The notes beneath the pieces were generated by a model. That model was given only the letters and a program-made list of their open reading frames with translations, was not told the DNA's origin and made no database searches. Made by a program: the position numbers and the translations under genes. DNA of 64,000 nt from Telopea speciosissima (taxonomy: Eukaryota > Streptophyta > Magnoliopsida > Proteales > Proteaceae). Of this stretch, positions 1 to 64,000 are shown piece after piece. The stretch's first letter is position 1. Every line of letters begins with the position of its first letter. The stretch covers positions 61,888,970 through 61,952,969 of the forward strand of contig NC_057925.1 in assembly GCF_018873765.1 (NCBI RefSeq). Direction: 5' to 3'.

Positions 1-714
1 CTCCCTATGTATTTGAAAATCGTGCAAGACAATCACAGCCCTCAAGAATGACATATTTGTAGTAATTTTCAAATTATTTTGAAAACCCTTTTTACCGGAC
101 TTGTGAACTTTTGGGAATAAGACAAGGGGCAATCCATAGATGGTCAAGATCCCTTGTTCTTCACACTAGTAGTTCATTTTGCTTTCAAAAGCGAAAAATT
201 AATGCTCAATGGACATATTCAATGACTTCGATTTATTTGATTTGTTCAAGAGGATACTTCAGATGATCAACTGCATGTTACTGAAATTGTAGTTGGAAGT
301 TCTTATTGTTTAATTTTTTTTTTTTATTAAGATCCTGTTTTTGGTCAATGGATAGACTTGAAGCAGCTAGTGGTCGGGCTTCGGGCTGTGGTTTTTTGCC
401 TAGGGGCAAGGGAGTGTCTGATTGTATCATCTTTGTGGTTGATGACAGTCATTCTCTTGTACTTATATCTGGTCCATGCCATTCTGTTTCTGATTTGTGG
501 AAGTTGCAAGAGAAAATGTTTGGCATAGTTGTGTTCATGGTGTACATTTTTTAGAAGATAGAGATTTTGTGCTGATGAATTAGTGGTCTTAGTAGGTAGG
601 TTAATTTATGTGCTGAAACTGCCTCAGTGTTTTTAAGTGTGAATGCAATTTTCATTTTTGTATTTGGTGGATGTGGTAGCCTTTTTGAAGATACTGACTA
701 ATTCTTTTATTCAG
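1..714 (+). other. Intron of the PP2A gene (upstream exons outside window)
   Basis: No exon is seen here. The PP2A codons that should precede the first visible exon, including the GDxHG and GDxVDRG metal-binding motifs, are absent from all frames, so this is taken to be intron. It ends with a T-rich tract and an AG acceptor directly before position 715. Confidence 0.7.
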
Positions 715-3640
715 CTGCTGGTGGCCCTGAAAGTACGATATCCTCAACGAATTACAATTCTTAGGGGAAACCATGAAAGTCGTCAGGTATTTTGTTACCA
801 TCAGATATTTCCAGTATGTTCCCTTTCTTTTTCTTTTTTTATTTTGGTTATTGGGGATCATTATTCCCATCGTTGGGTTATAGTTTCTTAATTGAGTTAC
901 AAGTGGTGAACTGGGTCCAAATGTTATTGTGTACAATTATTGAACTTGCTTTTCGCCGAAGTGATTGCTTATTGTACTTTGCAAGTGTGCTTTTTGAGAA
1001 GTAATATGACTTGAACTTAATATGGTCCACCATACCTTTTTCTTTATTATTTTGAGTTGAATAGTTTGAGTAATGCATGATTTGCTGAATTTTCTTTATC
1101 TATTACATTGCAGATCACACAAGTTTATGGGTTTTATGATGAATGCCTGCGAAAGTGAGTTATCTATTCACATCCTTGATCTGAGGAGTTGGTGCAAAAT
1201 TTATTGTTCCTTTTTAGTTAATGACAAATTGAACTTGAAGTCTTTTCCATGTGTTTCTAACTGTTATAGCTACTGCATCTTTTCTCCATTAAGCTTGCTT
1301 TTGTGTTCTCTGTTGGGGAAATAGGTTATTTTTGTCTAAAAAACTAGATTTCACTGGGATCTATATATGTGTTGAGAAGCGATTTGTTATTCACTTTTCC
1401 TTTTTCTGTCTTCTTCTTTTTAGGGTATTTAACTGCCTTCTTGCCAAGGAATTAAATCTTGGTTCTTTTGTGGGACTTGGCCAGCGCTTAAATCAAATAC
1501 AAATTGGTACTAATTCTATTAAATTGATTTCATGTTCAGATGATGTTAACTAGGTCGAGTCACTTGCACAAGGGTCCTTTAATCTATGTTCGTTCACCTT
1601 GTGTGAAGTGGGCCTTGGTTGGGATTTTTTCACTTTTTAGTCATGGGCTTGGTTTAGCATTAGCTGATTAGTTGAGCTTCTAAGTTTCTAGAGTCTTATG
1701 ATTCTCTGCGTGTCCTGTTCATTTGTTATTATCATAATATGTCAGGTCCCAATCCACTGTTAATCGTGTTATGATGGACTGCACATGTGGTCTCCAAATT
1801 TTTTTCCTTGGAGCATTGGCAAGTGTTTTGGATCTACACCTGATGAGTATTTTGATGGTTGGCATCAAGTCACTTGAGCAGAGTAGTTCATTATCTGCCA
1901 ATTCTGAACTTGTATAGTTGATGCACTTATGCGGGAATGATGCATCAAAGTCTCTGGTAGTGCGTTTGAGCATTTAATAATCTTCCTCAAGCCCAAGTCT
2001 GTATAAGAAATGTATTCGAGTTTCAAATGAACTTTCATTGTTTTTTTAAAAAAATTTTAGAGTGCAATCTCCAATGTAATGGCCTGATATTTGATTGGAC
2101 AACTTTGGCTCTGTTTTACATTTTTTTTGTGGCCATTCAATTTATTTTATGATTTTTGTTTTTTTCCTATCTGTTTCTAAATCCTTACTGATACTATGTT
2201 CAAATACTTCCTTTGCAGGTATGGTAATGCAAATGTTTGGAAGATCTTCACAGACCTTTTTGACTATTTTCCACTAACAGCATTGGTTAGTAGAATTTAC
2301 TCTTGAATTTTACTAGTTTTTTTTGGGGTCTACCTATTATGTGCTTCTCTTTCAGGCAATAAATTGCTTTCTCTCTCTCTCTCTCTCGCCCCCCCCTTTT
2401 ATATATAGGCAGGGGAAAATCGTAGTGTTCTTTATAATATAATTTTAGATTCAAGAATGTAAGAAGATGACATAGTATGGAATATATGTAGTACACTAAT
2501 ACATGGTTCTTTTTATACCCTAGTGCTTGATCTGGGCTACGTCCAGGAGGTTACTTATTAATTGCCCATGCAGTTATTGAGGTTGCTGAATGGCCTATTG
2601 GGTTTCTGTGATTGTAGCTTCTTGGGTAATATATTAAATAATGTTTGATTTGTCATAGTAAAGGCTTCAGCAGAGCGTCAATATTGTTTTTATGATATCA
2701 TCAAGTTTGATAGGCTGTGTTAAGTTGGCACTCCAAACTATATAGTGGGTGCATTGGAAGTACTTTGCTTTGTTTATCTTGATCTAGACGTTAATGGCAT
2801 TTGGTTTCTATACATTGTATTTTGTTGTGACTTTGTTCTTTGATACCTTCCAAAGGTTGAATCGGAAATATTTTGTCTGCATGGTGGACTGTCCCCTTCC
2901 ATTGAGACTCTTGATAACATAAGGAATTTTGACCGTGTCCAAGAAGTTCCTCATGAAGGACCCATGTGTGATCTCTTATGGTCTGACCCGGATGACCGCT
3001 GTGGTTGGGGTATCTCTCCTCGTGGAGCAGGGTACACTTTTGGCCAAGTAAGTTGACATTTCCTTGTTCATATGGCTGGTGAACTATGGTGGTTCTTCAA
3101 CATATTTGCTTTATATTTTACTACTATCGTGGATTTTACAGGATATATCTGAGCAATTCAACCATACCAACAACTTAAAGCTGATTGCTAGAGCTCATCA
3201 ACTGGTCATGGAGGGATTTAATTGGGGACATGTAATTGAAACCCAACTTTTATGCCTCCTTGGTTCATCCTTTGGTTTAGAGAAAAAGTAGGTTTGCAAA
3301 TTTAACATCTCGCCTTGTAACAGGAGCAAAAGGTGGTTACAATATTTAGTGCACCTAATTATTGTTATCGCTGTGGGAACATGGCATCTATTTTGGAGGT
3401 TGATGACTGCAAAGGGCACACGTTCATCCAGGTCTCTGTCTCTCTCTTTCTCTCACAAATGTGTGCACTGTTGGACATAATAGTTTTGGCTAAAGTCTTG
3501 TGCACATTCTTTCAGTTAGTTTGCATGCATAACTGTACAAAAGTTCTGAAAACCTGATTTATTAATGGTTGCAGTTTGAGCCAGCTCCGAGGAGAGGAGA
3601 GCCAGATGTAACTCGCAGAACACCTGATTACTTCCTATGA
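715..3640 (+). CDS. PP2A4: Serine/threonine protein phosphatase PP2A catalytic subunit, 3' part (seven exons)
   Basis: Catalytic C subunit of protein phosphatase 2A, which removes phosphate from Ser/Thr in the cytosol and nucleus as part of A-B-C heterotrimers. Seven exons are visible: 715-786, 1114-1154, 2219-2285, 2856-3047, 3142-3231, 3324-3431 and 3575-3640, all with GT-AG borders and in phase. They give 211 residues; the family has about 313, so roughly 100 N-terminal residues lie before the window. Seen motifs: RGNHESRQ, then [36 protein letters not shown], and the C-terminal TPDYFL tail that is carboxymethylated and phosphorylated in this family. The tail [21 protein letters not shown]-type ending marks plant subfamily II (Arabidopsis PP2A-3/PP2A-4) rather than subfamily I. 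The gene faces the lipid phosphatase at 7.1-11.9 kb tail to tail. The choice of PP2A-4 over PP2A-3 rests on that neighbour. Confidence 0.95.
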
Positions 3641-4060
3641 TGCAGCCACCTTTGAATTATTGCTGATTTTCCAGTACGGTCTGCTTGCTGGTTGGCAATG
3701 AAGTGGGTGCGAATACTGCGGGTCCTTTTTCAGAGCTGTTTATCAGATTTAAGATTTATAATTTCTACCTGCTATGCTTTTGGTCATGGGGAAGGGGAGG
3801 GACAGAAGCGTGTAAAATGAGCAGGTATAGCTCCCTCTAATTTATGTTCCAAACTGTGCTGGGTTTCCTCAAAGGGAGGCAGCAAAGCTGGCGACGCTGT
3901 GGCAGCATGTATCATTTCCAGCAGAACATGTGGTATTTTTTTTTTTTTTGGGGGGGGGGGGGATTCTGTAGAGTTTAGTGGTGCTTTCTTCTTTTTGTTT
4001 TAATTTTTGTTAGCTTTATAATCCTTCATTGGACATTATTGATTCGGATGGCTGTTACTC
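3641..4060 (+). other. Probable PP2A 3' untranslated region with T/G homopolymer
   Basis: This follows the stop codon directly. It holds a run of 14 T followed by 13 G at 3936-3962, a possible slippage or assembly weak point. The transcript end is not fixed; no strong AATAAA signal was picked out. Confidence 0.4.
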
Positions 4061-5030
4061 TCTCCACTAGCTTTCCCTCTATAATCTAGAGTAAGGGGAT
4101 GTTTCACACATGGTTATTAACCTCAGTGGTAGCTTCTAATGCTCTTTTTTGCTTGCTCTAAGTCTATTCTGCAGAATGCTTACTTGGCATCACTCACAAG
4201 TATTTTACCCAGACAATATGAATCATTTTTGCCTAATTTGTCTTTGTTATGCTCTTCATTTTGGATTTTCTCATATAATTTTAGAGGACGAGTATGACTT
4301 GTATGCTTAGCTGGAGGTGAGCATTCTGATTTGCCTTATGCAGTATGTTCGAGTTCTGAAATGTGGAACCCCTTTTGATTCGTTTGGGCAGTTAAATTAA
4401 ATTGTAGACTACAATGACTAATAAATTTGCTGGTGAGGATTCATGGTGGACAAACTGAAGTTGTCTACCAATAGATATTTTGATTCATCTTTTTTTAACC
4501 TCCAGGTTTTTTTGGTGGTTGATGTTTGTGCACCCTTTTCGAAAGCACTGTTTCCTTATTAGAGCTGGAATAAATTAAAATTGGTTAATTCGCCTTTCAG
4601 CCTTTCTGGGGATTGGCTTAAAGGGTAGCATGAATTTGGATTCACCACCCGAATCTCTAAAGAGAACCTGTAATGATTCATTTTATCTTGCTACTAAATA
4701 GCAGTATTTATATTTCGCTTGGCTCACAGACGTTGAATTGATACATAGACTTGGTCAGAACCAGCAGTGATTGAATTCTACCGAGTTTGTTGATGCATTG
4801 TTAATTTGTTATGAGAGATTTGTCCTTGCAAAAGTCTCTCGTACGCTAGTGAAGTTTATATATATTTGGACCACAATGTAGATTCAGGAATCCTATAACC
4901 AAAAGGAAAAAGAGGAGATTAAGTGGAAGGGCTAAGGTGTTTGTATTGGTAACGCGAATGTGAACCTGGTCGATGGGGTAAATTTTGATATTACCATTCA
5001 AATGGAGATCTGGTCATGGAAGAAAAAAAG
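4061..5030. other. Intergenic, no gene seen
   Basis: AT-rich spacer between the PP2A gene and the lipid phosphatase on the other strand. No conserved coding segment, RNA gene or clear transposon end was recognised. Confidence 0.5.
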
Positions 5031-5097
5031 GCAAGGAAAGGGAAGGGAAGGGGAGGGGAGGGGAGGGGAGGGGAGGGAGGGGGGGTGGCGCAAGAGA
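5031..5097 (+). repeat. G-rich purine tract (GGGGA repeats), G-quadruplex-prone
   Basis: Nearly pure A/G tract with repeated GGGGA units ending in a G run. At least six runs of four or more G are separated by single A, which fits the usual rule for an intramolecular G-quadruplex on the + strand. Confidence 0.8.
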
Positions 5098-5491
5098 ATG
5101 CTACTTTGCGTGTGTTGTGCTGTGCCAGACATGGGCGGGTGAAATTATCGTTGCGCCCTCATGAAAAGCGCACCATACTTAACCAGGCGTCGATCTTTCT
5201 CCAAAAGAAAATTTTCAGTTGTAGCAGCTCCAATTATCTATGCTAGATTTCTTTGGCGAGAGGTTGGAGAGGACTTGGATCCTGTCAATCCAGGTAGTGT
5301 GCAACGCCTGGGATCGACAGGGCGCTTTGACCGCTTTACCTCCTGCCCACGTCCATGCACAACAAGGTCTGGAATGACAGTCATGCTCTCCATGTATGGT
5401 AGAAATTTGGCCCCCTTTTTGTGCCACTGCATTTGTTCTCATTGGTTGGCGCATATGGCGTGGCCTCACTGTTTGTTTTAACATCAAGTAA

Positions 5492-5583
5492 AGGGAAGAT
5501 GTTCTCTACATGGGAGCACAGGTTGTGCCTAAACCCCATGTGTTTGGGCGCATCCTACTCCCCAGTGCAGAGAACATTTCCCT
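5492..5583. mobile_element. Small MITE with GGGAA..GTTCTCT ends
   Basis: A 92 bp unit. The left end AGGGAAGATGTTCTCT is matched by the inverse of the right end AGAGAACATTTCCCT. The same end motif bounds a longer MITE at 24850-25018, so the two look like members of one family. No target duplication was clear enough to name the superfamily. Confidence 0.55.
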
Positions 5584-7134
5584 AAAAGTAAATAAGATTT
5601 ACTATTGTTTGTTTGTTATGGTAGTTCCATAATTACTTATGTTAACAATGGAAGGTGATATTTTTGAAAACCACAATACAAAACTATCCATCTTTCTTTT
5701 ATTTTATCTTTTTTTAAGTCTGAATTTTCTATTTTCACTCATAGTTGGGAGAATGCATAATAATATTTGAGTATTGGTTAAAATGAGTTATTTAATTGAA
5801 TTAGACTTTGAAATTTGACACATGGCTCATATCCTCTCTATTCAACGGTTGAGTGGATTATGTCATCTGTCCATGCGGAAGAATAGATACTTTTGTGACA
5901 TTTGGAAAGTATAAGAGATTGCTGCTGATTGTGTAGGCCCTGCACCAGCATGGGGGTCAATGAGTACATGTAGAAGGATCTGTTTGGGTGGTATTTTTTT
6001 ATTTTACTGAGGGCTGAATAGTCATTGCGTACGCTCCTATGTCTTGGCATAAGAACCACACGTCCAGGTAGTGTCAATAACACTTCATCTTGTTTTTAAC
6101 ATAAATTTTTTGAAAAACATTGAAAAAATATGAAAATTTTCATGTAAATTATCAATTGCACAAATTTTTTTACCACGAAACAAATAAGACTTAAGGACTT
6201 CCTAGAGATGCTTGTCTTAATCATACTCGCATTGGAGAACCATATATTCCCTTGCCATGGCAAACGTCTGCATTGATGATTTTTCTTTAGAAAAATTCTG
6301 TGAACATGTAAATGGCAAAAATTTTTCTATACAAGCATTGGCTAGAAGACTTCTCGGAAGGGCAGCTTTAATTTTTGGCATGAAAAAAATAATTTAACAA
6401 TTTCAACAGTTGAATATTTGGGGAATGAGATACTCAAATTTTACACTCTCAAGTCAAATCATACACCTTCCAAGCACAATCTCTCATACGTACATGGCTA
6501 CAAGAATCCCTCTGCAGTCCTTGAGGTGTTTGTTCAATGCTTTCTGTCATGTGAATTCAATTTTGTTGAAACTTACATATCAGCAATGACCGTAGAGTAT
6601 AGTTAGTTATACATACAATTTCAGCCTCCTCTGATCTAATGCATGACAGAACTAGGTGCCCATCAATGTAATCTTGTAGTTTGCCCGTGTAGAACTAGGT
6701 CAGATTAGTTATGTTGTATTGTTCATACAAGTTCTTCTCCATCAAATGTCCTGTTATGCTACTTGACTACTCGAGCTAAATTAAAATCTTGATACGATAT
6801 AACAGGTGTTTATTCGATTCCAATACCTGAATCCTCTATCTCTTTTGTTGTTCTGAAAGATGGATTATTTCTCCTGAATCATCAATTTTCTAATAAAAAT
6901 TACAGCAGGACTCGGTGACTCACTACCCCCAAAAGCAAAAAATGATGGAACAGTGCAATGGGATCATTGTATCCTAATGCATTTTTTCAGCTTCTGAATT
7001 ATGGCTCGAGTATGTACATACAATATAGTACAATGACCTCTTTGGATTGACAAGGATTTTATATGAAACAAAATCAATATTGCAACCCTCAGGAAGCGAA
7101 GGTGCAGTTAAGTCGGTACTCAGGCATTTGTTAA
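5584..7134. other. Intergenic; right part belongs to the lipid phosphatase duplication block
   Basis: No gene seen. From about 6.4 kb the sequence resembles 51.65-52.0 kb (for example the stretch around GCAGTCCTT and TGTTCAATGC), so the duplicated block extends beyond the 3' end of the lipid phosphatase gene. The last 100 bases are likely its 3' UTR. Confidence 0.5.
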
Positions 7135-10100
7135 TTACAACTGTAGGTGAGAAAATAGAGATGGGACGAGGTCAACTACCGACCATGCAAGACCTGCATA
7201 CTGGAGGAACCTTATGCCTGTGTCAACATCAAAAGAATCCTGAGGAAAGTAGAACATCTTCTGGATTCCATTAGATTTCTTACCGCTTACTGAACTATTT
7301 AGTTGAGGGATGTAGCACGATGATCTTATTGGGATGCCTACAGTGTTTGCCACCACAGGAAGTATCCATTTAGCTAGTGCCTTGCTGCAGAACTTCACAA
7401 TAATTATTGTAGGAATGCCCACAAGCACCCTTCCTACAAAAACTGGGATTGAAAGTTGTGGGCTAAAGATGTGTGGCATGTCTTCATGGTGAAACTGAAG
7501 GTAAGTTTGCTGGACTCCCGTAACCTGGTCAACATCAAAAGTTATTTCTTTTTACAGGAAGCAACAGAAAGAAGCTAACAAAGCATGTATATGACACATA
7601 GAAGAGATCTCAACCATGAAGCACAAATAATTCCTTTTCATTCTGAGGAAGAACTAAAAAAGAAAAAAGTTTCTTTTGGCAGAAGGGGGGGGGGGGGGAG
7701 GGATTAAAAAGACGTCTACTAATATGAGTAAAAACAAGTTATATTGCTGAAGCATTGTACATCAACCATGGCAGAAACCAAGTTAAAAAAAATAAGCCCC
7801 AGAGTTCAAAGCATAATGAACAAGCCTATCATCAGCTGGATCCATAACATATCTCTGACTGAAAAAAAATGAAACACATGATTTCTTAATAGAGAATGAT
7901 ATATGTCATCAAAAATAATCCTAATTCAATGAAAAGAAATAGTTAACCATTAAGTACAACAAATTTGGAATATTATTTCCTCTACTAACAAACACTCAAA
8001 TAGGTAAACCAAGCTAGCATCAGGAAAAAGAGAGTGCACTTTTCTTTTGATCTTCCGTACAGATTTCCAAAATCTGTAATTTTCCATTATCTTTTTCCAG
8101 GGGCAAATTGAAAGGTGTGGCATTTTGCATCCATTTCTGTTTTTCTGATTCCAGAATCCAGAGGCAAGAAAATATGTGTTTCTTCCATCTTGATTCTGTT
8201 CTCCAGCAGTCCACCATCATAGTAGCGCAACAAAAGGCTAGTAGTATATGAGAAAAACTCAAATTTCATTATCCAAGTGGGACTTGATTAATCTTGCTTA
8301 ATAAGTGATGCAGATAAGTTGCCTAATGGGTTTATTTTATTGAAGACAAGCTTTGGGTTGGGTTATGTAAATGTTGGGCTTTTGATCCTATGGGTTTACT
8401 ATGTAATTGGCCAATTTAATGAGCCTAAAATATGGGTAGAAAATAGGAAAACGGGATTTACTTCATTAGTTTAGTTAAGAGTCTGTTACTTTCAATATTT
8501 TAGTTTCCTAGTCAGTTTATGTTACCTTATTAGTGTTGAGTCTATTTTGAGTCTTCTATGTAAGTTTATAAGGGGCTACAGCCTTGTACACGAATTTGAT
8601 TAATGGGATTAAGGGGAAAAAAAAACAAACATAGCCTTGTGCTTTGTTCTGTGAGAGAGTATGGTGACAGACCAAAATACGGTGAGAGGCCATGGGTGAG
8701 AGACCCGGGACTGCTGGTCTACACCCAGGATAAAGAATGGTTTATAAGTTGGGTTGACTGCCAGTAATAAAATATCTTTGGCCAAAATGTTTCACAATGG
8801 ACATTGAAAAGTAACTTTAAATATGGTGGAAATTGCAAAACGAGATTCATCTAACCAACCACACATAGCTGCAAAATGGCTTCGTGAGTTCAGTTGAGTT
8901 TAGTTTTTTAGAACAAAAGCACAGAATGCCTATCTGTCTAGAAATAAGCATTTAATATTTGTTAACAGATACATCATGTTGGTCATGACAGTCATATAAT
9001 AGTCTACACGATATGTCAATTATCTCGTCATTTTCATCTTTTAGTTGTACCCATAGTAGAATACCATGTGAGCACCACAGTGACATTAAGATAACATCCT
9101 GTCACATGGGATTAAGAAGCCGCTTCTGTGGATTCCGGCATCTAAAGGAGGAGATAAGCTGCATATGGTACGCAAAGCAGCAGGCTGACATGGTGAAAAA
9201 CTAAAAGGATGGATTTTAAGAATTCAAGGGTCATAAAAGGTAATTCCATTTAGAAGTTGATTTATCAAGCATCCAAGCTTAGAGGCTTCTTTGGAATGAG
9301 AATTCACAGTAATGATCTGTGAACATTCCAAGTGCTACCTAAGGCCATAACATGCCCAGAGATCTTATGTATTTGAATATTAGCAGGACATAAAATGTAA
9401 CATATTTCCTAGAATTCTAACATTAACATCTCAGATGATATGGTGATACCAATCCCTAGTTTCATGTTTCTAGTAGCTAGTATTTACCAGACTTCTATTA
9501 TTCAAAGAGATATTTTGACAAATAATTACTTCGGTACATCAAAACTATTTTTTGTAGATTAAAAAAAAACAACAACAGAAAATATCAGACAACAAAGTCA
9601 AAGAATAATCATAGTGTATGACAAACTATTACACTGTATCAATATTGATATCTTCAATTTAATGGACAGAGAGGGCAGTGGGGAGCATGTAACGGGTCCA
9701 TATACACAGTAACAAAAAGAGCATGGATAATTTTCCTCCAACATTTGATTTTGTAGCTTTATGGTCCCCATACTATTCTGAGTTCTAATTCTATCAAGTT
9801 ATTCATAAAGAATCATGAACTTCTCCATTCATTTGACATTTTATGATGGCTCCAACATTCTAATTTGAAGCTCTAGATTCTACACATTTTCCAAACTCTC
9901 ATCATGTTCAAGTTTTGTGTAAAGGGTGTTGAGCTTCACTACTGACACTTTCTAATATGCATTGAGAGCTTTCTTAAAGCAAGAAAGATAACTAGATGGA
10001 GATAGCAGGCATCTAGGACGAGGCACATGTAACTGTCAAATTGGAGATGCAGATCTAGCTCCTAAGACTGATGACTTTAAATTTGGGAAGTGCAATCAAC

Positions 10101-11906
10101 AGCGTGCTACTCATAAGTTCCTTCCCCCCACCCGCCCCCCCCCCCCCCCCCAAAACCCTTTGTAGAGTAAAGAAAACTGAGAGACATTGTGAGTTTAAGT
10201 TTTAACACCGAGATATGCTTTATCTACATATTCTTTGTAACCAGTCACACTGTGACCAGGTTTTTCCTCTTGAGATATCTGCAAAGGTAAGGAGATGCTG
10301 AAGCAGGAACTTCTTGGTAACACAATGGCGTACAATATTTAATAAATTAATTCATAATGGGAAAGAATCTAAGAAACACAGGCAAATGTGATTATTAATA
10401 CAAGTAGGAGTAGGAGAAAGAGTAGAGTTTGCACTTACTATTCCTAATGCAACACCATTGAAAGCTGTGTGAAACTCATAACTTGGGGTGGGAAGCTCTG
10501 GGGTTGGATACGCAAAGAGCAATAAGAAACTAAGGGCAGCCCAGAAGGAGCAGACTGCAAGGGGAGCATGGATGCAATAGAAGTTATTAATATAAAATAT
10601 GAGGTCATCAAGGAAAGGATGTAAAACAAAACAGCATGAAGAATAAGAAATGTGCATACCATTCTGTCCAGAGACTATAAAGCTATCCAAATATTCATGA
10701 ACAGTGAGCCAGAAGGCAAGGATCACCAGTCCCAAGACAAGCCCGCCAAGGACATCGACCACGCTGTGCATGCCAAGGTAAATCCTTCCTAACAAGAGAC
10801 AAAATTAAGTTCTTTTCTGGAAGTAATAACAATTGAAACTTTTTTTATAGTTGACATCAACAGTAAGGAATAATATATAAAGTAGCTAAAGAATAATAAT
10901 GGGAATTTACCAAAGCCAATGAGTCCTACAAGCAAACAAACCACAGCAACTCCAGCAATTACTTGAGTAGCATCTCTATCATTGGCGGAATTCAGAACAT
11001 AATGCAAGAAGTATCTAGAACACCATTCAATCCAAAAAATGAGTTAAATAAATTTATCACACTCCTCAAATTGATGTAAACAGCGGAAAAAGAATGGAAA
11101 GAGAAATGGAAGAAAGAATTAGTACCCGGTCAGACAAACTGTGTTAAGAGTGTGAGAAGAGGGCAATCCGTATTCCAATGCGTTTTCTTTCTCGTCTTCT
11201 GTAGCGGTTACTCTCCTAACGGGAGGAGAAGTGGGTCTAGGAGCAGAGACTACATCCTATTACACAAACAGACACCAAAATGGGAATCGATCATGACTTG
11301 AATTCAGAAGAATACGAACATCTTAAAAATAGAAACTATTGGCAGCGGGAGCAAAAATACCTTGGCGGAGTTTCCTAGATAATCACAGAAAGCCATCAAC
11401 AAGGTCATCTGCCTGGCCAATTTATTGTGCCCACTCTACAGAATTTTGCCATAAATCAGTTAAAAAGATAAAATTGGTTACATTACAGGATCAATCAAAA
11501 ATATTTATGGGTTACCCATGAAAGGGAAGAGGGAGGACATACCCAGAAGAGCAGAGGAAGAAAGGCAGTGTAGAATGGCACAGAGACAACGCACGAGAGT
11601 GCAGAGAAGAAGGCGTCCAAGAAACGATGCTGGAAGCACTACAGAACCCACGAGGCCAAAATCCAATTAAAATCGAATAAAAGCAAAAGAATCCCAAAGA
11701 TTAGAGTGTTGGAGGGAGAAAAAGGGAGGCGGGTTCGAGCTGACCTGGATCTGAAGGATGAGAGGGGTGTCTGCGATGACACGATGAATTACCCATGGTT
11801 GGATGAGAGATCTAAGCTTCTGGGTGACGTTGAAGTAGGAAGCAACGAAAATCCATGAGAGAAGAGTAGAAAGAGAAAGCCCTAACCATAGAGCAATGCT
11901 CTCCAT
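7135..11906 (-). CDS. LPPD: Lipid phosphate phosphatase delta / sphingoid-1-phosphate phosphatase, copy A
   Basis: PAP2-family membrane phosphatase that dephosphorylates long-chain base 1-phosphates and related lipid phosphates at the ER. Eight exons on the minus strand: 11906-11745, 11638-11543, 11435-11361, 11256-11126, 11014-10911, 10788-10660, 10554-10439 and 7524-7135, all GT-AG and in phase, giving 400 residues (Arabidopsis LPP delta has 416). The catalytic triad of motifs is whole: K111-x6-R118-P119, PSSH ending at H146, and GRIYLGMHSVVD with R191, H197 and D201. Several hydrophobic segments (about residues 7-25, 60-85, 173-190 and 250-265) fit a multi-pass protein. The start is the first ATG of the conserved MESxALW peptide. 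Intron 7 is about 2.9 kb. The gene is convergent with the PP2A gene; a second copy lies at 52.9-58.5 kb. No break is seen, so it is probably functional. Confidence 0.94.
8283..8711. mobile_element. Copy-specific insertion in intron 7 of LPPD copy A, LTR-like
   Basis: The introns of copies A and B align on both sides (…GACTGCTGGTCT… resumes at 8712 and 54375) but differ here. The A-specific stretch contains a TATA-like TATAAGGGGC near 8568 and looks like part of an LTR or TRIM. No terminal repeats or target duplication were confirmed. Confidence 0.3.
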
Positions 11907-12300
11907 TTCTCTCCTCTTTTCTCTTCTCCAATTCCTGATATCAAGCTTGACGATCCAACAAAAAAAAATAAAATTAATAATTAAAAAAGGGCTACAAAAT
12001 CTATTGGTGTCTTCCCTTCTCCATACAAAATCTAATTCACTTGAATCTTCAGAAAACTGGGTAACGGCGGAAACGCCAACAATCCCCCCCAAAAGAAATG
12101 AGAGAAAAAGAGACTTCCTATCAATAGTGGCTGACAGAGAGAAGAGAGAGGGGCCAGCAGTTAAAGCAGAGACACCAACGAAAACTAGACAAAGAGAAGA
12201 AAGACGAGAGAAGAGAGAATGGGGCCAAGTGGCCAGCGAGGCAGCGATTACCAACAGAGACCAACGAGAGAGACATTATTGACCGCACCGCGCACGCGCA
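11907..12300 (-). promoter_or_regulatory. 5' leader and promoter of LPPD copy A
   Basis: Pyrimidine-rich on the minus strand (many CTCTTT/CTCTCT units). It aligns with 58495-58870 upstream of copy B, sharing for example CTGGGTAACGG on the + strand near 12055 and 58680. Conservation between paralogues points to leader and proximal promoter. No TATA box was assigned. Confidence 0.45.
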
Positions 12301-12556
12301 TGTATTTTTTTTATAAGAAAAAAAAAAAAAAAAGGGGCGCTGTTTTCCGGTGGAAGCTTCTTTAATCTACACCGCTCATTAAGGTGTATGAGATTCCATT
12401 CGAACGGTCAGAATATTTTGGTTCCATTGTTATTCAAATTTCAAATGAGTTGCAACCATATTTATGCTGACACTATATCATAAGGAATTGGAGGTGATAA
12501 CGATTCATATCATAAGCTAATAACCCACTAATGTTTTTCTCTTTCTCTTGCACTCA

Positions 12557-13087
12557 TTTTTTTTTGGGTATAAGGAAACTCATTTATTAGTGTGAGAAAG
12601 ACGCATGGTATCCGAACTACAAATATCAGACAACCAAGAGGTGGTTTCCAACCAAACTGTCCTACTCGCACAGGACATGGCATACCTGGCCAGGGAGTCA
12701 GCCACGCTATTAATCTCCTTGGGAATGTAGTGGAATTTACAAGAGATAAGTAGTAGGAGGAGAGATGAACAATGTCCTGTATAGTACTGGATTCTTCTAT
12801 TGGATGAGGGAGTTTTGTGTTGGCCAGCAGGTTGGAGAGCTCTAAATTATCCATTTCGACCTCCAGGTGGAGAATGCCATCAGAAATTCCTTGAAGGAGG
12901 CCTTCCCTGATTGCAGTAGCTTCACCTTGGAGCACTGTGTTGAAAGTGAGAGGTTCTGAAATTGCAGAAATAAAATTATGACTTCCTTATCGACATGGAA
13001 AAGCGAAAATCTCATCCTCCAAGATGGTTGTATGCATGCTCTCATTGGACACCGTGCTTGCATAGGGGCCACACTACTAGATAGTGT
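12557..13087 (-). mobile_element. 5'-truncated LINE (L1-type) with RNase H-like end
   Basis: On the minus strand it encodes an RNase H-like C-terminal piece of plant LINE ORF2 (GEATAIREGLLQ, then a VEMDNLELSNLL stretch). It ends in a poly-A tail read as T at 12557-12564. Flanks carry near-matching copies of TTCTCTTGC (12543 and 13088), a plausible target duplication. The endonuclease and reverse transcriptase are missing. Confidence 0.65.
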
Positions 13088-14986
13088 TCTCTTGCTCAAT
13101 ACATAAAAATAAAAATAGGGTCATCAATAGTCCTTTTGATGAGCGTATACACATTTATGGTTTTGATTAGGTTGAATTGGTTTGCTCTGTTACTTATGTG
13201 AATCCAAAACCAAATCGTAATGGAAGTTTTTAATTTTGATCGATGAGCTGTCACGATGCACATGCCAATACACATCCTGATACGTATCATGGCAGCCTAA
13301 CCGTTGAATGTGCGGTGGTGCCTCTCCCGCGTAGGAGAGGATCTGAATCTTCAATTATGAGATTACATGTATACATAAGCACATTAATAAGAAAATCCTT
13401 TCTTATTAGGATACTATCAAATTGGTCTGAGTTTTCTTTTTTATCCAATTTGGTCAAGTTTCATGAAAATCTCAAACTAAAACAAAACGATAAAAGTTCA
13501 AATTTGATTCAACGACGACTTGACTTGGACAATTCTATAAAATCTCTAACCAAAATTCTCTAATTCAATTGGATATGAATTAGACAATTTTGGCCATGGA
13601 TATGAAGTGTCAACGACGGCATCCATCAAAAGAAAAGTAAGAAGAAATTTGAACCATCATCAACCAGAGGAGGAGCCACCTTCATACTCCCTTCCTTCCT
13701 TCCTTCCATCATGGTGATGATTACAATGATGTTTATTTATAAATGGTGGGGTTAATGGCATGTATTCTCCTTGTCCTAGTCTCCTTTGATACCAATTTTT
13801 CTTGTGTGTTTTTACTAAAATACCTACCTTAGACTAAGGGTGTCAAGGTATGGACCACATCCATATAAAACCGAAATCAGCGTGACTGAGTGGCACCGAT
13901 AATCGGCTGTTAATAGTCCGATTAGTTAGTTCATTTCTAGCATGATTAACATGAGTTTGATTATGGAGTAGTAACTGATTGATCGAATATAAATAAATAG
14001 GTCCATGCTTGACCTATGAGACCCTATCAACTAAATGGAGCGATTGGGGGTATTTATGTAAATACATTATACTAAAAAAAGAATTATTTATTTATTTCTA
14101 TGATTGTGTTATTAACTTTTTATGGAATATATGGTGATTAAACTTTCCAAATAGTTTTCTTGGTCATATAATATTTTCCTATACGAAATTGAATACCATG
14201 GTTTGAAAATGAAGTAAAATTTAACTATTAGACTTGAATTAAGTTTTATGAAGTTTTATGAGTTAGCCGTACAAATATTCTTAGTATTTAGTAAATATTA
14301 TTAAAATTTAAATTTTTTTAAAGGCAAAAATTTATCTCCACAATCACGTCTTGAAAAAAATAGGTGAACGCATCAACGCACACCAAATTGTTCTATGTTG
14401 AAACCATTGGATATGTAATGAATGGTTTGGATTGATCATATGGAAGATTTCAACTTCAAATTCAAACATTTACATATTTTCTAGATGAGTCAAATTAGGG
14501 AAAATCATATCCTTTTTATTTTAATTAAAGGAGAGGAATCGTTGCAACGCCAGAGTGTAGTTTTCCACAAAGAATGGGGGGGGGGGTAGGAAATTGAATA
14601 GTCCAATATAGAGAGTTTTAATGATGAGAGAGAATATAAAATTCACAAGTATGATGTGAGAAGGTGTGCATAAGAATCTACATACTTTTTGACAATTCGT
14701 TTTCCCTTTTAATTTATATCTCTTTCTTTCAATTTCCCAACTAGATGGATGGATAGACATAGAGGGATAAAATAGGGTTTTTGAATTCCTAGTTGAAGAG
14801 ATAGAAATGATAGCCACATGTAATTGAAAGGCCGAGGAACGAGTCCAAAGCTCAAATGATTTTGACAAATCATTGATGGTGATAATAATTAATAAGCAGG
14901 GCTAGAAAAAGTCCATATTGGCGTTCTTAACTCTTAACTTTTGCTTCAATTAAAGGTGTGGTGGTATTCAAGCATCAACACTCAAC
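13088..14986. other. Intergenic, no gene seen
   Basis: AT-rich spacer. A TAAGGGTGTCAAGG stretch at 13826 resembles one end of a hAT MITE, but no matching second end was found. A G run lies near 14578-14587. Nothing else is supported. Confidence 0.45.
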
Positions 14987-15003
14987 CGCGCGCGCGCGCG
15001 CGC
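14987..15003. repeat. (CG)n microsatellite
   Basis: Eight uninterrupted CG steps in otherwise AT-rich DNA. This is unusual in a plant nuclear genome, where methylated CG tends to decay to TG/CA, and it is capable of Z-DNA. Confidence 0.85.
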
Positions 15004-15418
15004 TGGTCAATTCTACACTCAACGGCTAGTCAATTCTATAACTCAAATGAGAAAAAGAACTCTCCGTCCAAGAGTGTGGGCATTGCACCCAGATCACATG
15101 AGGCGAATGACTGCCACGACCCTTATGAAATGTGTAAATGACATTTCACTTGATGCCCCTATGCAGTTTTCCATTGGCTCCCACACTTACGGAGTCATGC
15201 TCCTAGACTGACAACATTTCTCCAACTCAAATATAGAAAATGTAAGATTTACTATTAATAAGTCATTTGATTGGCTCACCCAGGGCTCCCATAGTTTCAA
15301 ATTGAAAGAAACACATACACACAAAATAAAAGGGTATTTTGGTAAATGTGCAAGCATTTTTTTTTTTTTTTTTGAGTTGTGATATACTAGGAAAATGCAG
15401 TTAGTTATTGCCCTATAT

Positions 15419-15607
15419 GGGAAAAAGAACGCTGCTTGGTCGTTGGTCACATGGCTCATGTGCCTAGACACAAGAGCGCTCAAAATTACCACTCAATCCC
15501 TTCTGAAATAAAAAATCTCATCCGTGTTGATGCCCATGTGTGCGTTCTCATTGGCCTGTGTTGTTGCAGCCTGCAGGGCTACACGACCAAGCAACGATCT
15601 TTTGCCC
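15419..15607. mobile_element. MITE with 25 bp inverted ends (CTTGGTCGT family)
   Basis: The left end (15419-15443) and the inverse of the right end (15583-15607) share GGG.AAAAGA.CG.TGCTTGGTCGT. Interior words such as AAAAAATCTCATCC recur in the elements at 44048-44216 and 49971-50133, so this is one family. It has no coding capacity. Confidence 0.65.
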
Positions 15608-16084
15608 TTATTATATGGGCCGGCATTCTTTATGAGGAAACATGGCCCTTTCGTGCACGGGGGCCAGTAAGAGCATGTGCATTGGCATATGGGGGTGGGA
15701 TTTCTATCTTCATGAGGCGAGGAGGTCATTTTGCCTCCTCTGTGTCTAGGCATGGGCGATACACTCCCCCCATAGAGATGGAGAACTTTTCTCTTTGTTA
15801 AATTTATGAAGCATTGAATATGGACTTAGGGTATCAAATGGCCCACCTAGTCACCTAAGCCCTTATCAGCCATAAGTCTTGGAACGGTTTTCTCTGTATT
15901 AGTCTAACCAAATTCATCTAAAATCTTCCACGCTCTCTTCCATGAAAACTTTCTTCATGGTCCCTAGTGTGTGCTTGAGTTCAGAGTTTGGACTGGAGGA
16001 GACGTTTCAATTTGAGTCTCATCCTCTCATACACATCCATGGTTTTTAATATTAGTATCCGTATCGGTCTCAGCTGATATCGCT
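15608..16084. other. Intergenic, no gene seen
   Basis: No coding segment, RNA gene or bounded repeat recognised. Confidence 0.4.
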
Positions 16085-16446
16085 ACCAATACTGAATTAT
16101 TGGTATGTATCGGTTGTATTGCGCTATATCAGACGGTTTTATTCTTAATTTTAATTAAAATTTTATTTTTTAGATAAATTTACCTTTAATAAGAACCATT
16201 CTACCAATACAAGATCGTTCACATATCGGTATCCGCCAATCCCAATACGGATATCAATACTTGAAACCAATACTGAATTACTGGTATGTATCAGCTCCTA
16301 TATTGGTGGCTAAATCGGGTGATTTTATTCTTAATTTTAACTAATTTTTTTGGATAAATTTACTTTTAATAAGAACCCTTATATCAATACAAGATCGATC
16401 ATGTATCGGTATCGGCCAATAGTGATACGGATTGGTTGGTACCGAT
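16085..16446. repeat. Two tandem copies of a 181 bp repeat
   Basis: Unit 1 (16085-16265) and unit 2 (16266-16446) both start ACCAATACTGAATTA and contain GATAAATTTAC, TTTAATAAGAACC, CAATACAAGATCG and TATCGGTATC in the same order. The words TATCGGTATC and AATAAGGGTAAATTTATC also appear, inverted, near 59030-59150, so this is a dispersed repeat that was tandemly doubled here. Confidence 0.7.
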
Positions 16447-16654
16447 ATCAATATTAAAATGGTTTTTCAATTCGGATTCCAATTTAACACCCCTATGTGA
16501 GGGCTGAGAAATACTTTAAATATTCATGAAACCTGCCCATCAAAATTTCAAAATATCGAGTTTTGGCGGATCAGATTGGTGAGACATTAAAACGTTCACC
16601 ATATGTCCGGTATCATAGTAATGAAGGGCGTGTGGAAAATATATAAATTAAGAA

Positions 16655-16794
16655 GACACTGTTGGTAATGTGCATAACAGTCTGGTCAAATTACAATCCA
16701 TGGATTTAGAAGTTATGTTCAACTTCATCCATGTGTAATTCATGTTGATCTTAATAAAGTTTCTCATTATGTGTAACAAATTTTTTAAAAAAAA
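16655..16794 (+). mobile_element. LINE 3' tail flanked by 43 bp direct repeats
   Basis: A 140 bp tail related to 33890-34031 (shared AACAGTCTGG, AGTTATGTTCAACTTCAT, CATGTGTAATTCA), ending in poly-A. Direct repeats of 43 bases flank it at 16612-16654 and 16795-16837 with two mismatches. This looks like a severely 5'-truncated LINE copy with an unusually long target duplication. Confidence 0.6.
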
Positions 16795-16837
16795 ATCATA
16801 GTAATGAAGGGTGTGGGGAAAATATATAAATTAAGAA

Positions 16838-17282
16838 ACATTAAACTAAAGTATTTTTTTAGGGGGGGGGGGGGGTTGGGTTGGGGGTGCAGGGGAGGTT
16901 AAAAAAATAGAACTTTCATTAAACTAAAAATTGATGGTGTTGGAAGTGACACTTGGGTGTATCTTATTCATGAAAAGTTGTAATCTTCTTTTATTTGTCA
17001 ATCATCTTATTTTATAAAACTTCTGGATCAATAAAAATGATATTCAAAATGGTTTGAAAGTGAATTCTCTATAATTGTCATTGTCTTGCATGTTTTTCAA
17101 GTAATTTTGTGAAATGACATGATTTTTAATTACTCTTGTTCAAAGAGGAAGTGTGTTATATTAAAATAAAAAAAAGAAAAAAAAAAAAGAAAAAAGATTA
17201 CAACTTATTTTTCATCAATTTTGGTTACAACAAGATTTTCCATTGAAACTTCCCTTTCTTAACTTGCATTCCCTAAAAAATT
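16838..17282. other. Intergenic, no gene seen
   Basis: AT-rich, with a G homopolymer near 16863-16876 and an A-rich stretch near 17166-17195. Confidence 0.4.
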
Positions 17283-17520
17283 GCAAGTCTTGGTTAGTAT
17301 GTAGTTATTAGGGTTAATTAGTTGAAGGATGTTCACCTATACCTACAACAAGACAGTACTATACTTTGGAAGTACAATAATAATAATAAAGTCTTATTAA
17401 AGTACAATAATAATAATAAAGCCTTATTAAATACCAATTTTTTTTTGGTAAACTTTTATTAGGTACCAATTATGATTATGAAATGCGAACAACCCACCTG
17501 ATCAAGTAGATAATAACCGT
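17283..17520. repeat. Copy of a dispersed segment also at 26737-26890
   Basis: Shares, in order, GCAAGTCTTGGTT, AAGGATGT, ACACCTACAACA-like and ATGAAATGCGAACAAC followed by TGATCAAGT with 26737-26890. It contains an internal local duplication (AAGTACAATAATAATAATAAAG occurs twice near 17370 and 17400). Confidence 0.55.
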
Positions 17521-19613
17521 CGTCAATAAGGGAGGCTTGGACAACAGATCAGGGATTAGAAGAATATTACTGTGCTGCAAATGGGAGTGAGGTGGTCATC
17601 ATCAAGTAGATGGAATGGATAACGATAACATTTTTATGGCCTTAACGCCATTTGAATGTGCAAACTTATCTATACATACACTATCCAATTATATTTGTAT
17701 CTTACATGACAAGTCAATAGTAGAAAGTGAAATGATATCTTTGATGAGGAGAGAGAAAGGGGGCCAACATAGACATTAGGGGAGAAAGAAAAGTAGGTTT
17801 CCTTTTCTCATTATTTTATAAAGTTTAAATACTATTTGGGACTTCTCCTCTAAATGTTGAAATTAGACATTCAAAAGAGCCAAGAAAGGAAGAAGGTTGA
17901 GATCAATTTTCAACTTTCAATTTCACCCAAATTTTTTTTTCAACTTTCAAGTCATTTTAAGAAATTAAGACCTTCCAAGATTTAACTAGAGCTTGATAAG
18001 TTTCTCTTTCTAATAGTTTTTTAGACATCAAGCCTTTCACTTATTCCATGAGTTTTTCTTGTCCAGAATTCAGGAGGTATCAAATTAATTCTCACCCTCC
18101 CCTATTCTATTTTACCCTCCAGTTAAATGCACAATATATTGCTTAATTATTAAGAGGGTGTAACATTGTAATTAATTCCCAAAAAAAAATCAAATAATTA
18201 ACTAATTCCATTGCATGCATGACTTTTTTAATTTATTTTTTGGGTGAATTGCATGGCTTCTTTTAATTCCTCGATGCTACGTATCTAGTTTCTCTGGAAC
18301 TCCTCATCTCAAAATTTCCCCCTTCTCCCAAGTGGGGTTTTGGGGGGGGGGGGGGGGTGGCTTTTCACAAAAAAAAAAAAAACCTTCATCTCAACAACCC
18401 TTCTCTCCCCTCAATCTTATTTCACGATTGATAGTAGCAATGAGGGTCCACATGGGCGCTAGATTGGACCAACCTAGTATGTGATGTGTTAAAGGGCAAG
18501 AATACTCAAATTATCTATCGGATCTTTGCTACTAGCGAAAGATCTAAACTCACTCATATGATCTTATCATAGTTTGTGATAGCCACCATCCACTTCATTC
18601 ATATGAGTTCTTTATACGTATATCACTTTATTAAACATAGGACAAGTTGGGGGGGGGGGGTGCGAAGGGGTTGAAGATGAGTCCGATCATCTCCAAAGGG
18701 AGGATCCTTTGCATGTACATTCACTTGAACATACATCTCAGGAGCCAAAACTTGTCACTTTAGCTTCCATATATAGAGTTCAGTTCCTCCACACGTATGT
18801 GCACCAGTACATGTTAACTTAATTGGCTTTAAATGCGTCTACCATTTTTTTACTTAAAAAACATTGGCTTTGTAATAATTTTTAACTTAATTAATGAAAT
18901 CTGATTTGATTGTCACCACCAATAGATTCGGCGTGAATGACACCAAAAAACCAGAAAGCGTTGAAGTTACTTTGCATTGAGACATGGAATCTATTTTATA
19001 GCCATACGACTTTTATTCAAGTCTACCCACTGTCGATGTGGGACTACAAATGCTCTCTTGAGAGCACTAACCGCCTTGATGCAAATTTCCAATGGTTGTT
19101 ATACCCACTGCTATACATGTGATACTTGACTTAAAGAGATTAATAGGCCTTAATATAATATATAAGCATAAAAAGTTTTTAAATAATTGAATGTTATGTT
19201 TGTTTAGAACTTTGAATTTAGGCATTAATTAAGTAATAAAATTTTAATTTATATGTATATATTACCCTTTTTTGATCCCGTACTAAAAAATCTAAACATT
19301 TAAAATGCGTATTCTCAGTTTATATTTTTTTGCCATTCTTGACGTATTTGATCATTTTTGACCATCTCCGTTCAAGTTTTGATCCATTTAAAACACGTCC
19401 GAACCGAACACCATTTTTTAGCGTTCCAGTTTTAATTAACAGAGTAAAACTTGATTCTACGTTCATGTGATCGTAAGTGTAGACGATTCCATCTCTCATT
19501 TCCTCGGGCATGCGTATGAGGATTATATATTTTTTAAGTACACATTTAACAAAGACTTCTCTTTCTCTCTTAAAACATTAATTGACCGGCCATCATGATG
19601 GTTGGAATAAGTA
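17521..19613. other. Intergenic, no gene seen
   Basis: AT-rich spacer with G homopolymers near 18341-18357 and 18650-18660. No coding or RNA gene is supported. Confidence 0.45.
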
Positions 19614-19621
19614 GTTGAAAC

Positions 19622-19891
19622 TAGGGGTGTAAATGAATAGCCGAAATCCGTTTCTGTATCCGTGTCCGTATCTGTTTAGCACTATCCGAATCCGTCCGAA
19701 AACTAAACGGATGCGGATACGGATAGACTATAGTTATTTGAAAAGCTATATTTACATGTAAACGGATAAAATATTCGAATCGTACCCGTGTCTGTATCCG
19801 TTTAACACTATCCGAATCCGCCCGATAGCTAATCGGATGCAAATGAGGATATAGCACTATCCGAACCGAATCCGATCCGTTTACAGCCCTA
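19622..19891. mobile_element. hAT-type MITE with exact 8 bp target duplication
   Basis: Terminal inverted repeats TAGGGGTGTAAA and TTTACAGCCCTA bound a 270 bp element. The 8 bp duplication GTTGAAAC lies at 19614-19621 and 19892-19899. The length of the duplication and the GGGGTGTAAA-type end fit the hAT superfamily. The interior is made of degenerate CGGATACGGAT and ATCCGAATCCG words. It is non-coding. Confidence 0.8.
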
Positions 19892-19899
19892 GTTGAAAC

Positions 19900-20396
19900 C
19901 TAATCTTCCGCATTGATGAGAGAGTAGTGAGAGACCCAATTTACCCAACACCCATCACCCATCACCCTTTTTTTTTGTTTTTGTTTTGGGTAAAGAAACC
20001 TGCGTTTTGTTTGTTTATTTTTTATTTTTTATTTTTTATCCTTTAAAAAATGAATAGCTAGGGTTGTAGGCCAACCACCTTGACACCAGATGTGAATTTA
20101 AATGCATAGAGGACTCATTCTCTCATTTCCTCGTGTATGAACATGGGAATAAATATTTTTTTTAGGGTTTAGGGTTTTAATTAAGCACAAAGTTGCTTAA
20201 AGTAATACACCCTACATATAAAGTTTGGAATAATATATGTTGCTGCCTCCAACTAGCATTGGAAAGATTATGATTTTTTGGTTAGATGGGTTCTATCCAG
20301 TGAGACCCACCGCACCCTGATTCCTTATTCAAATAGACTTATATTAGAACATATATTAGGGTTATAGATATACCCAACAATTTTTACGTGCACAAT
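19900..20396. other. Spacer upstream of the broken reductase, with a locally repeated stretch
   Basis: GCATTGATGAGAG followed by GAGACCCAA at 19907-19945 recurs as ACATTGATGAGAGACCCAA near 20558. This suggests a duplicated stretch of reductase 5' flank. No gene seen. Confidence 0.4.
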
Positions 20397-20508
20397 TGAC
20401 ATATACTGTCCTTGGGACCTGATCCGAGTTCATTTGGAATCTTAAACCGATATGTGGGGCCAATGATTCCAAATGAACTCGATCAGATCCCGAGGACGGT
20501 ACATGTCA
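20397..20508. repeat. Fold-back element with 44-45 base arms
   Basis: Arm 20397-20441 and arm 20465-20508 are inverse copies with few mismatches (core GAGTTCATTTGGAAT versus ATTCCAAATGAACTC), with a loop of about 23 bases. It could be a tiny MITE or a hairpin-RNA source. Confidence 0.7.
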
Positions 20509-21770
20509 TTGGATCTGTTCCAAACTTGATTAGGACAAGTAGCTGAATCCTGTTTTCCACATTGATGAGAGACCCAACTTACCCCACTCCCATGTTCTCC
20601 TCCTTCCATAAAATCTCAATTCCCCCCCTTCCCAAACTTTGTCAACTTCCAATTCCATGCCTGAATGCTAACTCAACCCATATCTTTGTTTTTTTCAACC
20701 CCCCTAGAGAAAGTGATTAGCTAGGGTTTTAGTCCGACCATCATTCCCTGCTACACATTGGTTTTCTTTCCTTAGTTAAATCTTTTTAATTTCTTCCACT
20801 TCTGCTAGCAATAATGGGAGTACTTGTGTTTCTATACCAAATCTCGACTGTTGTGGATGAGTTTGGAAGGTCGACGACAGATAGGAATAGTTGGAGTTGC
20901 AATAAGAACAGTGTATGTTGTTGTTGCCAAAGCCAATAGACATGTGAAAACTTAAACTTCTGGTGGATTGTCAACAAAGAGATTGATGATGAAGCTGATG
21001 ATGACACCAACGACGTTCACAGGGAAGATCCATCGTGGAAGTAATTGTCTGGTCATGAATGCTGCATCAGCTGGAAGCATGGAGGACTTGTCATCAAATG
21101 ATAATCCGAAGTCGACTAAAGATGGTATTGGGATTGTCACGTTTCTTAGAGGAAAGCGGCTTTTTATTACCGGTGCCATTGGCTTTTTAGCAAAAGATAT
21201 TGTATACTTCTACTCTCCTTTTAGAAAAACATAAACTTATAACGATGCTAAAAAGAATAAAAATCACAAACAACAATCACATAGTCGCACACAAAGATTT
21301 ATAGCAAAGAATTTTATTAAAATATTCATATAACCCTATAACCTCTTAATGGATCTTCAGAATCAACATACTTATACAAGACATCAAACCCCAACAACCC
21401 CACCTCTTTTTTATTTTTTATAATAATAAAAATAAAAATTCAAATTGATGATTAATCTGGTTTTCTAGTATTGGATTTTACTTTTCATTTTGACTTTAAA
21501 TTTTCAGTTCTCCTAGAGAGGATTTTAAGGACAATGCCTGATGTGGATAAGATCTTTGTCTTGATTAAGGCACGAAACAAGGAGGACGCAATGAACAGAT
21601 TGAACAATGAAGTATGTTTCTTCTTGAAGACATTGATATATATAATTCTCTTTCTGATCAATTTTATGTTTTTTCCTCTTTAATTTAATGTAATATATTT
21701 TTTGGTAATTATTTTTGGGTTTCGATCATTCGCTTTGTGTAATTAATCATGGGTTTATGACTGGCTTTTT

Positions 21771-24700
21771 AGATGCTGAGGAGTGTTTTTGGCTGCTGAA
21801 ATCTAGACAGAATTATATTGTGTCTGGGAACAGAAATACAAGATTTTTTCATGCAATGGCTAAGCAAAACATTCGGCGTCGTAAAATGGATTCCCTTTAT
21901 TTGGAGAATGGGGATAAAATGACCAATATCAATGATATTGCCTTGCCCTTTGCTGACCATTTTAGTCTGGTCTTTACTACTTCTAATCTTCTGGATGCTA
22001 GCTTTGTTGAATGTCTTTTTTCCCCCTACGTTTCTGTTTCTGTTGCTAATTCCCTGTGTTCTCCCCCTTCTATTGATGAAATTAAGCTTATTGTGTTTTC
22101 ACTTGGGCCTCTCAAAACTCCTGGAATAGATGGATTCCAAGCATGTTTTTTCCAGAAGTTTTGGGAGGAAATCAAGGAACCCCTTTTTAGTTTTATTTGC
22201 AACTGCTTTTCCTCCCTCTCAATCCCTGTTGAAATTAACCATACCCTTCTCTGTCTTATCCCTAAATCCGATTCTGCTTGTACTGTTAGTGACTTCAGGC
22301 TTATCAGTCTCTGCACGGTTATTTACAAAATAATTGCTAAAATTGTTGCCAATAGGCTGAATACCCTCCTCCCCTCCTTAACTCACCTTTTCAAGGTGCT
22401 TTTGTCAAGGGCCAACAAATATCGGACAATATCATCATTTCCCATGAAATTTTTCATTACCTCAATCATAAGAAAGGTAAGGTGAGGTGGGTAGCTATTA
22501 AAATTGATATGTCCAAGGTCTATGACCGAATGGAATGGTCTTTTATCACTGCCATCTTTAAATTCCTTGGTTTTGAGCAGCAGTGGTGTGATTTTCTTTT
22601 GCAACTCCTTTCCTCTACAACCTTTTTCGTAAAGATTGATGGTACCCCTTTTGGACTCTTCAAGGGATCAAGAGGTATCAGGCAAGGATGCCCTTTGAGT
22701 CCTTACTTGTTTATTACTGGGATGGAGGTTCTTTCTCGACTGATCGCTGCATATAGGGATCTCAATCTCTTTAGGGGTATTCAAGTGGCTAGAGGTGCTC
22801 CTGAGATTACCCATCTTCTATTTGCTGACCATATTTTTATATTTTGCAGAGCCATTTCTGAGGATTTGCTTACTATTAAAGCTATTTTGGATCTTTTTCT
22901 GACCTATCGGTCCAGAAAATTAATTTGACTAAGACTGGTATGCATTTTAGCAGCAATGTCTCTAAGGCTGAAAAAGTTCGATTGTGTAAGATTTTGGGTA
23001 TCCTTGAGATGAAGCATGAATCCACTTACTTAGGGACCAAACTTTTTACTCAGAGATCTAAGGTCAAACAATTGACCCCTTTGGTGCACAAAATCAACTC
23101 CAGGCTTTCTTCCTGGAAATCTAACCATCTTTCTTTTGCAGGACGTAGTGTACTCAGAAAGTCAGTATTAAGCTCTCTACCTGCTTATCTTATGAGTTGC
23201 TTCTATTTTCCTAAAATTATCTGTAAGCAAATTGATTCTGTTAGTTATAAATTTTGGTGTGGTGGGAATGATATGAATAGGAAAAATTCACCTGTGTCTT
23301 GGAAAGTTATGAACACCCCCATTCACTTGGGGGGTCTGGGCTTTCGTCCTGCCAGAACCCAAAACCAAGCCCTCCTCCTTAAGCTAGGATGGAGATTGTT
23401 ATCTGAGAATAATTCGGTTTGGACTAAAATTTTGAAAGCTAAGTACTTCCCGCAGACCTCTCTTTTTTACCCTTCTACCAGATTGAAAAAAGGGTCTTGG
23501 TGTTGGAACAGTATCTCTAAGATCTTCAGCCCCCTTCAGTCCTTCTGCTTTAGAAGGATTGGTAATGGCATGGATACTTACTTTTGGACTGATCCTTGGG
23601 TTCCCTCTATTTCGACCTTTACCATTAACCCGAAACTTCTCAAAGGGTTTACCTTGAGAAGGTTAACTTGTTCCTCTCAAATTTTATATGGAAGGAGGAT
23701 CTTGTTAGGGATACAATCCCATCCCTGCTACCCAACATTCTCAACAGTCCCTGCTCTGATTCTCCTGACTCTTGGTGGTGCACTCTAGCTAAGGACGGCT
23801 GCTTTAAAATAAAATTAGCAACATCATTTCTTTTAAGCAATTCTTTAACTGATTTCTCTACTATCGCATGGTGGAAATATTTTTGGAAACTAAAACTTCA
23901 TCCTAAGCTTAAAATTTTCTTCTGGGGTGTATTAAATGTAGGGATTCCAGTTAAGGATTCTATTTTGAAATGGACTCAGATTGACCCCACTTGTGCTCTC
24001 TGTGGCACTTGTAATGAGACGCTCTGGCATATCTTCCTCTCTTGTGACTGGGTTAAGCACATTTGGGTAGCTGGTCTTTTGGGTTTGAAGACTGAATTCA
24101 TATCATGCCCATCTATCAGACATTTCTGCATCTCTGCCTTGCTAGGCCTACAGCTTGACAAGCCCTCTCTCATTTGGTTTTTTTTTCTGTTTTTATTATT
24201 ACTTGCTATTTTATTTGGCAGGTTAGAAACAATTGTGTGTTTAACTCTGTGAAACCTAACCTGGTAAGGTTCTGCGAAGAATAAACCAGTGGTTGTTGGA
24301 CATGAATATTACCCCCCTCCTTTATAAAATGGATGTTTTATCATCTCCTCATTCGGCTAATATTAACCTTGTTCCCATTCCTAGGTTTGATTTACCTATA
24401 TTAGATTTTCTTGTTTTGTTATATGCAGGGTTTGATTCCAGAGACATAGGTAAACCTGGATGGGCCTTTGGTTTTTTGATAGATGGGAAGCTTCTTTTCT
24501 TGACAGCCAGGCGAAGTAAAAACAATCTTATTTTGGAACCAGAGTTGACTGGAATCCTGAACGGGATAGATTTTGCAGCCTTGAGAGGTTTGAAGCTGAA
24601 AGAAGTTTGGTGATCTAATGAGGTGCTACCTGGACTTCTTCCAACTCCATCCCTTTCTCCATGGCCTTTCGAAGTCCTAACTTATTTTTTGAAGATTCAG

Positions 24701-25043
24701 GATCAAACTACTAATGTCTCTTTTAAACAGCTTGCTAATCCTTCCCTTCTTAACTGGTTTAAATGTTTTGTTGCAACTGCCCCCCATACCCCTTATTGTC
24801 TGGACTACTGTACAAATGTTTTCTTCTGATTAGTTTATAAATATTTTTAGGGAAGCAGTTCTCTGTCCGGGAGTGTGGCCTACGCCAGTACTCCCATGTG
24901 TCTATCTCTTTCCTCCTTAAAACAAGGGGGCAGAGGTCTCTTTTCACATGGGGAGGAGAGAGATAGACTCATGGGAGTGCTGGGGTAGGCCACACTCCCG
25001 GACAGAGAACTTTTTCCCATACTTATATTTCCATAAAAAAAAA
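21771..25043 (+). mobile_element. L1-type LINE, 5'-truncated, in intron 2 of the broken reductase
   Basis: The element runs from just after ACTGGCTTTTTA to a short poly-A (about 25034-25043). It encodes ORF2 without the endonuclease: a linker (FWLLKSRQNY), reverse transcriptase (PGIDGFQACFFQKFW; KIDMSKVYDRMEWSF; RQGCPLSPYLF), zf-RVT (CALCGTCNETLWHIFLSCDW) and a C-terminal RNase H-like part near 24430-24800. The catalytic pair at the usual F/YADD reads FADH. The frame shifts near 22385, 22905, 23670 and 24190, and a stop lies at about 24611, so it is dead. The same family supplied the copy at 36909-37785. A MITE sits in its 3' UTR. Confidence 0.88.
24850..25018. mobile_element. MITE with ~65 bp inverted arms nested in the LINE 3' UTR
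   Basis: The left arm (from GGGAAGCAGTTCTCTGTCC) and the inverse of the right arm (GGGAAAAAGTTCTCTGTCC) stay paired for about 65 bases, through GTGTGGCCTAC and CTCCCATG to TCTATCTCT. The whole unit is close to one hairpin. It is younger than the LINE it interrupts, and related by its ends to 5492-5583. Confidence 0.75.
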
Positions 25044-25507
25044 ACTTTTTAAGTTCTTGCAACGAATTCATGGGAAATCATATGTGACATTTATGGTGAG
25101 GAAGCTGATCCCTGTGGTGGGTAATGTCGTCTGTGAGTCTAATAATATTATTGGAATGGAAGAAGAGACAGCTGAGCTTGTCGCAGGAGAAGTGGATGTA
25201 ATCATTAACTTAGCGGCCAATACTACCTTTGATGAAAGGTTTTATTTGAAACTGCTTTAATTTAATCGGTCTTGATGATCCATACATGAATATTATCTTT
25301 CTTGTCATTATAGAACACGTAATTTGAATTATATCCTTAAAAATTTTCAGGTATGATGTTGCTCTGAATATAAGCACAAGAGGACCTTCTCGACTTATGA
25401 GCTTTGCCAAGAGGTGTAAGAAACTCAAACTCTTCCTACAAGTGTCAACTGGTAAGTAAAAAACACTCCAAACTAGCATCTATCCCTTCCCCTCCCCATA
25501 ATCAAGG

Positions 25508-25664
25508 TCAAATAGGGTCATCCTGGCCTAACCCTAAGGGCAGGTCAGGTTGGATTTTTCAGGCCTTCAGTTAGGATTGGGCCAGGCATGGGCCCAGCTA
25601 TAGGGACTCAAGGTTTGGCTGGGGTTTTAAAAAGCCTAACCCAACCCGACCCTGTTGCAGCCCT
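25508..25664. mobile_element. Probable hAT-like MITE with 8 bp duplication
   Basis: AATCAAGG occurs at 25500-25507 and 25665-25672 on either side. The right end inverted reads GGGCTGCAACAGGGTCGGG, a common form for this MITE type; the left end is less similar. A related, less well bounded stretch rich in GGGTTGGGCTTG-like words follows at about 25740-25960. Confidence 0.45.
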
Positions 25665-25964
25665 AATCAAGGTTGTTTCATTCTGACCAATTGGTCATGG
25701 GTTCGAATCTGGAAACAATCTTTTTGTGAAAAATGTCTTTTTTTTATAACATGGGCTTTGTTAGTTCAACAACTCAATGGGCTAAGATATTCAAGGCCTG
25801 ATTGAGCTTGGGAAAACCTTGCCAAGGTCGGATTGGGTTGAGGGTATGCTTGGCCCTGGCAGGGCCGGGTTGGGCTTGAGTATAGGTTAAGGCTCCTAAA
25901 GTTGGACTAGGGTTTAGAGCAAGCCTGGCCCGTTGACAACCTTATTCAGAGTTGCCTTACCAAT

Positions 25965-26281
25965 TCAAACACTTTCCCTCCTTCCAAACATGAATTTTTT
26001 TACCAAAAAAAAAAAAAACATGAATTTTATAATTTGAAAATTTTCACTTCAAAAAATTTGACAAGTAAAATTTTACTGCATATTGAAAAGTGTTCCAATG
26101 TTTGTTTAGTGATGAAAAAAGGCATTAAAAAAAAATTTGAACATATAAAATTTACTGAGGAAAATTTTCCAAGTAAAATATTACACCGAAACAAACAGAA
26201 ATAAAAGATCCAAACTGAATTTTAAGCCTTTACTTATGGGATCATTGCAGTTCGGTGGGTGAAACATAAAAAAGAAGATTT
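25965..26281. other. Spacer; inverted copy of DNA downstream of the second tRNA-Gly
   Basis: Bases 26235-26275 read on the minus strand (TTTCACCCACCGAACTGCAATGATCC-like) match 51322-51350. The duplication that carried the tRNA therefore includes its flanks, in opposite orientation. No coding gene. Confidence 0.5.
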
Positions 26282-26353
26282 TGCGTCTGCCGGGAGTCGA
26301 ACCCGGGTCTATTGCTTGGAAGGCAATTATCCTAACCGTTGGACTACAAACGC
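26282..26353 (-). tRNA. trnG-UCC: tRNA-Gly(UCC), copy 1
   Basis: A 72-base gene including the discriminator A. Acceptor GCGTTTG pairs with CAGACGC; the D arm, a five-pair anticodon stem ATTGC/GCAAT around CTTCCAA (anticodon TCC), and a T arm with GGTTCGA loop all fold. The internal B box GGTTCGACTC is intact. A T6 run follows downstream on the minus strand (Pol III stop). The mature part is identical to the copies at 51230 and 62519. CCA is not encoded, as expected for a nuclear gene. Confidence 0.95.
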
Positions 26354-26399
26354 TTGTTGGAACAATTAGGAAAAGCAGTAAAGTAATCAAAATTAGCTA

Positions 26400-26480
26400 A
26401 AATGTTTTCCTTCAAATGATGTGAGTTCCTTCAAATGATGTGAGCCGTTAATAACCGATTTCCATGAAACGAAACAAAGT
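26400..26480 (-). repeat. Upstream flank of tRNA-Gly copy 1, shared with copy 2
   Basis: On the minus strand this reads TTTCATGGAAATCGGTTATT then AACGGCTCACATCATTTGA, matching 51134-51171 upstream of copy 2. The word CTTCAAATGATGTGAG is doubled here. The same words occur in the 3' flank of the reductase genes. Confidence 0.6.
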
Positions 26481-26736
26481 ATAGGGGAGGGAGAATCTTT
26501 CATGCCATACAAATCACATGGTGAAAATTAATTTCGTCAACAACGGGCCAACATGTCAGAGAGAGCCCATATGGTTAGGCTGTAAAAGCACGTGGAAAAG
26601 CATTTCCACACTGTCTGTGTGGGTTTCTATGTCCCTTCAGATGTTCCAATCAAATGGAGCTCGATCTGATTATGTTAAAAGAAAAAACAAAATATCAGAT
26701 ACTGTAGTTTCATTTATGTATGAACATGTGAAAGAA

Positions 26737-26890
26737 AGAGCGCAAGTCTTGGTTTGTGTGTAGTCATTTCACTACTAGTCAGGCTTAGTTCAAGGATGTC
26801 CACCGACACCTACAACATGACAATATACTATTGATCAAGAAGGACAGTGTGATAATGAAATGCGAACAACTTGTATGATCAAGTTGGTAA
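26737..26890. repeat. Copy of a dispersed segment also at 17283-17520
   Basis: Collinear words with 17283-17520 (GCAAGTCTTGGTT; ACACCTACAACATGACA; TAATGAAATGCGAACAAC). It lacks the local AATAAT expansion of the other copy. Confidence 0.55.
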
Positions 26891-27715
26891 AACTCCTCTG
26901 GATCATAAATTCAATACTGTTTCGATATGGAAAAATAGAATCTCTCTAGTATGATACAATATGATATCGGTTTCTAAAACAAAATCGTTGGTGTGTATCG
27001 ATACCATATTGAATTCCTTATACCGTACTGAATTTGTATTAAATTGAGGTTAAAGTGTATAATCAAAGTATCAAACCCACAAAATCAAAACCCTAAGTTT
27101 TTATTCTTAATTTTGTTTTGAAATATATATTTTTAAAATTTACAATGAAATTATTGCTAACTCTTCTCTTTTTCTACATCTCAATTTACAATTCTTGTAA
27201 TCAGTGACCTTTCTTCTCGGTTGATATTCTTTAAGAAGAGCTTGGTTCAAACTCCTTAATCTATGGTGTCCACAACTCCGAGTAGATATAATAAATTAAT
27301 CAAAATCACATGAGGCAAGTGTTCATGCTCTTTCATCTTCCATACCGAATCGGTACAATATTGATATTAAAAATATAATTTGTATTCAATACGGTACAAT
27401 TTCGTTATCTATTTTCTATCTTTTGTACCGCATCAGATTCCCGATACTGTATCAATTGACATAACATATGGTCTTAACAAGGTTTGCCTTATCTAGTTTT
27501 AAAGGTAAAAGGACAAGGAAATAAAGGATGAGACCGAAATGATCTTCCCCTCTGTTAAGATATTAGAGGAGTCTGGTGTAACTTAGGTTAATGGAATCTC
27601 ATGTAAATATTATGTTTTATAAGGGTTGTATTTTATCATTATTCAATATATAAACACATCATACGTGTAGGGTCATAGTCTATAATAGTCTATAGTGGAG
27701 CCTCTAGTCCAAAGG

Positions 27716-27718
<3 letters not shown>
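26891..27718. other. Intergenic, no gene seen
   Basis: AT-rich, with scattered TATCGATACC- and GGTACAATA-like words typical of decayed MITEs. No bounded element was assigned. Confidence 0.4.

Positions 27719-27772
<54 letters not shown>
27719..27772. repeat. (GA)n microsatellite
   Basis: About 26 uninterrupted GA units. Confidence 0.95.
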
Positions 27773-27777
<5 letters not shown>

Positions 27778-28523
27778 TTTTCAACTAACGCATCACACTT
27801 TGTATGAATTTTCCAAAGATGTCTTGGCATTTAAGAACACTTGGGGCCAACCAACCAACCAAGTAGAGCCCCTCATTGATGGAATTGGGTTTTGGCATGA
27901 GGAAATCTCTTTTAAAGGTGGGGCCCCATTGAGTCCCCATTGAGTTGTTAAATAGAGCACCAACACAGTGGAAGCTGTCACTGCAGAGCATTGGTAGCTC
28001 CGGAGTGTGAATGTGCTTTGCTTTCTTACCTGCTTCTGCTGCAAACTTTGAATGCCAAGTTCATCCAATAATACTATTCAGAATCTAACCTAATTAGATA
28101 TTGTTGGAATTTTATTTGTTTTTAAAATTAAAGATTTAAAATATGTTTTTATTGAGTGTGTTAGAGGGTTGAGTCTTTTCCTAATAGAACTCTTAAATAG
28201 CCTATGGGTACCTATTGAAAGACTTGTTTGAGTGGTTAACAAACAAGTCTTATAGTAAAAGACATGTTTTGGAGCGTATCTTTTGAAGACATCCCTTAGT
28301 GCTGTCTCTTCCTCTCTTATATAGAAAGAAGAGGTCTTACTCATTCTCTAACAATTATTTTTGAAAACATCTTTAGAAGCAATTTTAGTTTATGTTTTCT
28401 TTCCCATCGTAGTTTATCAATGTCGATGAGTTAGTGAATATAGCCTAAGGCCTACAACGTGGAATGCTTTTAGTTGGCATTGATAGAAGGTCTTTCTAGG
28501 GAGATGATTGTTGCAATTCTTAG
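27773..28523. other. Spacer holding a dispersed repeat (28104-28440)
   Basis: No gene seen. 28104-28440 resembles 59975-60310 (shared GATTTAAAATATG, TATTGAAAGAC.TGTTTGA, CTTTTGA.GACA), perhaps fragments of an LTR beginning TGTTGGAATT. The copia element interrupts this neighbourhood at 28529. Confidence 0.4.
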
Positions 28524-28528
28524 ACTAG

Positions 28529-28861
28529 TGTTAGTGAGAATGGTAATCCTTAACTTTATTCATAATGCCATAAGTTGTATTTATACAAGCTATGCAATCT
28601 AATGCAAGAAAGGTAACCCAATATTGGGTGATACAGAAGATGGAAACTCAATATTACATCACTGAAGTGGAAGGTGTAAAATGGAAACCAACTCATAAGG
28701 AAAGAACACAATGTCACCCATCCGATTGTGTTACCAAATCCATATCATATGTGAAGCATAATGACTCTCATCCGATTGTGTTGCCAAGTATAACTAATAT
28801 CCATATCACATGTGATGGAAATCCGAGAAAGGAAAGTGCTCAATGGATCTTTCTCTCAATA
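28529..28861 (-). repeat. 3' LTR of the copia element
   Basis: 333 bp, nearly identical to 33199-33531. In element orientation it starts TATTGAGAG and ends CTAACA beside the target duplication. Confidence 0.9.
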
Positions 28862-31800
28862 CACCCCCTCAAGGTGGAGGTTCGGGTGACCGAATCTTCA
28901 GCTTGTCCCTTATTGTTTCAAATCTGGAATGGGCCAAAGGTTTTTTCAATGTGTTAGCCAGCTGATCATGAGATGAAATGAATTGCACCTGCAGTTGTTT
29001 CTTGGCCACCCGATCTCGAACGAAATGAAAATCGACCTCAACATGTTTAGTTCGGGCGTGAAAGACTGGGTTGGCTGATAGATAGGTTGCCCCAAGATTA
29101 TCACACCATAGGATCGGTGGGCCTTATAGGCTATAGCCCAGCTCGAGTAATAGTGATTCGAGCCATATCAATTCAGTCGATGCATCTGCAAGTGCTTTGT
29201 ATTCGGCCTCAGTAGAAGAGCGTGTCATAGTACGCTACTTCCTAGAGACCCCAGATACAAGATTAGGGCCAAGGAAAATTGCAAATCCCCCAGTCGATTT
29301 TCTATCAGACCCATCTCCAGCCCAATCTGCATCAGTGAAGGCCTGGAGAGAGCTGGAGGGGGATCTCTCAATAAGTAATCCAACTATCAATGTGCTCTTC
29401 AGATACCGAATAATTCTTTTCACCAATTGCCAGTGCTCTTCTAGTGGTGCATGCATAAATTAGCAAGCTCTATTAACTGCAAAGGAAACATCTGGCCGTG
29501 TAAGTGTAACATATTGCAATGCACCCACCACTGAACGATATTGTGTGGGATCGGACAGTGGTGCACCCCCTGAATCCAAAAGTTTGGTAGTGGATGCCAT
29601 TGGAGTTCGAACCGGCTTTCAATTTGCCATCCCTGTCCTTTGTAAGAGGTCTGAAATATACCTTGATTGGGACAAGAGAATGCCCTTAGGATGGCGATTA
29701 ACCTCAATACCTAGGAAGAAATGCAGCTCTCCAAGGTCTTTAATGGAGAACTCATTGGAAAGCTGATGTAGAAGGCTGGAGATCATATGGGAGTCACTAC
29801 CAGTGACAATAATATCATCCACATAAATTAATACATAGCAAATGTGTGCACCCGAACGGCTGATGAATAGAGACGTGTCCGTCTTAGAACCAATAAAGCC
29901 CAAACCAATAAGGAACTCAGAAAGCCGACGAAACCAGGCACGTGGGGCCTGTTTTAACCCATATAGTGATTTGTGGAGTTTACACACATGGTTTGGAAAT
30001 GATGGATCCACAAAACCCTGTGGCTGAGACATATAGATTTCTTCATCTAAGGACCTATGAAGGAACGCATTCTGGACGTCCAATTGCCTCATGGGCCAGC
30101 CCTGAGATACAACAATGGATAGAACACAACGTATTGTCGTGGGCTTGACCACGGGGCTAAAAGTTTCACTGTAATCCAGCCCATGTTGCTGGTGGAACCC
30201 CTTTGCCACGAGACGCGCCTTATAACGCTCAAGTGTACCATCAGCCTTCCTCTTTACTCTGTATACCTATTTGTTTCCAATAAGGTTCATGGAATTGGTG
30301 CGTGGTACAAGAGACCAGGTACCATTGCGAAGTAATGCATTAAATTCTTCGGCCATGGCTGTGCGCCATTCAGGTAGCTTATTGGCTTGTGAGAAGCAAG
30401 TTGGCTCAGTAAGTGCTGTAGTGGATACAAGTGCCCGGGGTTGGTGGTGATGAGATTGAAGCCTCATAGGGTGCAACGGTCGGGTTGGTGGTTCGGGTTG
30501 TGGTGTAGAGTGGGCTTGGGTGTGGCGGGTTGGGTTGAGGTGTATATGTCACTAATGGAGCGGGTTTTTAAAGGTGGAGATGGCGGAGTGTTGGCCATAG
30601 GAGGTGAAGGCTGTGGTGATGGGGAAATAGGGTTATCGTGCACAGGTGATGAAGCGGGTGACAGTATAGGAGTGCCTTGGTTGACCGATTGCACAGGTAG
30701 GGATGGTGGAACAGTTGGTGGTGAAAGAGGTGATGATGCCCAAGGTGATGACGGTGGTGGTGATGAAGGACACACAGTTGTAGTAGGTGTGGTGGAGAAA
30801 GGAAACAATGTTTCATCAAAGCGAACATGTCGCGCAATGATCAGCTTATGAGATTGCAAGTCAAGACATCTATAGTCCATGTGTGAAGGGCGGTAACCAA
30901 GAAAAACACATGCTGCGGACCGGTAATCCATTTTATGGCGATTATATGGCCTTAAGTAGGGATAGCAAAGACATCCAAACACTTTTAGAAAACTGTAATC
31001 TGGCAATTTGTGAAATACCAGTTGGAATGGAGATATCCCAAAAGACACAGAGGATGGCATACGATTGATTAAAAAAATGGCTGTGTCAAAAGCAAAGTGC
31101 CAGTATTTCTGTGGCACAGATCCATGAGTAAGAAGGGAGAGACCCGTTTCAACAATGTGTCGATGGCGTCTCTCAACTGCTCCTTGTTGCTCATGGGTGT
31201 GTGGCGCAGAAAGCCTATGAATAATGCCCAATTTTGAGAAATATGAGGGGAGAGATCGGAATTCGCCGCCCCAATCGGACTGTAGGGCTTTGATTTTCCT
31301 ACTAAACAACCTTTCCACTAGTGCCTGAAATTGAGAAAAAATTACAAATACGTCCAATTTTTGGACTAGTGGATAAAACCAGATGAACTTTGTGTGGTCA
31401 TCCACAAATATCACATAGTACCGATGATGAGAAATAGAGGGAACGGGCGCAGGCCCCCAAACATCCGTATAAATAAGATCAAGAGGAAATAAACTGGTAC
31501 TACTGGTAGTGTATAAAGTTAAACGACTGGACTTGCCAAGTTGACAAGCCTTACACAAAGAACTAAACCAAAAATTAGTAGATGGTAGATTATTTAGTTT
31601 AATCATATTTTTAAGGAGATTTTCATTCGGATGTCCAAGACGATGGTGCCAGATTTCAAAGGAATTGCGAACAACACTGTGAACAGATGGAGAAGGTGAA
31701 GGATGAAGCTCATATAGGCCATCTTTACTAGGTCCGGAAAGCAGTGTTGCCTTGGTTACTTGGTCCTTCACAAGGAAATGAGAAGGGTGAAACTCAAAGA

Positions 31801-33198
31801 AAACATTATTATCTCTAGAAAACTTTTGCACAGATAAAAGAGACTTAGACAAGGATGGAACGTGCAAAATATTATGTAAAAAAAAGGAACGAGAATTTAA
31901 AGAAGGAAAAGAGGATGAACCAATGTGGGAGATCTGTATCCCCTTACCATTACCAATGTGCAATTGGTCAGAACCAGTGTACTCATCATACTAGGAAAGT
32001 GACTGGATATCTGGGGTAACATAATGGGAGGCACCTGTATCAGGGTACCAGGTTAATTGAGATGATGGATGTGGAGTGGGTAGTATGGGTGGATTAGGAT
32101 TTGGGTAAGAGGGAAAGTGGGTGGTCGGGTTAGGGTAGGTGTGATGGGCAGTGGGCATGGTGTTGGGTGGGTAAGGGTAGGTAGGTGAGGATGTAAAACC
32201 AGCCTAGGGTCTGTAGAAACACCTGTTAGTGGAATGGTTGGTGTGTCTACATATGGAACACCAAAATCTGCCATAGCTTGTAGGGGCACCACGACCGCGA
32301 CCACCACGTCCTCCACGACCCACCTTCCTCCACAACCACCACGGTTTGGTGGAGAGGAGACAGAGGGGTTGGAGGTGGTAGTTCTCTGAACATTATTTGC
32401 TGTGATTGGACTAGTAGAGGCAGCAGTGTCTATCATTGTCAACTTTTTAAGAGAGGAGCCATGTAAGAATTCATGACTCAGTAACATTGCATGCAAGTCA
32501 TCGTAGTTGATGGGATCTGTCCGAGTAAGTAAAGAGGACACCATAGTTTTGAACTCGGGTTTAAGGCCCCTATAAATATGAAGATTGAAAGCACCTGGGC
32601 GTAAGGGATGGCCTGCAGCAGAGAGTTCATTAGCAATGCATTTGGCATGTTGTAAGAAAGCGGACACAAACTCATCGGCCTTTTGTTCTAAATCAGTTAA
32701 TGCCATATTTAGGGACATCAATCGGCTCTCACTAGGAGAGGAGAAAGCCGTTGTCAAAGTGGACCAGATAGCACGACTGGTCTTCTTACCAACCACTAAT
32801 GGGAATACCTCTTCAGAGAGAGAGGAAACAATAATGCTTTGACTAAGGGAATCTTGCCTGCGCTAGGCCGCAGCTTCAGTTGGATCAGATGGACATGGGA
32901 TTGATCCATCGATGTAGCCAGATAAGTTTTGGCCATCCAGAAATGGTTCCACCTGCATCTGCCAAAATATGAAGTTGTTGGAAGTGAGTTTAATTGAGAT
33001 ATAATGGTGTGCATGGCTTAAAGAGGGAGGGGATATAGTGGTGGATAGAGGAAGAGGGCCAATGGATTCATGAGAGGGAGTAAGAGGGCTGCCATCGGCA
33101 GTGTTATCTTGTTCTCCAGCCATGAGAAGAAGAAGAAATGAAAAAAAAAGAGAGGAAGAAATGCTAGCTCGATGGAGCTTTTCTGGCTCTAGATACCA

Positions 33199-33531
33199 CG
33201 TTAGTGAGAATGGTAATCCTTAACTTTATTCATAATGCCATAAGTTGTATTTATACAAGCTATGCAATCTAATGCAAGAAAGGTAACCCAATATTGGGTG
33301 ATACAGAAGATGGAAACTCAATATTACATCACTGAAGTGGAAGGTGTAAAATGGAAACCAACTCATAAGGAAAGAACACAATGTCACCCATCCGATTGTG
33401 TTACCAAATCCATATCATATGTGAAGCATAATGACTCTCATCCAATTGTGTTGCCAAGTATAACTAATATCCATATCACATGTGATGGACATCCGAGAAA
33501 GGAAAGTGCTCAATGGATCTTTCTCTCAATA
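33199..33531 (-). repeat. 5' LTR of the copia element
   Basis: 333 bp. Three differences from the 3' LTR. The primer-binding site lies just inside it. Confidence 0.9.
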
Positions 33532-33654
33532 ACTAGAAAGGTTTATGTTGCAGGTAGGAGAAGGAGAAGATGGCCAGGCATGTTCATTTGTTGTTTAGGT
33601 CAAATGACAATTTTTACCCCTATCTTGAAATGTTACAGTGAATAAATGAAGGAA

Positions 33655-33719
33655 TAATATAAAGGGACAATTTTTTAGATCTACTAGATAAGAACGGAAA
33701 TTACAAAATAAGTAAGTTT
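33655..33719. repeat. Left piece of a dispersed repeat interrupted by a LINE tail
   Basis: 33655-33719 (AGATCTACTAGATAAGAA; ACAAAATAAG) plus 34030-34140 (TTTACATC.ACTA; AAAAGATTTACT) together match the uninterrupted stretch 38650-38830. The latter shows what the site looked like before the LINE tail arrived. Confidence 0.5.
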
Positions 33720-34031
33720 CAAATTCATAGAGATTTGGTGTCTTATCTCTAACGTGGGTTATGTTACCCACCACTAGAAGTAAAACCTGTAGTGGATGAT
33801 ATTCTCCATTTGTCGGCCTATTTTACTTATTGGTCGTTTACATATGTTCCAAGGGAGGTTAATAGTGTAGTTGACTCCTTGGCGAGGAAGGTGTTGTTGG
33901 TAACGTGCACAACAGTCTGGCCAAATTTCGATCCATGCATCCAGTAGTTATGTTCAACTTCATTCATGTGTAATTCACGCTGATCTTTATAAAGTTTTTT
34001 AATATTTCTATCCCCAAAAAAAAATAAATAA
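33720..34031 (+). mobile_element. LINE 3' fragment (RNase H end and tail)
   Basis: Encodes VPREVNSVVDSLARK, the end of a plant LINE RNase H-like domain, followed by a tail shared with 16655-16794 and a poly-A (34017-34031). Confidence 0.65.
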
Positions 34032-34189
34032 ATGGTTTACATCCACTACTTTCTATTTTGAAAAGATTTACTCAATCCCCAAAGTTAAGTTAATACTCAT
34101 GCCACACAAGAATAAAATAAAAATAAACTTTCAAAATTGTTCCAAAAATTTGTTTTGAACTTTTAAATCGCAATGGAAAAAATAGGAGG

Positions 34190-34560
34190 TTTACAATGGT
34201 GTATAAGATATGGATGGAGAGAAATGCACGGGTCTTTAAACAGAAGCGCAACCCACCAAATGTGGTGCTTCATGCTACATTATCAGTCTGTCGTGCTCGG
34301 TTCTTAGATATGGAGAAATGTGTACCAGACACAGCTCCTAATGGAACCTTCTTTAAACGGTGGACCATTAGTGTGGCTCTTGTAAACTTGAGAGCAACAT
34401 CTCATACTTGGCCTTACCTGCCCCCGTTCGTGATGAGGAGGGGGGGGGGGGCTATAGGGCTCTGGGATAAGACGCAACTGGGCACGTGCTTTTCAAAGTA
34501 GTTGCTGGTGTAAGGGTTAGTTGCATTCTACGCCTTGAGCTCATGGCCATCAAGTCTAGC
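34190..34560 (+). mobile_element. LINE ORF2 fragment
   Basis: VYKIWMERNARVFKQK and the downstream LRLELMAIKSSKR-like stretch are typical of the region between zf-RVT and RNase H in plant LINEs. It contains a G10 run (34441-34450). No start, stop or ends remain. Confidence 0.6.
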
Positions 34561-34910
34561 AAACGGTAAAGTAATGATCATGATGGTGTTAATGGTGGGT
34601 GGCAGTGGTGGTGGTGGTAGTATTGGGTATCTACATTATAAAAGAAAATGATGATTTGGGGAAGATGAGGATATTTTGGTCTTTTCAAATTTTAGCAAAT
34701 AGGTCAGGGTAATTAGGTCTTTTCAAATTTTAAAAAAGATAGAAGAAAAGGTAGTTTGGTCATTTTTTAGCATTTAACGCCTAGTGTGGACTTAAATGAC
34801 TTTAGGTGGAAAAGGAAAAGTAGAGATGGTACATGGAATTTTCAGGAGGTGCGTGTCAATTTGTCATAACCTTAAGGGGGCATGAGAAATATTGGGTGCA
34901 TTTTAGGGGT
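34561..34910. other. Intergenic, no gene seen
   Basis: A GTGGTGGTGG microsatellite-like patch near 34600, then AT-rich DNA. No gene. Confidence 0.4.
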
Positions 34911-36403
34911 ATGCGTATCGGATTCGGCTCTTATCCAGCCGTGGCGGGAGTTGCATGGTGCAGCACCCCCCTAAGATTTTGACACATGGCACCAAGTAAA
35001 TCCAACGCTCTTAAATCTCTGGTCTGATTAAATGCATTCTTTATTTCATTTAACCTCTCTATTGACGACCCGACCCGAATCTCACACTTTCAATTAAAAA
35101 AAACAAAAACAAAACCAGTCGTCCTTCCTCCTTCTCTTTCCCTCTTTTGCTCGATCTGCCCTAACTCTCAAAACCTTCAACCTAACCTCACCATATTTCG
35201 GTTCTTGGCGCAGGAGATCCGGCGACGGCGAGAGGTGGCGAAGACAAGAGCAGGTACACCCATCCTTCTCTTCCCCTAACCTTCTTTGCGATATGGGCAC
35301 TTGAATTGCCTCACAGTGCCCACAAGAGCTACACTTCCCCTCACATGTCGGGGGCCTCGAACCAATAAGACTTCTCACTACTGCGTTCTCTTGGCTTCCC
35401 ATCTGTACACTAACCAACCAACCTTACCCATTAACACCACCAATTCAAGATAACAACCATCTTCTCCCCAAATTTTCAAAGGAGAAAGAAAACTGACCTG
35501 GGCTTGGCTGACCTCAACTAGTTTAACATAAGCTCTCCTGTTCAAGTTTTGATTGATTAATATCATCATGGCAGTTTTCAGCTGCGCTAGGGTTCTTCTT
35601 TGTTCTTTTGATTGCCGCCCAGATCCCCATTTCACCGGCAACCTTCGCCCTGAGATACCCTCATTATCTTCTAGCAAGGCCCGTTCGCTTCCTTTCCACG
35701 GAGGATCATCGCCTTCCTATCCCTTCTTTGGCCCGGGTTTGTCTTCTCTTATCCTCAAGTTCCCTCCCAATTTTGTCCGTCAGCTCAGCAACAAAGCTCG
35801 GAGGAATTGCAGCAACATCGGCGTGGCCCAAGTCGTGGCGGCTGCTTGGTCGAACAATCCTTCTTCTGTTGTACCTGCCTCTGCTACATCACAACCACCA
35901 CTTCCTCTGCTTCTCCCAATTTCTAGACCGAGCATGAAAATCGGTCAATAATGGCATCTATTGCAGGTGGAGGAATTCTCTGTTCTTGCTTCTTCCACCT
36001 TCAGCCAAGCGAAAACGATGAAGAAAATATGGTTTGTATTTGGGATATTGGGGATTTAACCTTAAGGGTATAATAGGAAGTTCACCCTATGGTAAGGGTA
36101 ATTTTGCCATTATAAAAGAGTTAACAGCCACTTAACTGCACAGACCTAACGGAGTGGACTAAGTTGAAATAAAAATATAAAATAAGGGTAGTCTGTGCCA
36201 TTTTGACAAAATTTAGGGTGTACTTGCCATTTCGAATAGTTATAGGGGGTGTCCGTGAAATTTGCCCAATAAAGAATGCATTTAATCAGAGCAGAGATTT
36301 AAGAGCGTTGGATTTACTTGGTGCCATGTGTCAAAATCTTAGGGGGGTGCTGCACCATGCAGCTCCCGCCACGGCTGGATACGAGCTGAATCCATGCGTA
36401 TCC
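34911..36403. mobile_element. Pack-MULE-like element with ~135 bp terminal inverted repeats
   Basis: The left arm 34911-35045 and the inverse of the right arm 36268-36403 align almost throughout (shared TATCCAGCCGTGGCGGGAG, TGCATGGTGCAGCACCCCCC, GACACATGGCACCAAGTAAA, TCCAACGCTCTTAAATCTCT). Only a few mismatches lie in the inner 120 bases. The long arms and 1.5 kb size fit a non-autonomous Mutator-like element. Between the arms the DNA is more GC-rich than its surroundings and looks gene-derived, with a possible exon at about 35216-35250 bounded by AG and GT. No transposase is present. A 9 bp target duplication could not be confirmed because the outermost bases of the arms differ. Confidence 0.75.
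35568..35951 (+). CDS. Gene-like open frame inside the Pack-MULE-like element, possibly a captured transit-peptide exon
   Basis: 127 residues, starting MAVFSCARVLL. The product is rich in Ser, Pro and Arg with few acidic residues, the composition of a plastid transit peptide, and continues as ARRNCSNIGVAQVVAAAWSN. I do not recognise the parent gene. The nearby sequence 35966-36040 looks like a second coding piece after an AG (TTGCAG then GTGGAGG). It may be an acquired 5' exon of a host plastid-protein gene. No claim of expression; it could equally be non-functional. Confidence 0.4.
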   Translation: MAVFSCARVLLCSFDCRPDPHFTGNLRPEIPSLSSSKARSLPFHGGSSPSYPFFGPGLSSLILKFPPNFVRQLSNKARRNCSNIGVAQVVAAAWSNNPSSVVPASATSQPPLPLLLPISRPSMKIGQ

Positions 36404-36439
36404 TTTTCTTTCACTTAAAAGATAAATTGACCTATCATA

Positions 36440-36905
36440 TGATGGTTAGGAGTCCGGATCATGTCCTTGTATAAGGACGGCTCTACTGCTGTCCTTGTCC
36501 ACTCATTAGTGACCATGTGGAAAGTACTACACCGGAATCGAAAACCTGTTCTAAGTACTAACAACACCTTTTTACCTATTGTAGTTCGGATGGCGATGTT
36601 GGAGTTGATCTCAAATGATTATACTCATGTGATGATTGAGACAGATAATCTGAATCTGGTTACGTATGTTACAAGTGGTGGTGGTTCGGTGGAACTTCTC
36701 CCTTGCACATTCGGGCGAATGTTGAAGATATCATACATTTATCTTCTTTCTTTGTATCTTGTAGCTTTACTTGTATTCCACGGAAGATTAACAACGTGGA
36801 TGACTCCTTGGCTAGGAGGGTACTGTCGTTAACATGCATGACTGATTGGCCCATTTCCACTCCATGGTTGCGTGAGATGTGTTCATTCTCCCTGCCATGA
36901 GCTTG
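36440..36905 (+). mobile_element. LINE RNase H-like fragment
   Basis: Encodes THVMIETDNLNLVTYVTSGG and, after a frame change near 36700, CIPRKINNVDDSLARRVL: the two halves of a plant LINE RNase H-like domain. It abuts the next LINE head-to-head at their 3' ends. Confidence 0.65.
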
Positions 36906-36908
36906 CAT

Positions 36909-37785
36909 GTTTTTTTTTTTTTTTTTTTTGATGCTAAAAAACTAAAACACTACTTAACCATCATTTGTACATACACTCCAGCAAATATTCCTAGCGATAT
37001 TCTTGACTAAAGTTAGACATAACTTATCCCCATCCATAGTGAACTTTACATTATGGGTTCGATTTGATATATAGAGAAAGTCTTTGAACAAAGACCACGG
37101 CCAAGGGCATTTGGTAGGAGATGGAAGAGTATCGGTAATCAGTTGATGAACAACCCACACTTCTTTAATCTGCAACCCAATGCGTGCCACTCGATCACAC
37201 CCTTTGCGGATTGCAAAAAGAACAGCTACTAAGTCATCATTGTTAGAAAGAGTTCCTGCATCAAAATATTTGAACGTGCCATCTACCAAAAAAACGTAGG
37301 ACCATCCTGCTGAATTCATTCCTGTGTTAGAGTATCCTGCAAAAATCAGAACAGGGACATTAAACACAGGTATATGGAACAGTACCGAAGACACGAACAA
37401 AGCATCATCTCTTTTGGTTACAGGCCGGGAAGAAGTGGCAGGGGGCCAAATGTGAAGATCTGCAATCCAACCATTGATCCTGTCCATAACCCAAATGGGA
37501 TTGGGCGGTTCCGATCCCACCACTGCACTATTCGGAACTGACCAGATGAAGTAACAGGTAATGAAAAAAACACTAAAAAACCATAACATATGTTTATCAT
37601 CCTTAAAAGAACGAAAAAAGAGGAGACAAACAGAATTTAGATCCGCCAGATCCATGGAATCTAGTCTTAAGCCGAGAGGACCTCCCGCCCAAATGTACTT
37701 GACCCAATCACAAGATAAGAACAAGTGCCTTGAGGATTCAACACCAGTCCACAAAGAACACAGGAAAAAGATTTTTAATAAATTC
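36909..37785 (-). mobile_element. 5'-truncated L1-type LINE, same family as 21771-25043
   Basis: Minus strand. It opens with LFLSCDWVKYIWAGGPLGL (zf-RVT end), then an RNase H-like domain (VLIFAGYSNTGMNSAGWSYV; QIKEVWVVHQLI), and ends in a poly-A read as a T run at 36909-36930. The frame is open for about 277 codons, far less decayed than the 21.8 kb copy. It lacks the endonuclease and reverse transcriptase. Confidence 0.8.
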
Positions 37786-37789
37786 ATAC

Positions 37790-38645
37790 TTGTTTACCAA
37801 AAAAAGATTTTTTTTTTTAATTCAACTTGTGGGTCCCACGATCATTATCATCTTCTTCCTTCCTTCATTCTTCTTCTTAGAAGGCAACGACGGACATCAC
37901 CACCCCATCTCTTCTTCTTCTTCCTCCCAACTCCTAACTTCACACCTTTTGCAAGCTCACCCCACCCCTTGTTCTTCATCCCTTGGAACCCCGTCCCACT
38001 CCTATCCTCTACAACCCAGCGTACCGCCCACCCCTGTTCTTCATCCCAATCTTCAAATAGGTTCGTAGGTGATCTGAGTTTCTTAAAATTTCCTTAAAAT
38101 TTGAAGGGCAGCCCAGTATTCCAAACTTTTGAGGTCATAAAAAAACTAAAAAGAACCACCTACATTCAAAGTGGGGTATAAATCCAGGCCCTCCACTAAA
38201 ACCCCCCTGTCCCTCATAAAAGAATCCCAACTGAAGAAAAGAGAGAGGGGGGGGGGGGGGGGCGTTGGACTGAAATATGGAAAACGGTTTAAAGAGCTCA
38301 CTTTTCTAACTAGTTTGCAATTCTCGCAGGAGGAGGAGGATTCAGATGGGAAATCACTGTTGTTTCTTACGTTTTCCAATTAAAAAAAATTTCAATCGTT
38401 TTTCTAAATCCCCTCTGTTTTGGCTTCTCTAGTTTAAAGGAGAAGATGAGTTTACATCAGCTAAAAGCGGCAAGAATTTCAAGGACTTTTAAGGGATGAG
38501 CTTTCTCCCCCTCTTCTCCATCATCGTCTCCTGTCCCTCACTCTCTATTTTGGCATTTCGGGTTCTTCCTTCGTTGCCTTTTGCGAAGACGAAGAAGAAT
38601 AATGAACGAAGAAGAAAATAATGATGACGACAGACCCACCTGGAA
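37790..38645. other. Pyrimidine-rich spacer, no gene assigned
   Basis: CTTCTTC-rich DNA with a G run at 38247-38262. Its composition resembles gene 5' leaders, but no family was recognised in any frame. Confidence 0.35.
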
Positions 38646-38649
38646 TAAA

Positions 38650-38830
38650 AATAAATAAGGGAAAATTGCCCAGATCTACTTAGATAAGAAAATTAATCAC
38701 AAAATAAGAAGGCTTAAAAATTATTTTACATCTACTAGTTTCAATTTTAAAAAGATTTACTTAAACGCTGGAGTTAGTTACTACTCCTGCATTCCAAGAA
38801 AAAACATGATGGAATTTCAAGCCTAAGATT
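38650..38830. repeat. Uninterrupted copy of a dispersed repeat
   Basis: Contiguous match to the two pieces that flank the LINE tail at 33720-34031. Confidence 0.5.
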
Positions 38831-40130
38831 GTGCCAAGAACGGCGGTGAATGATTATGATGATGTTGGCAATTTAGCACTATGACCTGCCGAGAACGGCT
38901 GTGATCGATTATACATCATAATCGGTCTCCTTAGAAGAAAGGAAAAGAAAGGAGCTGAGATGCATTCTCGAAGCTCTCTTCAATGGGTTGAGGCATTCGG
39001 AATACAGAAGCCACGATTTCGCTGGGATTTGAAGGAGACATTGAGAAACTCGGTCAAATCCGTTTACAAAGAGGTTTCTATTTGATGTGAGGTTAGGAGA
39101 TTTATTTCCTGATTCATGTCGGAATCACACAAGGCGTGGCAGTCCATTGATTTTGGGTGTCAAGACTCAAAAGAACTGAATAACACATTGTGCAACCACC
39201 AAATAGTGAAGACCGAACAAGCCGAAACGTGGCTTCACACCTTGTTGAGGAAGGATTGGATTGCTTGGTGGAGATTTAATGCTTGATGACATCACCATAA
39301 TAGTATTTGAAGAGAGGCAAAAAAACGTGGCCTCCGACCTTGTGGAGGAAGGATTAGATTTTCAAGAAATGCATGGTGGAGATTTAATACATGGTGATAT
39401 CACCATAATAGTGTTTGAAAAGAACTTTTCTCATGATCGTTGATATGTTTGGGAGCGCCATTACTCGTGCTAAGACAATAGTAATGTAGACCGATCAACT
39501 TATGAGCAGGTGGCAAGTGAAATGGCTGAATTTGCAAAAAGAGGTCATTTTTCTCTGGACCGATCAACTTGCATTGTTTACACCCTATTTCGATCATACA
39601 GACCGAACTTAAGGTTGTAAAGGCATATCCACAATCCCACTCGAACTCTTGTGGTCTCGTTCAAATGGGATTGTGAGGGGCATTGTTACACCCCATTTCT
39701 GCTTATAAAAATTATCTCGGTTATGGATGCCTTAAGGCCATGCATTGCACGTTTTCATCAAATAGGTTCCCTTTTTTTGAGTGATAAAGTGGAAAGGTGG
39801 GACCCACCATGACTATAGATGGTGGGAGGTTGCAAACCCCACATGGCCACATGGCGCAGGAGATTAGCACTTTGGAATGAAAGTGGCCTCAATACAAGGA
39901 GGTGGAAGTGTTGGTTACGGGAGTTACCAAGTAAATGTCTTCTACATATAAGATAAAAGCCAAGCAAAAAGAGGACACCACAATCAACAACACAACACTC
40001 TATTATCTTTATTCCTTTTTTTATCTTTTAAGATGTAGTGTTTCATCTTTACCTGTAATTTTTGCTGGAGTTGGCTTCCAGCCACCAATGCCTCATTGGC
40101 TTGTGTTTCAAGGGGCATTCATGTAGGTCT

Positions 40131-40388
40131 TGCTTGGAGAATAACTCCAGTAACCATGTCTTCTGGCCTGTGTTTCAGAAGACAACCATCATCATCGAGT
40201 TGCGAACTTCATCAGTCTGTGGCTGGCAGAGTTGTGGAAGCTTCATCAAGACCGTTTTTGGGAGATGCTTGGAGAACAACTCCAGCAATCTTCTCTTTTG
40301 GCCCGTGTTTCAGAAGGCAACCATTAACATCAAGTTGCAAGCTCCATCAATCCATGGCTGGCAGAGTCGTGAAGCTTCATCAAATCCA
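40131..40388. repeat. Two tandem copies of a ~137 bp unit inside the LTR
   Basis: 40131-40253 and 40268-40388 share GCTTGGAGAA.AACTCCAG, GTGTTTCAGAAG.CAACCAT and TGGCTGGCAGAGT in the same order. Confidence 0.7.
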
Positions 40389-40435
40389 TTTCTGTGAGAT
40401 TATGCGATTTGGTTATAGAGTAGTTCTACTGTAAA

Positions 40436-40850
40436 CAGGCCGTTTCATCTTAGAACAGGCCGTTAAAGTAGATGTACTGTAAACGTCAGGTTGTAAATCT
40501 CATCAAAGTCGGATTTTGCAAGTTGTAATGACTCCAATCAGATATTGACTGCAAGTAAGCAATTTGATCTTCAATCTTCTTCCTTGCTTTGTTCATCGTG
40601 ATTTGCTTTTACTCAAAAGACCTTAAAGCTACTCAGCCATGGAAGGATCCCCTTCTCGTTCTGGTTAGAAGTCAGAACATGCCGTTTCTGGCCTCTTAGA
40701 ATATGCCGTTTCGCCAGTTAGAACAGGCCATTTTGGCCTGGCTGGAAGTTAGAACATGCCATTTCGTCCTGGCTGAGCAGGCCATTTCATCTTAGAACAG
40801 GCCATTTCGTCCTGGTTGAAAGTTGGGACAGGCCGTTTTCAGTTCCATTT
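40436..40850. repeat. Irregular tandem array of GAACAGGCCRTTTC words
   Basis: At least eight copies of GGCCATTTC, GGCCGTTTC or close variants, spaced about 20-70 bases apart, often preceded by GAACA. This array is inside the putative LTR. Confidence 0.6.
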
Positions 40851-40939
40851 GGGCCTGCGTCAAAGGCTCTGGCACGCCCGCATTACCTCCACCACATGCG
40901 TTGTGCCCCTGTGTGTAGGTGTTGGATTTTCCACCAGCA

Positions 40940-41176
40940 GAAAGACAAGGTAGAATCTTGGAAAAGGCTTTCAGCATAGGAGACTGCATTGCAAGGGAGA
41001 AGACAATCATCACTTCCAAACCCCTTCTTCCTACATCTCTCCCTGTCTTGGATGTTGAAGGTGAAGTAAAGTTAGCCTTTCACTCGAAACAGACTTTCCA
41101 AGACCACCAAGTGGTACCAAGGATGAAAGAATTGGGTTTAGAGAGGTAATTAAGGCTTTTCAAACAAGTCTGGATC

Positions 41177-41260
<84 letters not shown>

Positions 41261-42835
41261 TTCACGTATGGTTTCATGATGGCTTTCATAAATGTCACTC
41301 CATTAAGAAATGATCAAAAAGACATTTCTGTAGTTGGTTAACCTTTTGGGATTGTCGTGTGGTTTATTGATTACAATTGTTTTTAATAGGGCTCGCATGC
41401 ATGGGTGGCAAGATACTTATGTATTCACAAAGGCCATGGGTGAAATGCTGATAAACGATCAAAGAGGAGAAATACCGGTTGTCGTTATCAGGCCGAGCGT
41501 CATTGAAAGCACCTATAGTGAGCCATTCCCTAGATGGATGCAAGGAAATAGGTGTCTGTTCTCAATCCATGCTTGCATGTCTCTAATTAAATTGAAGAAA
41601 CTAGTAAGCCTAATTGACTAACGACAATGTCTAAATGACATCCCTATAGGTGCATCTAGAACTTGGCACCTTCTTTTAATTGTCCATTGTCTTATTTTCA
41701 AAAGTTCTTTACATGAGGGGGGGGTGTAAAAGGGTTTTCAAAATTGATTGAAAATAAGCTATCATTGTCATAAGGTGTCACTGCCATGCAAATTTTCGAA
41801 TATACATGTGAAATAACACTATTACCCTCATTGAAAAAATTACTAAAGAGACAAAAGCAAGGTTACAAATTTTTTGAAACTTTCAGGAGTGTCAATATGA
41901 AAATCCTTTGACTGTATATGTATCTAATATGGGACAATTCATTGTAGTATATATATTAGGAATGACAATATTGTGTCTTGTGTTTTTTTTGGTAAAATGA
42001 CAATATTGTGTCATTTCTGAATCAACCTTACCCTGCTTTGCAATTGTATTGTTATATATTAATATCTAAGCTCTTAAGTACTACAAACTAGCTTGTTGTC
42101 TCAAAATCATAATAATTTATTTTCTATTTATCAAGTTTTGTTGTTATGGAACCCTCAGGATGATGGATCCAATAGTGTTCTATTATGGAAAAGGCCAGCT
42201 CACAGGTTTTCTTGCAGATCCCAATGGAGTCCTTGATGTAGTAAGTTGTATTTGGTTAATTGGCTCATCATCTTTGTATGACACTAGTTAGGCATAATAG
42301 GCAAGTAAACTAATTATCTTTTTGGACATGACTAATGTGTGTAGGTCCCTGCAGACATGGTTGTAAATGCAACCTTGGCAGCCATGACAAAGCATGGTGC
42401 AACAGTGAAAGCAGAGACGAAAATTTACTACGTTGCTTCATTTGTAGGTAACCCACTAATCATCCAAGACTTGGTAAGGTTTTTCTATGAACATTTCAGT
42501 TCCTTCCCTTACATGGACTCAAAGGGAAGACCAATTCATGTCCCAAGAATGAAGCTCTAGACCTTCACTTCCATGGATGATTTCTCCTCATATATTTGGA
42601 GAGATACCATCCAAAGAAGCCAGCAGCTAGTGGCTGCAGCTGCTTCCAATGAAAAACTATCTCGTAAACTCGAAATTGCAAGTAAGAAATCAGTGGAGCA
42701 AGTAAAGTACTTGGCTAACATATATGAACCATACACTTTCTATGGAGGAAGGTACGTGAGAAGCTAGCTATAGCTAAGTTAAACCTATTCAAACCTTTTC
42801 TTGTGATTCCAATGACTAGGGAATAACATGAAATC

Positions 42836-42873
<38 letters not shown>

Positions 42874-43039
42874 CAGGTTTGATAATACCAACACCGAAAA
42901 GCTGATGGAGGAGTTGTCTGAAGAAGAGAAGAAGAGCTTTGGATTTGATGTAAGGAGCATAGATTGGCAGCATTATATCTCCAAAATTCATATTCCAGGC
43001 CTAAGGAAGCATGTCATGAAGGGGAGGGGGATGCCTTGA
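40940..43039 (+). pseudogene. MS2-type fatty acyl reductase pseudogene, exons 5-9
   Basis: 3' half of the torn gene. Exon 5 from 40940 to 41145 (its first dozen or so bases and acceptor are replaced), exon 6 41390-41551 with the YVFTK catalytic motif, exon 7 42159-42240, exon 8 42345-42751, exon 9 42877-43039. Exons 6-9 have exactly the lengths of the intact gene. Exon 8 carries a 6-base insertion that brings in TAG at 42558-42560, offset by a 6-base loss earlier in the same exon. Intron 6 is 607 bases against 95 in the intact copy. The last two exons and 3' flank are almost identical to 48304-48998, implying recent duplication or gene conversion. Confidence 0.88.
41179..41256. repeat. Compound (CT)n(AT)n microsatellite in intron 5
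   Basis: CT repeats to about 41211, then AT repeats to 41256. The intact paralogue has an (AT)n run at the matching place (47437-47474). Confidence 0.95.
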
Positions 43040-43130
43040 TATTAATTATTTCATTAATTAAGACATAAATAATTTGTTTCATGCATGGAAATCGATCTGT
43101 TGTAATACTCTTTTTTCATATTTTCTTAAT

Positions 43131-43291
43131 AAAGAACGTACTCAGTGCACGAGATTTTAGTCACTATGGCATCTAGGGAGGGTCATAATTAATGTACGTA
43201 GCTTTACCACTGCTTTCGCAAAGAGACTGTTTCCAAACTAGAACCCATAACCTCTTGGCCACAATGGATCAACGTTACCGTTGCACCAAGG
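43131..43291 (-). mobile_element. Au-like SINE in the 3' flank of the broken reductase
   Basis: Minus strand. It starts CCTTGGTGCAACGGTAA (tRNA-like A box), has a worn B box (GGTTCTAG), then TTTGCGAAAGCAGTGGTAAA, TATGACCCTCCC and CTCGTGCACTGAGTA, the hallmark order of the angiosperm Au SINE. It begins under 100 bases from the stop codon and is shared with 49091-49250. Confidence 0.8.
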
Positions 43292-44047
43292 GAATAATTA
43301 ACAACTCACATCATACTGTACTCTTTTCTAAATCTAAGTAAATAATGGGAATAATTAACGGCTTACATCATTTGGTTCATATTATTATCCCTTCACAATT
43401 AATTAACATTCTTTCACTTCTATAAGGAATGCATGCCCTCTTTCAATTCATTGTAGATGTAACCAATGATTTACCACCCAAAACATATTACTTTTAAGTT
43501 TCTCTCCCATGGTTTTAAAATTTGGGTTGGAATCGACTGAATCAGCCGAAATTGATGATTCAGAATCGTCTGGGGGGTGTTTCCAACTAGCTGAAACCGA
43601 TTTTATGCATACTAAGTTCGATTGAGTTGGGGCAAGTCAGGGTGAGTCTCGCTGACTTGACTCCCAATTGTATCAAAACGAAATGGAATTGATGAAGATC
43701 GATCCTATACTTGGTATCAAGTTTTAAGACTTTTAACTACAAGAAATCAAGGTTTTACCCACTCAACATTGGTCTACACACATACCATGTGGGATTATTG
43801 CTTCTACCATCCACGTGGAACCCCACCAACAAATTCATATGATGAACCTCTCACTTCCATGCATGACCCTTAAAGGATCCTACAACCCACTTCACTGATC
43901 TAAATATCAAACAAATCTATTTACATTGGAGTAATTCGAGAAATTTGCATTTCCTATGTTTTCCTATAAATTCTTGATTTAAAACACTAGGTAATAAAAA
44001 TTCAGCTTCTGAGCATTTCAAAGTATCAAGTCAAATAGAATTAATGT
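43292..44047. other. 3' flank of the broken reductase, part of the tandem duplication
   Basis: Collinear with 49251-49970. No gene. It contains a decayed repeat rich in GAATCGACTGAATC words (43510-43740). Confidence 0.6.
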
Positions 44048-44216
44048 AAAAAGTACATTGTTTAGTCTCGTGGAACTTGCATGTAGGCACAATTAGATTG
44101 AGCTTCTCTCTCTTCATGAAATTAAAAAATCTCATCCATGTTAATGCCTCTGCATGCATTCTTATTGGTCCCCACACTGGTGGAGGACTACACGACTAGG
44201 CAGCACTCTCTTGCCC
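44048..44216. mobile_element. MITE of the CTTGGTCGT family (copy beside broken reductase)
   Basis: Decayed ends AAAAAGTACATTGTTTAGTC and inverse CACGACTAGGCAGCACTC..TTGCCC. The interior AAAAAATCTCATCCATGTTA matches 49971-50133 and, less closely, 15419-15607. Sharing the site with 49971 means it inserted before the duplication. Confidence 0.55.
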
Positions 44217-45180
44217 TAAAATTAATTAGAATTCTGTTCCGACTTTACAACAAATTCTATTATGACCCCAAACTTGCCCATCCAACTTCAAGTCAAACAA
44301 CTCAACATCAAAGAGACAATTTATTAAATTAAACTTAACTAGTTCTTAATTGGTGAATACGATGTCAACTTCCAAATTTCACTTTTTGATGTTTCATAAT
44401 ATTAAAATCAATTAGTAAGTGATGTGAAGTTTTGAAAGGATCGAAGAAAAGAACATCGATCACCTACTCCACACAAGGACATTTCATCAATGAAATGGAG
44501 GGTAGGGTAGGGTTATAGGCCATTTTCAGCCCATCGATCAACCCATCAACCAGACGAGAAGGTCAGGAGGACGGACAGGACAAAGAAATAGAGGATGAGA
44601 AGAATTGAATTTGAATTCCATCCCCCACTTCCCAACCAGAAAAATGTTCCGAAAATAAAAGGGTCCTAACCGGCCATTAATGGCAATCGAGTGGCATTGA
44701 TTCAAAACGATGCCATATATTGACAACCACAATGAAATCGATTGAAAAGAACCTGAGCTGAGATATCCTAACGGACCTAACCTGACCAGCCCCTATCTAC
44801 TCCCATTCCAACAATTTTGAAAGCAACAACATACATTTTCTTTTTTTGCTATTTCACTACAAAATCTCTTATGGCTAATCAAAGGAGGAGGAGTTTTTAG
44901 GTGAGTCCGAATCATCTCCCCACGTCGTGTTGGTACCTTACCTTGAAACTTAAACTATACGTCCGTCCATAAGATGTGGGTGCCACACTTCAAAAAGTAT
45001 AGAGAGTAATTAATTTTATTTAATTTTACAACTAATAACAAAAAAAAAAAAGACTTTTCTTGTATCCTTTTTCTTTCTGTATCATGATGGTTAGGACTTG
45101 GGACATGTAATTGATATTCTACCAAACAAAAAAATTAAAGACAAATCCTGTACGTAATTGATAGCCGACGTGAAGGTTAA
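44217..45180. other. Intergenic, no gene seen
   Basis: Spacer between the broken and intact reductase copies. No coding or RNA gene. Confidence 0.45.
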
Positions 45181-45486
45181 CGTATTAGCTATATATATAT
45201 GGATTCATCAAATTCAAAAACATGTCTTCTCCATATATATAATAATGAGATCGATCGAGACCCAAATGACTTACTCAACTCCCATGATCTCCTCCATATT
45301 CCCTTAAAATTAACCTCAACTCCTCCATCCCAAACCTTGTCAGCAGCTGCTTCCAATTCCATACCTGAATCCGAACTCAACCCGGCCATCTCTGTGTTTT
45401 GTATGTTTTTAATTGCTTACATTCGTTTCTTTCTTTCATTAAATCTTTTTAATCTCTTCTACTTCCACTTCTCCTAGCTACAAGTA
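45181..45486 (+). promoter_or_regulatory. Putative promoter and leader of the intact reductase
   Basis: A TATA-like TATATATATA lies at 45190-45200. The following leader-like DNA (CTCCATATTCCC, CCAAACCTTGTCA, CTTCCAATTCCAT) aligns with 20590-20813 upstream of the broken copy. The transcription start is inferred only. Confidence 0.4.
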
Positions 45487-47433
45487 ATGGGAGTACTTGT
45501 GTTTCTGAATCCAGTCTCGACTACTGTTTTGGATAAGTTTGCAAGGTCGACGACAGATAGGCGTAGTTGGAGTTGTATTAAGAAGAACAGTAGTGTGTGT
45601 TGGCAGAGCAATATTGGACGACATGAGATAACTTCTGGGAAGATCCCATGTGGAAGCAAACGTCTGGTCATGAATAATGCAGCAGCAGCAGGAGCTGGAA
45701 GCATGGAGGACTTATCATCAAATGATGATCAGAATAAGTCGACTAAAGATGACATACAAGCTGTAGTGAAGACCTACACTTCTGATGATGATGATGATGA
45801 TAATGATGGTGGTGGTATTGGGATTGTCAAGTTTCTTAGAGGAAAACGACTTTTTATTACTGGTGCCACTGGTTTTTTAGCAAAAGGTAATTAATGTACG
45901 ATGCAGAAAAGAATTGAAATCACAAACAACAGTCACATATATAGCTAGTCGCACATAAATTAAGATCGATTTACGTAGTTCATTAATATTGCCTAAGTCC
46001 ACACTGAGATGAGATCTATTTCACTATCAATGGATCCTCACACATCTCTAAGATTGCATTAGAGAAAAAGAACCTTCGCTACAAATTTATATCTAAAACC
46101 TATAGAAGAATTTTACGGAAAATACCCATATAACCCCACGGCCTCTTAATGGCCCTTCAGAATCGATCAGTACACAGAATACAAGACATCAAACCCCAAC
46201 ACCCCCCTCCTCTTTTTTTCTTTTTCTTTTCTTTTTTTTAAAAGAAAAAAAAAATTCAAATTGATGATTAATCTGGTTTTTTAATATTGGATTTTTCTTT
46301 TCATTTTGATTTTAAATTTTCAGTTCTCCTAGAGAAGATTTTAAGGACAATGCCTGATGTGGGTAAGATCTATGTCTTGATTAAGGCACGAAACAAGGAG
46401 GACGCAATGAACAGACTGAAGAATGAAGTATGTTTCTTCTTGAAGACATTGATATATAAATAATTCTCTTTCTGATCAATTTTATGTTGTTCCTCTTTAA
46501 TTTAATTTAATGTAATATATCCCCTTTTTTTTTTTGGTAATTATTTTTGGGTTTCGATCGATCGCTTTGTTTGTGTAATTAATCATGGGTTTATGGACTG
46601 GCTTTTTATATATATTTTCCTTCAGATCATAAATGAAGAACTTTTCAAGTGCCTGCAACGAATTCATGGGAAATCATATGAAACATTTATGGTGAGCAAG
46701 CTGATCCCTGTGGTGGGTAATGTCTGTGAGTCTAATATTGGAATGGAAGAAGATATAGCTGAGCTTGTCGCAGGGGAAGTCGATGTAATCATTAACTCAG
46801 CGGCCAATACTACCTTTGATGAAAGGTTTTATTTGAAACTGCTTTAATTTAATTGGTCTTGATGATCCATTTATGAATATTATCTTTCTTCTCATGATAT
46901 AACACTTTGAATCATATCCTTAAAAATTTTCAGGTATGATGTTGCTCTGAATATAAACACAAGAGGACCTTCTAGACTTATGAGCTTTGCCAAGAGATGT
47001 AAGACACTTAAACTCTTCCTGCAACTCTCAACTGGTAAGTAGCTAGAAAACACTTCAAATTAACCAATTAGAGACCCAAAAAAAAAAGAAGAAAAAAAAC
47101 AGTTGATTTGCTTACTTAAAAAACAATTAGATTAATGGTGTACGTGTTTCATTAATTAATTAATTCATGTTGGTGTAGCTTATGTTAATGGTGAAAGACA
47201 AGGTAGAATCTTGGAAAAGGGTTTCAGCATAGGAGACTGCATAGCAAGGGAGAAGACAACAATCATCACTTCCAAACCCCTTCTTCTTCTTACATCTCTC
47301 CCTGTCTTGGATGTTGAAGGTGAAATAAAGTTAGCATTTGAGTCGAAACAGACTTTCCAAGACCACCAAGTGGTACAAAGGATGAAAGAATTGGGTTTAG
47401 AGAGGTAATTAGTAAGGCTTTTCAAACCAAGTC

Positions 47434-47477
<44 letters not shown>

Positions 47478-48998
47478 CACCTATTTATCCAACATGCATT
47501 TCCCTGCACGTGACGTGGTACGTAGTACAAATTAACTGCGGACACATGGATATAGTGAAAACCCGCTCTGATTATACCATATAAAGTTTCTATTCCAAAA
47601 GTTTGAATTAGTAGGTAGGTGGATCAGAGGGAGTCCCAGGTGGTGTGTAGGGCCAGGGATTGTAGCCTAATTAGCAGCCGATGTGAGACTAAACTCCTTT
47701 CATGCTGGCCGAGTTTTGATTTTATGCTCGATCAATTATGAATCACTCATTAATGGAGCTTGAACCACCCACCAATTAAGTTGCCAATTAAGTACGTTTT
47801 GCAAGAATGTTAGTGATTAAAATTGTATTTTAATTATAGGGCCCGCATGCATGGGTGGCAAGATACATACGTATTCACAAAGGCCATGGGTGAGATGCTG
47901 ATAGATGATCAGAGAGGGGAAATACCGGTAGTCGTTATTCGGCCGAGTGTCATTGAAAGCACCTGTTCTGAGCCTTTCCCTGGATGGATGGAAGGAAACA
48001 GGTGCATCTACTACAACCTAGCTTCTTCTGATCTTAAAAATCATAATAGTTTATTTCCTACTTATCAAGTTTTAATTTGTTGTTATGGAACCTCAGGATG
48101 ATGGATCCAATAGTGTTGTATTATGGAAAAGGCCAGCTCACAGGTTTTCTTGCAGACCCCAATGGAGTCCTTGATGTAGTAAGTTGTATTTAGTTAATTG
48201 GCTCATCATCTTTGTATGGCACTAGCTTGCTAGGCATAATATATACGCAATTAGTAAGCTTATTATTTTTTTGGCCGGAGACATGATTTATGTATCTGTG
48301 TAGGTCCCTGCAGACATGGTTGTAAATGCAATCTTGGCAGCCATGGCAAAGCATGGGGCTTCAGCAAGCAGGAAACCTGAGATAAAAATTTACCATGTTG
48401 CTTCATCTGTAGTGAACCCACTAATGTTCCAAGATTTGGTTAAGTTTTTCTATGAACATTTCAGTTCCTTCCCTTACATGGACTCAAAGGGAAGACCAAT
48501 TCATGTCCCAAGAATGAAGCTCTTCACTTCCATGGATGATTTCTCCTCACATATTTGGAGAGATACCATCCAAAGAAGCGAACAGCTAGTGGCTGCAGCT
48601 GCTTCCAATGAAAAACTATCTCGTAAACTCGAAATTGCAAGTAAGAAATCAGTGGAGCAAGTAAAGTACTTGGCAAACATATATGAACCATACACTTTCT
48701 ATGGAGGAAGGTACGTGAGAAGCTAGCTATAGCTAAGTTAAACCTATTCAAACGTTTTCTTGTGATTCCAATGACTAGGGAATAACATGAAATCAAAATT
48801 TATTTTTTTTTTTATTTTTTTTTTTAAATTACCAGGTTTGATAATACCAACACCGAAAAGCTGATGGAGGAGTTGTCTGAAGAAGAGAAGAAGAGCTTTG
48901 GATTTGATGTAAGGAGCATAGATTGGCAGCATTATATCTCCAAAATTCATATTCCAGGCCTAAGGAAGCATGTCATGAAGGGGAGGGGGATGCCTTGA
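45487..48998 (+). CDS. FAR2: MS2-type plastidial fatty acyl reductase, intact copy
   Basis: NADPH-dependent fatty acyl-ACP/CoA reductase of the MALE STERILITY 2/FAR2 group, which makes C16-C18 fatty alcohols for sporopollenin in tapetal plastids. Nine exons: 45487-45886, 46324-46427, 46626-46825, 46934-47034, 47179-47404, 47840-48001, 48097-48178, 48304-48710, 48836-48998; all GT-AG, total 615 codons with stop (Arabidopsis MS2 is 616 aa). Residues 1 to about 60 are Ser/Thr/Arg-rich, fitting a plastid transit peptide. A DDDDDDND tract follows near residue 98. The Rossmann motif TGATGFLAK is at about 125-133 and the catalytic YVFTK at 354-358. The C-terminal FAR_C/Sterile domain contains [19 protein letters not shown] and [11 protein letters not shown]. 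The start is the first ATG, conserved in the broken copy. No break is seen. Tapetum role is inferred from the family. Confidence 0.93.
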
Positions 48999-49090
48999 TA
49001 TTAATTATTTCATTAATTAAGACATAAATAATTTGTTTCATGCATGGAAATCGATCTTTTGTAATACTCTTTTTTCATATTTTCTTAATA

Positions 49091-49250
49091 AAGAGCGTAC
49101 TCAGTGCACGAGATTTTCATCACTATGGCATCTAGGGAGGGTCATAATTAATGTAAGTAGCTTTACCACTGCTTTCGCAAAGAGACTGTTTCCAGACTAG
49201 AACCTATGACCACTTGGTCACAATGGAGCAACGTTACCGTTGCACCAAGG
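49091..49250 (-). mobile_element. Au-like SINE in the 3' flank of the intact reductase
   Basis: Same insertion as 43131-43291 (same distance from the stop codon), with its B box region reading GGTCATAGGTTCTAG. The AATAAAG just left of it at 49087 may serve as the gene's poly-A signal. Confidence 0.8.
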
Positions 49251-49970
49251 GAATAATTAACAGCTCACATCATAATGTACTCTTTTCTAAATCTAAGTAA
49301 ATAATTAACAGCTTACATCATTTGGTTCATATTATTATCCCTTCACAATTAATTAACATTCTTTCACTTCTATAAGGAATGCAAGCCCTCTTTCATTGTA
49401 GATGTAACCAATGATTTACCACCCTAATTAAACATATTACTTTGAAGTTTCTCTCCCATGGTTTTAAAATTTGGATTAGAATCGACTGAATCGGACGACT
49501 CAAAATCGTCTGGGGGGTGTTTCCGACTAGCAAAAACCAATTTTATGTATACTAAGTTCGACTGAGTTGGGGCAAGTCAGGGTGAGTCTCGCTGACTTGA
49601 CTCCCAATCATATCAAAACGAAATGGAGCTGATGAAGGTCGATCCAATACTTGGTTTCAAGTTTTAAGACTTTAACTACAAGAAATCAAGGTTTTACCCG
49701 CTCAACATCGGTCTACACACATTCGATGTGGGATTATTACTTTTGCCATCTGCGTACGTGGAACCCCAACAACAATTGCAGATGATCAACCTCTCAATTC
49801 CATGACCCTTACCCACTTCACTGATCTAAATATCAAATACATCTATTTACATTGGAGTAATTCGGTAAATTTGTATTTCTTTGTTTCCTATTAACTCTTG
49901 ATCTAAAACACCAGGTAATAAAAACTCAGCTTATGAGCATTTCAAAGTATCAAGTCAAATAGAATTAATG
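49251..49970. other. 3' flank of the intact reductase, duplicated with 43292-44047
   Basis: No gene. Differences from the other copy are small indels and substitutions. Confidence 0.6.
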
Positions 49971-50133
49971 AAAAAAGTACATTGCTTGGTCGCATGGCAC
50001 CTGCATCTAAGTACAATTAGAGTCTCCCTCTCCATGAAATAAAAAATCTCATCCATGTTAATGCCACTGCATGCATTCTCATTGACCCCCACACTGATGC
50101 AGGGCCACACGACTAGACAACGCCCTCTTGCCC
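49971..50133. mobile_element. MITE of the CTTGGTCGT family (copy beside intact reductase)
   Basis: The left end keeps GTACATTGCTTGGTCGCATGG; the right end inverted reads GGGCAAGAGGGCGTTGTCTA. Orthologous in position to 44048-44216. Confidence 0.6.
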
Positions 50134-50427
50134 TAAAATTAATTAGAATTCTGTCCGATTTACAACAAATTTTATTCCGGCCGCAAACTTGCCCATCCAC
50201 TTCAAGTCAAACAACTCAACATCAAAGAGGCAATTATTAAATTAATCTTAACTACCTTCTTAATTGGTGAATAGGATGTCCTTCAAATTTCTCCTTTTCA
50301 TTTCTTTTGGTTTATTAATTGTTCTTTTGTTTCTAGAGTGAGTGTATTTTGTTGGATTATTTATTGAATTTTACAAATTTGAAGTCATGAAACTTCAGGG
50401 ATTAATGTATACGAGTTCTGTATCCAT

Positions 50428-50430
<3 letters not shown>

Positions 50431-50477
<47 letters not shown>

Positions 50478-50480
50478 GAT
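50431..50480. repeat. (GA)n microsatellite
   Basis: GA repeat with one interruption (GACAGA). Confidence 0.95.
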
Positions 50481-50605
50481 GGTTTGAAAATCTGATAAGA
50501 GGAATTATAAAGAATCTCTATACTAAATCCATTGGTCTTATTTTATTCAATATTCTCTAGTTCTTCACAGGATCCAAATCTTCTATGATGCGTTGCCCTG
50601 TCTTG

Positions 50606-50722
50606 TCTGTGCTGTGCAGACACAGGATCGCGTGCAATGACCGCCTTACCCTCACTTGGACAAAGCGCTCGGGTAGAGATAAGGTGATCATTGCACATGG
50701 CCTTGTGTTTGTACAGCACAGG
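50606..50722. repeat. Fold-back element with ~44 base arms
   Basis: CTGTGCTGTGCAGACACAGG at the left pairs with the inverse of CTTGTGTTTGTACAGCACAG at the right, continuing through TGCAATGA..CC. It is probably a MITE; similar words (TGACCGC.TTACC) occur near 5325 and could be a relative. Confidence 0.55.
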
Positions 50723-50759
50723 TAGGACATGGCAGCGTGCGATAGAGAATCTGTTTCCT

Positions 50760-51180
50760 TCTCTAATACTTGGATTTTTTTTTCCATTTGACTTTAAATT
50801 TTCAATTCTCATAGCCGATAAGGGAATAATATTATATTCTGACAAAAATGACCAGGTTTGATAGAATTGTGTTTTTGTTTTTTGTAAGGAAGCTAGAAAG
50901 AATTTTGCTTCTTTGATAGGCGGAGTTTCATCGAGCAAGAAATGCATTACTGATCAACTGAAGATGGATGCCTCGATTCAAAAAAACACAAAGGACAAGG
51001 GGTTGTGGCCACTTTTGACCCCTCGTAGAGCTGATGCGTCTAGTTGACTATCCTCCCATTCCCGCCTACATTAACACTCTCAAAAATTCATATTCCATGC
51101 CTGAGATTGTCTTTTAACATCCTTTGTTTTGTTTCATGGAAATCGGTTATTAACGGCTCACATCATTTGAGGGAAAGATA
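50760..51180 (+). pseudogene. Decayed remnant of a fatty acyl reductase gene
   Basis: Collinear scraps only: 50765-50815 resembles the end of intron 1 and start of exon 2 (GACTTTAAATTTTCA.TTCTC), 51085-51115 the start of exon 9's end (AAAATTCATATTCCATGCCTGAG versus AAAATTCATATTCCAGGCCTAAG), 51134-51171 its 3' flank (TTTCATGGAAATCG; ACATCATTTG). The order is right but most exons are gone. The match is moderate, so the identification is tentative. Confidence 0.4.
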
Positions 51181-51229
51181 TTTTGACAAAGTTTCATTAA
51201 TTTACTTCCCCTGTTTACAAGATCATCAA

Positions 51230-51301
51230 GCGTTTGTAGTCCAACGGTTAGGATAATTGCCTTCCAAGCAATAGACCCGGGTTCGACTCCCGGCAGACGC
51301 A
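51230..51301 (+). tRNA. trnG-UCC: tRNA-Gly(UCC), copy 2
   Basis: Identical to copy 1 through the mature part, with all arms pairing and anticodon TCC. A T6 run at about 51310-51318 can stop Pol III. It sits 60 bases after the decayed reductase 3' flank. Confidence 0.95.
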
Positions 51302-52850
51302 TTGTATAGATATTTTTTATTTTCACCCTCCCAACTGCAATGATCCATCAGTGATAAAATTCCACTTGTGGACTCTGTAGAGCCAGGTTTATTGCCTTTA
51401 ACAGGGCTTAAAAATTCATGTTTGCACTTGGCTTTTTAAATCAAATCAGTGTTTGTATACTAAATCATGAACCCAGCGGTTTTTCCTACCCACATTTCCG
51501 TATAAAATCCGTAATCACCGGAAATAAACTGAAGATAATAATCTGAAGCTCAAGTTGATTCCATGATTATAAGTTCATATGAGGTCAAACTGAATTAGGG
51601 TTACGTAATTTTGTTCTGCATTATTATGCCCATGTAACAATAAGCCATTGAATATTTGGAAATGGTTTGAATTAGTAACATGTCAAATTTTAGAATTCGA
51701 TTCAATATATAATACACCTTATATGCTACGATCTCTTATCCATACATCTCATCGCAGTCCTTACGGTGTTCTTTCAATGCTTCTTTTCTAGTAGGTGGTC
51801 ATCTTCGTTTGGTTGAAACTTAAGACATGAGTAGGAGACCATGGGGTCTACTGTCCACAAAATTTCAACCCCATCTAACCTGCCATGTGATAAAACTAAG
51901 TGCCCATCCATGGAATTCTTCTCAGCCCCACTAAACTTTGTGCCCATCGGTTTTAAGACTTGACCTAATTGGACCCTAAACCTCATATACTGGACAAAAC
52001 CTGTTTTACTCATCTTGAATTTTGAACTGGATGGACTACCTGTTCAATTCATCTCTATTTCGCCGGAAACTTTGATCCTATCATACCAATTAGTTCTTCA
52101 ATGGATTCCTTCAGCAGCATCACAAAATTATATCCAGAAATTTAGAGGAAACTTAGATCAGTTATGGTGGTATTGTTAATATAGGTTCTTCATCAAATGA
52201 ACTGTTATGCAACTTGACTACTAAAACTAAATAAATTTTGAACATCTTTGTCTGAAGAAGATTAAGGATCAAGTAAGTCAATGGAGAGGCACACACCAAC
52301 TCAAATTCAAAAGATGTTGAGAATAGCATGGGCCTCCACTGAGGATTTAAAGCTTAGTTTGATATACCAGATTGGACACTGCTGCTCCAGAATGGCTGAT
52401 CCAACCAGGTGCTGGTCAATACTTGAGTGATGAATTGGTGTCAGCCAGTATTGGGGGGATCGAATTCTGGTGTTTTACAATTCCAATACTTGAATCATCT
52501 ATTTCTTTTGCTGTTCGCCATCCTGATTATTGTTGTTCTCAATAATGGATTTCTTTCTCCTGAATCATCAATTTCCTAATAAAAAATACAGCAGGACCCA
52601 CTACCCAACAACCTCCCCCCCCCAAACACACCGAAAAAAAATTATAAGACAGTCAATGGGATCCGGATGCATTTTGTCAGCTGATCTGTTGGTTGAATGA
52701 TGGCTTGAGTATATACATAAAAGAGTACAATGATCTCTTTGGACTGACAAGAATTTTGTATGATCAAACAAAATCAATAAGAATGTACATCCCTATTGCA
52801 ACCCTCAGGAAGCAAAGGTGCAGTTAAGTCATTACTTAAGCATTTGTCCA
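51302..52850. other. Spacer; right part is the lipid phosphatase duplication block
   Basis: 51322-51350 matches the flank of tRNA copy 1. From about 51.65 kb the DNA is collinear with 6.4-7.13 kb. No gene. A C run lies near 52614-52623. Confidence 0.5.
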
Positions 52851-55800
52851 TTACAACCGTAGGAGAGAAAATAGAGGTGGAACGAGGTCAACTATCGACC
52901 ATGCAAGAATCGCATACTGAAGGAACCTTATGCCTGTGTCAACATCAAATGAATCTTGAGGGGAAAAGAACATCTTCTGGCTTTCAGCATTCTCACCACT
53001 TAAAGAAATATTTAGTTGAGGGATGTAGCTGGATGATCTTATTGGGATGCCTAAAGTGTTTGCCAGCACAGGAAGTATCCATTTAGCTAGTGCCTTGCTG
53101 CAGAACTTCACAAGAATTATCGCAGGAATGCCAAAAAGTATCCTTCCTACAAAAACTGGGAGCGAAAGTTGTGGGCTACAGATGTGTCGAATGGCTTTAC
53201 GGTGAAAATGATGGTGAGCTTGCTGGAATCCAATAACCTGGACCATATCTAAAGTTATTTCTTTTTGCAGGAAGCAACAGAAAGAAGCTAACCAAGAAAG
53301 TATTGACAAATAGAAGGAATCTCAACCACGAAGCAAATTTTTTTTTTTTTTTTTTGGGCGGGGGGGGGGGGGGTGAGGGATTAAAAGAAACATATATTAA
53401 TACAAGTAAAAACAAGTTATATCGCTATAGCAGTGTCCATTAAGCACAGTGGCAACCAAGTATATATTATAGAAAAGAAAACCTAGAGTTTATAGCATAA
53501 TGAGCAAGTCTATTAACTGGATCAATAGAGAAAGATAAATGTCATCAACAATGCTCCTAATTCAACGAAAAGAAAAAAATTAACCGCTTGTGTACAATAA
53601 ACTTTGAATTCTATTTTCTCTACTAACAAACACCCACAAATAAGTAAACCAAGCTAGCTCTACGAAGATGAAAAAGTGCACTTTTCTTTTATGATCATTT
53701 ATTTAGCAAAGTTTTCCAGTTTCCATGATCTTTTTCCAGGGGCAATTGGAAGGTGTTGTATTTTGCATCCATTTCTGTTTTTCTGATTCCAGAATCAAGA
53801 CAAATGAAAAATATGTGTTTCTTTCATCTTGGTTCTGGTCACCTCCAGCCCACCCTAGTAGTAACCCAACAAAAGGCTAGTTGATGAGAAAAATTCAATT
53901 GTAAGTGAGACTCAATTAAAGAGTGCAGTATCTGGAGTTAAGAATGATATCAGTCCCAAAAATATTGATGCCTGACTCACAACCTAGGTTGCATATTTAC
54001 TTCTGATGTCTATTATATTTATTTCATTTACTCTGAAATCACATGGCAAACATGATAACTTGTTTTCAGTTGATAACTTGCACAATAGTCAGTATGACTT
54101 CACACCAAATAAAAGCTATGCATTTATTGTTAGGTTGGGTACTAAACAACAGTCGTCATCTATGATGGCTCTCAACTCTAGGAAAATAATTACTGCCACA
54201 ATTTGTTAAAGCTCCAAAAGAAGCCACTGTTTTATTACCCATCTCCTGTACTGTTTTAGTCTCAAGTCTTGACAACCACTGGAACACAAGGATTCCAAAT
54301 TTTGTATCAAACATTCAATATATTGATTTCCTTTTTGAACTATTTTGATCAAGAGACATAACAGGTGCTTTTGGACTGCTGGTCTTAACCCAGGATAAAG
54401 AATGGTCTATAAATCAGGTAGGCTGCCAGCATTCGAAACCTTTGGCCAAAATGTTTTACCATGGATCCTAAAAAGTAGCTTTAAATATGGTAGAATTGAG
54501 AAACAGGATTCATCTATCTAACCACAATTAGCCGGAATAAGGCTTAGTAAATTCAGTTGAGTTTAGTTTTTAATCCAAAGAACAAAAATTACGAATGCCC
54601 ATCCATTTAAAAATAAGCCTTCTCAACATCTGTTTAAAGATACTTCATGTTGGCATGGTAGTCATATAATAATCTACTACAGAAATGTCGATTATCTTGT
54701 CATTTTTTGCATTTAGTTGTACCCATATTAGAAGACGATTGAATGGGGATGCCCATCAGCTAGCCAAATGGGCACATAATAATAATGTATTTCAGCAGGT
54801 TATCCGTGTGCGTCCTATGTATTTCAGCAGGTTATCCATGTGCATCCTAGCAGTTTATCAAGTGTCAGAATGTCTAACCAACCAAGTTTCTGAAATTATT
54901 CTGCTCTCTCATTAGTATAGCAATAAAGTTTAATTTCCAATAAAAAAAATATCATGGTGACTTTAAGTATTTACAACCACCCGTTCACAACCTATAATGT
55001 AAATAGTTGATATTGCCAAATATGTACTTGGACTCACTCAGCAAAGACAAGAAATTACGCAGTTTATGGTCCATTTTCTTAATGATCCATCCTTTTCCTA
55101 AAACTGTGCATCTTGTTGAAAAGATAACAGTTCTTTCCCCAATCATTAGGTAGTATGTAGGGATTAGATGTAATTTCTGTCAAACAATAAAGGTGGTGGC
55201 TCTATAGTTTGTATAAGACTATATTGGTCAGTGTCATGGATTTGATATATGAGTACCACAATGAACTTAAGATAACATCCTCTCACATGGGATTAAGAAG
55301 CCACTTCTGTTTTTCTTCTACAAATAACTCTTGTTTTATTAACCTTACAAATACTCTTTGGAAGTCATGTTTGGGAAGCCATATCTAGGGTGGAAGTTCT
55401 GTTATTTATGCAGGCATCTTGATTTGGGACCTCATAGATGAGTAGCTTATAAGTCCTCCCTCCCTTCCTCCCAACATCAATATCCAGTCAGTGGATTCAG
55501 ACATCTAAAGAAGCCCAGAGATGTAATGCATGCGAAGATTAGCAGGACATCAGATGTGACAAATATTTCCAGCAATACTAACATTAACATCTCAGATGAT
55601 ATGATAATACCAATCCTTAGTTTCAAGTTTCTATTATCTAGTTTTTGCCAGACTTCAATTATTTAAAAAGCTATTTTGGCAAATAATTTCTTCAGTACAT
55701 TTAAACTATTTTTAGTTGATAAAAACTACCATCTTTTTAGAGCTTAAGAAAACAACAGATAAAATCAGATGACAAATTCAAAGAATAACCATAAGAATAT

Positions 55801-57182
55801 AGTATATGACAAACTATTATTCAGCGCCAATATTGATATCTTAGATTTAATGGGTAAGGAGAGAGAGGGCAGTGGGGAATAATTAACTGGGCAATCTACA
55901 CAGGCAGGGGTGTCAAACAGTCGATTTCAGTCTGGCCCTAATCGCTCCGACACATCTGAGGCACAAGACCGAAACCAACTGATTATTTAATCGGTCCTCA
56001 AAGCCAAGGCCAAGATTGGCTAATAATTGGACGTTCGGTTATCGCTCTTTAATCGGCTTTGACTAATCAGTCCTTGATCGATCAGTTTTGGTTGGTTTTT
56101 TTCTATATTTTGGCTAATTGGTCCTTAAATGGTTGGGTTTCTGTCGGGTTCACTAATCAGTCCACATCGGTCGGTATATTGGGTTGGACTAGTCCCGACC
56201 AATTAATCCAAAAATTACATTTCATAGAACCAAAAAGTTTAACAAACAGTCAGTTCAGTTTCAGTTTTATTTGGTCGGTCTCGGTTGGGCCTGCTGGTGT
56301 GGCCTGAAATTGTAACCTTTATACACAGGGACAAAAAAACATGGATAAGTTGCCTCCAACACGTGATTTTGCAGCTATATAATCTCCATACTATTCTGAC
56401 TTCTAATTCCTTCAATTTATTCATAAAAAATCATGAACTTCTCCACAAATTTGAAATTTTATTATGGTTCCAACATTCTAATTTGAATCTCCAGATTCTA
56501 CCCATTGTTCCAACTTCTCATCATGTTCAAGTTTTATGCAAAGGATGTTGAGCTTCCACACTGACACTTTTAATATGCATTTAGAGTTTTGCTAAAGCAT
56601 ATAACTAGGCAGAGATAATAGGTATTTAGGACAAGGCACATGTACCTGTCAAATTCGAGATGCTGATCTAGCTCCTAAAGAAAGACTGATGACTTTAGAT
56701 TTGGGAATTGCAATCAATAGCGTGTTTCTCATAAATTCCTTTTGTAGATCAAGGAGGAAAACTGAGACACATTGTGAGTTTCAGTTAAATCGCTGAGATA
56801 AAGCATATTGTTTGTAACTTGTGTCACATTATGCCCAGGTTTTCTCTCTTGTGATATCCTCAAGGTAAGAAACTTCTTGGTTGCACACTGGCATATAATA
56901 TTTCATAAATTAATTCAAAACAGGAGAGAATCTAAGAAACATAGGCAAATGTGATTATCAATACTAGTAGCAGTAAGAGAAAGAGTAGACTCTGCACTTA
57001 CCATTCCCAATATGACACCATTGAAAGCTGTGTGATACTCAAAACTTGGGGTGGGACGCTCTGGGGTTGGATATGCAAAAAGCAATAAGAAACTAAAGGC
57101 AGTCCAGAAGGGGGAGACTGCAAGGGGAGCAATGATGCAAGCCAAGTTATTCATGTGAAATAAAAGGTCATAAAGGAAAAGA

Positions 57183-57221
<39 letters not shown>

Positions 57222-58494
57222 AAGAATTAGTAGCATGCATACCATTGTGTCCAGAGACTATAAATCTGTCCATGTATTCATGAACAGTGAGCCAAAAGGC
57301 AAGAATAACCAGTCCAAATACAAGCCCACCTAGGACATCGACCACGCTGTGCATGCCAAGGTAAATCCTTCCTAACAAGAGGCAAAAATTTCAGTTCTGT
57401 TTTGGAATTAACAACAGTTGGAACTTTGTTTTCATTGAATCAAAACCAAGGAATGATATATAAAGTAGCCAAAAAATGATAATGTGAATTTACCTAAGCT
57501 GACGAGTCCTACAAGCAAACAAGCCACGGTAACTCCAATCAATGCGTGAGTAGCGCCTCTATTTTCGGCGGAATACAGAACATAGTGCAACAAGTATCTA
57601 GAACACCCTCCAATCCAACAAAGTAGTTAAGTATATTTACACCACTCTTCTGAGAGCTGCCGCAACCCAAGTTTATGTAAGCAGCAGAAAAATTATGGAA
57701 AGTGGAATGGAAGAAAGAATTAGTACCCAGCCAGGCAAACTGTGTTAAGAGCGTGAGAGGAGGGAAATCCATATTCCAATGCGTTTTCTTCCTCATCTTT
57801 TGTAGCGGTTAATCTCCTAACGGGTGGAGAACTGGGTCTAGGAGCTGAGACTACATCCTATAACACAAGCAATTAATCAATCATGACTTGAGTTCAGATG
57901 AATACGAACAACTTAAAATCGATGCTATTGGTAATGGAAGCAAATACCTTAACGGAGTTTCCTAGATAATCACAGAAAGCCATCAACAACGTCATCTGCC
58001 TGGCCAATTTACAGTGCCCACTCTACAGAAATCTTGCCAAATATGAGTTAAAAACATAAATTTGGTTACAAGAACACAAAATAAAAGTGTAACCATGAAA
58101 GAGAAAAGGACATACCCAGAAGAGTAAAGGAAGAAAGGCAGTATAGAAGGGCACAGAGACAACACCCGAAAGACCAGAGAATAAGGCGTCCAAGAAACGA
58201 TGCTGGAAGCTCTGCAGAACCCACGAAGCCATAATACCATAAAAAATCAAATAAAAAGCAAAAGAATCACAAAGTTAGAATGTTAAGGGATAAAACGGGA
58301 AGCAGGTTGGTGCTGACCTGGATCTGAAGGATGAGAGGGGTATCTGCTATGACACGGTGAGTAATCCATTGTTGAGTGAGGGATCTAAGATTGTGGGTGA
58401 TGTCAAAGTACGAAGCGACGACATTCCACAACAGAAGAGCAGAAAGAGAAAGCACTTGACATAGAGCAATGCTCCATAGAGCAACGCTCTCCAT
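52851..58494 (-). CDS. LPPD: Lipid phosphate phosphatase delta / sphingoid-1-phosphate phosphatase, copy B
   Basis: Paralogue of the gene at 7.1-11.9 kb with the same eight-exon plan: 58494-58318, 58211-58116, 58022-57948, 57857-57727, 57597-57494, 57371-57243, 57117-57002, 53237-52851. Exons 2-7 have the same lengths as in copy A; exon 1 is 15 bases longer and exon 8 three bases shorter, giving 404 residues. Catalytic motifs are kept: K116-x6-RP, PSSH ending at H151, and R196, H202, D206. An in-frame ATG 18 bases further upstream exists, but the MESVALW start matches copy A. Residues encoded early in exon 8 (HHHFHRKAIRHICS) diverge more than the rest, hinting at weaker constraint. Intron 7 is about 3.8 kb and carries a hAT-like insertion; intron 6 has a 34-base A run. 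Likely functional, ER membrane. Confidence 0.92.
55905..56321. mobile_element. hAT-like insertion in intron 7 of LPPD copy B
   Basis: Begins CAGGGGTGTCAAAC, a classic hAT end, and is flanked by TACACAGG at 55897-55904 and 56322-56329 (8 bp). Copy A lacks it at the matching place (near 9700). The right terminus is not a clear inverse of the left. The interior has ATCGGTCC and TTGGTCGG words. Confidence 0.55.
57186..57219. repeat. A34 homopolymer in intron 6 of LPPD copy B
   Basis: 34 consecutive A on the + strand, T on the gene strand, replacing a short non-repetitive stretch in copy A. Confidence 0.95.
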
Positions 58495-58872
58495 TCTCTC
58501 CTTTCCTCTCATCTCCTCTCTTCTCTTCTCTTCTCTTCTCCTCTCTTCTCCTCTCTTTTCCTCTCTTCTTCAATTGGCGATTCAGAGAAAGAACAAATAA
58601 ACAAAAATGGACACGAAATCTATGGTGGGTTTCTTCTTCTCTTCCTCCTGCAAAATCTAACTCAGTTGAATCCTCAAAACTCTGGGTAACGGAGGAAAAG
58701 CCGGGAACACCTAAACGAAGTGGAAAAATCGAAACTTCCTAAGAGTAGAGAGAGAGAGACAAGACACAAGACACAAGACACACAGGGCAGAGAGACTAAC
58801 GAAAACACAGTGAAATAGAGAGAGAGAGAGAGGGAGAGATGTAATAACGTTGACCACACGTGGCACGCTCAT
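58495..58872 (-). promoter_or_regulatory. 5' leader and promoter of LPPD copy B
   Basis: Aligns with 11907-12300. An expanded CTCTT/CTCCT array at 58502-58570 is read as a purine (GA) tract on the gene strand just before the start codon, probably in the leader. The duplication's right edge is about 58872. Confidence 0.45.
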
Positions 58873-59390
58873 GTTCAATAGAGCTTATCATGGTAAATGA
58901 GATTCTTATCAGACGGTCATAATTTTTTATTAATTTGGCGGCTTTATTTTACTATTCTATTAATAAGTAAAAAAGGAGGAGCCTATTAATGATTAATCAT
59001 TAATCATGAAATTAATTTTGATTAATAGAAGGTATCGGTTCTTAATAAGGGTAAATTTATCTAAAAACAAAAAAAATTATTAAAATTAAGGATAAAATCG
59101 TAAAAAATGGTCACAAATGATGTATATCATCAGTACACATATCGGTATCTGACACCCTTACCCGGCATACAGATCATCCAACGCCACTTGGTGAGGCTCT
59201 CCCTGTCATAGTACCTTTGGATTCCAAATTTTGTTGCTTGTTTTACTAAAATGCCTCTCTGAGACGCCTTGGGATGAATTTTTGCTGCTACACTTGTAAT
59301 AGGAATATTTCTGTTATTCTGTTGACAGTCAAGGAAATGAGATCTTAAAGGTTATTTATAGAAAAAATAAAACTTATGAGGGTGATAAGC
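58873..59390. other. Intergenic, no gene seen
   Basis: Contains a decayed inverted relative of the 181 bp repeat (about 59030-59150, ending TATCTGACACCCTTA). Confidence 0.4.
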
Positions 59391-59893
59391 TTTGCATTGT
59401 AGAGATGAGGATGTTAAGATGGTTGTGTGAAAAAACAAGAAACGATAAAGTATGGAATGAATGTATTAGAACAGATGTGAGAGTTGTCCCGATTAGTGAC
59501 AAGCACCGAGAGTGTTTAAGGTGGTATGGTCATATTCAACGGAGGCCTAGGGACGCCTCAATAAGGAGGAGTGATATGATCCCGATTGAAGGAGCTTAAA
59601 AAGTTAAGGGCAAACCTATAATAACCATAAGAGAGGTAGTGAGGAAGGACATGCATAACCTAGATTTTGAACCAAGTATGACTTTGGATAGAGTCTATTG
59701 GAGGGCAAGGATCCATGTAGCATATCCCATTTAGCTGAGATTCTTCTGTCATGCTGGGTTGGGTTTCATTCCTCTTACTATCTTTCATCTTTCATTTTTG
59801 TTTTTGTTAAAACTTAGTTTTCCTTGTTGTGTTTTGATCCATGTAGTTGACCGCATTAAGTTCGGATAAGGTTGAGTTTGTTGTTGTTGTAAA
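59391..59893 (+). mobile_element. RTE-type LINE, 3' end only
   Basis: Encodes EMRMLRWLCEKTRNDKV, then RWYGHIQRRPRDASIRRSD, the conserved C-terminus of plant RTE ORF, followed by TTGGAGGGCAAGGATCCATGTAGC and CATTTAGCTGAG-like tail and the (GTT)n end at 59878-59890 that is typical of RTE instead of poly-A. It is 5'-truncated; a stop interrupts it after RRSDMIPIEGA. Confidence 0.8.
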
Positions 59894-60560
59894 ACCTAAG
59901 AGGGTATTTATGAACCCAAACAACTTATAAAGCTACAACGTGAACTTCCTTCCCCTCAAACCTCCTTTTATTATTTTAAATGATTTTTAAATTTAATGAT
60001 TTAAAATATGATTTGTTTTTATAAAAAATAAATTGTTAGAAGGTTATTTTTTTTTCAAATAAACACTTAAGTAACTAATAGATATGGTTATTGAAAGACA
60101 TGTTTGAATGACCAACATACATGTCTTGTCAAAAATACATGGTGTATGGACACGTCCTTTTGAGACAACCTTTGACGATGTATCTTTATCTTTTATATGT
60201 AGAGATGAAGTTTAACTCATTTCCCTAATAATTTTAAGAGACAATCTCAACTTTTGTTTTCTCTTGAACTTAGTCTTTCTTTAATCATGGTCTATTGAAA
60301 TCTGATTGAGCACAACTCTGAATTGTCCAGATATGACTCAATAAATGAGTGCAACGATTACTGAAAAGGGTCTATGGAAGTTAATTCACAATAACTTGAT
60401 CTGGAGTCTCAAAGAGAGTGACCACTGGCATAACTCAACTTCACCGAATCCTTAAGGATCTTTGCGTGTTTTCAGGCTTGTGATGTTATGTATGATGTTT
60501 GTCGTTGATGTGATCGATTGGATTTGTCCAGCTTATTTATGTTCCAAAATATTTTCCAAC
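59894..60560. other. Spacer holding a dispersed repeat (59975-60310)
   Basis: Resembles 28104-28440. No gene seen. Confidence 0.4.
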
Positions 60561-62399
60561 AAATCTTAAGACTTTAGATTTATTTGAGTAATTGCTATTA
60601 TGAAAAGTACCTCAACGAAAAATGGTTAAATTGTTGACACTAATAATAGATTATCTCTCTTGTAAAATTCAAGGGTAGTAAGAGGATAGAGCTCCTCTGC
60701 AGTGCGGGGGTGCGGTGGAAGATGTGCGATGCAGCCTCCGAGCTCGACACGTGATCAAGGTGTCGTTCTGATGGTGGGGATGGAAATGATTAGAAGTGTG
60801 GCAATCATTTCGTGCGCCCTTGTCTAGACACAGAACATCATGCACTACACGACCAAGTAGCGTTTTATTTCCCAAAAATTTATTATTATACGTTAAAGCA
60901 TCAAACATACCTCATATGTTTCGATAAAATAAAAAATAAAAAACAACTCACATGTGAATTGGGTTCCTCGTATATATTTTTAAAAGGGCTTTATGAGCCA
61001 CTCATTCAAAAAGGATGACCTGACCAATTTACACCATTAGAAAATTGTGTTTTTATGGGACTTGACTGAACCTATGCAACCATTGAGATAGATTACAGTT
61101 TTTCAATTTGTGGTTATGAAGTAGTGTCATAAAAGAAGTTTATTGATAATTGAATAAAGGATCAAGTTTCCCTTCTGTTACGGTGAATTCATTCACTGAG
61201 GCGGGTTCAGATGCATGCAGGAAGTATCAGAAGATGTTTTAGAAAAAATACTAAAACTTAAAAAGGTTTACCAACCATAAGAGAGGGGGGGGAGGGGAAT
61301 CTATTCACCAGGTGACAGAGGAAAACTTAATCTATAAAATAGTTTCCACGATTCACCATATATGGTTTTGGAATCTTTCATGGACTTCTCCAAGAGACTG
61401 AACTTTTGAGACAAAGTCATCTATTGGGCCGAAGAGGTAATATGTTTGTCCATCTGTAGAATGGATTTTATTCTCTTGGTTAGTTCTTTTGGGCCTATTG
61501 GATTTAAAGCATACAAGGTGATGTTTACAAATTGTTTGATAACTTTTTTTTGTATCTTCCCTTGGAAAGATTGATGGGTTCAAACTACTTGCCAAGTTCA
61601 AATTGTTAAAAATTGACTTTGACTTTCTAGATTGGATAGGAATCAATCAAATGCATTTTATAATTCATATGGGTACATGGTTTTGGATTTGATAGCCCAA
61701 ATTTTGATCATTTGGCTACTTGGTGGAGGCCTTAACTGGAAGAATTCTATAGGTTGCCTAAATCAAATTAATGTTGTATTAATTAGTTTCTACATTTGGG
61801 AATGTGCATGTAGTTGCTTAAATGCATATACAAGGAATCTATGAAGTCCATGTTTAGGAAACTAAATATTTATTAGGGATTATTTGGGTTGAGTAACCCA
61901 GTTTTGACCAAGAGACATGTATTGCTATATTGATTTTTCTTAATAATATCTCTACATGGACAATGTGTAAGGCCACATGGCCTAAGCTATCCAATGGTAA
62001 AATTGTGATGCAATTGGTAATGCAATGGTTTTTGTAGACAATAAATTTGTTAATTTGTGTTGCATTATATCATTAGTTTGTTCGATGTATCACTGACGTC
62101 GACGAAAAGTGTATTGGATATCAGACATGAATATGTTAGACGTCGGAATAATCAAAGTCTTTGTACTTTTTAGATGTGGGATTAATTTATTTGGTATGGT
62201 TTTTGACTATTCAAGCCAAATGACATATGTATTAAATAGTGCTTGTTGATTGGATTTTTAGTTTTAATTCTATGGATATCTGCAAATATATATATATATA
62301 TATATTGTGCTTGAGTTTACCATCATCAACCTCGGTTTGTCTACGATTTAGATAAGTACTCTATTCTCCTTGTCATATGTGTTAATATGTATATTTTGG
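60561..62399. other. Intergenic, no gene seen
   Basis: AT-rich. A scrap CACTACACGACCAAGTAGCG at 60842 resembles one end of the CTTGGTCGT MITE family. An (AT)n run lies at 62287-62305. No coding or RNA gene supported. Confidence 0.45.
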
Positions 62400-62505
62400 A
62401 TAAATATGTCGGAGATACATCTTCTCTTCAGTTCCATGGATGAAAGAAATGATCAATTTGCTGTAGCTGCTTCTAATGCGAAACTATTTTGTTAACTTCC
62501 ATATA
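62400..62505 (+). pseudogene. Possible scrap of a fatty acyl reductase exon 8
   Basis: AGTTCCATGGATGA and, after a gap, GTAGCTGCTTCTAATGCGAAACTAT match 48525-48625 (TTCCATGGATGA; GCAGCTGCTTCCAATGAAAAACTAT) in order. About 100 bases remain. Its place just before a tRNA-Gly, like the other reductase remnant, supports the reading. Confidence 0.45.
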
Positions 62506-62518
62506 GCTGATGCAACAA

Positions 62519-62590
62519 GCGTTTGTAGTCCAACGGTTAGGATAATTGCCTTCCAAGCAATAGACCCGGGTTCGACTCCCGGCAGACGCA
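62519..62590 (+). tRNA. trnG-UCC: tRNA-Gly(UCC), copy 3
   Basis: Mature part identical to the other two copies; preceded by CAACAA as in copy 1. Followed by a (GTTTTT)-like array at 62592-62618, whose T5 runs would serve as weak-to-fair Pol III stops. Confidence 0.95.
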
Positions 62591-62618
62591 TGTTTTTGTT
62601 TTTGTTTTTGTTTTTGTT

Positions 62619-63241
62619 ATATCAAACACTAAATGGTATTGTTAGTGCTAAGGAAAGCTTATCTGTTCTAGAAGTAGTTATTTTTTTCCCTGATGCATAA
62701 AATTCTTCCTTCAGTGGGGGAAGAATTTAGCACATAACTTGCCACCAGATTATATGAACTGGTTGAAGACCTTATGAGCTTAGGAATTAGCAGAAATGTG
62801 ACAGATTATTTTCTAATCCTATATTACTACCCTATTCATGTTGATTTAAGATCTTTTCTTCATTTCAAAGTATTTTATGGTTTTCTTTATGTTATAAGTG
62901 AATGAAGATGGAGAAGTAAAGGTTAATTTGCTGATTGAGATTTAGGTTTCAGAGACTATTCATTTGAAGGGACTGGATATTTCTAAAGAAAATGGTTGTA
63001 GGTGGATGACCATCCATGGAAATTGACAATCCTGTTTTTAAGCTGATGTAGTATTCAATACAGAATAGATAATTAGATGTATGTGGTCAAGTGCCTAGCG
63101 CACTTGATAGCTAGTGGTGCGTAAAGATAATCAGATGTATTTTTGGTGCTCTATCTACAAAGATATATAGCAAATAGACATGTATATATGGGATCTTTGA
63201 GTTTTTATTTTTATTTTTTTATATACCTTTTTCTATCAAGT
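62619..63241. other. Intergenic, no gene seen
   Basis: AT-rich spacer. GTGCCTAGCGCACTTGATAG near 63090 is a short local inverted repeat only. Confidence 0.4.
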
Positions 63242-63421
63242 GTGAACAGGGTCATCGCTTAGTGCCATCATGGCAAGCTCTCATTATCGCCAGCCCAGTG
63301 GCACGGGTTCGAGTCATGGAATTCAGTCTCTCCATGAAGGGAGTAAGGCTGCCTACCATCTACCTCTCCCAAACCCTGCGAAAAGCTGGAGCCTTGTGCA
63401 CTGGGTAAGGGCCTTTTGTTT
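63242..63421 (+). mobile_element. Au-like SINE with target duplication
   Basis: A-box-like TAGTGCCATCATGG, B box GGTTCGAGTCA, then GTAAGGCTGCCTACC, ACCTCTCCCAAACCCTGCG, GGAGCCTTGTGCACTGGGTA and a T-rich tail. Flanks TTTTTCTATCAAGT (63228-63241) and TTTTTCTATCAGGT (63422-63435) are a 14 bp target duplication with one change. It is better preserved than the two minus-strand copies beside the reductases. Confidence 0.85.
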
Positions 63422-63435
63422 TTTTTCTATCAGGT

Positions 63436-64000
63436 ATTCAGGTGTGAGCTAGCCAGGTTCTTATTACTCTTTATCATTTGTGTCATTTTCGGGTTTTAAT
63501 ATCTTGCGTGTTGCAGTAGGTGTAGATGACTAATGTGTAACTATATGTTGTCGTTTTGGGTCTCTAGTGTCAAGATAATTTGAACATTAAACCAATTCAA
63601 GATTCAAGAACAGTCGCTGTTTCGTGTAGTTTACAGGTTGAAGGATACTTAATCAAGTAGTCTTTGTGTTGGCATTTTGATATTTTTAAGAAATGGATTT
63701 TTTTTTTCTCTTATATATTGGTCTTGACCCATTGTCACTTCTTATCTCTTTGATCTAATACAATTTTCTAAGTGTTCACCATTGGACATTTTTCTATCTA
63801 TCATGTATTGGCTTAATGATGCTTGTACTTTTTTTTTTTTGTTATCTTGCCCATGTCAATCAAAAATTTCAATGCTTGAAACATAATATTGTAGGGGAGA
63901 GGGATCACTACGACGTTAGAGTGCAATTTCATGACAATCTTTTTCCGATATTGTAGATATAATTTACATCAGTTTTAGTCAACATTTAGACAATAATTCT
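63436..64000. other. Intergenic, no gene seen
   Basis: AT-rich DNA to the window end; nothing recognised. Confidence 0.4.

Follow-up and report, generated by a model that had tools for sequence, protein, structure and literature searches.

MS2/FAR2 of Arabidopsis, DPW of rice and Ms25 of maize are plastid fatty acyl reductases (FARs) of pollen-wall synthesis, and sporopollenin synthesis is given as the main role of plastid FARs of the MS2/FAR2/DPW kind (PMC9783961). The motifs GXXGXX(G/A) and YXXXK are described in the same text for plant FARs (PMC9783961). A locus shaped by duplication and transposition has been described in maize, where the P1-wr cluster contains tandem copies, gene conversion, and nested LTR retrotransposons that part the end of one gene by 68 kb, and, at another place in the cluster, a deletion with rejoining (PMC2686159).

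Here we describe a FAR locus of Telopea speciosissima, lying in a window of 64,000 nucleotides (the whole stretch of DNA that was analysed) that also contains genes with introns, a copia retrotransposon and LINE sequence. The downstream FAR copy, B2, resembles MS2/FAR2, DPW and Ms25 in its domains, its motifs, its N-terminal extension and its match to the PDB chain 7eoz. Unlike these genes, the upstream copy, B1, is broken, and B2 is known here from sequence alone. The locus resembles the P1-wr cluster in the processes that appear to have shaped it, but the first insertion at P1-wr is described in the 3' UTR, whereas B1 is broken at the junction of intron 4 and exon 5 (PMC2686159). A literature search by title and abstract opening returned no paper with a title on this locus, a result of little weight.

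Results

Two FAR copies in one window

B1, a FAR gene of the MS2/FAR2/DPW kind, is divided: its exons 1-4 occupy 20814-25451, and its exons 5-9 occupy 40940-43039. The two pieces stand on one strand, keep the exon order and have no exon in common (Table 1). In a self-comparison of the window, 20569-25475 and 40940-44390 were colinear and on the same strand with 45257-50301, and when the B2 protein was used as a tblastn query, stretches of each of the nine exons were matched once in B1 (exon 1 as two pieces) and once in B2. The sequence-only reading that preceded this analysis had claimed that the two groups of exons make up one gene set without a duplicated exon, that about 15.5 kb separates them, and that the join in the intact paralogue is a 144-base intron. 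All three claims agree with our results: 15,464 bases lie between the pieces, and B2 intron 4 occupies 47035-47178. Homology was also said to stop near 25475 and to resume near 40940; these positions held, mapping to B2 47062 and 47193, but the interruption is not the only one, since homology between the copies is also broken at 21775-25031 (LINE and inverted-repeat element), within introns 1 and 5, and over ~41555-42078 of intron 6.

Table 1. Positions of the FAR copies, inserted elements and FAR remnants in the window.
Feature	Position	Strand	Remarks
B1 exon 1 (decayed)	20814-21196	+	ATG kept; in-frame stop 20937-20939; intron-1 donor AT for GT
B1 exon 2	21508-21611	+	99/104 bases as in B2
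LINE in B1 intron 2	21776-24852 (ends approximate)	+	Pfam RVT_1 6e-19, zf-RVT 1.2e-13
Small inverted-repeat (MITE-like) element	24857-25011	.	two 60-base arms, 93.3% complementary
B1 exon 3	25032-25238	+	without AG acceptor upstream
B1 exon 4	25351-25451	+	intact AG acceptor; intact GT donor at 25452
Insert	25476-40939	.	15,464 bases replacing B2 47063-47192
Inverted copy of 51119-51346	26239-26482	-	old FAR 3' relic with tRNA-Gly(TCC) at 26282-26353
Copia-type LTR retrotransposon	28529-33531	-	LTRs 330/332 identical; target-site duplication ACTAG
Long-TIR DNA element	34920-36393	.	126-base TIRs, 97% complementary; target-site duplication ATGCGTATC
LINE-like fragment	36957-37793	-	72% identity over 109 columns to intron-2 LINE; no Pfam match
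LTR-like remnant	39684-40939	+	TG...CA ends; purine-rich stretch upstream; end exactly at exon-5 break
B1 exon 5	40940-41145	+	without first 14 nt; junction CAG (40938-40940), then open in-frame exon 5
B1 exon 6	41390-41551	+	YVFTK kept
B1 exon 7	42159-42240	+	98% identity to B2 over aligned bases
B1 exon 8	42345-42751	+	6-base insertion giving in-frame TAG 42558-42560
Gene-conversion-like tract	B1 42479-43135 = B2 48444-49094	+	best-scoring segment
B1 exon 9	42877-43039	+	163/163 bases as in B2 exon 9
B2	45487-48998	+	intact; 9 exons; predicted plastid-type FAR of 614 aa
FAR scrap	50759-50814		intron 1/exon 2
FAR scrap	51078-51105		exon 9
FAR scrap	62424-62497		exon 8

The nine exons of B2 have GT/AG borders and a coding length of 1,845 bases, which gives 614 residues and a stop. 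The protein matches the Pfam domains NAD_binding_4 (2.1e-75) and Sterile/FAR_C (2.4e-18), carries GATGFLA and YVFTK as instances of GXXGXX(G/A) and YXXXK, and over residues 107-613 matches 7eoz, a fatty acyl-CoA reductase (E 7.6e-210), with 106 residues lying N-terminal of the match. The 7eoz chain is one that we take to be rice DPW. B2 is predicted to be a plant fatty acyl reductase of the plastid MS2/FAR2/DPW type, the clade being assigned from the 7eoz match together with the identity of that chain as rice DPW.

Identity of B1 to B2 over aligned bases is 82, 95, 93, 92, 92, 86, 98, 94 and 100% from exon 1 through exon 9; the figures of exons 5 and 6 carry small forced-alignment effects at the exon ends (2 of the 21 differences in exon 6 are end gaps from a one-base offset in B1). 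Measured against the ancestral protein, the lesions directly visible in B1 are a stop after 41 codons of exon 1, one lost donor, two lost acceptors and the TAG in exon 8. The lost acceptor of exon 3 adjoins the LINE and inverted-repeat insertion of 3.3 kb that parts exon 2 from exon 3; no site duplication of at least 8 bases was found for this LINE. B1 is a predicted pseudogene, and a full-length product is presumably absent.

The break and the inserted sequence

On the left, homology to B2 reaches ~24 bases beyond the end of exon 4, and on the right it restarts 14 bases into exon 5. Of the 130 B2 bases absent from B1, 116 belong to intron 4 and the other 14 are those that open exon 5. The original intron-4 acceptor and the codons for AYVNG are thereby lost, and the split is not a plain interruption of intron 4. 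Spliced at the junction CAG, exon 5 of B1 would stay in frame and free of stops, beginning STERQGRI.... No site duplication of at least 7 bases was found around the whole insert, nor one of 5-6 bases within ~15 bases of the breaks.

Inside the insert there was no clear trace of the missing 130 bases. A 21-base match at 27574-27595 scored 32 on the plus strand against a maximum of 30 in 60 plain shuffles. Its score was equalled or beaten in 5/400 dinucleotide shuffles with a 70-base query, and in 0/400 with a 30-base query picked post hoc; we do not rely on the match as the source of the missing bases. A minus-strand match with a score of 36 was set aside as a poly-A match.

Most of the gap contents that the sequence-only reading had listed were recovered, namely the copia element, LINE-like pieces, the long-TIR element and the tRNA gene; the LTR remnant that it also listed is a candidate 3' LTR recognised from its ends only, with no partner LTR in the window and no site duplication of at least 5 bases with the left break. 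The copia element has a near-identical LTR pair, a 5-base site duplication, gag, an integrase region and RVT_2, arranged in copia order. Its gag_pre-integrs and SH3 matches exceed their cut-offs, and its rve core, at 25.5 bits, is below the cut-off of 32.6. With 2/332 differences between its LTRs, the insertion is apparently recent. Mutator-like elements are characterised by long TIRs and a 9-base site duplication; both are present at the long-TIR element, which is classed by its ends alone. The boundaries of these two elements, with their site duplications, are directly visible in the sequence.

LINE-like pieces lie at ~33.8-34.5, 36.4-36.9 and 36.96-37.79 kb. Similarity at the DNA level links 33837-33937 with 36766-36866 and 33895-34005 with 16660-16770, and the three frames scanned for these pieces gave no Pfam match; the LINE label comes partly from a reading of their translations.

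The inverted FAR relic and its counterpart at 51119-51346 are identical at 72/72 bases of the tRNA-Gly and at 117/154 aligned bases outside it. Compared by eye, the relic and the scrap at 51119-51230 share a compacted 3' flank that is absent from B1 and B2, so the relic does not represent the tail of B1's 5' half. Together with the three scraps, the relic shows that further FAR copies were once present at the locus. Apart from the three short scraps (exon 8, exon 9 and the border of intron 1 with exon 2), tblastn and blastn searches with B2 found no further FAR exons in the window for either half.

Divergence between the copies

A tract at the 3' end of the two copies differs at 8/651 positions, compared with 143/1585 aligned positions on either side (98.8% identity over 651 bases vs ~91% outside; Fisher p 6.6e-14, an optimistic value because the tract was picked as the best-scoring segment). 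These differences were counted at B2 positions only, so that B1-only bases, including the 6-base insertion, are outside the 8 and the 143. The tract runs from within exon 8 through intron 8 and exon 9 into the beginning of the 3' flank, and it points to gene conversion between B1 and B2 over exons 8-9. The 6-base TAG insertion lies within the tract and is absent from B2; it would have arisen in B1 after the exchange, or else the exchange was patchy.

In codons outside the tract, the pair has Ka 0.087 and Ks 0.203. A Ka/Ks ratio below 1 is by itself no sign of lost constraint, and as a value of the pair it may reflect B2; it leaves room for some past constraint on B1. Synonymous differences from B2 amount to 27.7/155.3 in exons 1-4, while the part of exons 5-8 that precedes the tract has 22.5/126.5 (Fisher p 1.0), the latter slightly raised by the alignment having been forced at one end of exon 6; for exons 2-4, the comparison of 11/87.3 with the same exons 5-8 gives p 0.44. 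Intron divergence is 14/255 in introns 2-3 vs 19/183 in introns 6-7 (p 0.067), and counting the tail of intron 1 (38/202) with the first half gives 52/457 vs 19/183 (p 0.78). Where B1 and B2 differ in a residue that can be compared with the 7eoz chain, 16 residues are B2-like, 7 B1-like and 17 neither, a weak excess (p 0.093) that was obtained after three B2-like rows (396-398), a forced-alignment artefact at exon 6, were removed from an initial 43 residues (19/7/17).

Discussion

We favour, with a probability of about 0.86, the reading that a single FAR copy was split by transposons after a tandem duplication and decayed, that B2 stayed intact, and that conversion between the two took place well after the duplication. 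In this scenario the starting gene, a fatty acyl reductase of the MS2/FAR2/DPW clade, would have been duplicated in tandem, with the downstream copy kept intact as B2 and the upstream copy, B1, losing its function and gathering transposable elements. A LINE and the small inverted-repeat element would have landed beside exon 3, and at least one LTR element at the intron 4/exon 5 junction, presumably within exon 5, where a deletion may then have removed the 130 bases. Further insertions, among them the very recent copia element, would have stretched the gap to 15.5 kb, filled largely with mobile DNA, in an order of events that we infer. Long after the duplication, gene conversion between B1 and B2 would have homogenised the tract in exons 8-9.

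This reading accounts best for the data because the halves are complementary, in order and on one strand, their breaks are 130 bases apart on B2, and their synonymous divergence is alike. The closeness of the breaks is by itself not overwhelming, since two unrelated breakpoints, placed uniformly in an interval of 3,513 bases, fall at most 130 bases apart 7.3% of the time. Against a single copy stand the lack of a site duplication at the whole insert, the missing 130 bases, which were not clearly found, and the uneven intron divergence. The first and last of these would suit two FAR copies truncated independently, one lacking exons 5-9 and the other exons 1-4, that came to lie in order by chance, as would the former presence of further FAR copies, attested by the three scraps and by the inverted 3' relic with its tRNA in the gap. 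The difference between introns is slight and vanishes when the intron-1 tail is counted, whereas two such truncations would have had to leave complementary halves with just 130 bases missing between them. The sequence-only reading had named exons of the missing parts nearby as the mark of two truncated copies; what the window holds for either half is scraps of less than 80 bases each, none of them long enough to supply what either piece lacks, and the compacted flank sets the inverted relic apart from the 5' half. We regard two truncated copies as unlikely.

That B1 might still function, with an intron 4 of 15.5 kb, is very improbable. In favour of it, the donor of exon 4 survives, the insert contributes at its right end a CAG acceptor that would keep exon 5 in frame at the cost of AYVNG, exons 8-9 have been kept alike, exon 9 being identical to that of B2, and the pairwise Ka/Ks is below 1. 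The stop in exon 1, the lost donor of intron 1, the absent acceptor of exon 3 and the TAG in exon 8 argue against it, however, and because lesions lie outside the gap, we rejected the idea that the gene is whole but for a very long intron; the differing residues that match 7eoz lean weakly towards B2, and the Ka/Ks ratio belongs to the pair. An artefact of the single assembly on which the analysis is based is hardly credible, since the window contains no N and two elements in the gap have paired ends with site duplications.

With a single split copy preferred, the earlier claim of one gene torn in two stands as the best reading, but that claim missed the decayed, pseudogene state of B1 and the cut into exon 5, and its picture of one gap overlooked both the second insertion, between exons 2 and 3, and the conversion-like 3' tract. 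The pair is a fresh example of known processes at a routine kind of locus, reflecting an ordinary fate of duplicated plant genes, and it leaves general understanding unchanged. Its value is that it illustrates plainly, step by step, the decay of a tandem duplicate in a plant genome rich in transposons. For annotation, the two partial gene models are to be merged and marked as one pseudogene.

The conversion-like tract links an intact, presumed pollen-wall gene with its broken copy. It is conceivable, if quite unlikely, that B1 went on exchanging sequence with B2 over exons 8-9, in either direction, once it had been split, and that it might serve a pollen-fertility gene, either through a partial transcript spliced via the in-frame exon-5 acceptor of the insert and acting as a regulatory RNA, or as a conversion donor.

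Duplicated segments and FAR remnants

Self-comparison of the window uncovered another duplicated pair, 6702-12218 and 52155-58839, with a piecewise identity of 70-89%. One member carries a weak match to PAP2 (lipid phosphate phosphatase) on the minus strand (10355-10804; 26.5 bits, below the cut-off of 27.2 bits). Together with the scraps of the fatty acyl reductase (FAR) gene, this pair suggests that a PAP2-FAR-tRNA block was duplicated at an older date.

Three tRNA-Gly(TCC) genes with identical Rfam scores each lie near a FAR scrap or a scrap of the FAR 3' flank. At 62424-62497, two short FAR exon 8 matches are found in the correct order, the nearer being 21 bases upstream of a tRNA-Gly gene, and this segment is probably a remnant of an additional FAR copy.

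Repeated motif and tRNA genes in the window
Feature	Position	Location or source
63-base motif	43214-43276	3' flank of FAR copy B1 (split pseudogene)
63-base motif	49173-49235	3' flank of FAR copy B2 (intact)
63-base motif	25669-25731	inverted, within the 15,464-base insert
tRNA-Gly(TCC)	26282-26353	Rfam
tRNA-Gly(TCC)	51230-51301	Rfam
tRNA-Gly(TCC)	62519-62590	Rfam

The 63-base motif resembles a piece of a SINE. Self-comparison also paired 28109-28356 with 59973-60233 (70% identity), possibly LTR remnants.
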